Positions 1 to 64,000 of a DNA stretch of 64,000 nucleotides are shown here, in pieces. Positions within the stretch are counted from its first letter, which is position 1. Every line of letters starts with the position of its first letter. The position numbers and the translations under genes are program-made. A model generated the notes under the pieces. The model was given only the letters and a program-made list of their open reading frames with translations. It did no database searches and was not told the DNA's origin. Source of the stretch: Terebella lapidaria (Eukaryota > Annelida > Polychaeta > Terebellida > Terebellidae); NCBI GenBank assembly GCA_949152475.1, contig OX424570.1, positions 27,152,694 through 27,216,693 of the forward strand, in the 5' to 3' direction.

Positions 1-1290
1 TGGACTATAATACGGAATCAATTACATCTTGAAAGATTTTTCTTCATTAATAACATATTTTCACAGACCGTCGATCCGAATGCAACAAAACTTATACACA
101 TCACAAAGGTACATAGGGAGAATCTTATGTATTTCGAGGAAAATTGTCTGAATAGATTTTGAGAAAATGGCCTCCAAAAGAAAAATCATTGTTTCCTTCG
201 ACAAACAATGTCGTTCTGACCTTTCTAGGTCATTCAAGGTCATATCCAAGGTGACCATTCAAACTGCGATATATGATTTCCCATTTGAATGTGCCAATAC
301 TTAGGCTCTATCTTGAAGTGTTGTTTTAGGAGTTTTCACGGCAAAACTCCAAATATAAAGGAACAATTGGGTGAAATTGTCCAAGTCCCAAAAATTTTTC
401 AATGGCCAAAAAAAAAAAAAAATGTTTTTGGGATGGAAATGGCTCAAAACGAATAATGACTTGATTTCGGACAAAAAAATTTTGTTTCGCCTACCTGTCA
501 AAAAATCAAAATGACTGCCTCACGCAGACCGTCATTTCAAAGGCAACGAAACATATACACATCACAAAGGTACATAAGGAGAATCTTATACATGATTTTG
601 AGGAAAACTGTCTGAATAGATTTTGCGAAAATGGCCACCAAAAATGGTCGTTTTTTTTCGACAAAAAATGTCGTTTCGACCTTTCAAGGTCATTGAAGGT
701 CAAATTCAAGGTCACCACTCAAACCGTAATATATGATTTCCCATTTGAATGTGCCAATACTTAGGCTCTATCTTGAAGTGTTCTATGAGATTACTCCGCA
801 CAGTTTCCATTATGAAGGGAAAATTGGCCCAAAAAGTTCTCAATGACCAAAAAAAATTTTTTTTTTTGCTGGAAATGGCTCAAAACGAATGATGACTTGA
901 TTTGAGACAAAAACATTTTTCTCGCCGACCCGTCAAAAAATCAAAATGGCCGCCACACGCAGACCGGCGATTCAAGGGCAACGAAACTTATACGTGTCAT
1001 AGAGGTACATAAGAGGAATGTTTTGAAACAAAAATCTTAAAACTGATCAGACAGTTTTCGAGAAAATGGCCACCAAAGTCCAAAATTGACCATTTTTCGT
1101 CAAAAAATAGCCGCCAAATCGGCAAAAACGATTCCATCAAAAAAATTGGAAAAACGTCTTTAGATATTGGCCTAAGGTATGTTCTGACAAATTTATGGGT
1201 AACATCTTCATGCCGAAAAAAGTCGGACGACGGACGGATGACGGACGACGGACGACGTACGAAAAACCACGATAATAGCTTATCGGCCCA
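1..1290. repeat. Three diverged ~440-bp tandem repeats, interspersed family
   Basis: A block starting CAGACCG and containing an ACATCACAAAGGTACATA-like core begins near 64, 525 and 961. The right end is a run of CGGACGACGG-type sequence and a TTATCGGCCC end (1226-1290). Short frames here are not genes. The family resembles the repeat at 21060-22905 in opposite orientation. From 1291 to 1945 I see nothing recognisable. Confidence 0.7.
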
Positions 1291-1945
1291 AATGGCCGAA
1301 AAAATGATTAAATGATTCTAAAAATGATTCAATATCTGATACTGATGCTCATCTCACATGAGACCAAAAAATTGCGGATTCAGTAATTTCTCATATTTGT
1401 AATGTCTTGGAAATGATGTGTTGTGGAACGAAACGCACGTTTTCAGTGCGTGTTTTAGACAAGTACTTGTATATCTGGATGAATTCTGGATGGACATGTT
1501 TCTGAGACTGAAATTATTTTGCTGGAGAAGCACATCCATTGCCTCTGAAACATAGAGTTGTATAATAATTATTTTTGCAGTGATATGTGGTAATTATGTA
1601 GCAGCACTAAAGGCGAAACAACCTTCAGTGGTGCGCCATTTGTATGGATGGTATGTATCGTTTTCGCCAGCATTCACCACAAAATCCTTAGGCATGCCAT
1701 ATACCTATTGGTAACGAATTAGTGTATGAATCAATCCTTCCCTATGCCAAAGTTCCTGTTTCGAGATCAAGTTCACGATGTTCAGTTTAGAACATGGTCG
1801 CAACAGTCCACGCAGATTGTAACTAATGATGTAAAAACCGCTTGTAGTCAGCAGGGTCTGGGTGTGTTACAGTCACATATCCTGTTGGGCCCATTTACTC
1901 TCACCAAAGGATAACATTACTACGGATGTATACGGCCGATTCATA

Positions 1946-1967
1946 CTTATAAATATGCTATAAATTC
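1946..1967 (+). promoter_or_regulatory. Candidate TATA region of gene 1
   Basis: Two TATA-like boxes in a row (TTATAAAT and GCTATAAATT) lie about 115 bp before the chosen ATG at 2079. The GCTATAAATT decamer recurs before gene 2. Transcription start not determined. Confidence 0.45.
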
Positions 1968-2078
1968 ACATATGGACGATATATAGCGTTGTTTTGGAGC
2001 TTTAAATAGTGATTTTGGATGCGAGTGATTGTTAGTGGCAGAAGATTGTGGAAGTTTGTTGTCGTGAGATCTCTCACT

Positions 2079-5000
2079 ATGGATTTCTTTACTCTCATCG
2101 TCTTTGTGGCACTAGCCAGTATCGCAACAACAGAATGTGAGTATGATAATCTGGCATGGCGATATAAACACATTTACATATTGAAGTCTGAAAAATAAAA
2201 ACATAAAATTACGACTACTAACGAAGCACTGAGTTTCGACAACTTATTGCAGGATATACTTAGTAGTTCCATCTCTTTTGATTGTTATCAGCCTACGACA
2301 GTCGGACATTCTGCATCTCAGATGGGGACTGGAAAGATGACGAGGGGTTTCTGTGCTCAGGTGATGACGTCATACAAGTAGATGAGCTGTTTCTCTACGA
2401 CTATAGTGAAGATTATGAATATTTATCTAGGGACTCGGATTATCTCTGCAAATATAAAACTGGCGACACCAGGGAGCCTTTAGTCAGAGCCAATCCAGAC
2501 ACATTTGTCAGAGTTGTGACAGCTTGTGATGGTCACCAGAGCTGTGAGGACTTCCATGTTCCGGATATCGATCTGTCGAATGGGAACGATGGCGACTATA
2601 TCATAATGAGCTACACGTGTGTTTTGAATACATCAATTTATCATCCCGTGGGTTGGTATTGTTCTCCAGTTTGGTTTCTTGATAGTATGCGATGCATCCA
2701 CTCCCCGCAAACTGTTAAAGCGCTGGATATGCATGTGTGAAAACGGACACGGCACATGTGTGAGAGATATGATGCATGTGTGAAAAGATAGTACATATGT
2801 GTGAGTAAATCAGGCCCGAACACAATTATATCATTATTGTGTGGTTAGAACGAATTTGCACAGAACCAACAGCCTACAATTATATATGGGAACAATATCG
2901 ATCATTTAAAACCAAGCAGCGGAAATGGTATGCACAAATTAATTTAGTGCAGTAAGTCACACATGTTGCGCTTGTTTTGGTTGTAAACTGCTATATATTG
3001 CAAAAGTTTGCGGTTCTGGTGGCAAAAGTGTACATGGAAATACCAATGAAAACCAAAATCACACATGTAGCGTCACCATTACGCCTAAAATTTAACGTTA
3101 TTTGATGATGTTAGTGCGAAATGATACAATGCATGTGTGAGGAACATTCGCTATGATATGATGCATGTGTGAGAGGATATTACACATGTGTGAGAGGATA
3201 GTACACATGTGTGATCACATTACATGAGAAAGAAACCAAGAAATTATGATATGTGTGTGCTAAACCTAATAGCGTAACCTGCAGCCTGTTATAATGATTA
3301 GGATACAGGTATTTCCGAAGCTCGAGCAAGACAGGTGCCCAGAGGTGGGTTGAATAGACTGGAAATATTGTCAATACAGTGATACAGGATTGTTTCCCAT
3401 AATGGGTCACATGGATAACATGATTACCAAGATTTGCATCCGGCATCTGCCCCACTCTGCATCGTAATTTCCAGACAGTAAGCCAAAGCGATCGGCGTAG
3501 AATCTACACATTCAATTTTAATAGGCTGCGTATGGGCCCGATATGCTGTATGTATGTAATATATGCTATCCATTTACGGCTCACCAGTAGGCCTACTGTT
3601 TTGTGTCTGCCATTTTTAAGTGTAAATAGCATACATATCCAAATGAAATTTATAAATACAAACACCAATAGTAATGCATTGATGAAATGTATTGGAATGA
3701 TTAGTGAGCATTTACCTATTAGACTGCTAGAAATCAGACGTTTACATAGCGAAACGACTGAAAACAGAAATAAGTCATGTAAGTCATAGCTGCAATATCC
3801 GTACATGTAAGTACAGACCCAAGCAAGCCATAATGGAGCGTTATGGGATGATTTATTTATTACAGTATTACTGATTTATTTAAATTTTCCCACGGGGAAG
3901 CTCTGATTGTTGATAGTAATAATAAAAATAAGATATGTATACAAATTTATCATCATTAAAGTGTATAGAGAGCCTTCGGTGCCGTGTAGCTAGTAAATGT
4001 GGATTAAATCAAGTGGAACCATATAGAATAAATACGATTGAACAAATAATACTATTGCCGCCGTGAAGAGTGGGCAAATGTCGGCATACAGAGCCAGTCT
4101 TGAATGTGGAGTGTCAAAGACATGATTGTAGTACATTAATTTGTCCAACCAAATAAGCAGACGAACATAATTTGTAGTAATATTAAGTACATATATATAC
4201 AGTACATAAATTTACTGCAAAATATTAATCATCTTTATAAAGCAAACTACAATAAATTGATCGAGGATCCTGTTGTATTCTAGTAATACACCGACATGTC
4301 AATATATTGAATGATGTACATGTAAGTAAAGAATCACTTACAAAAGTGTGCCAGGAAATAGAGAGATTTCGCATCAAAGACGAAGAAAATCATCATTTGA
4401 GGTACTAGATGTCTAAACGTACATACCAAAAAGGAAGTTGATATTTTATTATATAATTCAGTGCGAGTGTATCGTAATGATTTACCTGACATCAAGTATT
4501 GGACCAGTTAGGTGACCCTAGAGTTGCAGAGACAATGGAGCTGAAACAGCTGACAGTTAAATATGATAGGCCACAAGATAACAATAGAGTCAAGGCATAT
4601 CATTCGTACATACCATCCAATTCTTAGTAGGGTATTTTATAGTTTATGTTATAATAACACAAAGCGACAAACCAGAAGCAGTTGTTCAGTGCCACAAGTT
4701 TTGCTCGGACATGTACCACGACCAAGAAGGTTTATTTATCATATTTCATCGGGCTCAACGTACATCAATTCCCTCAAAACAGTCTTTGTTCTATAAGCGT
4801 GATATCCTTTTATCATCATGCAAAATTCAATTTTAACCATCACTTCTGACACTCGGTCCACGCTGTAATCAGCTATAGTCACAAATAGTGTAATGGTTTT
4901 CAAGCATGCTAGTATTTTCGATTAAACATGCTGAATGCACCTTACGCAGATTTCGTGACTGCTTGGACGGCGTGTGATGTGGTCGAAAGCCGAACAATAT

Positions 5001-8000
5001 TACCACATAACTTAGTCGTTGAGCCTAGCTGCCAACTACAACCCTAAATAATTTGGGCAAACTCACTCGTATTGTATTTTCAAATATCACCAAGATCGTT
5101 CAGTAGCCTGCCTTTTATACATAAAACCCCATATTGTGCAATAACCCTATAATATGTTCACAGCTTACAACCGATAGGACGCCAAAGTACTAGGATATTT
5201 TATGCACGAGAGCACCCGCCTCTCAAAGTAATATTCATGTTGGTAATTGATTGGTAAATGAGATGATTATTTTGATGAATGAAATGAATATTCTCGCATA
5301 ATTATTTAAACAAATTGACCCTAAACTGGTAAGATGATAATTTCCACACAAAACCATCACTATGCTGTGTTTGATAGCAACTGAAGGTTACATGTGATAT
5401 TTTAAAGGTTACAAGCTGGAATTGTTCTCATTCCCGATTCCCTTCCTGAGTACCCGGGAAAGAACATTTCTTATTCCCGTTTCACCTGAACAGGAGATCC
5501 GAGAATAAATTAAAACATAGTCAAAATATGTATTTGAATGAATGACACTCCTCACACATGCAGCAAAACATCATATCATTTCTCACACATGCATACTATC
5601 TCCTCACACATATGTACTGTCTTCTCACACATGTGTATTGACATGGTGATATTATTTTGACCAAAAAACTGCGTGAATAATGCAAATAAACAGCAATTTT
5701 CACCATCGGGCCAGTCAATAGTTATTCACGTGTACCATAAATTACGCATTGGGGGATTATCAACAGGTTTTCATACGTATTCAACAGAAACTGTCATCGT
5801 AACACTTGAATGCGTTTTAAGTTCCAATAAAACTGGTCTACATTACTGCAGAGCATGTTATAATACATATAATACGACACAACTTCTTACTTTCTCGTTC
5901 CAGTGTCCTGTTTTAGGTATACCACTATTTTCTGGCCATGGAACCATGCTGGGTGACAATTACTCACACATATGTACTATCTTTTCACACATGCATCGTA
6001 TCTTTCACACATGTGTCTTGTCCGTTTTCACACATGCATATCCAGCGCTTTAACAGTTTGCGGGGAGTGAAATAATATAGCCCCACGCGTTTGTACGGAA
6101 GCTCATATTCGCCACATAGAGGAGCACAAATTTTTTTTAGAGCGTTATAACGCTTTAATTACAGTGTAATAACGCTGTAATACAGCGTTATAACGCTCTA
6201 ATTTACAGCGTTATAACGCTCTAATTTAGAGCGTTATTACGCTCTAAATTAAACCGTTCACCTTCCCATCATATTTCCAATGTCTTGATTTATAATAAAC
6301 ATATCTAGATCAGAGTAATTTTGAGATTTCCCTACATATGATTGAGCTGATGAACCAGCAGGTCCGATGATGTCTCTGGCAGTGTAAATTAGAGCGTTAT
6401 AACGCTGTAATTTACAGCGTAATAACGCTCTAATTACAGCGTTATTACGCTGTAATAGAGCGTTATAACGCTGTAATTTACAGCGTAATTACGCTCTAAT
6501 TTACAGCGTAATTACACTCTAATTAGAGCGTTATTACGCTGTATTAGAGCGTTATAACGCTGTAATTACAGCGTTATTACGCTGTAATTAGAGCGTAATT
6601 ACGCTGTAATTAGAGCGTAATAACGCTGTAATTAGAGCGTAATTACGCTGTAAATTAAAGCGTAATTACGCTATAAATTAGAGCGTTATAACGCTGTATT
6701 AGAGCGTTATAACGCTGTAATAGAGCGTTATTACGCTGTGATTAGAGCGTAATTACGCTGTAAATTACAGCGTAATAACGCTGTAATTACAGCGTTATTA
6801 CGCTGTAATTAGAGCGTAATAACGCTGTAATTAGAGCGTAATTACGCTGTAAATTAAAGCGTAATTACGCTTTAAATTAGAGCGTTATAACGCTGTAATA
6901 GAGCGTTATAACGCTGTAATAGAGCGTAATAACGCTTTAATTTACAGCGTAATTACGCTCTAATTTACAGCGTTAATACGCTGTATTACAGCGATATAAC
7001 GCTGTATTAGAGCGTAATTACGCTGTAAATTAGAGCGTTATTATGCTGTAAATTTGAGCATTATTACGCTGTAAATTAGAGCGTTATTACGCTGTATTAC
7101 AGCGTTATAACGCTGTATTACAGCGTTATAACGCTGTAAAGAAAAAAGTGCATTCCTCCATCTGGCGAATATGAGCCACCGTACGTTTGTGTGTACTTTT
7201 TAAAGGATTGTTTTGTCCTTGCTTTCAGAAGTGGCGTCAATACACAGTGTGAGTGGTCTGGACTGCCCCTCAAACCGATCGCTTCACGTTATCTCAGCAC
7301 ATTACGTGTTCGAGAACCGAGGCAGCTGTCCGTCCAACAAGAGGCAGGCTGTGGAGGAGGACTACCTGAGCGAGATCGTGGATACGTGTGATGGTCACAA
7401 CTCCTGTGACGTCATACTACAAACAAAAACCTTCTACTGTGGAACCTTCTCCTCATATGGGGTGAAATCTGTAGACGTCGAGATCCGATACAGATGCAAC
7501 TTACCAACAGGTACGCTTCAGATATTCGGAAAATCAACCGTTTACACAACGTGGTGAAATTATGTCAATTGATAATGCACTAAGACACGTTAAGGTGAAT
7601 TCACACGTTTGGGCCAACGTTTGCCAGCGTTTTGAAAAGTTACCAAAAATGAGACCAAACGTTGGTGAAAATACGTTCAGAGGAAGAAAAAATTTAGTTC
7701 ACATAGTGAGCGTTTGGAGTACAGCGTTGGCGAGCGTTGGTGAATGTTTGGTAACGATAGCGAGCGAATTGGCAGCGTAGCATGAACTTTACATAACGAA
7801 TGCGAACTTTTGCTAAATTAAGCTAGCTTTGGTGGAGCGTTGTCCAGCGTAGGCCAACTGAGCAGAACTTAGCTCAACACATGCTGAGCGCATATCAACG
7901 GAGCTCAAAGAAATACAACGATCATATAAAATGAGAGCTTTTTCGGGCGGATAGCCATCAATCGAGCAGCTTTTCCAAGTGCAACATTGTGACGCTCTGA

Positions 8001-8986
8001 TCCAGAACTCTACGATTATGTCAAATGTACAAACTTATACTACGAAAGCTGGGCCAACCTTTGATTCGCGCCTGTTACAGTCGGCAAACGTTATAGAACG
8101 TTTTTCAGTTCATTCGCAAAAGTTTATAAAAGTTTGATAACGTTGTGCAAAGTTGGCCTCCATTGTGCTAAGTTGGCAAAAGTTAAAGCTATAATCACTT
8201 TTAGAATTGACTAAATTTATTCATTCTGTGATAGCTTCATTTTGTCTATAGAATGAGAAATCGGACAAATTGGGGTCTGAAATTGTGAAATACGTGTCTA
8301 AATTGAGTTTCAACATGTTCAACATTTCCGACGAACTTTAATTTCCCAAGCATTCACCAGCATACACCGACTTTCACCAACTTTCAACAACTTTTACCAA
8401 CGTTTGCCAATACGTCGGTAAATGTCGGCCCAAACGCAATAGTTTGAATCCACCTTTACTTATGGAATCGACAATCATGAAAATAAAGACATGTAAACTT
8501 TTAATTATTATCACTAAATGTGTTCTATTCATGCTCACCTCGATTTCCTTATGTTTTCAAACTTGACCACAGGGCAATCAAAGCGTATTTTAGAGGCTGT
8601 GACGGTTCTATCTTTAGATATCTATACGCTCGCCAGTTGACCAATCAGAAATTCCACTAATTCATTACGCCAATAAGCGCATGAAGCACGTCGTACATAC
8701 TTGGCACAATTATCAATATCAAATTAGGCATGATAAAAAATACAATTATTATAATCATTTCAGACGATAGGCCTACCCATACTATCACACAAAAATCCCT
8801 CTCTACAATATCGCCAGAAACGTCAGCATGGACGGACACATCACGTGACCACTCTGATGACGTCACGGCGTCTCTCTCAAGCCTGACATCACGGAGTTAT
8901 ATCGGAGCTCCTGGCGGGGGGAGTGAGCACCAAACTGGATCAAAAGCAGGTACATCGTGACAATAATCAGCTATTTTTAATGGAAT

Positions 8987-9035
<49 letters not shown>

Positions 9036-11089
9036 CGAAACAGGAAAATCAGCTTTCAACCATCATGAACAACTGACTGCTTATAATGATTATGTACATT
9101 TACGTGCGAGTGGCTTTAACGGGACATATTTATATGTCAACGAAAAAAACCCTGCGCATATTATATTCCAGTGCACTCCACAATTTATTTCCTTGATGGG
9201 AGTGTGAGCCCATGTTATGTACAGTCCTGTTCTTGTCTCTAATATGTAAACGATACTCTTGGTTCATTTTCTAATATTCCTGGCCATTGAACTCAATTGA
9301 ATTTAACTGTAATTAAATTCAGAAAATCAATATGCGAGCAATGCAAATTCAATTACATATCCCCGTTTCACAATCTGACGTATTCTATCCTAAACTTCAG
9401 TTGTATAACCAGTTTTAGAAAGTATATTCGCTAGCTGTCGAACATAGAGTCATACCGTGATATCCGGAAAATGATGTAGGAAACAAAGTATATATCCCTA
9501 TAGTATTGAGATTTGTCACGTTATACTCCAGGTCTGTATGTGGGAGTGGCTGTCGGAGCTGTGGTCGTGGTCGGGGTCATCATCCTGGTCGTGTTCTTCG
9601 CTCGAAGGTTAATAAAAAAATATTGTTTGCAAATATGTGCATTTCATATATTACAGGGCAAATTAAGTTGCATTGAGTTGAGTATGAGTTGCGAGCTAGC
9701 TTTTACTTATGGAGTGTTCAAACAACAGACCTCACATCATGTTGGATCTCAGCAGAAGCTCGTTCTGTAGACGTGTATTGTTTTACTCACCAGAGGCTCC
9801 AGAAAGAAGAGGACCCGAGACCACATTGAACTCGTACAACAGAACTCTAGCAGCCACAGTGGGCCCGCCACTGAGCACGGACTTGTAGGGACCACCAGGG
9901 ATCACGGGACTGTAGCGGACCCACGTTACGGGGAGGTTGAGTACAGCATGGTGGGGGAACCCTGGGGTGAGTGTCTACACTGATTGGATATAAACAGGGA
10001 TGACACTTTATTGATTCAGGTGCTTTGTGGAGAAATCGATTATCGGGTTTTGTTATGGGTAATACTAATACATTATTGGCTTTTAATATGGGAAGTATAA
10101 CTCATGAGAATACAACCCGTTGCGTCAAATATTGGACATGGGGAGGACAGCAAGAATGATACACTAGTTCACAAAGGAATGATTATACAGTTATCAAAAC
10201 TATTCATTATGGGAACCAAGAACCAGGAAACATAAATTACATGATATAAAAGGCCCAACCTTTATTACATGCTTCATTTCACTGTATAATTGTCCCTGCT
10301 ATACCTCTAACGTGGCGGACACAAGGATCGACTAGAATATAGATGATCCTTGGCGGACATGCACCGACATAATTATTACCAGATCAATACGTCATCAGCT
10401 GATCATACTCCTAATACAGTCAAGCTTCGAGTTCTAAGACAAATATAACTTGGAATATCGAGGAAGCCCGACAAAACATCTATAACAGCCACTGCCCTCC
10501 TCCAGATTCCTAATTCGGAGAGAATTTTTTGGGTTGATTCTTTCATGGCATTTACTTCTATATCCATTAATTTTTGTTTCGATATGTCATCTTATTCACT
10601 TTTTGGGTTAAATTGATTTTTGAGTCATTTAATGACATTTACATTTCTGATCATTCATCTTATTTACGATATTTCAATAAATCATATTTACCTTATTTAA
10701 AATAAATTGAATCTTCAACAGATGTCGAGCCCATGGGGACGCCAGTTTGCGTGTACGCCGCTCCCGTGAAGCCTGACAAACACCTCACACGTCAGGACAC
10801 TGACAAGGAGGACACACTGCAGGAGAACGTCAACTACGAGGCGACTCCGATGCAGCAGCAAATCATAACGTCCCGAGCCCAACCGACACCCGTACAGCAT
10901 CAAATCATAACGTCCTCAGTGATTGATGACACGACGATTGTGGATAATTCCGAGTACGCGCCATGGGCGGCTAACAATAACATTGTTATTAGCGGGGCGC
11001 CAGGACAGGACAGGCGTGATCGAGACCGTGTCCGGGATACTGATGACACAGTAATGGTTGATAATCTGGAGTACTCAGCCTGGGCATGA
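2079..11089 (+). CDS. Gene 1: membrane receptor with two SUEL-like lectin domains and tyrosine-rich tail
   Basis: Seven exons fit GT-AG rules and one frame (497 aa): 2079-2136, 2292-2651, 7229-7510, 8764-8949, 9532-9607, 9803-9966, 10722-11089. Residues 1-19 are a hydrophobic signal peptide. Residues 20-139 are lectin-like domain 1 (six Cys, core TACDGHQSC, ending YTC). Residues 140-233 are domain 2 (core DTCDGHNSC, ending RYRC). Residues 234-295 are a Ser/Thr/Gly stalk. Residues 296-320 are a Val/Ile-rich transmembrane helix followed by basic residues. The tail has EVEYSMV (fits ITIM), ENVNYEA, VDNSEYAPW and VDNLEYSAW at the C-terminus. The exon 2 donor (GTTGGT) is weak and is chosen by phase and by alignment to the paralogues. 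Intron 2 (4.6 kb) is filled by two transposons. The lectin call rests on cysteine and core-motif spacing; ligand and function are unknown. Confidence 0.82.
2699..6069. mobile_element. 3.4-kb non-autonomous TIR element in gene 1 intron 2
   Basis: The ends are inverted repeats of over 100 bp beginning CACTCCCCGCAAACTG, with the last 9 bases at 6061-6069. The arms are rich in CACACATGTG/CACACATGCAT words, which also occur at 3120-3220 and 5540-5650, themselves inverted. No transposase frame is visible and no clear target duplication was found, so the superfamily is not assigned. The left end lies 47 bp from the gene 1 exon 2 donor. Confidence 0.8.
6095..7182. mobile_element. 1.1-kb TIR element filled with a palindromic satellite
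   Basis: The inverted ends read ACGGAAGCTCATATTCGCCA and ACGGTGGCTCATATTCGCCA. The flanks GCGTTTGT (6087-6094) and ACGTTTGT (7183-7190) are an 8-bp target duplication with one mismatch, as in hAT-type elements. The interior (about 6135-7140) is an array of ~20-bp units, each itself a palindrome such as AGCGTTATAACGCT or AGCGTAATTACGCT. Confidence 0.8.
7590..8459. mobile_element. ~870-bp palindromic MITE in gene 1 intron 3
   Basis: The left end reads TAAGGTGAATTCACACG..GTTTGGGCC. The right end, reversed, reads TAAAGGTGGATTCAAAC..GTTTGGGCC. The interior repeats CCAACGTTTGCCAGCG-like words in both orientations. Exact ends and target duplication are unclear. Confidence 0.6.
8988..9036. repeat. 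(CAA)n microsatellite
   Basis: A perfect run of about 16 CAA units shortly after the gene 1 exon 4 donor. The Asn run in the translated frame is intronic, not protein. Confidence 0.9.
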
Positions 11090-13228
11090 AAAATGATTGT
11101 GACTACAAAATTAGCTAAGGACGGCGCCAAATTTATTCGTCAGTTCAGTGTGCAGGATTCTGAGAAAGCGGCAACCGTGATACACTCAGCCTGCGGATGA
11201 AGCCGAAATATTGTATTAAATGTTAACAAAGCATAATTTGCCACATTCATAAGGAAATTGGCGGACCTGTTTACTTGTATAGCTTGCTATCCGAGAATCA
11301 TACAGTTGGAGCTTTTATTGGAAACATATCAATTCCTTACTATATTTGCATTGTTTACTGTGAAATTGTCGACGTGTAGTTTGCTGAATTTCAGTAGTTA
11401 TCGTCCGTTTATCTGTCACACATCGTGGACACCTCCGTTATAGACCTTATGAAAGTGCTTCTAATTACATTTTCATGCACTGTCAAATGTATCTGTTTAC
11501 CATAACAGTAATGGTGTCCGCCTTCTGTTTTCATCAATGAAAACAATCATATCACAATGATGCGAGTACAATCACAGAATGTTATTGACAATTATACAAT
11601 GACTTAATGTTAGTATCCTTACTTTTTTGTATTTTTTTTATGAAAAAAACCCATATTTATTCCGATGTAAAAAATGGCAAAAAAAATCATAACTGTTGGC
11701 AATGCCATGTTAAATTCTTCGTCACAAGTTATATTGTAATAATGTATATATATCATCGACTAAAAAAATGCGTGATGAACGACAATTTCAAATTGTGATG
11801 GGAAAAAAACCTGTGTTTTATTGATAATTAGTGAAATGTTTTTGTTATGGTATGTTGCTAGTTGTGCAAATCATTCAGAAGGTGAGCTCCTTGTTGTGTT
11901 CTGAACAAAACGAATAAAAAATTCGTGAATTTTTGTAAATATAGATAAGTAACTTACCATATTTCAATTTATCCGAGTAAATAATAATTCACAGATAACA
12001 ATACTCAAACTCGTTCGATGGATGTTTGTTACTGAGCTTACTCTGCGTTTTGGCAAATCCATATTTCACCCCACTGCAGAGCTGAAGGTAGAAAACTAAT
12101 GGGTAGTTGATGTTATATGAATTACTGAAGATGCAACGTCATATTTTGGTATCATCATTGGAGAGATTGTGTGTTGACAACTCAATATTGATACTTTCTG
12201 CCAAGAACTGTTCCTGTGTATAGTATTCTATTGAATAAAAAAAATCGAGTCTGTTTCTTGGAGAATAACACATATGTAGCACATACAAAATTAGCATTAT
12301 AGCTGGAATTTTATTCAACTGCGCAAAAAATGTGTCAGTTTTCTGGACCATATGATCCGATGAGCTTATCGCGTCAGTTGGTGTGCGTCATTCGTCCAGC
12401 TTCCATGTGTTAGTACGAAATCTCAAAATCTGTCTGGTGATTTTTTCCGGAATTTTGTTTACATTTTTCCTTACATGTAGGGAAATGTCTCAAAGTGTAA
12501 TTATTTTGTTGAATCGATTGGACGAGATTTACGAGTCATTTAAGCAGAAATCGCTGTTTCTCCAACGTGTCTAATAACTAAATCGCCGGTTTGCACATAG
12601 CGGTCATTTTCATTCCCTGTCGGGTTGGCGAAAATATTTTTTGGGGACCGGATTTATATGTTTTAGCCATCTCCAGAAAAAAAAATGTTTGGGAAAAATA
12701 GACCCTTACTATTGGCACGTGTATATATATATCATGACAATATCCGGGCAGATCGCAAGATTGCTCTTACCACCTGTCTCTGACGTAAAAATCTATATAG
12801 ATACGGTATGAACCACTTTAGGGAATCCCAAAGCAGCTACGAATGGATTTTTTTTCTCAATAACTAATAAGACAACTTCTCCAGCGAATGTCACATTTGG
12901 GCTTTTGTATCACATCAAAATATACGTAGATAAATTATGAGTTTCATTGCAAGGATCGCGTTTTCTCGAGTGTGCTTCACATTCTTGTCCTCTCTAGAAC
13001 ATTGAAAAACTTCCTCAATTATATCTGCTTTATCAACATAATCAGTGGACATCGACACACCGTTCTTCAAAGTGGATATGCGCGTCCACACGCGGTATCA
13101 CATTCTCTAATCGCGAGCTAGCACACGGATTCGTATTATCAAATCAATCAAAGCAAGAGATAAGTGAAAAGTGAGATGAGCTTCCGGGTTCGCGGTAGAG
13201 AAGACGCTAAACCTCGGCAGTGATTAGT
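11090..13228. other. Gene 1 to gene 2 spacer
   Basis: Probably holds the gene 1 3' UTR and gene 2 upstream sequence. AT-rich; AATAAAA near 11914 is a possible polyadenylation signal. No coding frame of interest seen. Confidence 0.5.
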
Positions 13229-13248
13229 TATATATAAGCTATAAATTA
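13229..13248 (+). promoter_or_regulatory. Candidate TATA region of gene 2
   Basis: TATATAA followed by GCTATAAATT lies about 100 bp before the ATG at 13347, the same paired arrangement as gene 1. Confidence 0.45.
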
Positions 13249-13346
13249 GACTGTAATTACACTTGTTGAGGCGGTGCCAGTTCATCGCTCGCTCTCGCGA
13301 GCTCTGGTGTTGGAAAAGAAGCTGTGAAGACTCAAATCCGATCAAA

Positions 13347-16300
13347 ATGGAGTGGATTTTTCTACTGGTTATATTTGACATGTTCATCTTTGTTCCATGC
13401 ACAGAAGGTATTCAGGAATAGCATTAATATAATGTATACATATTGTTATATACTTTTTTGAATATCCAAATGTTCAATTTAGGCTGGAAACAATACCAAT
13501 TGTTGCCTACAGACTCGCCTAATGTATGTGTACTTTCTTATTTTCAGTTGCAAACAGGACGTACTGTACGGGTGATAAAATAAAGTATGACAAACTGTGC
13601 TTCGATGGGGAGATTTGTCAAGTTGAAAGTGTCATTGCCTACAATAATCAATGGCCTGGTAATCATAGAGAGTGTACATACCAGGATGGGGATGAAGCAA
13701 CACCGCTAATCCGCTATTACCCAGATGAGTTCGAGAACGTTGTTACTGCCTGCGATGGCAAACGGGCTTGTCAGAACTTAAAAGTTGACAGAGATGCGGC
13801 GGACTACGTAGTGATGTACTACACCTGTATTCCGAACGTCCCGACAGGTAACTGTGCATTTCATTAAATAGGTTATTCATCATTCACTACAAATGTATCC
13901 GTATACGTAATTGCGAATAATTATACTGAAGTACTGTGACGATATTCACGTCCGACGCACAGTGAACACTAATTAAATGGAAACCGCTCGAACTCAAATA
14001 AAACTAAGATATGTTTGTACAAAAATTCAGAACGATTTGACAGTAAACTTTATAGATAAAAATGTTAATCGACGGAGGGACACAACGCCACGACAATAGG
14101 TTATCGGACCATTTTTGGCCCATTTCTAACCGTCCCGATATGCGAGGAATTTTATGGATATTTCCATGCACTATAAAAAACAAAAACATAATAGTAAAAA
14201 AACCGTCGGTAATTGCCATGCGCAACATATGTCAATATGAAGGAGGTCAATACCGCAATATATCAGACCGATTGCAACAACTAATATTCTAGCACAAACT
14301 TTATCCAATTTCATCGGACTGACAATCTCACAGCAAAAAGTTTGAATTACGCAAAATTTATTTATGAGGCGACCACTTTTTTCTACTCTGGAATCCTGAC
14401 GTTTACTCGTTTGTTTTTCCTATATTCGTTCCTGTTTACGTCTTTCTACAAAAAGCCTACAGGTGACATGTCTTTTCTGAAACAAAGTTAGCACGTTTGC
14501 ACGTGGAAGCATTCAACACTATCATTTGTCATATACTATTATGTCCACACGTAGAAAGTTCCAAACCTACCATTTTCACGGATGTGAACGTGGTAGCTTT
14601 TTGCACTTTTATGTTCGATCGTGATAGGTTTTTTTTGTACAAGAAAATACACCCATTTTTCCGCGCATGTCCCCTATGGGCTTCCGTACCATTCAACTAC
14701 ATTAGAAGGTATATTTATGTACCATGTAATTATGATTCGAATGGGAGTCAACGGCAATTTCCTAGAAAAATGTCACATTTATATATCAAGAAGTAAGAAA
14801 AGGTGGTAATCTAGCCCGATATGTTAATTTGTAATTATACGGTATTAAACCGTCGGCTGAACTGGGATCCGACAGTAAATGTGTATATGTATGTTTTTTC
14901 AGTCATTCAGTCCCTCAGTAATTCCACTTGGCTCCAATGTGATGCACACCATCGTATCCACATCATCCTTGCTTACTACGTATATACATACCCCTCATGG
15001 TGCGAGCAGATGGAGCATGTTGATGAAGATTACTTCACAAATATTAAGGAATCGTGTGACAACACGTGCATGTGCAATGTGCCGTTCAAAGAGGGAACCA
15101 TGCCTTGTTTAGGATATGAGACTTCAGATGACGTCGTGATACATTACAGATGTAATGAGCACCAAGGTAACAATAATTGTTCCAGTCAGAACCGTCAGAT
15201 CAACCAATTACATATTCAAATTACATGCAATGTAGAAGAACACGCTCATCGCGGGCACATATTTTTAACAGCTATTATTATTATTATTATTATTATTATT
15301 AGCTACTGTTATTATTATCCTATTATAATTAGCTACTGTTATTATTATTAAATGTTGTTGCAAGATGTTTTAGCACTAACTGAGACTTCATGTCCACAGA
15401 TGTCACAACATTGACAACCCCTACAGAAACTATAGCAGGTCATAACTCATTTATTATACACACATGTGAACTTGAACCTGTGGCGCTGTCGAAGATTGTA
15501 ATAAACTAAAGGAAACGTGCTATCTACATATGTAGTAAACACGTCACCTAAAAATAGATTAGCAAATAAGCGATCGTGGCCTATCACTTAGGGGCCGTCA
15601 TATCTTTGATATTCGGAGTGACACATCGCATCATATTTTTGTGCGGTTTGAGATGTCCAGAAGAGTATAACTTGCACTAGTATATTACTCTTGAAAGATA
15701 GGCCTACAATTTTGAGATATAATGACCAGATTGGCAAGGCAAATGTGTTATCGAATATTGCTTAAGGTGCTGGAAAAGCAGTGTTGATAAAGCGTCAGTA
15801 TCATAAAATCATTCAGGTCAAGATAAAAAATCCCATGTGTCATGCTGTATATCATACTAATCACGCGATGCCTAAAACAATATTTTATCAAATAGTACAA
15901 TGGATAAGCTAGATTCTTTCGTGGGAAATCAGCTATGGATGTTGAAATGTGGCCCCTTATTGAATGATTTACATAGACCTTGCTATTGGTATGTCAAGCC
16001 CTCTAGGGGGGTGATTCCAGTCATAGATATCACCTGATTTAACAAACCCTCCGCCCGAAGGTTTTGCATAGGCTACATGAACGCGCAACAGTTTGTCAGA
16101 AAGGAATTCTAGTACATGTATCTTATTTTCAGATTTCGAAACGAACATTCCTTTCACTGTTACAAGTATCTTCTTCACTGTTACATTGGAGGAATCGACC
16201 ACCTTTTCCGCAGGATCAGACAACGATACTGGTAAGGAAACTGGACTTGCCTGTATCAACTCTGTATCAACAAATGACAACTCGAGTTGTTCAAGTCTAG

Positions 16301-18427
16301 TTGTGAATGTTCTATACAACACGTGATGGCGGACATACGCTTCCGTAATAATTTTACACATTATGCCATCTCATCTTGTTCACACTAGGACGTTTTGTCG
16401 TGATATATTTTCCCATTGATGTGACTCGTTAAAATGGTACATGCAAAAAATCGTCCTGAGTTCTTCATATTAAAACAACTCGACGAGTATTTGTGAACAC
16501 ATGTCTTATTGTTAAAGTTAAAACGACGAGTTTGGAGGAATAACAGATTATGAGGGTGTACAATGTATGCCTCCATAGGAAACCTGATCACCAAAAATCT
16601 CAAACTCACACCAAATCCCAAAAAGATGAACGAAATACAAACTGGTTCATATGAACTTTTCCTACATGAAACGCGGACACAAGTTGAACCACTGCTCAAA
16701 TGTTGGAACTTTTTATAAGTGCATATATCCCCATGGCAACCATTCACGTGAAAAATGGGCAATTGTCTTCACTTCTACTCTTTCTGATCAGTAATGGCAT
16801 CACACCTGTGTTCCTCCGATGAACATCCGTGTACCCAATCAAATAGTTCCTAAAAAACCTTGGATTTCATGGCATGTATACAGTCTTTGTGGATTTTGCT
16901 CATATAACTGGTGATGTTTTGCAGCTAAAAAACACTGCATTACATGTCGTTCTGACAAAACATTAAATATCTGGTATTCCTACGCCGAACACACATGTTT
17001 CGAGGGGACCTCGGCTGTCAGACGCTCGTCGGCAAAACGGGCGGAAACTGGTGATTCTTTTCATTTAGACATAGCGAAAAAACGAGCGTGTGACCATATG
17101 CCGAAATGGCATTTTTATTACTGCCCAGTGATGTAGCTGTCAGAAAAAAAATGAAAAATATGTTTAGTTTCTTTCCCTTTAATAGAGATAAGAGGGTCCG
17201 AAGTGGGACAATTTAAATTGATTTATATAAGGCCTTTAAAGTCGAGTGTACAGCCTTATAGGTCCAAGAGTCAAATGGTTCAACTTTCTGTGATATGGTG
17301 TTATTACATGTACTTGAACCAGTTCATATGAACCTTTTCTATGAAACGCGCAGGTTCATATGGACCATTGCTTGTGAAACGCGATTATAACTTTGTACGT
17401 CGGTGGTAGTTTTGGAAGAGAATGTCAGAGGTTGACTTGAATGAATGATGCTGTACAATTCGTTACAGTTCATGAACATTGTTTTTTTTTCGAATTATAT
17501 AGCACAATCGTATAACATACATGTGAGGTGTTCTAGCGAAAATCAAACCAAATAAAAAAAATTCATACACTGCAGATATTGACTCCTCTGTCGATTTCCA
17601 GGGTTGTATGTGGGCGTTGCCTTGGCTGTTGTCACGGTGGTTGTCATGGTGATTCTAGCGGTGATTTGCCTAATGAGGTGAGCTGTGCATGGATACATTA
17701 TGAGAGGTGTAGGTATAGAAGACGGACTTAGGTTCTGTGTTTGGCTATTCATTGTGTACCAGGCATGACTTGAACGTATTTAGTCGGAAACTAAATACCA
17801 ATTTCTGTTGAATATGCCACAGTCAGTGTTTATTTGGGGGTGTAATTATTCATTATAATGACGATGATTGCATCATTAATGTGCTGAATAATATGTGTAT
17901 CATTCTCCAGGAAAGGGTTGTTATTCAAGAAACCCAAAAATACGACTCACACAAACCCAATGTACGGCTCAGAAACACCACCGCCGGCCGACGTAAACTC
18001 CCCAGTTTACTATAACACAGCTGCTGATATAGATACAACGAACCACTACATGAATGGCAGAGTTGGTTCTGAGTACTCTCGGAATACTGGTTTTGCCGGC
18101 ACCACTGTAACGATCGGTACTGGTGCTCCCACGAACGGCGACGTTTACAGTCGGGCTGGGCAGGTTGATGATTATTCTGAAATTAAGTCATCGGACAAAA
18201 ATTTATATGCGACGGAACTTCATGACAATAACAATTACGAAGCATCCGCACAAGTGTCTAACAGAAAAGAGGTGCTCGCTCTGGTTCCCTATGAGCTGGA
18301 AATCCAAGACAACGTGAACAACGAGCAGTCGGGTTTCCAAGCAACCGATGGAAATATGGATGAGGAATATGACCAAACAAACATGGTGGATAACATGGAA
18401 TATATTCCTTGGAAGAACAAAGACTAA
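13347..18427 (+). CDS. Gene 2: membrane receptor with two SUEL-like lectin domains and tyrosine-rich tail
   Basis: Seven exons (451 aa): 13347-13407, 13548-13847, 14903-15166, 15400-15438, 16133-16231, 17602-17677, 17911-18427. Residues 1-20 are a signal peptide. Residues 21-120 are lectin-like domain 1, which has seven Cys, core TACDGKRAC, and an N-glycosylation sequon just before Cys1 (NRTYC). Residues 121-208 are domain 2, whose core is altered to SCDNTCMC. Two small exons (39 and 99 nt) encode a Thr-rich stalk. The 76-nt exon encodes the membrane helix (GLYVGVALAVV start). The 172-residue tail contains NPMYGSE, DVYSRAG, DDYSEIK and the terminal VDNMEYIPW. It lies head-to-tail 2.3 kb after gene 1. 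The 39-nt exon has a weak donor (GTCATA) and is the least certain piece. Confidence 0.82.
15273..15350. repeat. (ATT)n microsatellite in gene 2 intron 3
   Basis: ATT units with AGCTACTGTT interruptions, 107 bp after the exon 3 donor. Confidence 0.85.
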
Positions 18428-19800
18428 AGGTTGATCAAAGTCAAAGTTGAAATGAAATACCAGCAGACACAATTCAGCAATGAGATCCCGGTCAACACGA
18501 GACATCAAGCAACCTCTGCTCATCGTGTTATCACACAAACCTCACACTTATGACGTCACATTAATGATGCTACATGGCAATCACCTGTATCGTGTGAGGT
18601 CGATGTGATATCACGATGACGTCACAGCTAAATGTGACAAGACATACATGATATTGCTGAGATATAATTATGCTATAATGACCATTGCCGATTCCTAACC
18701 AATATATAATAATTACTTTTGAAAGTTGGGATGAGATGGCCATGAGTTATCGATGACATTTTACAGCTACAGTTATGCACGATGCACGGCACAATTATTT
18801 CTTGAATCTGCATCTATATCCTACAAGTATATCACAGCTGTTGGGTAAAGTTGACGTCGTGTCGGGGCTACCCTTTTGTTATCACTGTGCTTTCACTCGT
18901 GATATATCTGTGATGTTCGTGTGTGTTCGTATATCTGTGAGTTCACGGTGATATTACTGAGACACTATTTTATTGACTCGAATGATCTGTGTATGATGAT
19001 GCTTTTGCTCCCATAGCAGTCTAATGGAACCAGAAATACATATCTCTCGTTATGTATTTCTGATGGAACTTAAGCCATGTTGTACATAGAAACCAAATGT
19101 TATGGTTTATAGAATAATTTAGTATTTTTGTAACCGTTGTATTATGATCAGTACAGTGCATGAGGAAGCAAAGTATCTTTATTATCACATTATGAAAGCT
19201 TGTATATCGCTATCACATTCATTTAGACGTTACTGAAACTTTTTTTATCTGAAGGGGAGAACCTACTTGACATGGTGACTCTGTATATATGTACTTGTGT
19301 GAGTGAGGAGGCTTGTACGCGGGTATCGGAGTGTCCGTGTGCGTTTTATAACACATTCATGTGTATAATATGTAAACTGGCAATTAAAGAACATATGATG
19401 AGCTCAGTTCGTAAGTGTAATTTATGATGACAACTCTCCAAAAATCAAAACGGAGTCTCCATGTGTGTTTTGTAATACACTCATGTATATAATGTGTAAA
19501 CGGACAAATGCAGAATATATATTGAGCAGAATTGTATGTGTAAATCAAGTTAATAAATCTCCAAAAATAACTGAAACATAAATCATAGAAATATTTTTTG
19601 CTCCATATTGCTTGAAGTTAGAGCTACAGTTGCATTTATTTGGATACCTGTACTTTAGACATGGTCGATCAAACCTCAATACACGATCAACTGACAGCAT
19701 TTTGCAATGGTGATTACCAAGTAGATTGTGAATTCGCGACCTGCCCAGCTCGTTAACTCACTGCAGTTGTATATGTAGACACATAACTTTGTCACATTCA
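18428..19800. other. Gene 2 downstream region with a two-copy repeat
   Basis: Likely 3' UTR and spacer. A segment around 19325-19410 (TAACACATTCATGTGTATAA) recurs at 19450-19530 with about 80% identity; possible AATAAA-like signals near 19382 and 19550. Confidence 0.5.
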
Positions 19801-19802
19801 TA

Positions 19803-21030
19803 GGGAAGCTTGTTAAGGACATTCACTTTTTTTTACTTATGATTTAACTTTTTTTTCTCCCTGATGATTCACTCCCTGGGAAAAAGCAGAGAAACTGGGA
19901 AATAAATATTTAAAACCCGAAATTAAATATTAAAACTGGGAATTAAGTATTTAAACCTGGAATTAAATGTTCAAACCGGGAAATAATTATTTAAACCTGG
20001 AAATAAATGTTCAAACCCGGAATTAAATATTAAAACCCGGAATTAAGTATTAAAACCGGGAATTAAATGCTTAAACCGGGAAATAAATATTCAAACCGGG
20101 AAATAAATGTTCAAACCCGGAAATAAGTATTAAAACCGGGATTTAAATGTTCAAACCCGGAATTAAGCATTTAAACCAGGAATTAAATATTCAAACCCGG
20201 AATTAAGTGTTAAAACCGGGAATTAAATATTCAAACCGGGAAATAAATATTTAAACCTGGAAATAAATGTTCAAACCGGGAAATAAATATTCAAACCCGG
20301 AAATAAATATTATAACCCGGAATTAAACATTTAAACCCGGGAAATAAATATTAAAACCGGGAATTAAATATTAGAACCTGGAAATAAATGTTTCTGGGCT
20401 TCAATAATTATTTCCCAGTTTTAATACTTAATTCCGGGTTTTAATATTTAATTCCCGGTTTAAATACTTAATTCCGGGTTTGAACATTTAATTCCAGGTT
20501 TGAATATTTATTTCCCGGTTTGAGTAATTAATTCCGGGTTTTAATACTTAATTCCAGGTTTGAATATTTAATTCCAGGTTTTAATACTTAATTCCGGGTT
20601 TTAATACTTAATTCCGGGTTTGAATATTTAATTCCGGGTTTGAACATTTATTTCCTGGTTTGAATATTTATTTCCCGGTTTGAACACTTAATTCTGGGTT
20701 TTAACACTTAATTCCGGGTTTGAATATTTATTTCCCGGTTTTAATGCTTAATTCCAGGTTTTAATATTTAATTCCAGGTTTGAACATTTAATTCCAGGTT
20801 TGAATATTTAATTCCGGGTTTGGACATTTATTTCCAGGTTTAAATATTTATTTCCCGGTTTGAACATTTAATTCCAGGTTTAAATACTTAATTCCCGGTT
20901 TTAATATTTAATTCCGAGTTTTAAATATTTATTTCCCAGTTTCTCTGGTTTTTCCCAGGGAGTAAATTATTCTTCAGAAAAAAAGTTAAATCATGAATAA
21001 AAAAAATTGAATGTCCCTAATAAGCTTCCC
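19803..21030. mobile_element. Foldback element with mirror-image minisatellite arms
   Basis: The ends GGGAAGCTTGTTAAGGACAT and (reversed) GGGAAGCTTATTAGGGACAT sit inside TA dinucleotides at 19801 and 21031. Inside, about 25 units of AAACCCGGAATTAAATATT type (20 bp) run from 19885 to 20395. The same unit then runs in reverse orientation from 20400 to 20940. The whole is a large hairpin. A TA target duplication would fit a Tc1/mariner-type MITE. Confidence 0.8.
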
Positions 21031-21059
21031 TATATTCACCCTGGCCAACAGCATTTTTA

Positions 21060-22905
21060 GGTTATCGGATCTATGGCCCGATAACCTATTGGCATGGCGT
21101 TGCGTCCGTCGTCCGTCGTCGTCCACATTTTTAGCTTACCGAACCTATGGTCCGATAAGCTATTGTCGTCAGGTTGCATCCGGCGTCCGTCCGTCGGTGT
21201 GGGCGTCGGCGTCGGCGTTATCGAACGCTGGGAAAAATCTGTTCTGATTCACAAAATATGTTCAATATCTCCGGACCATTTTTTTTTTCGTCGATAGAAT
21301 CGTTTTTTTTTCCAAAATGGCGGCCATTTTTGTCGAAAAATTGTCAATTTTGGATTTTGGCGGCCATTTTCTAAAAAACTGTTCGATCAGATTTGATATT
21401 TTTGTTTCAAAAGATTCCCCTGATATACCTCTGTGCTGCGTATAAGATAAGATATCCGGTCCCAGATAGGACTTTCCCATGTTAAATTAGCCTATGCTTT
21501 ATAATGGGGACAAAATTCTCTAATTTCTCACTTAATATTTGGAATAGATATTAGGAATCAATTGTGCACATATAGGAAGTTACATATGCTGATTATTCTC
21601 GTAACCTTGAATTTGACCTTCGACCTAATTTTCAAGGTCACAGCACAAAATGGCTAATATCTAGCTTATTATCGACTTTACAGCTTAGGAATCAATTGTT
21701 GACACATAGAAAATGATATATGCTGAATATTCTCATGACCTTGAACTTGACCTTCAGAGCACAAAATGGGTAATATCTCGCTTATTATCAACTTAGCAGC
21801 TTAGGAATCCATGGTGGACCTATAGGAAATGATATATGCCGAATATTCTGATCACCTTGTATTTGACCTTTGACCTCATTTTCAAGGTCAGAGCACAAAA
21901 TGGCTAATAGCTCGCTTATTATCGACTTTACAGATTAGGAATCAATTATGAATGTATAGGGAATGATATATGCTGAATATTGCTATGACCTTGAATTCGA
22001 CCTTTGACCTCATTTTCAAGGTCACAGCACAAAATGGCTCATATCTCGTTTATTATTTACTTTACAGCTTAGGAATCAGTTGTGAACATATAGGAAATGA
22101 TGTATGCCGAATATTTCAATGACCTTGAATTTGACGTTTGACCTCATTCTCAAGGTCAGAGCACAAAATGGCTAATATCTCATTTATCATCTACTTTACA
22201 GGTTAGGAATCAATTGTGGACATATAGGAAATAATGTATGCCGAATATTTCGATGACCTTATATAGGAAATCATATATGCTGAATATTCTGATGACCTTG
22301 AATTTGACCTCATTTTCAAGGTCACAGGACAAAATGGTTAATATCTCGCTTCTTATCGACTTTACATCTTAGGAATCAATTATGAACATATAGGATATGA
22401 TATATGCCGATTATTGTCATGACCTTGAATTTGACCTTTAACCTCATTTTCAAGGTCACAGGACAAAATGGCTAATATCTCACTTATTATCGATTTTAAA
22501 GCCTAGGAATCCATAGTGAACATATAGGAAATGATATATGCTGAATATTTTGATGACCTTGACCTTATTTTCAAGGTCAGAGCACAAAATGGCTGATATC
22601 TCGCTTGTTATCGACTTTACAGCTTAGGAATCCATAGCGAACATATAGGAAATGATATATGCTGAATATTCTCATGATTTTGAACTTGACATTTGACCTC
22701 ATTTTCAAGGTCAGATCAGAAAATGGCTAATATCCATTCTCACTTATTATCGACTTTACTGCTTAGGCATCAAATATGCACATACTAGAAATGATATATG
22801 CTGAACATTCTCGTTACCTTGAATTGACCAATAACCTTAATTTCAAGGTCATGGGACAAAAGGCTAATATCTAAAATATATATTGTCCGGTTACCTTTTT
22901 TAGCC
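21060..22905. repeat. Interspersed repeat with ~11-unit tandem array
   Basis: A GTCCGTCCGTC-rich head (21100-21230) is followed by CCAAAATGGCGGCCATTTT, then about eleven units of 115-135 bp (21535-22870). Each contains CACAAAATGGCTAATATCTC, TTAGGAATC, GGAAATGATATATGC and GACCTTGAATTTGACC. It ends in TAGCCCTTGGGCTA (near 22900), a palindrome also seen at 48681 and 58960. Confidence 0.8.
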
Positions 22906-24145
22906 CTTGGGCTAATTCCTGCTATTAGATACTTCATACATTTAACAGTAAAAGTAGCTAAAAAGTATACATGTAATACGTATATAAGTATACATCATTA
23001 CGTGAGCTTGTCCCTATTAGCAACTGAAGGTACCAGATCGATCCCCGTAATCAGGTCCTTGGCTTATAACTTGGGAAGAGGTAATGCACGTTCCTAAAAT
23101 CGACTCTGTTCAAAGTTCCATGGGCTTATATTTGGCAAATAATTTTTAATAGCCGGACAGTTGTAATATATAGTCATATGATTTATTCATGTAGGCCTAC
23201 TGATGATATACGAAAAGGCGATTGTAGCCTTAAATTTACACAGACAACGAACGGATGACAAGGGGAGAAAGAAAACTTCGGACTACAGGAGAACTCCAGC
23301 CTGCGGTCACTCCAGAAATGTGGTCAACCCATGCAATGTGGTCAGATGCATTGGTCCCGAACGCCAGCATAGGCATTTACATGTTAAGGTTACTCCTATA
23401 ATGTGGCCACTCCCCTTATCCACAATGCGGTCAGTGTGTCTGGTCCCAAAAGCCCATAAAATCGCACAATACGGCCACCAAGCAGTCAACGCCCCCCCCC
23501 CCCCCAACTCACTGATGCGGTCAATTGAACATTAGCCTCATGCGGCCAGCCGGTCAGCCGTCTGCATGTCTTCATTCACGATACGGTCAGCTGAACATTA
23601 GCATTAGCCAAGAGCAGCAGGCCGACCGGCTGTCTGTGTGTCACTTCTTCACACCTCTCTTCTCTTGGCTTACACAAACGTTGATAAACACACACAAGTA
23701 GATTTGTCAGCGAAGATATTGCCTCACATATGTATAGTTTTTAGACCCAATTGCGTACTGCAGCAGGTAAACTAAAGACATGTCCTGTGCATAATAACAA
23801 TTACAGATATAGGCAAAGTACACACAATACACTTGTTGATAGAACTAATAACCATGTATTATGCTATCCACATTCATTGGACGAAAACTCACGTAATGAT
23901 TTGATCAAAATTCTGGGGAAAACCCACAACTTTGTGGCTGATTTAGCACGACCGTACAAAATATCTGGAAACAACAGATAATCGTTCTTCTTCAGATGGG
24001 ACTCGCTGCCGTCACGCTCTTCGAACAAAGGTGGCAAGAATGAAATACATCTATCGTCGTTCTAAATTCTGCTCCAGTGCATGACTGGACTGAAATTTAC
24101 ACTTTTGTATACAATGTCCCCACAGAGAAGCTCAGCCAGGTTTAC
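22906..24145. other. Spacer without recognised gene
   Basis: Holds a C-run at 23491-23506 and several ATGCGGTCA/ATGTGGTCA words between 23310 and 23590, perhaps a decayed tandem repeat. No gene seen. Confidence 0.5.
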
Positions 24146-24383
24146 GGCCCACCCAAGTATCATACACTGCGCCTTAATACTACTCGTCCACTAAATGAAT
24201 GCCATTTAATCCGTCTGTCACCTTTTTAATCCTTATTGAATATAGAGGAATGCGCAGTGTATGATACTTGGGCCACTGCGCCTTCCTCTATATTCAATAA
24301 GGATTTAAAAGGTGACAGACGGATTAAATGGCATTCATTTAGTGGACGAGTAGTATTAAGGCGCCGTGTATGATACTTGGGCC
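24146..24383. mobile_element. Two adjoining copies of the GGCCCAAGTA MITE
   Basis: Copy one runs to 24274 (CTTGGGCC). Copy two (24275-24383) follows directly in inverted orientation and lacks its outer end. Confidence 0.75.
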
Positions 24384-24656
24384 TGAACGTTTACTCAGAA
24401 TGTAAGCCCATGAGCAATTACAAAGGTAGCATTCGCCTTGTATAAGCTCATGGACATAAATTCTGAGAGGCCTAATTACGGGGACCCCGGTATCAGGATC
24501 TCATCTTTTCCCAGCATGCATCCTTGGTAAAAACGTCTCTGTTGTCATGGCAACACCTCCCGCAGAACGTCCCAGCTCTACATATTTTGTCGTAGTATGT
24601 AAAACCCACTTTATAGATGATTTGCTATTGCTCAACTCAACACTGTTTAATAAAAG

Positions 24657-24781
24657 AGCCCAAGTATCATACACTGCGCCTTCCTCTATATTCAATAAGG
24701 ATTAAAAAGGTGACAGACGGATTAAATGGTATGTTTTCAGTGGACGAGTAGTATTAAGGAGCAGTGTACGGTACTTGGGCC
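24657..24781. mobile_element. 125-bp hAT-like MITE
   Basis: Inverted ends AGCCCAAGTATCATACACTG and CAGTGTACGGTACTTGGGCC, flanked on both sides by AATAAAAG (24649-24656 and 24782-24789), an exact 8-bp target duplication. Confidence 0.85.
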
Positions 24782-25047
24782 AATAAAAGAATGGAATGGA
24801 TGACAACATCTAGGTCACTGAACACCTTGAATGGCCGAAAACACAATACTCACCTCAGTCTCAAAACAGGATTATGACGTCATCTGCGAACCATTTATAG
24901 CCACATTTTATACTCGTACTAACTAGTTCTCAATGGCGTCAACTAAAACCCAATATAAAAGCGTTCGGAACAGAAACAAAACCCGACCGAATTTCTATAT
25001 ATCCGAATCTTATCTGGTATCAACAGCTGTGTGAGCATATCCGCCTC

Positions 25048-25097
25048 AACTACGTCCTTGTTTATCATACTTTAGTTAGATAAACAAGGACGTAGTT
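25048..25097. repeat. Short perfect inverted repeat
   Basis: 18-bp arms AACTACGTCCTTGTTTAT and ATAAACAAGGACGTAGTT around a 14-base loop. Confidence 0.8.
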
Positions 25098-26763
25098 ACT
25101 ATAGTTATACCCGTTACTGGCATCATAGTGGTTATTGTATATGATAATTACCATAACGCGATACACGTTATTGACATGGGAGTTAGTAAATCATCAGTCA
25201 TCATTATCTGGTTGATGTGTGAAACCAAGTTATAAAATCGGCAAATCTCCAGGATTCTTTCCCAAAACCATGGAAACCAAAACAAATACCACGGAATAAT
25301 CTGTTATACACCACATATATATTTCTTCACAGATGAATATCGCTGAAATTAGCTCGGTTGAATTAATTTTTTTGTGTGACTTTGAACATGACTTAAGGTG
25401 TCCTTTTGTGGAAATTGTAGAAATACATTTGATGTAACTTCTATTTATGGCCGATGTACATACAAAATGCTTGTAAATTAAGAATCATGAACATATATAT
25501 GTGATTAGGGACTTATGTACTTGTCATCCACCTATTGCTTAGCAGGCGCGTATCAATCATCAGATGTATGGGGCATATGCCGACCATCCCAAAAACGTCA
25601 CTTATTGTTTCTGATTTTCTATATTGTGGCCTAGTCCAAGAGTTGGATATTAGGCCTAGTATTTTGTTACCTCTATCGCAGTTTATTTGCACACTGTGTA
25701 ATTTTGGAGATTGACATATTGAAATTTTTATCGGCAATGATTTTAGTCATGGGATCAGGACGAACCTATTTTAACCTCGGCATATGTATTATGCCGAGAA
25801 CAATCTTCCAAACCTCCCGTCGTTGACACATCCGGACGTCAGACTGCCGTTTTCAGGTTATTTATTTTTAATTCTATTTATAGTGAAGTTCAACACGAAA
25901 CCTCGAATGATTCTTGGCCATAACTTCGTTAGGATTATCGGATCAATTTGAAATTTATATGTCTCCATTTCGTTTAAAACCATATTTTGTCGCCAAATTT
26001 CAGATTTTTATCCTGAAAACTGAAATAAGTTGGCAAATTACCCAAACCGTTTCATTTCACGTTCCCTCGTTCGCAAATTCCTGGATCCGCCCCTGCACAG
26101 GGTTTGTTTCGGTGTTTAAAATTGTTTTAAGAGGATATAAGGTAGTTGTATACTAATAGTCCAAGAGCCCAGAGGGTCTTATTTGAGTCGGAAGTGAGAA
26201 AAGGTCTGAGAGTTGATTCTAGACTGAAATTTACTCAGGAATCCGAAAATGGACGTCTGACAAAGATCTGCCTAGATAAACTGTCCAAAATTTCACTTTG
26301 AAGTGAGGTAACCTAAGTCACGATATCAATTTTTCGTCATATTTCCATCTTCCAGTGTTTTGGTCTAACTATGATATAATTGTGGAAAATATGCTATTTT
26401 ATTTTGTTTTATCCATGATAGTGACCCTACTAAATATATCCTTTGGCATAAAACATAATAGAGCTTGTCAAAATTCCAATATGGCTGCAATAATGATCTG
26501 CATGTATTTGATGTAATGTCATGTACAAGGAATTCAACACCACATGCATATATATTTGATATAGGGTTACGTACAATTAATTTGGAAATTCTACACCACT
26601 CCTTCTGTCACGATTTCAGACAAATATGGATGTATTCATATAAACTTTCAGTTCCGATTAATTAGTTCTTTCCTACTTATTTCTGGCATATGGCTGTGTG
26701 ATTCATGATGAAATTCAACTCCACTTCCTTTTTGAAGATTAAACATAAATACAAATCTGGCTG
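25098..26763. other. Spacer downstream of gene 3
   Basis: 25890-26060 resembles the arms of the inverted repeat at 58320-58890 (CCATAACTTCGTT.GGAT, GGATCAATTTGAAATTT). Otherwise nothing recognised. Confidence 0.5.
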
Positions 26764-29700
26764 TCACTTCTCGGTCCAGGAAGCATACTGGACATTGTCC
26801 ACCACAACTGCCCCCATGTCATCTGTGTCTGCGTCTATGGCGCTGCTCTCATGAATGATATCAGGATGCACCTCAGCGGTATATTTGTCATCCCAAGGAA
26901 CATAATCAGTGTCCTTCTTCGTTATGGCTTGATCTCTGTTATCATTGCCAAGCCGTGCCGCTGTACCGCCTTTTGGAGGGCATTTTATAGGACATTGCTC
27001 ATAGTTAACATTGTCCACTACCTCAAGTTCATCCGGGTCCTTTCTCTGTCGATTAACTACTGAATATTCATCAACTACTCTGGCTAGACTGTAATCAGCT
27101 TCTCTGCGTCCAGAGTTGGTAGTGTGGTGCACTCGTCCGGCATTTACGTTGACATGAGCCTCTAAAACAGCGATGTCCTCTCCGTGATGACCAGCTTGTT
27201 CTACAACAGGCCCCACTTCGCTATAGGCAGTCTTTTCGATAGTGTACACGTTATCAGTGACTATCCTTGGTGTGGGGGAGACTTGGTCTGTTGTATGAGC
27301 ATTGTGATCTTGATTCACGTGGGCTGGAGAGCTGGTGCTTTTATTCGAAGCTCGTCTTCTGGAAAATATTGAAACAAATAATTTTCTGGATAAACACGTC
27401 CGCCACCTTTCTGGAAATCGAACTGATTTAGTTGATCAATTATCAGGAACAAATTCATTCTAGAGTATCCAGTCAAAATCATGAACCCGAATGACTGAAA
27501 ACTAAGACTAAAACTAAAGCATAAAATCGAGGTAGGCTTAGATTTGATTACCACTTACCTTTTCACACAGATAACAGTCAGAACTATGACTACAATCACC
27601 AGAACACCAGCCACGGCTACACCCGCATATAGTCCTGTATGGTGGGGGAAAATACTCACTCAATAATGTTACGTGAGAAAATGACATCTTTTGGTGTTTT
27701 TTCAAGAGTAAAAATACGTTTCCAGCGAGTAATAATCATTACCAATGAGTTTTCGACTTGACTGGTCACGTCGACTTGTTGTTGATGTTGTTATTGTTTC
27801 TATTGTTGTTGTTGTTGCTATTGTCACTGTTGTTGTTGCTGTTTTTGTTGTTTTGGCAAGAGCGTTACATTTGAAGTACACAGCAACTCCGCTTGACGAT
27901 GTCTGATGTTTGTCACACACACCATTTCTGCTTTTGTATTCCACATTCTGGCAATATGGCTTACCATCACAGGCATCTTGAATGTTTTTATAATAAGCTT
28001 CACCCACGTGCTGATAAAGTGATTCCGTACAATAGAAACGATAGTATGCAGCAACAACCTCGATCTCCTTCATGGGCGGGCATTCCAAAGTCACGGATGC
28101 GTGGAACAATCGGAAGCCTGGCAACATTTTAAAGTCATAGTAGCAATGTACCATTATATGGTTTTATTCCTGTTCACATAAAGACATTGTGGACATTTTG
28201 TGATAAAAAAAGGTGTTCGCATTAATTGGTAACTAAAAACAGCGACATATAATGGAGTTTATTACACATCTAACTGATATTGAACCGTATCGTGCACGGT
28301 TCAACGAATCCGATATTGTCGTATGTCACCAAACAATATCAGCCCACCCGGTCCGATATGTGCCCCGCTGGTCCGATATGAGTTCGCAATGACGTTTTTA
28401 TAGTAAACTGAATAACAGACCGATGCCGCGTCATACGCTCCTAACATGCACAGTGACTTCATAATACCGAATTAGAATGTTTTCTTTCGAACAATTGACC
28501 GGAACAGATGTAATGTTATATTTGAACAAATTTCCCAACAATTAAATCTAATGGTTTCTAGTCTATTGACTGGTAGTTAAGTTTCGATATGATGTGTAAT
28601 AAGCAAATTAATACATGGTTAATTTCATAACAGACCGGTTATCGGGACCGCGTCATAACAGACCTCGCTGCCGCTCGGTCCGTTATTTGCCACTTGGTCC
28701 CGATAACCGGTCCGTTATGAAATTAACCATGTATTAATAGGTACATATTGGGCCAGTATTACGATCGCCTTCTCCAGCCGATGAAAGAAATAGCTTCGGC
28801 AATTTCCGTCTTCGTGACGTCAGTTAAGGCAGAATGTGCTTTGATGGCTCGCCGAAAACGTAAAATACGTAATTTGGTGGCCAGCTCAAAGAAGGAATAA
28901 TCACTTCAAAATGCATGCGATTCAACAGAAAACACGCAAAATTCAGCAAATACTGGACATCTTGCAGTTCAACAAACCTCCGTTCTGGGTGAATAAATAG
29001 TACTGATTCTAAATATCAAGACAAGAAAAGCCATATTTCTGCCATTTCACCCGTTCACTTGAATTGTCAAACATACATCAGGGGAATGAATAAATGACAT
29101 GGAGTTTACCTTGCTAGCTACATTTACTTACAGGTCTGCCTCAACGGACGTCACCAACCACGTGACCAACACTAAAATCAGGATCAAAATCTTCGGCAAT
29201 TTACGGAAGGAGTGCCTATTTGGTTCAATATCTCGAAACCCATGGTAAAATTCGTTCGAATTTATTGAAAATTATTCATAATAGACTAAATGAAAAGCAC
29301 TTCCATCGGCATGCTACTAGGTCTCTAAACATCACATAATGTATGTAATATTTCGGATTAGTGTCGATCAAAAATTTTCGGCGGTGCGTAATGCATAAAA
29401 TTAATCACATTGGATCAATAACAATCAGAGACAATAATACATATGATATAACACCTCACCTCCCGTGTGATGGCCAGTACATACGTACTCCATCAATACG
29501 TAGTTGCTTGTGCGTCCATCGGGAAATCTTACATTATCGACATAAAAATCCAAACACTCCCTTCTCCCGTCACAAGCAGACACAATGCTGGCAAAACTGT
29601 TAGGATACACATCTAACAGACGCTGTCCTGTGTCACGGGAGTCATAGAGACACGAACTGCGCCGATCATTCTCCTCGTGATAGTCATAGACAAACACGTC

Positions 29701-29794
29701 CTCCACCTGAATCACCTCATCCCCTCGACAGAGTGGGTGGTGGTGACTGTACTCCACACCAGTGCAATAGGTCTCATTCAGAACTGCAAGATAG

Positions 29795-29830
<36 letters not shown>

Positions 29831-29970
29831 TTGAAATTATTTACAGGCGTCTGCCGCATGTGACACCATATGTATGTAATGAATCATATCACACTATTAC
29901 CTGTCGCGTAAGACACGGACAACAGAGAGAACAGCGTGAACATATATACAAAACTCAAGGTTTTATCCAT
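26764..29970 (-). CDS. Gene 3: membrane receptor with two SUEL-like lectin domains and tyrosine-rich tail
   Basis: Five exons on the minus strand (479 aa): 29970-29901, 29783-29460, 28117-27743, 27634-27559, 27358-26764. Residues 1-23 are a signal peptide. Residues 24-131 are lectin-like domain 1 (VLNETYC start, core SACDGRREC, end EYVC). Residues 132-256 are domain 2 (ECPPMKEIEV, DACDGKPYC, VYFKC) plus a Thr-rich stalk in the same exon. Residues 257-281 are the membrane helix (GLYAGVAVAGVLVIVVIV). The 198-residue tail has TAYSEV (fits the ITSM consensus TxYxxV), ADYSLA, DEYSVV, VDNVNYEQC, DTDYVPW and the terminal VVDNVQYASW. It is the most complete minus-strand member and the reference for judging damage in genes 4 and 5. 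It converges on gene 2. Confidence 0.85.
28608..28737. mobile_element. 130-bp palindromic MITE in gene 3 intron 2
   Basis: Arms of over 45 bp start TTAATACATGGTTAATTTC and contain ACCGGTTATCGGGACC; the centre is rich in GGTCCGTTAT words. Confidence 0.8.
29792..29827. repeat. (TAA)n microsatellite before gene 3 exon 2
   Basis: On the gene strand this is a TTA run ending a few bases before the CTTGCAG acceptor. Confidence 0.85.
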
Positions 29971-30004
29971 GTTGTCTTTATCCTGATGAATTTGTGGCAC
30001 TCCT

Positions 30005-30027
30005 AGTTTATACTACAGATTTATACC
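30005..30027 (-). promoter_or_regulatory. Candidate TATA region of gene 3
   Basis: On the minus strand GTATAAAT and GTATAAAC occur in a row about 37-55 bp before the ATG at 29970. The spacing is shorter than in genes 1 and 2, so the 5' UTR would be very short. Confidence 0.35.
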
Positions 30028-30632
30028 AAAGTGATATGCAGTCACAAACCGAGTGGACGTAATCATAACCAAACACCCAGGAAGTTACATTTGCCAAATT
30101 TTTTATTAGTATAAGATTAATTTTCTTTCCAGATAAGCATGACGAGGCAGGCGGATGTTTCTCTATGACACACACACACCTCATTAGAGCTTCATATGGA
30201 ATATTGTTTACCGAACCTCACGATATACATGAGTTAATAATATTTATATCGTGTTCAGATCATAATTCACAAATATTCTTTAGGATGCTTACTTAAAAAA
30301 ATAAACAAATTGGACAACTCCTGCCAAGGTAATAACCAAATAAGTGATAGCATAGCTTACAAGCTCGCTGGACTATTCCCCGTACCACTCGTACAAAAAA
30401 TCCCCACACGACAACACTCAAAAACAATTTTATCAACATTCACGACATTTCGATTTGTCGTATATATAGCTTTATATATAGTGCTATAATTTTATTGTGG
30501 TCTATGCTTTAATAGTAATTAGATGACAAATCATGCTCTAACAGTGCATGTTCTCATGTGTTTATCATGGTGCCCGACAACAATTATATTCTTAAGTTTT
30601 TTATCATTTGCCTGTAAAAGTTATCAATAAAC

Positions 30633-30639
30633 ATTATTA

Positions 30640-30674
<35 letters not shown>

Positions 30675-30675
30675 T
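30633..30675. repeat. (ATT)n microsatellite
   Basis: Near-perfect ATT run. Confidence 0.9.
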
Positions 30676-30849
30676 AAAGATAGAATGGAAGACGTGCTAG
30701 GATCGCTAGCCATGAAAAACCGAACAACAGTCACCAAGAGTTAACGTGGTCGATATCAGAAGAATGACATCATCCAGAGGAAAGATGAAGTACCACACTC
30801 ATATTGTATCAACCTATTACCTATTACCGTTAATATCACAGGATTTTAA

Positions 30850-31815
30850 AAAGTGGGGGTCCAGTCAAAATGAAAAGTGTCTCAATTTTGACATGTGAAA
30901 AAGTGCAACTTATGGATTAAGGCAGTTTTTACAGAATGTTGATATCTCAATTTGGTAAAAAGTTATAACAACATTTGTGTAGTACTTTTCACACCTAATT
31001 AAGTATTATAATGAGTATTCATGACGTCACACCAGTACTTTAAGATAGTTAGCAACATATAACTCTTGATGTTTCACCTTTTGTTTACATTTTTTTAGTC
31101 TTAACTATTTTGTCGCGTTTAGTATTAAACATAATCAGAATTTAATAACCTAATTTCGTCCCCAAGTGAACAACGCCTGAAATACTGCCCTTAGCAACGG
31201 TGGTTGCTATGGGCCCAAACTTCATGAATATGCTAATTTTCATCAAAAATACATTATAACATTCATGTGTTTCATTTAAAACATAAAATAAATGCCTCAT
31301 CATCATGATAACTTTTTTTAGTTATGAGCAAAGGTCCCTAGCAACGGCGTTGCTATGGACAGTATCTAAGGGATGGATGGTATGGCGATGTTCGACTACA
31401 CATATTTATGGTATATTTTTTCATTGGGATGCCATACAACAATATATTTCGTGATAATATATGTAGAGGACACAGATTTAGCATCCGAATATAAAGAATT
31501 CATGAATCATTTTTCCTGGTCAATTCCCCATCATTCGCTGAAATATCGATGGTTGTACGATCGGAATTCCACATAAAATGTAACGGTCATCAGCTGAAAT
31601 AACCGATTGGAATAGTCTCCCCACCCGTTATACTGGTGTGACGTCATGAATACTAATTATAATACATAATTAGGTGTTAATTTTGGCGGGAAATAATTTG
31701 AATAAATCTTCATAACTTTGAAAACAATTAAGATATCAACATGCTGTAAACACCACGTTAATTCATACGATTCACCTTACTAATAAACTTCCTGCTATGA
31801 CCAGACTCTATCTTT
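30850..31815. mobile_element. ~970-bp foldback element
   Basis: The sequence CTAATTAAGTATTATAAT..CATGACGTCACACCAGTA (30992-31035) is inverted at 31631-31675. Outer arms containing ACAGAATGTTGATATCTCAA (about 30933) match the right side inverted near 31740. Exact ends are uncertain. Confidence 0.6.
31495..31608. repeat. 114-bp direct repeat, copy A
   Basis: Identical but for one base (GATCGG versus GATCGA) to 32896-33009. Confidence 0.9.
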
Positions 31816-32276
31816 AATGATGGCAATAAAAATAACTATCTTGAAATATCAATTCATTCATTTGGTGCAGAGAAAACATTGTAAACGCTAACGGAACGTA
31901 TCAATTTTATATGATTAATACCACAAAATTTTAATGAGAAGTCTAGAATAAGAAATTATTATGAATAAAAACAAAACCAGACAAAATGTCTTTTCCATCA
32001 GACATCGTGGTATAATGAAACTACGTTTCGTGCCGGTAGAATGTTTTGACCCGCGCCCTGATAGGGGGAGAGGGTATTGAATTTTGGTCTGTCCGTTTGT
32101 CCCCTTTTTCCTTGTTTGTTCGTTTGTATGCCTGCGCGCATAACACGAAAATTAATGGTCCAATCAGCTTCAAATTTATAGGAATGAAGCGCTATGGCAG
32201 AGGCTCTGTCTTTCTCAATTTTTGTCAAAATCGAATAAAAATCTTCGTCATTGCATGTGAAATTTTCCAACTAGTT

Positions 32277-32700
32277 TAGATATAGATATAGATATAGATA
32301 TAGGACACTTATATAGCGCCAGTTCCACTTAGCAAAATGTTCAGTGGCGCTGTACATACATTATTACATTACAATACATTATTACATTTTAACTACTTGA
32401 ACATGTACATAGAACTAATAATTATCAAAGAGATGGTGCTTGAGTCTCGTTTTGAACACATGGACACTGGGTGAATTCCTGATCTGCAAGGGGAGACTAT
32501 TCCATAGCATTGGCGATGCTTTGGAGAAAGCCCTGTCCCCATAGGTGGCAAGCCGTGTTTGTGGAACAACCAACTTGTTCTGGTAAGCGGAGCGACGAGA
32601 TCGACCGCGGTCGTCAGGAGCCTGAATAAGTTCCTTCAGGTACATTTGGGCCAACCCGCGTAGCGCTATGAAGGTGAGCAGCATGATTTTATAGTTTTGT
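32277..32700 (-). mobile_element. 5'-truncated LINE 3' end
   Basis: Minus-strand frame 32684-32415 (89 codons) reads like the C-terminal tail of non-LTR retrotransposon ORF2 proteins: YGDRAFSKASPMLWNSLP, then IRNSPSVHVFKTRLKHHLF and stop. The 3' UTR ends at a (TATATC)n hexamer run (32277-32303), a tail type seen in some LINE clades. The reverse transcriptase core is absent. Confidence 0.75.
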
Positions 32701-32895
32701 ACTTTTCTTTCGCCAATTGAAGATATGGCGTATGACCAATGGTCTTAAGACCAAAACTCCTCATTATTGGCCCTGGTCGAAAATTTGATGTGCCTTGATA
32801 ATAGGAACAATAGCTGTGAAATTTTACAGCTCAACATTGAGCGACCACGAAAATGTCGCACAGAAAATGTGAAAATCCAAAAGTCGCAATAACTT

Positions 32896-33009
32896 AGAAT
32901 TCATGAATCATTTTTCCTGGTCAATTCCCCATCATTCGCTGAAATATCGATGGTTGTACGATCGAAATTCCACATAAAATGTAACGGTCATCAGCTGAAA
33001 TAACCGATT
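32896..33009. repeat. 114-bp direct repeat, copy B
   Basis: Second copy of the segment at 31495-31608. Confidence 0.9.
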
Positions 33010-34330
33010 CGTAATTTTCCTAGTAGTAATTCCAAAACAATTGAAGATATTCAATAGAATATTGAACATAAAATATGCAGTATAAATCTGAGTTTGTGAA
33101 GATTGGGTGATTAGTATCAAGAATTCAGGTCGTGGTTGAGAATATGTTCAAGAACACTACTTTTATTAACGGGTATTTCTCACATGATTATTGTATTTTT
33201 CCATGGCGATTTTCGACCATTTGTTATGTGACCAATGCTCGTAGACCCCGATTATCGCCCAGGCAAAAAATGTCAGCGTCATCAGCTTTAATTTTAGTAA
33301 CAAAATCTGAAGGGTCGAGGGTCTGCAATCTGTGATTGTCTCGTTAAGCATGCATCTTTCAGTGGTAAACACATTTCACTGAACGTATATTTCGACCGTG
33401 CCAGTATATTCAATTCATTATTAATTGAATGAAATTAGTCACTTTTGCAAACAACATCTAAATTTCGAAAAAAATATACTATCAAAATACCCATCACATT
33501 ACATCAGAATACATGGAATACGCTTTCGTGGACATCGGGGAAAACATGAGAAAGTCACATAGACTACAACCAGAAACCTGCAAGTGAGTCTCCCTTATGG
33601 GTTTCTGCTACAACCCTATTGGGCTGAAGTATATTGGGTATCTGCTACAGGGGGCTATTAGACCTCGTTCGATTACTTCCACCCTCACCATGCCCTGAAC
33701 GAATGAGTCATCCTTCGACTATACACTTCCCCCTTAATAAGTTTTATCGCCTTCATTAAATATACCACATCTATGTCACACCATGTTTGATTGACAGGCC
33801 TTTATCCACTTCACAGAACAATTTCCAGATATATTTGCGACATTTATTCAACGCGGAACAACAGGACTGTAGGTGAGATATACATATAAAGACTGGGGTC
33901 CACATCTTTGACGCGTCTAACCACAACACTGAATTTACCTTCCATGTGATGATGGAATCGTTCGTGCTGTAATGATGGTATTTGTCGAATGTAGTGGTCG
34001 ATGCCACTAACATATTAAGTGATCGATATATAGTTAATTGAGTTGTCCCAGTCAGTCTGGACTTGATTTCAAGTGACCTTCAGTGCTCGAACCCAAGGTC
34101 ATGTCCAATCGAAAGTTGGAAATGACAGGTGAATAAATGTCAGCAAATACTACACAGGTTTGTATGGTGAGAGTATAGAATTTCAGGTATGATAAAAGTA
34201 CAGAAAGATTCTTACAGGTGATCTGGAACTGATTGCAGTCAATATGAGTGCTCAGAGTCTGTGTGCTGGAAGATCTGTTCAATGCAAATCGGCTGTTTGG
34301 CATTATCACTTTAGATGTAGTTTGTATCAG

Positions 34331-34368
34331 CAGAAATACATAAGACCAATTGGTCTTATGTATTTCTG
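34331..34368. repeat. Perfect 38-bp palindrome
   Basis: CAGAAATACATAAGACCAA is followed directly by its reverse complement, with no spacer. Weaker symmetry (GTATCAG / GATACC) extends outward. Confidence 0.9.
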
Positions 34369-34992
34369 GTATCAGGCAATGGGGCATATAATTTGATCTG
34401 CATTTGCTCTGGCTTCTGATGAAAACTGAAAGGCTCGCTTTGAGTTCATGTGACCTTGAATACTAACAGCGCGATCATTGAAAGCTGGGGTGATCATTTA
34501 TTACATATTGATACTCCATGGCTGCTCTGTTCTTGACTCAATTCAATTAGAACATAATCAAGCTTGAAATAATCTAATGTCTAAATTGCACTTAATCATG
34601 TGCTTTTGTAACAATAATGTATGGTTTTGAACAATCAATGAACAAGCAATACAAGGATGGTTAACAGGATATCTGGTCATGTATATGCCAGTGAAGTATA
34701 TACATGACAAATGCGTTTTCATCACTACTGTATATTTTAGTGTATAGTATCTTGCCGTTGATATCGATTGCATTTGAGGCCCGAACTGAAGTTATCTCAT
34801 ATCAGCAGCGAGTGAAAATCCAGAATTCTCTATACCAGACTTCTTGGAGAAAATTACAACTTTGTATCCCGTACCAATCTGGTATCATACAACATCCACA
34901 GAAGAATATTTTTTACAACTCGTTATATTGGTTAAATATAGCTGATACTTTTATTGATAGATTGACTTGATATCACTGGCGGTTTTAATGTG

Positions 34993-36668
34993 TTACTTCT
35001 CGTCCCTAGTGCACATTTTGTCTCTGGCTACCCTTGGTGTGGTGGAGAGTTGAGGTCTGTTGGGTAACCGTTGGTTCACGTGGGCTGGGTTCGCGTGGGC
35101 TGGAGTACTCCTTTTTTTATTTGAAACTCGTCTACTGCAGAAATATTGAAACAAATAACTCCCTGGGAATTTGAGTCAATCATTCATCACAACCATTCAT
35201 CACAAACAATCTCATTCTAGAAAATCCAACGAAAATAATTTTATCTCATTCTAGAACATCTAGCGAAAATCATTTTATTCGAGATAAAATTTCACACCTA
35301 AAGTCCTACACTTAACTAAAGTGTTACTGATGCAAGGAACCATTTTATACCTGTATTTTATTATCACCTACCTTATTACACAGACAGTCGTCACAACTAC
35401 GATTACAACCAAAACGACACCAGCCACGGTTATGCCCTTGTTTGAACCTGTATGGGACATATTAATTGCTGAAGCATTGTTCGGGAATAATAATATCATA
35501 AATTAAATTATTCACCAGTAGATCAGTAAAGTAGTAATCCTCATCGATACCCTGCGGTGTTCCACTGGTCTGATTACGTCTATTGGCTTCAGTAACTTGA
35601 CTGTCATCAAGTGATGTTGTCCTAGTCTGGGAAGCACAGGGCTGGTCTGATGTAGCCATGCTGTCTGCAACAGGCAGGGAATCCGCTGTTTTTGGTGTGG
35701 ATTCTCTTGATTTCATCAGCGAGGTCGTCTTTGTTGTTGTTGTTGTTGATGATGTTGCAACAGCACGACATTTGAAGTACACAGCCACTTGGTTTGATAA
35801 TATCCTTGTGTTGTTGTCACACCGACCAATGTTACTTCTGTATTTTACGTTATCGCAATGCGATTTACCATCACAGTTTTCCCGAATGTCTGCGAAATAT
35901 GCTGCATCCCCGTGCCAGTAATACGACCCCCACTGACAAGTGAAACGATAAAATGCAGCAAAAACCTCGATCTCATTCAATGATGGGCATTGCAAACTCG
36001 TGGTCGAGTCGAACATTCGGAAGCCTGGGGATACAATGGTAAACAGCATTCATGTAATTATTCGGATTAACTTGGATGTGTATAATATTTTTACCTGTGA
36101 ACTGATTCAGAATAGTATACTTCTTTATTTTACACGTCTCTTTTGCAATCTGACAAATAAAGACGTTTATTTTATGAATGAATAAATGAATAAAATGAAT
36201 AAATTACTTTTTATTCATTTTTAAAAAAAATCGTCACATTTGATCAAATAACTACCATAGATGGTATCAGGCCTACATACTATCAGAAATATATAACGAG
36301 AAATGTAATCCTGATATGATGTCCGGTTTTAGCACCTCACCTCCCGTGTGGTGGCCAGTACATCTGTAATGCATCACCACGTAATTGCTGGTGTGACCAT
36401 CGGGAAATTTTATATCTGAGACATAGAATGTTGAGCAGGCCACCTTCCCGTCACAAGCGGACACAATCTTGACAAAATCGTTAGGATTCAGATCTGACAG
36501 ACGTTCTTCTGTGTCACGGGAGTCATAGCGACAGGAGATACGCCGGTCATTCCTCTCGTGATAGTCATAGACAAACACGTCCTCCACCTGAATCACCTCA
36601 CTAGCTTGGCAGAGTGGTTGGTTATTTGTGAGCCATATTCCAGTGCAATAGGTCTCATTCAGAACTGC

Positions 36669-36700
<32 letters not shown>

Positions 36701-37469
36701 TCTCTTTCGGGGTATGTCCGACTTTGGTCGTACTTACCCCATGGTAATTTTAGTTTAACGAGGAAAAGCCAGTACTCCATTTTAGCGTCCCAAACCCCGA
36801 CCACCAGCCCTACCAGGACACCCAGGCCCATAGAAATGAATCCAGATACATTTGTGGTGTTACTAAAACGGCATGACATTTAAGAAATTCTAGCTGCGTT
36901 TAAGAAATTCTATGGACGTCATCATGATCTGGTTGATAAATACAGCAAATCCATGTCTGCCATGCAACTAGATCTATTTTCATGTTAATTTTGGGGAATT
37001 CATGACGGGTGCCACTAGTGGGGCAGGAAATGCTCACTCTTTCCGGAACACCTGATTTCACCTCTTATTGGCCATTTACGGGGGTTCATGAGTTTCCCTG
37101 TCATTTTTGTTTTCTCTCACTTTGTATGCCTGATATGACTTTCTGTCTATGAGATTGGACTATGAGATTGGACTATGAGATTGGATAACGGACCCTGTTT
37201 TGTTTGCTCGGAATACTTAATACTGGGTATTGATTCCACGTCTATTGTCTCCCCATCGATATTGTAATAATAACAATAATATTATTATTGTAAAGATATT
37301 GTAATGTCATCTGTAGCAACTAGATAATGGGTATACGGACTCAGTTTTGTTCGCTTGGAGTACTTAGTACTTGGGTATTGATACCATGTTTGCTCTTACC
37401 TGTCGCAGGTGATGCGGAGAGCAGAGAAAACGCAGTGAAACAATACACTGATCTGAGTGTCCCATCCAT
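34993..37469 (-). CDS. Gene 4: lectin-like membrane receptor with truncated cytoplasmic tail
   Basis: Five exons (361 aa): 37469-37400, 36664-36341, 36024-35551, 35447-35372, 35134-34993. The signal peptide is residues 1-23. Lectin-like domain 1 is 24-131 (core SACDGKVAC). Domain 2 and a Ser/Thr-rich stalk are 132-289 (core NCDGKSHC, end VYFKC). The membrane helix is 290-314 (GVVLVVIVVVTTVCV). The tail is only 47 residues against about 200 in gene 3. It aligns through the APAHVNQ-like and TPRVA-like stretch, then stops at 34993 where the paralogues reach their first NVYT motif. No tyrosine motif remains. The exon 3 donor used in genes 3 and 5 (GTAATG) is changed here to ATGAGG; an in-phase GTATCG lies 6 nt upstream and is my chosen donor. 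It could be a short-tailed or decoy receptor, or an early pseudogene. Confidence 0.75.
36665..36698. repeat. (TAA)n microsatellite before gene 4 exon 2
   Basis: Same position relative to the acceptor as in gene 3. Confidence 0.85.
37141..37395. repeat. Tandem repeats in gene 4 intron 1
   Basis: GAGATTGGACTAT occurs three times at 37150-37190. A ~65-bp segment (TTTTGTTTGCTCGGAATACT) at 37181-37245 is repeated at 37324-37390. Confidence 0.65.
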
Positions 37470-38200
37470 GTCGTGCTTGTAATTATGTACCTATAAGACT
37501 CATATGCATTGGCTTTGTGTCCCCTTACATCTGTTCAGAGCATATACATACACGATCTAAATATATACACGCGGTGGACCAGTCAATCCCAGCTAAACCC
37601 GGTGACACGACGGCTGCCAGCACATGCAGCTGCATATACGCCCATTATTCGAGATTCAGAAATACTCACCATTGTTTTGTGTAGCACAGTAAATATTGCA
37701 GCATTGAATATGACAAAAGTATGTTTTTTATAAAACAAATATAGAGAAAAAGCCTAGAAATAGCTCTTGAGCGAGCAATACATGTATTATCTAAAGAAGA
37801 ATTTTGAAGCATAATAAAATGTTAGGGTGCAAAATGACAAAGTTAAGTTAGACAATTTGTACGTAGCCGTTCACAAAGAAATATACATTGGTAAAACTGC
37901 TAACTATTTTCCCAATAATTACCACATATTGAAGTCTATTAGCCGAGCCTTACTTTCGAGAGTTCACCTTCAAAATCATACAACGATTTTTTGAAGTTAA
38001 CTCTGCTGTGAGAACTGAACAACAAATCCATCATGGCCACAGGTTCACTTACACGGGGACTACTTTCTCACCCGTGTACACCTATGGAACATTTATTCAT
38101 TATGTGGGAGGCGAAGATGTATGACAAATACGTAACTTGAATACTAGAAAGTGAAACCAAGCAGCTATACTTTGTTCACATGAATGTAAGTATTAATCTA

Positions 38201-38880
38201 TTACCACCAATACAGCCAGTACAGCCAAATTTTGATGAATCCAATAACAAACGTAAAATACATTTTGCAATAGAAACAAACCCGACCAAACTGTTTATCA
38301 AAAGGCACATTAGCGTCATCAGGGGCAGACAGTGTGTTAAATGTAGCTGTTTCTACTTTACACCTGATGGAATTAGTATACAACTGCCCAACAACCTATG
38401 ATAATACTTTAAAAATCCGAAACAAACTCCATGGAATAGATATATATATATATATCTAAGTCTATATCCAAACGTAAATTAAAACAGATTTCCTTTTCTA
38501 ACTACTAATTTGCAATAGTTTGTAATTTTTTGCTCTACCTCAATTAGCCTTTCAGTTTCAGGATTATTCCCAAGTGACTGGAATATAGGTTCCAGGATCA
38601 TATATTTATATGATCGAACTATTAGTATATTGTATTTCCGTTTTGTTCTGTCGGTGTGACCCTTAGGAATTTTCTTTTACAGGTGACCCCAGCCCTCTGG
38701 GTTACAGACGTTGTCTTTGGGGTCACCTGGGGTGTGCTTCTATGTATTTTTCGTAATAAGTCACTGTAATGTCTCATGTGTTTGCACATCTAAATAAACT
38801 ACCTACCTACCTATATATGACAAGTACATAAGTACCTTATCACAAGCCAAAAGGCTACTGAGTTGATAGTTGATGGCTGC
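38201..38880. repeat. Duplicated segment, copy with insertion
   Basis: Matches 40226-40535 on both sides of an extra ~375-bp piece (about 38440-38815). The piece ends AATAAACTACCTACCTACC, resembling a LINE or SINE 3' tail. Confidence 0.7.
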
Positions 38881-40225
38881 ATGAATGTTGTATGCCACAT
38901 GCAGCAGGCACCTGTCTGGACTGTGTATGCAGTCACGTATAACAAATCTACATGATGCTCTTTGCTTCTAGACACATACATAACTGCGCTTGTCATGGAA
39001 AAATCATAGTAGGCCCCTATACTGCTCATGTTCATTGTCATATAAATCCTCAATACTAAGGTTGAATTATATTCAATGTATTTGTCAGAACATATTATTT
39101 AATTACCAGTATTATAAATAATTATCTAATGATAATTATATACTATTAAGAATCCCACGTTGTCATTGGTTAAAAGTTGGTCACGTGTCTGTGCATAAAA
39201 GTGCATATTCACCAGACCATCACATATGTACCTCTCTCTAAAGAGCAAATGAAATGCTTTCCCATGTTTTTGTTTTCAATTATCACATAACTAACGATAT
39301 GGTGAATTGAATAAACTTGTTTCAGGAATCATTCCTCCTTTGTTTGAGTTATCCTGAAATGTTTACATCAAATTGGAATTTACAGGTGTCACTGGTGCAG
39401 TATTCGAATTAATATTTGGATAGATGCATTATGTTAATATCATAACGTCCAAGTCATACATAAACATTGCTCCAATATTTATAAGAACTTCCAAACTTAT
39501 CACGTGTATTATATAATAAAACGAACATTACGTTTGGTTCTGATGATTACGTGGAAATATTTACCTCTCGCCAAAAACGTATTCATATTGTCACGTAATC
39601 ACCTCACCAAAAGTCAATATTTGTATAACATACATTTTTCAATTCTGCCAAATAAACACATACAACCTGAAGCACTTACACGAAAATTTATATAAAATGT
39701 GTTAGATAATTAATATTTTGTATAAATATCAAAATAAGGTAAATTTATACACATGGTATTCCCTATACAGCATCAAACAGAACTAACAAGACCATTGGTA
39801 GTTAAGTTGTTGATTACAAGTTACGTGGAATCTTATCCAGCGAATGGGTTTATCAGTTTGCAGTGAGAACTGTCTACATCTTGATCGAGCAGCTCTACAT
39901 CAGACACTGTTCCTACCCACAGTATGATTTATCAATGAGTTTCATGTGAATGAAAAACTTGAACTCTCTTTCTGGTGCAGTGTGTGTTTGAGTTGAGATT
40001 ATGAAGTATTTCTCACATGATTTGAGCCGGAAATTGCGTACAAAAGACAATAAAACATCACTTCCCATTACTGATCAACTTTTATTTTTAAATGTTAGGA
40101 TATATTTCTGAATAACTTACATTTCCAATCAAAACCATGAGATTTACGTATACCAAAAAAATAAATCCAGTTATATTATTTAACGCATATCATGTGTACC
40201 AAACATCCTATGATAGTGTATGTAT
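38881..40225. other. Spacer without recognised gene
   Basis: AT-rich; no convincing coding frame, RNA gene or element seen. Confidence 0.5.
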
Positions 40226-40535
40226 CAATCTATTACCACCAATACAGTAGAATTTTGATGATGACAATAACAAACGTAAAATACAACATTTTGAGATAGA
40301 AACAAAGCCCGACCAAATTGTTTTATCAGATACTACTACATAGTTAATATTGTGCACTATCTCAAAACACACTGGCGTCATGTAGTTGTTTCTACTGTAC
40401 ACCTGATAGAATTAGTATACAACTGCCCAACGACCTATGGAAATAATTTAGCAATCCGAAACAAACCCAATGAAACAGATATATGACAAGTACATAAGTA
40501 CCTAATCACAAGCCAGAAGGCTACTGAGTTGATGG
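40226..40535. repeat. Duplicated segment, copy without insertion
   Basis: Shares CAACTGCCCAAC.ACCTATG and ACAAGTACATAAGTACCT with 38201-38880 and lacks the inner piece. Confidence 0.7.
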
Positions 40536-41516
40536 TATCCTCGGGGATAGAGCTTTCCTAACGGACACGAAGTTTCTAAATACGCGATTAGAATCACCAA
40601 ATACATTCCAAACGGGCAGTTTCCTCCATTCTTGCTCAGGAACGCTTCAGAGAGGGAATGTTTGTTTAGTATCCTTGTGTCGTACGCCCTCTGACTATTT
40701 TGTCATGGCTGGGCCATTTGTTATTTGGGGGAAAACCCAGACTTTCGGTTTGGGGACGTTTTGTCCACCAGACGGCACTCCGAAGCACCCGTCTTTGTAA
40801 TAACCGATTCTCTGGTCCCCTGAATCAGGGGACAGTGTCAATGCGCGTCAACAAATAGTCCGAATGAATACGCGTTTTGTAAACACGAGCACGTGCTTTT
40901 TTGTTTTGAACGGATCGACTAAGCAGTCATGCCTCAGCCATGGATTTTTGAGAGGCACTAAAGATTGCCACGGACACCGCTACTGGAGTTATTCTATCAC
41001 AATCTCTTTAAAAATTGTATAGTTTTCGATAATATGTCCTGTCTGTAACAAAATATCACAAACATTCAAACTTACTTCGATTCATAGAGGCATCCATGTT
41101 GGAACTATTTTCGGTATCCCAGAATGCAAAGGACGAATTGTGTGAAAGACGGGTGCTGGAGCGCCGCCTTTCGTGAAAATGGTTTGGGGACAATCTTATT
41201 TTCTCGGAAAACGGTTTGTTTCGGTTTGCCAGAGGTTTATCTTCTGAAGTCATATGCATGCCACAGTGCTCGAAAAACGCAAGTCATTTGTTTCTCGTTG
41301 ATTCATCTTTGGGAAATCTGTGCAATGCACATTTAGATGCACAATTCTGTATACTACAGCACCTTTTCGCCATTTGACAGTTACTCCCGCCGTTTCTGTA
41401 ACCACTGGACAGGAAACTCACATAGTGGTTCTAGTTGATCTCGCGATACCTGCGACCAGCCAGTGATTGGTGCATTTGAAAGACGGAGATTACCGATTAT
41501 TCATAGTCCCAAGAAC

Positions 41517-41595
41517 ACGGTGGGGAGACGTACCGACTTCTTGCATGATTACCGCTTTCTATTTGATGCAAAACCCTTTCTACATGATTGAAAGA
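41517..41595. repeat. Left arm of a distant inverted repeat
   Basis: CACGGTGGGGAGACGTACCGACTTCTTGCATGATT-type sequence occurs inverted at 45072-45150 with few mismatches. Confidence 0.8.
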
Positions 41596-42479
41596 TGGGT
41601 GTCGACGAGGGAGCTGTCACTATAAATCCAAAATCCGTCAAATTTAGGTTGGATTTTATAAAAAGCAGTCACACCACGGAACAACCAAGTGATCCATACT
41701 TGCAATGACCAATTGTGGTTAATATTTAATCCATCAGTTCATCTGTAAAGGCGTGTACAGCTTGGCGTGATTGTGTCGTGAAATTTTCTGATAACTTCGT
41801 TTTATATGAAAACTCACTGATTCCACGGAAAAATCCGCGGAATAAAGGAATAGAAAGATAAATATTGATATTTTATAGCATATTCCGTCTAAATAGAGCA
41901 CCGGTAACGCCTATTCATCGTCTTATATGCATTTGTTCATATTTTCCTACTTCTTGCATGATCTGTACGCTGTTGTTTCCGAAGTCTCACATGATTTTTT
42001 TCTTTTCTATCAAAACACGGGAACGGAATCCATTTAGTAGTAAGTGAGTAAATTCATTTCACATGCATAATAATAATAATATGAAAATGCAATGTACATG
42101 TACATGTTGGACACCAGAACGGGAGACATAATCAAGCAGATGGCCATGAAACACACACACACACGATTTATGAAAAGAATAAAACTACTAAGGTGGCTTA
42201 TATGCTGCGATTTTGTCCAAAGATGGCGATAGGGGTTTGGTTGTTAATGCTATTGTTGGTTTGGCCATTTAGTGTTCGAAGCACTACGCTGCATAGCATC
42301 GCGGACTAATCCTAGCTCCACTATACTGAAACAATGGTCTGACGTCAGCCCTTGCCCTTGTGCGCTGGCAGTATAAATACTGCTGGCCCGTCTTGCTTAC
42401 TCCGAGTTGTCTCAGAGCTGTCAAGGCGAGAAGAAGACAGAAGGCACGGCTAAGTTCTCCACGTCCCCTTTCACCGGCT

Positions 42480-42770
42480 ACTTGCCAGGCATTCTTTACG
42501 GCGCGAACTTCAATTTATTGTTCGCGCATAAAGAATATTCGTTTGCGTGCAAACATTTATTCATTACGTGAAAATAATAGTGTTATATTCTTTACGTGCA
42601 AACAGTAGTTCTTTTCGCGCCAACAATTATTGTTTACGTGAACACTTTGTGCGCGAATAATATTGTTTTCGAGCCAAGAACAGTGTTTGTCCTTAAACAT
42701 TGTTTGTGCGTAAAAACAATTGCTTGCCCGCATACATTTTATTTCGCGCCAAGAAAGCCCTCTGACGAAA
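42480..42770. repeat. Decayed repeat of GCGCGAA / TTTACGTG words
   Basis: Words such as TTCGCGC, TTTACGTG and GTGCAAACA alternate with ACAATTATTG-like stretches in both orientations. A TATAAATA lies upstream at 42372, preceded by a CTGACGTCAG palindrome near 42340. The 226-codon frame through it has no recognisable protein features. Confidence 0.5.
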
Positions 42771-43398
42771 AGAATGCCAGGCAGATTGAAGCCACCGTAT
42801 ACTCAACAATTTCTTGGATGAACTGTCAAAATGTCAAATGTTATTCAATATTCAGATATATTAGAAATATAAATCATGCAAGTGTAACGACCAAGCGGGA
42901 CCACAGGTCTACTCAAGTGTGTGTGTGTGATGAACAAACTGATAGCCACGCAGGTATAAACTTTAATAAATCGGCTGTTTATTCACAAGCGCATGCAATT
43001 AAATCTGGACACCGAATCAGTATTACAACCCTCAAAATATCCAATGCCACATTTCGGACTTACAATGAAATAACCCCGTTTGGGCTTCAGTGTCAAACAA
43101 CCCCCAAATACTATGTAAATATATATATATGTAAAGTTCAATATCACCCCTTAAATGCACAGGGCCTGATAGCCTTACACCATCAGATTTTTACACAACG
43201 TGACAAGGGATACTCCCTTAGAATATACATGTACTTCAACTGTATTGAGGCTCCAAAAGGAGGCAATTGTAAATAAAATATGTATACTATAGAAGTCTGT
43301 GCTCCTAAAGATAGATCGGTTAGCGCCCAAAAGGACAGTTTGGTAGTGTGCTGCCTGTCAGTCAAATATAACTTGATTGTAACCTGTTATGGCCTTAA

Positions 43399-43800
43399 GT
43401 CAGTGCGGCGACACACCTACAGCTTCGGAAGCTGTAGCCTGGACGGGCTCGAAACCGTATGAGAGTCGACGCGCCTACAACTTGAGAAGCTGTAGCCTGG
43501 CCGGACTCGAAACCGTATGAGAGTCGACGCGCCTACAACTTGAGAAGCTGTAGCCTGGTCGGACTCGAAACCGTATGAGAGTCGACGCGCCTACAACTTG
43601 AGAAGCTGTAGCCTGGTCGGACTCGAAACCGTATGAGAGTCGACGCGCCTACAACTTGAGAAGCTGTAGCCTGGTCGGACTCGAATCCGTATGAGAGTCG
43701 ACGCGCCTACAACTTGAGAAGCTGTAGCCTGGTCGGACTCGAATCAGTGTAATGTGAGTCGACACGCCCACAACTCAGGGAGTTGTAGCCTGGTCAAGCT
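43399..43800. repeat. Seven-unit 58-bp tandem array
   Basis: GAGAGTCGACGCGCC recurs at 43461, 43519, 43577, 43635 and 43693 (58-bp period), with diverged units at both ends. Each unit holds a hairpin CTACAACTTGAGAAGCTGTAG. The array is bracketed by TTTGGTAGTGTGCTG (43340) and its inverse (about 43834-43850). Confidence 0.85.
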
Positions 43801-45071
43801 ACATACACTGACAGAATATTAGGGCTGAAATAGCAGCCAGCACACTACCAAATGTTACTGTAAATAATAGTGCTATAACACCAACCTCTCACAGTTGGTC
43901 TGAATGCCGCAAATATCCAAGCAGATGGATACAAGTTCCTATGTCGAGAATGCTGCTACACTGACTGGTCAAATGTGCAAAACACTAGCTCTGTCTCCTG
44001 AGGCTTCAAGATCGCAACTGCTCGAGCCCAAGGGGCTCACTTTCTTTTATAGATCCAGGCTCCAAAGTAGGTCACGGCAACCTGGATCGCTCTCAGCCAA
44101 TCCCCGAGGGACTATCCCACCCCAAAATGCCGTTTTATGACCCCTCAATTTCCGGTGAATCCACACATGTGGTTCGACATAAAACATGTAAATTACAAGA
44201 AAACTGATACATAACATGATCAAACAAATACATACCCAACTGGGGGAAACTTCCTGGCTTCATAAAAACATGACATCAAGCTATGAACACAGTAAACAAG
44301 TGCGAAAATGTTGACAGAAAATCTGCCCAAAATATTACATAATGGCCGCCGCCAGGAAGGAACTCTTCCGGAAGCGGGTGAAAAACTGATATAAACAAAT
44401 ATGGAGGCGCCTGACAGGCAAAAATACACGGAACGGACTATTTGGTCAGATAAAAACATGCACAAACACTGATAGGAACACCTGAATACATGAAAACAAG
44501 TATATAACCCCCAAATATCCAATTCCCAAATATAAGAACCCGACCCCCTTTAATGATTAAAATATTGACAACGAATGGTGCGGCAAAGTGACAACTCTGC
44601 CGATTCAACTAGAACTGTATTTTACAAGATACATTGCGGCGCACCGCCAAAAACCATAATTGTTACACAAGACTTGTTTGGGAGATCATGCAAGACAGCG
44701 ATATTAAATTTGTTCCTGCTTTTCGGTGTTTTTCTTGTGTTATAGTGTTTCTAATTTGAACAATTCGTCATCAAGTAACCGCCACCGGGCTAACTACACA
44801 TAAATACGTGTATATAACTTCAATTATATAGCACAATAGGTGTTTAATTGACACTTTTTCGTCTACCGCAAAACGACATGTCCGTTTTCGTTGATTCATT
44901 CTCGATCTGTATTGACTATTGTGACAAATTCATAAGCCCGTCCATCAACATGAGTAATGTGTTGGAAAATAAAGTATGTCTAATGTTCCGTGCAAGTACC
45001 GATACTTTCTCTGTGCGCAAAATGACACCACAATATCGTGTGTTCCATAGAGTCCCCTATGCTTACCGCCT

Positions 45072-45150
45072 AAACCAATCATGTAGAAAGAGTTTTGCAT
45101 CATATAGAAAGCGGTAATCATGCAAGAAGTCGGTACGTCTCCCCACCGTG
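45072..45150. repeat. Right arm of a distant inverted repeat
   Basis: Inverse of 41517-41595; the two arms bracket 3.5 kb. Confidence 0.8.
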
Positions 45151-45480
45151 AAGAAGGGCTCTGTGAAAAGGTCCAATGTTTCAGCTTCAAAATGTTCACC
45201 ACTTAGGCTACTAACACAAGCCATGCTTTCCGATAACACCTTAGCACATAAGGCCTAAAAAAATAAATTTTCTGTTTCTCGTCCTCCTTTTTTTTTCAAA
45301 ACTGGGTAGGGAGGGACTTTTTATTTTTTATTTTGCCAAAAAAATACTGTCCTCAGCTCAAGAGAAAATTGGGTAAGGAGGCATTTTTATTTTTTATTTT
45401 TGGTGGGACGACATTTCACACATAGGAAAATAAATTTGATTTATTGATTGATTAAAAAAAAACACTTCCGCACAGACGCA

Positions 45481-45578
45481 TTCAAGCCCAAATAAATCAA
45501 GCCTTTTGAATTGAAATCATGTGTAACACATGACTTTAATGATTTCATTTCTAGAGGCTTGATTTATTTGGGCTTGAA
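45481..45578. repeat. 98-bp hairpin with 24-bp perfect arms
   Basis: TTCAAGCCCAAATAAATCAA (arm start) and its inverse at 45555-45578. The interior also pairs (GAAATCAT with ATGATTTC; CATGTGTAACACATG). Confidence 0.85.
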
Positions 45579-46730
45579 ACCTCTTGGCCGGGCACATTGG
45601 CACTACTGGTGTGCCATCATCCTAGCAGTCAGCACAGACAGGATGATTCTGTATACTAGTAGTATTATTATCAAAAACCGTCAGTCGATAATATATTTCA
45701 ATGATGAGTAATTGTTGAGAACCGTTCTATCAGTTAATATGTCCTTTGAAGTAGGGGAAGAGGGGGCAAAGCGGGCCACCTAACTTACACCAAAGCCCAG
45801 TCCCACGCAAACGTTTCTAATCAATAATTCCTGCGTTATGATCATATGAGGAAATCTTGCTTTATTGAAATACAACCCAAAAAGTGACGTAGAAACACTG
45901 TATTAAAAATTACGAACAATTCTAAGAAAATTTCGTTTTGGCCCACTTTGCCCCCAGGGTGAGGAAAAGTGGGCCATACAGGTGTACAAAGTGGGCCAAG
46001 GGCCCGTTTCAGCACCACAAATAAATAGTCAGATAAAAACAACCATCAAAGTTAATATATGATACACCTTACAGCTTATGATTTAAAGTGAGTCCGCTGA
46101 TTGGTATGATGGAATGAAAACAACACCCAAAGAGTCCAACATATTGTTTATTTGAGATCATTTTGATGAGATGATTAGATGTCAGCCTGATTACGAAAAG
46201 CGGGCCATGGGGCAAAGCGGTCCACCCCCAGTAAAAACGTCATTGTCGTGGAAGGCGTTGCTGAGTAGCGTCTGTCATATGCGCCAATTAAATTTCAACA
46301 AAAAAGTACCTAGTTTCAGTGGGAGTGGCCTATCGTCAAATGCTTTTCAGAAATCAATGAAGTGGCATGGTTTTCTTACAAGAAACAAGGTATTTACCAA
46401 CGATCATTAGAATATTTTTTTGACAGCAATATAAAGATATAGAATGTAATTTTGTAGCAAATTTTGTCAAGATAATAACTGTGTTCTTCGTTTTTCGCTT
46501 TGGGACATCAATAAATGCATGTGGTGATGGAACTAGTTATATATCGTGTTTGACAAAGTGGGCCCCACCAGATGTTGTGGTCTGTGTGTGGAATGATAAT
46601 AGTGCTGTGAATAAATATATGATTGAATACATGGCATTTTTATACACATCCATGCACACCCACATAACAAACACACACATACATTTATACCTTTGTGCAG
46701 ATGATAGGGTGTTGTTATAATAATTCGCAG

Positions 46731-47015
46731 ATGGTGAAGCGTTACAAACGTACCACTAACCAAGGCGCTTGGTCTGTGGAGAACCTCCGCAGTGCCATGG
46801 TGCAAGTCGGTGAAGGCATGTCTACCAGAGAAGCATCTCGTCAATTCGAAGTACCGAGAAGTACTTTGCAGAGACATCTTAAACACGGGAATGAAAACAT
46901 GTCTCTGGGGGCGATTTACAACAGTATTCTCCGTAGTGGATACAATTTCATTCTAATAATCCTTAATGATTCTTATAATTCTTATAAATCTTATGATGAC
47001 ACCAAAGTTTTATAA
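46731..47015 (+). pseudogene. Pogo/Tigger-type transposase N-terminal fragment
   Basis: The frame begins MVKRYKRTTNQGAWSVENL and continues to REASRQFEVPRSTLQRHL at about residue 50. This is the helix-turn-helix (pipsqueak/CENP-B-like) start of pogo-group transposases. After LKHGN the similarity ends and the frame stops at 47015, so this is either one exon or a truncated copy. A TTCGCAG acceptor-like sequence lies just before the ATG. No DDE catalytic region is seen nearby. Confidence 0.65.
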
Positions 47016-47034
47016 GAAAATGTGCATAGGTGAT

Positions 47035-47127
47035 TCCGTGTGTGTGTATGTGTAGGTGAGTAGGTGTGTATGTGTGTGTGTGTGGGCGTGCACGCGTAGT
47101 TAGGTGTGTGTAGGTGTGTGCAAAAAC
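47035..47127. repeat. Imperfect (GT)n tract
   Basis: GTGTGTAGGTGTGT-type microsatellite. Confidence 0.85.
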
Positions 47128-47999
47128 ATTCTGCACAATAGGCAAAAAACAAATACCAATACGAAATCAGCAACAACAGAAATCCATTGTCTTCCGGGTT
47201 TCTGGCAAAAAGCAATTAGCAAAAATCTCCTATAACATGAGGAATATAGTAAATCAATTCTTGATCACAATTGATCACCAGTATTATTACATACGTCTTG
47301 GTAGCGTCTTGGTCTCATTTGGCGGAGAGTTAAAACAAGTAAAGATCGTAAGTTAAATATATGCCTAAGTTGCATTCTGTGATTCGGTTTCTCGATCACT
47401 CACTATCCTCAAAATAGGGGCGGGAACACTTTCTATTTTTTATTTGAGAGTCGCAAATAAAAAAAATCCGGGAGGCTGCTCTTGAACACAGTCGTGCGGG
47501 GACGACTTTTTTTTTCAGGCCTAACATGCTTCCCACAGAACGGAGCATGATCTACAGTCACACACTGGTACATAACATGCTACAGACTAACACATAGCAC
47601 GATTTTCAATCACATAATAGCACATTCACATGCTTTCAAGTAACATATTAGCACATATTTCGCTTCCCACTCAAACACTATCACACAACATGCTCGACGT
47701 CAATATCACCGAGAAAGAGACATTTCACGATTTTGATGTACTTTATTGTGCAGCCGCCGGCCGTACTATTGTATGACAAAACGAAATACTAGTTCCGCTT
47801 TGGCGTCGCAGTTTAGAGTTCCGGGCAGTTGTTGAATGAAGTCGGAATGCACACCATTTTACAGCGATCGTAATCGTTGTCCCACGTGAGAAGAAAATTA
47901 ACAAGGGTGTTATAATTCATACGAATATGATATATTTATTACATGTATTTCCATAAGTAGATCATAAACGTGTTCATATGTTTTTGTCCCAAATCATGT

Positions 48000-48700
48000 T
48001 ACTATTCTTTTTGGCCCATTTCCAAGGAAAATGAAATTTCACCTTTTGAAAAAAAAAACTGTTGACTTTTTCCACTTTTTTCCTTCATAATGGAAGCTGC
48101 CACAACTGTTCTACCAGAATGCTTGAAGAAAAAGCTTAGATATTGGTACTTTCAAATGGGAAGCCATACATGAGGATTTGTGCGGCCATCTTGAATTTGA
48201 CTCTCGATGAGTTTGAATTGTCAAAACAGTCATTATTGGGTCAAAATATACATAAATCTGCACTCTGTCTGTCTTTTCTCAAAAGCTTTCTGATAAGATT
48301 TGAGATTTTCATTTCAGAACATGTCAATTGCGATACTTGATGTTGCATCAGGAGATGGAACAGCTTAAATCCCCATAAGACCCCAGGACAAACAGACCCA
48401 GATGGTATGATATGCACAAATTGGCATATGGGACCAAAACGCTTGAATATAGACCTCAGGTTTGTGATAGCTTTTTTTTGGTGACCTTGACCTAAGATGA
48501 CATTGAGTGTTATTCGTCGAGGTAACAGGAATAATGTAAATTGACCGAACATATAGAATGCTTGTAGATGAACTTAGGTTTGTATTATTGTGACCTTTTG
48601 GTGACCTTGAATTTGCCGTTCAGTGGATTTCAAATGTCGCAGCAAGACACTGACACTGTACATTTCTTCGTTACCTTTCTAGCCCCCCGGGCTAATTTAT
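48000..48700. repeat. Interspersed repeat related to 1-1290 and 21060-22905
   Basis: Contains GGTGACCTTGACCTAAG, GGTGACCTTGAATTTGCC and the end CTAGCCCCCCGGGCTA (48681). Confidence 0.6.
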
Positions 48701-49118
48701 GTCTTGCAATAGTGTGTACGGTCATTCCGTATTTACAACACATTCTGAACAAGCGTCTGTTTATTATCTGAATAATAATGCCTTAAATGTCAGAACTGAT
48801 AACTTCTGTGAATATCCATACATAAATGAAATTACATACATACAGCCTATCTTCAAGAAAAACTGAAGAATATTCTATACAACCTCTATAGGTGTGATAT
48901 ACATGTTTCATGGTGATTTTGGGGTTTTCAAATCCACTTCCTCTACCATGATTACATGCTAATACGGATGATATACGGATAATATTGACATGTAAACTTT
49001 CATTTCCGAATAATCAGTACTATCACGTATTTTGTACATTTCATTGTGTCTGATTCATGAGGACATTCTACTCCACTTCCTCTTTCTAGATTAAACATAC
49101 ATACAAATGTGTCTGTCA

Positions 49119-49198
49119 CTACTCGGTCCAGGCAGAATACTGGACATTGTCCACTATAATAGCCCCCATGCCGTCTGTCCCTGTCTATGGCTCTGCTC
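49119..49198 (-). pseudogene. Out-of-frame relic of the gene 5 C-terminus
   Basis: Just past the gene 5 stop, another frame reads GAIIVDNVQYSAWTE then stop, matching the gene 3 C-terminus (VVDNVQYASWTEK). Nucleotide alignment to gene 3 shows one extra base before this point, in the G-run near 49220, and two fewer bases after it. The terminal motif is thus no longer translated from the main frame, unless an undetected splice event restores it. Confidence 0.75.
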
Positions 49199-51928
49199 TT
49201 ACGATTGACCCCTGGATGTACCCCCAGCGGTGGACTTGTCACCCCACGGGACATAATCAGTGTTCTCTACCATTATGGTTTGATCTATGTCATCATGGTC
49301 AACTCGAGCGGCTGTACCACGTGTTGGGGGGCATTTTATAGAACATTGCTCATAGTTAACATTGTCCACTATCTCGAGTTCATCCGGGTCCTTTCTCTGT
49401 CGATTAACTATTGCATATTCATCAACTGCTGTGGCTAGACTGTAGTCGTCTTCCGGAGTAGCGCCCTCGCCGTGTATAGCATTGGTGCCGCTGTGTCCAG
49501 AGTTAGTAGTATAGTGTACACTTCTGGTCCCCACTTGGACTCGTGCCTCTGTGTTCGTGCTGTGCTCTCTGTGATGACCAGCTGGGTTCACAGCAGACCC
49601 TACTTGGCTATAGCCCTCCTCGCTCATAGTGTACACGTTGTCTGTAGCTACCCTCGGTGCCGGCGAGACTTGGTCTACGGCAGGTCCCACTTGGCTATAA
49701 TCATCATCTTCCATAGTGTACACGTTATCAGTGGCTACCCTTAGTGTGGAGGAAACTTGGTCTGATGAGTGACCATTGAAGGCAGGGTTTGCGTGGGCCG
49801 GAGTGCTAGTGTTTTTGTTAGAAGCTTGTTTTCTGAAAAACGTACAACAACAAATATAAACGAATTTTATGGAGAATCATATTCTGTGCTTTCCTCTATA
49901 TTCAGTAAGGATTAACGGATTAAATGGTATGTTTTCAGTGGACGAGTATTAAGGAGTAGTGTACGGTACACAATCGACAGATTCCAGCTTGAGTGACAAA
50001 ACCAGCTGTTTTGGGCAGTGAATCTATTCATTTGATTACCACTTACCTTTTCACACAGACAACTGTCATAACTATGACTACAATTACCACGATGCCACAG
50101 ACAGTTACACCGGCGTATAATCCTGTGCAAAAAACAATGTAATGGTTACGGATTTCAGATATGACATATTTGTTTTGGGTAAATGGGCCAAGTAGCGCAC
50201 CTTACTCTGTTAATACTACTCACCCACTGAATGTATCTATCATATTTAATCCGTCTGGCACATTTTTAATCTTTATTGAATTTAGAAGAAATAGTAAGTT
50301 GCGCTACATGAGCCGGTAAATGAAATACAATTCCATTGATGACTATAATATTGTACCACGGGTAACACTTTTAAGAATAGGCAAGCTGTGTTTTATTCTA
50401 TATACACCACTCCTTGCCGTGAAATGTAGGAACCAGATGAGCCATTCACACCCTTAAGCATGGCGTACACATTCGGTAATCCTCTCGGCTAATGTCTCGA
50501 GAATAACCTCGTGTATGACCATACCCACGGGTGGTCGTGTTCTATTTACTACTTGTTCGTTGTATACCCCTTTCTCACAGTCCCGAGTATGCTTCACGGA
50601 AGGCGCCGATAGAAAAAAAAATATGTAATCCGTCGATTATACTGCCCTTTCTGACGATTTAACGGCTTCATCCTCGAGATCCGGGGAGGAACATGTTTGA
50701 TTTTTTTCATGGTACCCACGACTGTTCTGTTGTCTTGTCGCTTCCGCGGATATATCGCGTGTATACGGTTTGAACCGGCGTGAATACGGCGGATATACGA
50801 CAACTTTTGTGAGTTTCACACCCTCAAGGACCTCACGTATTTCCCATAGCATATCACGTATACACGCAAGAGTTATCGGCCCAAGTACCGTACACTGCTC
50901 CTTAATACTACTCGTTCACTGAAAACATACCATTTAATCCGTCTCGCACCTTTTTAATCCTTATTGAATATAGAGGAAGGCGCAGGATATGATACTTGGG
51001 CCGAGTTATCATAGTAGTGCGGAGTATACGTCAGCACTGCTCGACCATAGATGTGTGTTGTTGCCTATTCTCCTTCCAACACTGCGACAAATCGTGGTCA
51101 GTTACGTTATTTCGTGGGGTGCCTTGAGTTGTACGGAAATGTGTACTGCATGCGCAGCTAGGGTCATCTTTTTCAGGCCTTCTTCGTGGTCTTACTGGAA
51201 CAGCATTATCTTCCGTACAATTTCACACGATGAAATCATCTAGTAGATTGATTTCGAAACACCCAGGATCTGAATTTATAGCTGAGACGTGCAGTAGTCA
51301 GAAATAATAACCAGGGGGCGTGGCTTTTACGTGGCTCTGCACGACCACACGTAGGATTAGTACGAAACGTCGTAAGGTATATTCTTTGTTGTCTTGCGTT
51401 TATACGCCTGCTCTGCCTGCATATTCAGCTGCCGCGATTTGATACTTATGTAAGTCGCCGGCAAGTCGGCGTTTGCTGGCGGTCTATCGCGATATCCGTA
51501 GGACAATACGTGTGTAACTTCGCGCATCCGTGATACGTTAGCCCCGTTTTCAACGTTTCCTCGCCGTATCTATGTACGTATTACCGCTGTCTTCCGTGAC
51601 GCTCGTGATAAATGTCGGGACTTCATTTGCATAAAGGCCACGCCCAACAATTATGTAATGATCCGGCGATGTTACTTCACGGACTGCCGTGAGTTTGCCG
51701 CGGATTAACCGGCTATGTGAGAAAGGGGCATTACCAATACTTTGCGGGGTTCCATTCGACTGATGGCGACCACTTGCGCTGGTGCCTCGAGTGTCACTGG
51801 GTGTTGTCTGCTGTGTTGTCCCAGTCTCGGCGTGGGGAGCAGATACCGACGTAGAGAATGCTCCGTTTGTTGTTGTACTTTCCGTTGTTGGTGGTTTCGT
51901 TGTTATCGTCAATGTTGTTGTTACTGTT

Positions 51929-51960
<32 letters not shown>

Positions 51961-52828
51961 ATTGCATTTGAAATACACTGCAACAGATGTAGACCAGGGC
52001 CTTATAGATCCGGAATTACACCAGATCCATTTGTACGATTCCCTGTATTCCACATTCTGGCAGTGTGATCCACCATTACACTCTCGCTGGATCTCCCCGA
52101 GATACTCTCCATCCACATGCACATATAACGATCTCTGTCCACACGGTAAACCATAATACACAGCTTCAACTTGTATCTCCTGGTTTGAAGGGCACTGGAG
52201 ACTTATGGCCGAGTGGTGAGTTTGGAACCCTGGAAACAATAGTGGCCATTCCAGATATGTCGTTTATCACGGAGTACATTTAGGAACATGGTACCAATGA
52301 TATAATGTCAAATATGTCATAATGATATTTATTTCACAACAGTTGACGACAAAACATGATGCTTATGTAATTTTTATTTTTGGGATGTTGGTTTAGGATG
52401 CTCATTGATTTCAACTAAAATTTTTCAATAGTAAAATCACGTATTGCATTGAGGACCTTCGTTGAATATAATCATGATACCATGTAAGAGCATAGATATC
52501 TCACCTCCAATCAATATGTCGGTACATCTGTATTGCATCACGACGTAATTGCTGGTGTGTTCATTGGTAAGTTTAACTTTTAGGACATAAAAATCCAAAC
52601 ACTCCCTCCTCCCGTCACAAGCAGACACAATCCTGCCGAAGTCGTTACGGCTAACATCCAACAGACGCTCTCCTGTGTCACGGGAGTCATAGCGACAGGA
52701 GCTACGCCGGTCATTCTCCTCGTGATAGTCATAGACAAACACGTCCTCCACCTGAATCACCTCGCCGGCTGTACAGAGTGGTTGATTATTCGTGAACCAT
52801 ATTCCAGTGCAATAAGTCTCATTCAGAA
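49199..52828 (-). CDS. Gene 5: lectin-like membrane receptor, signal exon not found, 3' frameshift
   Basis: Four exons recognised: 52828-52505, 52229-51735, 50122-50047, 49832-49199 (509 codons after the missing signal exon). Domain 1 starts VLNETYC (core SACDGRREC, end YRC). Domain 2 has ISLQCPSNQEIQV, ECNGGSHC and VYFKC. A long stalk is very Thr-rich, coded by an ACA/ACC run at about 51920-51960. The membrane helix is GIVVIVVIVMTVVCV. The 211-residue tail has two YSQV repeats, DDYSLA, DEYAIV, VDNVNYEQC and VENTDYVPW. Translation then shifts frame relative to gene 3 in a G-run near 49220 and stops at 49199. The terminal motif lies downstream out of frame. No exon like the signal exons of genes 3 and 4 was seen upstream, so the 5' end is open. 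Confidence 0.78.
49884..49971. mobile_element. Truncated GGCCCAAGTA MITE in gene 5 intron
   Basis: Core TTCCTCTATATTCAGTAAGG and GTTTTCAGTGGACGAGTATT are present; outer ends are partly lost. Confidence 0.7.
50185..50315. mobile_element. Diverged GGCCCAAGTA MITE in gene 5 intron
   Basis: Ends GGGCCAAGTAGCGCACC and GCGCTACATGAGCC; same core, more diverged. Confidence 0.7.
50878..51002. mobile_element. 125-bp hAT-like MITE in gene 5 intron
   Basis: Ends GGCCCAAGTACCGTACACTG and ATGATACTTGGGCC, flanked by exact GAGTTATC duplications (50870-50877 and 51003-51010). Confidence 0.9.
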
Positions 52829-52832
52829 CTGC

Positions 52833-52872
52833 AAGAACAACAACAACAATAAAACAACAACAACAACAACAA
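52833..52872. repeat. (CAA)n tract before gene 5 exon 2
   Basis: On the gene strand a TTG/GTT run leads into the TTCTTGCAG acceptor, at the position of the TTA run in genes 3 and 4. Confidence 0.85.
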
Positions 52873-52899
52873 TGAAAAGAATAATATTAATAGGTATCA

Positions 52900-54318
52900 A
52901 CACGGAGCGAGAGTGAACACCACAGCCACACGGCATGAACATGGTAGGGCTCGATACAGGCGAATCCTCGGCAGACTAGGCTTATAGCCTGCTGTGTTGA
53001 CAATTTGAATTTCAAAAAAATTCTCGTCCTGGCAGGTCCCGGCAGCGCCTGTTAAACCCCGGCACATGCCGGCATCAAAACGATATCCAACCCGGTAGAG
53101 CACAGCAGGCCGAAGTTGCCGTGCTGGCTTCTCAATTTGACCGACACTTGAGCACGACAGCAACACGGTAGGCCTACATCCTGGTAAAATCCCGGCAGAG
53201 ACAAGGTAGAGCCCGGTAACGCCACAATTGACCACGGCAGATCCCGGTGTGAACACGGAATTGTACCTTGATGCTGCCATATTGATGCGGGCTTCCACCG
53301 GCACATACCGGGTTGCAATGTGTTTATGCTGTGTTCACGACTTATTTGTGCCGGGGTTTTTCATGTTGGTGCCGTATTTATGCCGAGACATCTGTAATTT
53401 ACATCGACGCGATTTTCATCCCAGTAGAGCAGTAGAGGCCAAATCGATCACAGGCGTCTATGAGCATAACTACCGTATTCAATGTGACTAATGCTGCGTT
53501 CATTTGAACATATGAATATCGTGATTCCCAGTTCACAAATTGTGATTTGCGTTCATTTCGCCATTTTCAACGTGATCACAACTTGTGAACTTGGGTATGA
53601 ATTTCTGTATCGATCTTCACAAGTCGTGAACAAGATGGCGGGACCCAGGAAAATGTTCGCGATGAATGTGAGAAGAATTTTTTATTTTTTCTCACATTTG
53701 TGAGCTGAAGCGACCAGAATGGCCATGTGCGTGAGAAAAATGAATGTTTGTGTGAAAATTAGTCATAATGTCCAGAATTAAGATTGGCATAAATCGCAAA
53801 AAAATACTTACCGATCAAACCAGGCCTATATACTAGTAGTTAACATATTATAAAATTGTAATAACAAATGCCTTATATTTTGTTGAAATATTTTATGAAA
53901 TTGTTGAATAAATTCAAACCATACTTCAAATGCATGATAATTGTATTTTTTCGCCCAATGGAAGTTTTCAAACAGCTCCTGTTCGGATTTGCGCTGTACC
54001 TGCTAAGCTCCTGTTTGTAATAGCAAATGCTCCTGCGGACGGACAGGGCATCAAGTTTCATATATTGGGGGAAATTCGGAATCTCACATCCTATGACACA
54101 TTATTTCATACTTATGTCATCAATTTTGTTTTTGAAGGCATTTTTTTTTACTATGAAGTTATGGACGATAAAATAGTTTTGTTGGGAGATATGGAGTCAA
54201 TATAATCTGCAGTTCGGTTATATGTCTACACGACATTCACACGTTCTAATTAACGCAGCATAAGGCCCAAGGTTGGAGAGTGTGATTTAAACGTGGTGTT
54301 TTGTCACATACTTCCATC
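52900..54318. other. Upstream of gene 5, no recognised gene
   Basis: 52920-53330 is GC-richer with many CCCGGCA/CCGGCA words, possibly a decayed repeat. Open frames there have no recognisable domain. The expected signal exon of gene 5 was not found. Confidence 0.45.
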
Positions 54319-54320
54319 TA

Positions 54321-57300
54321 GTGCAGGTTCTTAGCTCATAATTTTGGTTGAATTGTTCACATTGTGATAAAAGCATGAAACTTTGCAGAGGGATAGAGTA
54401 TCACTCACTGATATAAGCTAGGAAGCCATTCTCAATATGGTGTGTGGCGGATATGGCAGCCATTTTTCTTTTTGCAGTAAATCGACCTAAAACGGCCGGT
54501 TTGGGGAATTGGTTATTTCAACGTGTGCATGTCATATATTACCCAATATAAACAAAATTGGTATCATACTGACCGGAATAACAAGACCAACCCACTCATA
54601 ACAGGAAAAGTTAATTATATTGAACATTCTACAGCTAAATGTCCAAAAAACAGTTTTTTTGCTTGAATTTTGACAAGTTATCTATGGATCTCGTAGTCGG
54701 ACATGTACAACAGGTGTGCCTGCACCCCTCACCACATGATCATCTGAAATCCATTTTTTCAGTCAGATTTCATCCTATTATTGTTTATTAGGGTGATTCC
54801 AGAGACCAACAACTGGCGAAAATGGTTGTTTTGGGCCTTTCTCAAAATGGCCACACTTGAAAATGCCGAAATCATGTTTTGGGCAATAACTCGGCTTCTA
54901 TTGCAGGTAGAGACATGTTTTTTTTGTCTTTACCCATGTTTATGGTGCTGAAGAATCCAATTCTGTCATTGCTGAGTACCTATGTCTGTTGGTTGCTTCA
55001 GAATTAAAAATGTCTGAAAAGGTGCGAATGATATTGTGTAGAAACCCTGAGAGGGGACCAGATTGATAGTGAAAGCAGTTCCATTCCCACATAACAAGCT
55101 CAGAAGATAAGAATCAATTTACAGATATAGTGCCAAGGTGAATTCTTTTGAATTCCTGGACACATGATTTGATGAGGAATGCCACGCTCGCTTGTAGTCA
55201 TTAAAGAAGAGTGCAGTTTTCTGTCATTTGACCTGGGAAGAAAGTCAAAAATGCACATGAACCAGTATTTGGGGTCTGCAGAAGCCATCTTTATTGGTTG
55301 TGCATGAAATGCAATACCTTTTCACTTCACGGAAAACAAGGGAAATCCAAGATGGCTACCAAAGCCAACAGATAATTTTTTAATATAAGCAATGTCTCTG
55401 CATAAGAATTATCAGTATTATAACTTAACAATCCAATAATAGACTATTACAAATCCTGTAAATTCCCTTCTATTGCATTGTATTCATGGTACAATAAAAT
55501 GCCAGTAAAGTTCCCTATCATACTCTGATCGTTTTATCAGCTGTCATGAACATGGGAAGGGTCCCTGCTTCAACACCCACCAGTTTTGTTCTGCGTGGCA
55601 AATGAAGCATGGTCATTGTTGAAAAGCTTTCCTGTTGACACAGTAGCTTAATCGTGCTGATGTGCATTATAATACAACAAAAATGATTACCCCTTATGTA
55701 TGGCACAGAAATATGTGTACTTTTTTGTGCAGCACGGTATGACAGTGAACTGGAAAAAATGCAGTAGCTCCCGATACATTATCCCAGCTTGACCTCTAGT
55801 CTCAAGAACGATTACACAGCAAAAAAGCTATGGCATATACATTTTCATTCCAATTTGGATCTTCTGGATTCGCAAGGTGAACTATATTTTGTGCAGTGGC
55901 ATTTGACACAAAGGTCAAAGACATCCTTGACAAAAGGCATTATGGTCTAGATGGGAACCATCTTTGTTGTTTGTTTCAGTCCATCCATGGTCTGTGGTGT
56001 TTTGAACAGCCCCTATTGGTTAAGGGGCTCTAGTTCGTGTCCTTAATTGGATATCTTCTGATATGTTGTTCTAGCACATCACTTGTTTCAGGAATTCATT
56101 ACATATGACTGATCTTGTGAAAGAGAACCTTCATCCCGACAAGGTCAATGTTGATGTCATCAGTGATAAATTCATGATCATATTTGATACATTCACTGGA
56201 TCTGACAGCGCGTCCTCCTTCATATGTTAGTATCATCTGAGCTGAGACTATGCAATTGGTCTGTGATGATGCAATTGGTCAGTGAATTGTCCTTCATTGA
56301 ATCTATTATTTATGATATCAATATTGACCTCGTAAGCACAGGGACTAGAGCCCATTAACCACTAGGGGTTGTTCAAAACCCTACCGGGCATGTATGGAAT
56401 GAGAAAGACGGCAAGAAATTTCCCATGTTAACCACAATATCTTGTGTCAGGGATGTCTTTGTTCTTGATGTCAAATGTCATTGCACAAACCCTTGTGAAT
56501 TTTGCGAATGCAAAAAGGTCTAACTTGGAATGTATACATGTAAATGCCATTCCAAATTTGCCGTGTAATCATTCTTGAGACTAGAGGTCAAAGCTATCAT
56601 TGGCATAGAACATTTATCTTTAGCTACTGCATTGTTTTCAGGTAACTGTCATATCGTTCTGGACAAACAAATCACATGTCATTACTGTATCATACATAAG
56701 GGGCAACTGCTTTGTCAACCGGAAACCAATTAACAATGAACATGCTCTGGTGCATGGATGTTGAGGCAGAGATATTTCCCATGTTAATGGCACCTGATAA
56801 GATCAACAAACACGTGGTAGAAGTGAATTTTACTGGCATTCTTGGTGCCTTGATTTCAATGCAATAGAAGGAAAATTACAGGATCCGTACTGGTCTATCA
56901 TTGGATTGTTTAGTTTTATCATTACTGGTAATTTTTATGCAGAGGCCTTGCTTAAATTCAGATATTATCTGTTGGCCGCGAGGGCCATCTTGGATTTGAT
57001 TTCTGTGGAGTAAAAAGTGTTGCATTCCATGCACAACTGATAATGATGGTTTATGTAGACCCTAAATTCTAGTTCACTTGTATTTTCTTACTAGGTAAAT
57101 GCCAGGAAAATGCAATATTTTCCAGAGACCACAAACGAGCATCGCATTCATCATCGAGTCATGTATCCAGGAATTCAAAAGAATCACCTTGGCACTAATT
57201 CTGATTGATTCTGACCTAATTGATTCTTAATTCTTACCTTTGAGCTTGATATGTGGGAATGGAACTGCTTTTACTATCAATCTGGCCTCTTTTAGGATTT

Positions 57301-58047
57301 CTACCCATATCAGTCGCACCATGGTTGGAAATGTGCTTTTCGCCAGTTTCATTGTCAGCCATTTGTAATTCTGAAGTAATCAACAGTCACAGGTACTCAG
57401 CATTGATAAAATTGGATTCCCCAATATCAAAAACATAGGGATAGACACCAAAACCATGTCTCTACCTGCAACAGAAGCTGAGATATAGTCCAAAACTTGA
57501 TTTCAGAATATTCAACGGCGGCCATTTTGAAAACGGCCCAGAAAACCATATTCGCCAGCGATGGGTCTCTAGGAACAGTATTAATAATCAGTAATATGCT
57601 CGAAATTAACTAAAAAAAATAATTTCAGAAAATCATCAGGGGAGGGGGAGGAGAGGATGCAGACACACCTATTATACATGCCCGACTATGAGATCTGTGA
57701 ATAATTCGCAAAATTCAAGCAAAAAAATGGGTTTTTTTTACATATTGCTCCAGAACATTAAATATAATTATCTTTTTTCGTTATAGGTGAGTTGGCCTTG
57801 TTATTCCGGTCAGTTTGATACCAAATATTGGATAATATTTGACAGGCATAGGTAGAAATAACGAATTTCGCGAAGCGGCCTTTTGAAGTCGATTTACTGC
57901 AAAAAGAAAAATGGCTGCCATATCCGCCACAGGCCATACTGAGAATGGCTCCCTAGCTTTCATTGATCAGTGAGTGATACTCTATCCCTCTGCAAAGTTT
58001 CATGCTTTTATCACAATGTGAACAATTTTTTTGCGAAGAACCTGCAC
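54321..58047. mobile_element. 3.7-kb palindromic (foldback) element
   Basis: The ends GTGCAGGTTCTT and AAGAACCTGCAC lie inside TA dinucleotides (54319, 58048). Inverted pairs can be followed nearly to the centre at about 56185. Examples are GGGATAGAGTATCACTCACTGA (54390) with 57963-57990, GACCGGAATAACAAG (54573) with 57800, and CACAAAGGTCAAAGACATCC (55908) with 56455. The arms are about 1.86 kb and visibly diverged. No transposase is seen. Confidence 0.75.
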
Positions 58048-58319
58048 TAATCATCCCGGAGATGGACATCTTTCCCGCAAAATATTCTGCATCAGAATTC
58101 TGGTTCAGTTTCATATAACATTAGTCTGAGGAAAGGATATGAATGTTCGGTTACAATTATTGATATATTTATGTTGATAATTGAGTCAATAAATTACAAC
58201 GTACTTCATACATTGATATATCCTGTTCATTAAGGGGATTGTGAATATGCATGTTTGTGACCATAGTCGCGATGACCAGGGCCACAGAAAATAAATATGT
58301 TCCAGTATATACATGCTAA

Positions 58320-58890
58320 AGTCAAGTTCATCACAAAACCTCATATGATTTTCGGCCATAACTTCGTTTAGGATGGTCGGATCAATTTGAAATTTTGTTT
58401 GTTTCCATTTGGCATAAACCCGTATTTTTTCACCAAAAATCATACTTCTATCTTGAAAATTTAAAACATTGGCAATCTACTCCAAGATAAATTTCACATC
58501 AAACATGAAATTTGCGAGTCTGAACCAAATTCGGCATATTGTTCGATGTTCGCATTGCGCGGTACTTTGCCAACATGGCATTTTATTAGAATACACTTCT
58601 ATGATTCTTCCTGTTTAAAAACTTCCCTCATATTACATTTCTTAGCGGTATGAAGATCATGAAAACCCTGAATTTGCTTGAATTCCTGTGATCTGATTTG
58701 TGCCCAACATTTAATATTGTGGTAGATTGCCAACTTTTTTAGTTTTCAAGATAGAAGTCTGAAATTTGGTGAACAAATATGGTTTTGTCCCAAATGGAAA
58801 CATATAAAATTTCAGATTGATCCGACCATCCTAAATGAAGTTATTTCCAACAATTATATTCGGTTTTGTGTTGAACTAGATGGAGGTATC
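58320..58890. repeat. ~570-bp inverted repeat
   Basis: The arm 58320-58490 (GGTCGGATCAATTTGAAATTT, TTCTATCTTGAAAATT) is inverted at 58722-58890. One arm-like copy occurs at 25890-26060. Followed by TTAGCCCAAGGGCTA near 58960. Confidence 0.7.
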
Positions 58891-58949
58891 ACAAGAATAC
58901 GCCAAATTTATATTCTTATTAGGATAGTGAAGAAATCCCGGAAAAAACA

Positions 58950-60180
58950 GAAAAAAAAAATTAGCCCAAGGGCTAGAAAGGTTACCGGAGAAATGAGCAG
59001 TGTTTAATTGCGCAACTGTTTCTAATATCAGCAAAAGTTGCTGTAATGTAGTGATTGAAGGTCAAATTCAAGGTCCTAATTGTTGGTGGCAATAGGTTGA
59101 TACTCACGTCACAACTAGAATCCCCATATTTCATTTAAATGTGTGAATACTCAACCTCTAGTTTGAAGTATTCTATAAGTTATGGAAGGTGATTACAAAT
59201 ACATGTATCGAAGTGCTACAAGAAGGCAAGGCTGTTTAATAATTTATTTTCATCAAATAATCAATCAACATGGTGATGAATGAGCAAACAAGTAATTTGA
59301 GTGAAATAACTAATCATCAGTACATTGTATATTAGATGACTCAACACCTAAAAGAAAGTGATTCAATTACAAAATAAGTGTGTTAACGTAAAAGTGGATG
59401 TGCACACTTTGACAGGGTATTGTACATAAATGCAGTTATATACCTTTCATGCAGAGAATATTCCACAAGTGCATGAATAAAATATATATGTATGGTACAT
59501 GTACATGTTTGTCATAAACCCATAATCCTGAATGAGCAGATACCTTAATATAGGGCTTTGCCCTGTTGGTCGATGCACACTTCTCATGAATAAATATTCA
59601 TTAAACTAATCCTGAATAATTGCAAAATGCACATATGTAGTTATGCAAGTACATGTAGAGTTTGCATATTGTAACCAAGAAAACCCACAGGTGCAAAAGA
59701 TGATGCAAAACTTCATTTTACAACATGTATCAGGTGTGCTAATACATTCATATAATGCAATATACTGGTGAAAATTTGCATATTTCATGTATGTGTAAAT
59801 TGCCATGCCTGCCGGATAATCAGTTAATGGTAGAACAATGCTAAAATAAGTTAATGATAATTGGTGAAAAAGTCTGCAGCAAGTCTATGTGCACATCACA
59901 GTTGTGTTTGATATTAACTCATTCATCTGGGTGTCAGGTTTCAGCATCATTATCAGTATTTCAGTTCGGTACATGTACAAGAATCGTATTGAGACGCAGG
60001 CATTCATAGCATGGCCATGCACTGTGGAGATGATGATATGAATATTGTGGACGCAAACGTTTATAGCCTGGCCACAGGAGTTATAATGATGTTGTGAACG
60101 CAAGCGTTTATAGCCTGGCCACTGACAACATGAATGATATTGTGCATGAAACCATTCAGCCTGACCATTCAAGAGGTGAA
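58950..60180. other. AT-rich spacer with degenerate tandem words
   Basis: Around 59995-60175, CGCAAACGTTTATAGCCTGGCCAC-like units of about 60 bp occur three to four times. No gene seen. Confidence 0.5.
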
Positions 60181-61690
60181 ATTAACATATAATATTTCAC
60201 AGTGATGAAGTGTAACACCCAGACAAATGAGCTCATATAAATCATACTATATTATTAAACATGTAGACGGCAGTGTTCAATATACTATGGAACATGTTCA
60301 ATATAGCAGTGAACTTTACATTCACATTGCACATATCATTCATGAGAATAAATTGTATTTGAAATATTGTCTGAACTGTAAATATAGTTCATTGGTATAT
60401 ATTTGACCCTGTTCCTTTACCACATTTGTGTAAACCACAGTTTATATACGTGTACTACCATATGTCAATATAACTACAACTGCATTGGCCACCACCAAAT
60501 TTACATGTACATGTACCATGTTATGCAATATTGAAAACACAATTAGTTTCAGTGACATTATCCCAGACATCCATATAATTTATACCAAGCAAGTTATTTG
60601 ATGCTAAAAATAATGAGAAATATACATGTATGTTAAATAGTACATAGTTCAGAAGTATTTACAGCTCCTTACTTAAAAAAATTCGTTCAATCATTGCCGT
60701 TCAATCATTGCTCCAGGGGTCCACTACAGCTTAATTATACCAACTGATAAATCAGAAGATAACAACTTAATCCATTCCTTATTACATGGTTTCAATGATA
60801 TTACATTCCAAGATAATATAAGTGTTTTCCAAGCAGTTCATGACTATATTTATTTAACGAAACGATTTACATAATTCACTTAACTTATCGCTGTATTGTT
60901 GCTCAGCCAAGTATGTTTAGAGCTTCAGAATATGTATTTGAAAACCCAAGTTATATTTGCTCGTTCCAGTGTTTTGTATGTAATCGTGATTTGTATATAG
61001 TTTCGCACTTGTTGTACATATGCACTGAGGAAACCCCCTAGTGGCATTGGCTGTGGAGAATCCTCACAAAATAAATAAAGTTAACACAAGCTCATAAATG
61101 TGAACAATAGACTTCTACATGTAGCAACAAAACATAAATAAAATCACTAATTTGATATATTTACAATATTAAATGATTGTGATGCTACAAATAAGGAGAC
61201 GCTGAATAGTACACACTCCAGAAGTATTCACAGCTCAGAAATGTGAACAATATACATCTACATGTAGCAACAATACATAAATGAAATCACTGATCTGATA
61301 TATTTACAATTTTGAATTATCGTTCTTCCAACACAAATGATTCAAACAAAATTAATAATTTATCACACACAAGCCAATAAAAATTCAAATAAGTCATAAC
61401 AAGCAGCAATATCCAGTACCAAATTATGAAAAAAAATTTGAAGAAATAGTATACATGTTGAATAGTACATGAATATATACCCCAAAACTATGACCCCTCT
61501 TTCGAATATTAACATCATAGAAGATGCAAACAATATCAAGAATCATAGAAGATGCGAACAATATCAAGAATATGCACCCAGCAACAACACATGCTGGGTT
61601 GATACAATTACAATGATTGTTCTTCAAGAGATATAATTGGAATGAAATCAAGACATGTACTGATGTACCGGTACATATGGCATACAGCAC
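60181..61690. repeat. AT-rich spacer with an ~85-bp direct repeat
   Basis: A segment at 61090-61170 (ACATGTAGCAACAA.ACATAAAT) recurs at 61240-61315. CAGAAGTATT.ACAGCTC at 60650 and 61211 also repeats. A LINE-like end (CACAAAATAAATAAAG) lies near 61065. No gene seen. Confidence 0.5.
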
Positions 61691-61919
61691 CATATGTCAA
61701 AGTATTTTATAGTTATTAAGAACTATTAATCCCACCCACACCAGAGGGGTCATGCTGCTGTATAGCCTACCCACCCCAACGTGTCCACCCATTACGGGTG
61801 CCACCCATTACGGGTGGACATGTTTCCCATCATTTTGGAGGGGCCAGGCTGTACTCTATAAACCCCCATTACCCGTATGTGGCGCCTGAATCATATAAGT
61901 ACATGTACTTTGAAGATTT

Positions 61920-63683
61920 CTATATTTCATTGATGCATGCAACTATTGCTTTGTGATCAGACCAAGGACATTCTAATGTAGTCGTTGATATAGAGTCCAT
62001 GTTTGTGAATATTAAATCTAATGTTGAGCCATGATCTGTTGTTGGTGAATCCATTTTGCTGATACAATTGAAAGTATTGTTCATATATTGTCCTAGACCA
62101 GCATGTGACTTGTCACGATGATCAAAATTAAAATCTCCCATAATAACTAGATTGATTGTGGGGTCAACAATACGCAATAATTCTTTCGTCATTATACCTT
62201 TGAACATCTCAAATGAAAATGCAGGTGATCTGTATAAAAACACTATTTGAACAGGATTGGACAAGTCACCGGTTTTGATAAAAGTGAATTCCAATGACAC
62301 AGAACTGAAGTGGCTGAAGATAAGAAAATGGTCAGAGTGCTTCTTTTGGACAAGAGAAAGCAAACCATGATGAGGTCTACATAGTGATGTGCTGTCTATT
62401 ACTTCGTCATTTCTGAGAGGAATGAAATGATCGAAGTTATAACTAACATCTGGATCATTTTCAGTTAATCTGGATTCTGCAAATGAAACAACATCAGCAT
62501 ATATAAAATTCGCATCTGCCATTATATCTTGAAAATGAGCATGAACTGATCGTGCATTATGAAAGACGATCTTGAAGGTGTTTGTGTTCATCTGATACAG
62601 GGGTGTATAGCAGAGCTTAACAGCAGCATCTTGTCTTAGTCTCTCCAATTCTTTTGTAACAGCATCACACGTTGCTATTTTGTCTTCATTCAGTTCTAAG
62701 ATATGGAGATTTGCAATATTCTGTGCTCTACTTAGTGCCACATAATGAATATGGTCTCTTCGAGTTGACCCCAAGTGAACAACAACCTTTGGCAATGTTT
62801 CTCCTTGAGCTTTGTGAACTGTTTTGGCTGCTGCAGACCTTAGAGGAAACTGTATTCGGACAGCATGTACATTTTTCCGCACAGTAAACTTTCGCTTAAT
62901 GTCGAAAATTGGTGTCCATTCTGGTGAAATTTGGGGAGAATATAATGCTCGATATTTTCGTCTCTGATCTTTGCCAATTTTCTCGTTATCAAAGTGGACC
63001 CACAAAATACTTGGCCTTGTTGTGGTGTTCATCTTATATTTGATATGTTTCAGGACACAACCAGAGCCATTTGTTAGCCCATCATCAACAGATATATTTG
63101 CAACAACCTCATATCGTAATCCGGGTGACACTCTAAGAGGATTGTGTAAGCCTGCTGTCCTAGTTGGATCAGTAGTTACTGTCAGAATTATTTTTTCTTT
63201 GACATCATTTGCAAAATCACCTAAAATAGAATCTAAAGCAGGTATAGTCACTTTTTGGTTCAAACTTTTGTCAAAGAGAGAACTGTTGAATTTGTTCACC
63301 ATTGCATTAGTTGTGAATAAATGAGGTAAGTCAAGTAATTTGGACTCGTCTTCTGGTTCGCATTGTCTTTCTTTTAGTGTGTCAATATCATTCTGAGTAT
63401 GTTTACCTTCTCGCAAGCGATTCAGCAATAACGCAAACTGCTGGTCATCTTTCTGTCTCATGATCTCATCAAGTTCAAAAGCAGAGAAATACTCCTTCCA
63501 CAGATTTGTTGCAAGTGGTCCATATCCAGAAGTCAAGTCTTTGAATATCCAACCATCACCTACAGGCTGTAACTGACACAAGTCACCAATTAGTATCATG
63601 TGGACTCCACCGAAGACCTTGGTATTTCCTTTGATTTGCTGCAATCTTAGGTTTATGAAATTAAGCATGTCATGGCCGACCAT
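61920..63683 (-). CDS. Helentron helicase C-terminal part plus endonuclease domain
   Basis: 587 codons. Residues 1-370 are PIF1/RecD-like superfamily 1 helicase: GDLCQLQPV (motif III), KTVHKAQGETL (motif V) and HYVALSRAQN (motif VI). Residues ~375-587 resemble a DNase I/AP-type endonuclease, with FHNARS, FAESRLT (catalytic Glu region), VIMGDFNFD and WSDHKAIV near the end. Such an endonuclease is known as an accessory domain of Helentrons. The listed start is not the true one: the protein continues upstream in another frame (63694-64000), so a one-base shift separates the two parts. Confidence 0.82.
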   Translation of the reverse strand: MVGHDMLNFINLRLQQIKGNTKVFGGVHMILIGDLCQLQPVGDGWIFKDLTSGYGPLATNLWKEYFSAFELDEIMRQKDDQQFALLLNRLREGKHTQNDIDTLKERQCEPEDESKLLDLPHLFTTNAMVNKFNSSLFDKSLNQKVTIPALDSILGDFANDVKEKIILTVTTDPTRTAGLHNPLRVSPGLRYEVVANISVDDGLTNGSGCVLKHIKYKMNTTTRPSILWVHFDNEKIGKDQRRKYRALYSPQISPEWTPIFDIKRKFTVRKNVHAVRIQFPLRSAAAKTVHKAQGETLPKVVVHLGSTRRDHIHYVALSRAQNIANLHILELNEDKIATCDAVTKELERLRQDAAVKLCYTPLYQMNTNTFKIVFHNARSVHAHFQDIMADANFIYADVVSFAESRLTENDPDVSYNFDHFIPLRNDEVIDSTSLCRPHHGLLSLVQKKHSDHFLIFSHFSSVSLEFTFIKTGDLSNPVQIVFLYRSPAFSFEMFKGIMTKELLRIVDPTINLVIMGDFNFDHRDKSHAGLGQYMNNTFNCISKMDSPTTDHGSTLDLIFTNMDSISTTTLECPWSDHKAIVACINEI

Positions 63684-63693
63684 AGATACTTCA

Positions 63694-64000
63694 TCAATGA
63701 AGACTACAGAAAGATTTCGATACTTTGTTCGAAGTGTTCAGCTTTTCCGTGTCTAGTGGTTTACAAACTTTATAACCTTGACTCACTGGTAGGAACAATG
63801 CGGAATGTATAGTTGTTCCACGGATACCGAAAGCAGCTTTACCAGTTGGAGCCAAGAGGAGTATTCGACAATCAAGTGGATTTTCACCTTCAGAAGAACA
63901 AAGGTAACGATGTAGTGTTTGATATAATGTATTGGTAACTACAGATTTTCCAACACCGGCGCCGCCAGTCAATATAACCCTTAATGGCTCTTCTTTGGTT
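63694..64000 (-). pseudogene. Helentron helicase N-terminal part, frameshifted and cut by window edge
   Basis: The frame is open from the window edge. It carries the Walker A motif TGGAGVGKS and motif Ia LLLAPTGKAAFGIRGTTIHS. It stops at 63694 just before the DEVSMV (Walker B) region, which reads on in the next frame. Similarity switches frame around 63731-63740, implying loss or gain of one base. Unless this is a sequencing error, this copy cannot make a full helicase. Confidence 0.75.

Follow-up and report, generated by a model that had tools for sequence, protein, structure and literature searches.

Five genes with a common exon plan

The window, that is, the whole 64,000-nt stretch of DNA analysed here (C17:27152694-27216693 of the 762-Mb assembly), carries five related genes. 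Genes A (2079-11089) and B (13347-18427) lie on the forward strand, and genes C (29970-26764), D (37469-34993) and E (52828-49199), which are close paralogues, on the reverse strand. The exon models, with splice sites deduced from the sequence, close in frame for all five genes, with phase 1 at every intron up to the exon encoding the transmembrane (TM) segment and phase 2 at the intron between the TM and tail exons. The TM exon measures 76 nt in all five genes and the core of the encoded segments is free of charged residues. The in-frame models and common intron phases thus bear out the original prediction of five genes with two lectin-type domains and a 76-nt TM exon.

Gene A begins with a leader that is signal-peptide-like by hydropathy and ends in phase 1 (2079-2136), followed by exons for domain 1 (D1, 2292-2651, with a donor, GTTGGT, that matches the consensus weakly) and domain 2 (D2, 7229-7510), a separate Ser/Thr-rich stalk exon (8764-8949), the TM exon (9532-9607) and two tail exons, the first (9794-9966) with YGEV and VEYSMV and the second (10722-11089) with two VDNxxYxxW motifs. 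Gene B comprises a leader (13347-13407), D1 (13548-13847), D2 (14903-15166), a short stalk exon of 13 codons, six of them for Thr (15400-15438), the TM exon (17602-17677) and a tail exon (17911-18427) whose only match in the genome is itself. In C, D and E the stalk is Thr-rich and encoded inside the D2 exon. Gene C has a leader (29901-29970), D1 (29460-29783), D2 with stalk (27743-28117), TM (27559-27634) and tail exons (26764-27358). Gene D has the same order of leader (37400-37469), D1 (36341-36664), D2 with stalk (35551-36024), TM (35372-35447) and tail (34993-35134), and gene E runs from D1 (52505-52828) through D2 with stalk (51735-52229) and TM (50047-50122) to its tail (49199-49832). 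A decayed D1 relic with stops lies between C and D on the reverse strand (33263-33403).

A signal peptide had been claimed for all five genes; leader exons were located for A, B, C and D, and none was found for E within the window. The D leader shares 70% identity with that of C and lies 0.7 kb upstream of D1; on this homology it was preferred to another candidate at 36738-36831, which was dropped. The common Thr-rich stalk that had also been proposed holds for C, D and E, but not for A, where it is Ser/Thr-rich and has its own exon, or for B with its 13 codons. Long Tyr-rich tails were confirmed in four genes, namely A (179 aa, 6 Tyr), B (171 aa, 12 Tyr), C (197 aa, 8 Tyr) and E (210 aa, 9 Tyr), the tail of D being short (46 aa) and devoid of Tyr. 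In gene E the tail frame is broken ahead of the final DNxxY motif, still present in a different frame at 49122-49178.

Trinucleotide repeats lie directly upstream of the D1 acceptors of C (29795-29828), D (36669-36701) and E (52832-52872). Part of the Thr stalk of E is itself encoded by a trinucleotide repeat (51913-51960), so that stalk length could easily vary.

Both extracellular domains are predicted to adopt a rhamnose-binding lectin fold

The domains had been called SUEL-like, and Pfam profile searches upheld this in part. With PF02140, D2 was matched best in A (29.1 bits, E=1.3e-6), then in B (E=0.0017) and in D and E (E about 0.3), C not being listed, while D1 of genes A to E gave no match; none of the ten domain exons of the window reaches the curated cut-off of 31.4 bits. 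A D2 profile found SUL-I (5h4s, E=3e-4) among PDB sequences. The same search with a D1 profile returned weak unrelated rows only, the best being protocadherin-15 (E 0.043), and a fold search was therefore needed. For the predicted models of both D1 and D2, the top matches were structures of the rhamnose-binding lectin (RBL) fold, with Foldseek E-values of at best 2e-3 and 6e-3, respectively, and the D1 profile could be aligned with that of D2 (82.7%, E=9.5e-6). Both domains are thus predicted to adopt an RBL fold, and not an unrelated one, with moderate confidence in the case of D1. According to the excerpted text of PMC2430599, SUEL/RBL domains carry eight conserved Cys; the alignment shows six in D1 and six in the D2 core of gene C. 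Chains of the Plasmodium RIPR complex and of P113 also scored near true RBL domains against the D1 and D2 models, as did the C-terminal domain of rice beta-galactosidase 1 against the D2 model.

The window is the edge of a larger cluster

A genome-wide search with D1 of gene C identified 46 matching exons, of which 23 lie in a 440-kb cluster at C17:27.155-27.595 Mb with the window at its edge, five at about 21.1-21.2 Mb and five at about 15.8-15.9 Mb; the others comprise one on C9, one on C1 and 11 distant ones on C16. With D2 of gene D as the query, 33 matches were obtained; these genome-wide counts are lower bounds. A D2 match follows within 3 kb, on the same strand and before the next D1, in 31 of the 46 D1 matches, or 31 of 35 outside C16 (none of the 11 on C16), and the pairing of D1 with D2 is more than chance. 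Internal stops are absent from all 46 D1 matches and from 32 of the 33 D2 matches. At a locus outside the window (L060), the leader, D1, D2 with Thr stalk and 76-nt TM exon are again present, and TM exons of 76 or 73 nt recur at other loci; none was found at L038, L040 and L063. The proposed tandem family of two-RBL-domain proteins, in all likelihood single-pass, is therefore supported and is larger than the window suggests. It did not appear in the literature listings searched, which cover titles and the beginnings of abstracts and leave room for a description elsewhere in print.

Beyond this family, at least 150 PF02140 matches in the genome exceed the cut-off (150 scored of 231 candidates), many of them on C6, C3 and C16; the exons of the window are not among them. 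Three SUEL lectin genes are given for Aplysia in the excerpted text of PMC9334734, a rough contrast with at least 150 exon matches here, as the units differ. The expansion on C6 is a second and larger one; in one example (L059, C6:13746000-13754000), a single SUEL exon (E=2.9e-11) precedes a hydrophobic exon that one reading puts at 88 nt. Inspection of this C6 family by eye suggested CUB- and sushi-like segments, for which Pfam gave no confirmation. A lone D1 copy on C9 (C9:22262966) is 93% identical to gene C; its D2 match contains a stop. Gene E occurs a second time about 63.9 kb further along C17, with 99.9% identity over 3.3 and 3.45 kb, which may be a very recent segmental duplication or, as an assembly effect, an uncollapsed haplotype. 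Between the two copies, a single residue in the Thr repeat of the stalk distinguishes the D2 open frames (237 versus 236 aa).

Two classes of tyrosine-rich tails share one junction

The tail of gene C, hereafter type I, retrieved 27 match rows, some partial and seven with stops. A type I match lies downstream of 17 of the 46 D1 exons; two of these cover only the first 44-68 residues and one is 15 kb off. Two genes, at 27311050 and 27421069, share this ectodomain plan and TM exon but end in a different tail (type II). Used as a query, that tail gave 17 match rows, with copies on C3 and C4 among them. A type II tail follows seven D1 genes (27311050, 27335044, 27394484, 27413256, 27421069, 27428703 and 15846929), as assigned by eye from coordinates, the tails after 27413256 and 15846929 being in two pieces.

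We examined ten type I tails (C and E of the window and eight other loci) and six type II tails (four on C17, one on C3 and one on C4). Every type I tail carries two or three PhixNxxY motifs and none an ITIM or YxN[MV], whereas every type II tail carries one or two ITIMs and two to five YxN[MV] and none a PhixNxxY, although relatedness within each class, with near identity in some cases, means that these counts are not independent draws, and the ITIM calls, made by consensus, are weak against shuffles. The A tail has two PhixNxxY motifs (reached by 8 of 5000 shuffles) and one ITIM-like site at chance level; the single PhixNxxY of B was reached by 1223 of 5000 shuffles. ITAM consensus sequences have Leu or Ile at Tyr +3; inspection by eye showed that the paired Tyr of type I tails lack these residues, and an ITAM was rejected there. 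Across the type I alignment, identity averages 96% in the eight Tyr columns versus 70% in the 198 other columns (0 of 20,000 permutations); in type II, with six rows, Tyr columns reach 90% versus 80% (p=0.0585). This conservation and the two motif classes back the prediction of signalling-type tails, as far as sequence can. The 13 tail-exon acceptors, from both classes, all have AG followed by phase 2; either tail can therefore join the same TM exon.

At one C3 locus (L072, C3:13367500-13375000), the SUEL exons upstream of a type II tail have retained the classic sugar motifs, with CEG, YGR and KYL-like sequences, and different receptors may therefore have this tail in common as a module. No SUEL exon was found in the 6.8 kb read around the C4 type II tail.

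A receptor reading and its alternatives

Taken together, these data favour, with a probability of roughly 0.58, phosphotyrosine-signalling type I single-pass receptors that are EVA-1-like in plan and paired-receptor-like in the logic of their tails. The leader, recognised in four of the five genes, would direct the protein to the surface; the ectodomain would consist of two divergent domains of predicted RBL fold on a Thr-rich stalk, and the 76-nt exon would span the membrane. The conserved tail Tyr lie in motifs of the kind bound by PTB and SH2 adaptors, whose binding consensus forms they match, and would recruit such adaptors. A ligand, probably a protein rather than rhamnose or galactose, would engage the ectodomain and lead to tyrosine phosphorylation and adaptor recruitment.

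The closest known architecture, which the original prediction had left unnamed, is that of EVA-1/EVA1C (C21orf63, Fam176C), which, according to excerpts, crosses the membrane once and has two RBL domains on the extracellular side (PMC2430599; the name Fam176C, PMC3767613). Our gene models and predicted folds indicate the same combination of two such domains and, presumably, one membrane span. The genes here differ from EVA1C in having two types of long Tyr-motif tails and tens of clustered copies. EVA1C also has a C-terminal FAM176 domain (PF14851), which matched none of the five window tail pieces (E up to 5) or two type II tails (E up to 0.5), and we therefore do not file the genes as EVA-1 members. 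EVA1C is called a novel Slit receptor in the title of one paper, and the shared ectodomain plan would suit a lineage-specific expansion of co-receptors for adhesion or guidance, with a role in development or the nervous system. We consider this unlikely, as the FAM176 match is missing from the tails searched and a conserved guidance receptor would hardly be expected in tens of diverging, clustered copies with different tails.

Endocytic or scavenger receptors, in which NxxY and YxxPhi would act as clathrin-adaptor sorting signals and not as phosphotyrosine signals, are likewise an improbable reading. PhixNxxY suits PTB-type cargo adaptors and the YxxV elements suit AP-2, and for type I tails the evidence does not separate endocytosis from signalling; the ITIM and YxN[MV] motifs of type II tails, however, better fit SH2 partners.

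The residues that contact sugar are missing

The original prediction read the genes as a glycan-sensing receptor system. On this view they would be pattern-recognition receptors, both domains binding microbial rhamnose or galactose, and in its favour the fold family is that of rhamnose-binding lectins and the expansion is large, as in immune lectins. In the excerpted text of PMC2430599, the rhamnose contacts of latrophilin-1 are Glu42, Tyr63, Gly117 and Lys120, and every substitution of Glu42 or Lys120 tried in the mouse latrophilin RBL abolished or dramatically reduced binding. Among the sequences parsed, all ten window domains included, the Glu42 equivalent is present in none of 19 distinct D1 and none of 17 D2, and the Lys120 equivalent in one of 19 D1 and none of 17 D2, both positions being placed by Cys spacing and not by superposition. 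They were located with CEG and KYL motifs, which we take to mark the two residues. With Glu missing from all 36 domains and Lys from 35, glycan sensing is not supported and is, in our view, an improbable explanation; canonical sugar binding by D1 or D2 is unlikely, and sugar could conceivably be bound at another site of these domains. Many of the at least 150 further PF02140 matches do keep YGR and Lys. In SUEL exons of this genome outside the family, Lys occurs in 12 of 22, [YFW]GR in 20 of 22 and Glu in 3 of 22 (8 of 30 were unparsed), so Glu alone does not distinguish the family.

Such losses have precedents among receptors. The excerpts of PMC2430599 state that receptor RBL domains often lack the sugar-contact residues, which its authors use to argue for non-carbohydrate ligands, and that EVA1C has Asp instead of the sugar Glu in its N-terminal RBL domain and neither Glu nor Lys in its C-terminal one. 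The latrophilin RBL, among the best or near-best structural matches to our models, shares the fold and has protein ligands in solved complexes, although latrophilin is a GPCR (PMC2430599, excerpts), whereas the genes here combine two RBL domains with one putative membrane span. Secreted rhamnose-binding lectins (CSL3, SUL-I, SUEL) also share the RBL fold, often in tandem, but the present family is predicted to span the membrane, has six instead of eight Cys per domain (gene C) and lacks the sugar residues.

Exons of the same gene have diverged unequally

Ka/Ks of the D1 exon is 0.35-0.52 among C, D and E, and 0.26-0.59 across the eight pairs measured, which places D1 under constraint. Between C and D, it is 1.09 in the TM exon and 1.05 in the first 46 tail codons; values near 1 would fit relaxed constraint in the TM segment and tail of D. 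That the array is decaying, with most copies relics and tails adrift, is very improbable, since D1 is constrained in all eight pairs, nearly all D1 and D2 matches are free of internal stops and the tail Tyr are conserved, although the D1 relic, the frame break in E, the truncated tail of D, the stops in 7 of 27 tail match rows and the C-D ratios just given would suit it.

Among 17 genes, the D1 exon shows higher conservation than D2 in 126 of the 136 pairs (mean 0.59 versus 0.47), a comparison of non-independent pairs that leaves aside A, B and two loci without D1. In C versus E, Ks is about 2.0 in D2, 0.53 in D1 and 0.46 in the tail, and loci L048 and L049 have 92% identical tails and D2 exons of 42% identity with saturated Ks; counter to this trend, D2 is slightly more alike than D1 in the closely related type II genes. 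Overall, exon-wise conversion or shuffling is suggested, D2 being the module that varies more. There was no support for positive selection behind the divergence of D2, whose Ka/Ks is 0.27-0.76 in pairs with usable Ks; no usable ratio was obtained for D2 of L037-L038 (no synonymous change) and L048-L049 (Ks saturated) or for the tail of L045-L047 (one synonymous change).

Resemblance to paired receptors

Paired receptors with opposing tails are best known in vertebrate immunity, where they are mostly built on Ig and C-type lectin domains, and KIR and CEACAM are clustered and include short-tailed members. For the phosphotyrosine-signalling receptors favoured here, vertebrate paired immunoreceptors (KIR, CEACAM, CD300), in which related ectodomains carry different signalling ends, are the closest in logic; by analogy, the genes resemble them but do not belong to them. 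The likeness consists of clustered paralogues, like ectodomains and alternative tails, with an ITIM, by consensus, on type II members. They differ in having an RBL instead of an Ig or C-type lectin ectodomain, and a second long tail that is PTB-type and not an ITAM-adaptor partner. In paired systems, an activating partner has a charged TM residue for an ITAM adaptor; among the members of the present family, the five in the window have TM cores free of charge. The opening of one abstract describes CD300A and CD300C as sharing ligands and having opposing effects.

In the present family, which has grown through local duplication, the phase-2 junction after the TM exon would allow the ectodomain to be joined to a type I tail (PhixNxxY), a type II tail (ITIM and YxN[MV]) or a short Tyr-less tail. 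As in paired receptors, the outcome would then depend on tail type, the two long tails possibly giving opposed outputs. More tentatively, the cluster may constitute an RBL-built, paired-receptor-like system for immunity or self/non-self recognition, with tens of receptors, near-interchangeable ectodomains, PTB-type, ITIM/YxNM-type or short decoy tails, and a fast-diverging D2. Should this logic have arisen on a lectin fold minus its sugar binding, it would represent an independent invention of tail-swapped receptor clusters. It would also supply, outside the vertebrates, specific phosphotyrosine motifs that can be tested, together with a candidate for the domain that faces the ligand.

Other elements in the window

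Between genes B and C, at 19892-20936, a 20-bp unit is repeated in two arrays (24.8 and 27.2 copies) that face each other and thereby make up long inverted arms of as much as 533 nt at 84%. On the reverse strand, a 605-aa open frame at 61920-63737 matches PIF1 helicase and an endonuclease, and is presumably Helitron-like. An open frame on the forward strand at 46668-47015 encodes a Psq-type helix-turn-helix (E=6.2e-10) and is possibly transposon-derived.
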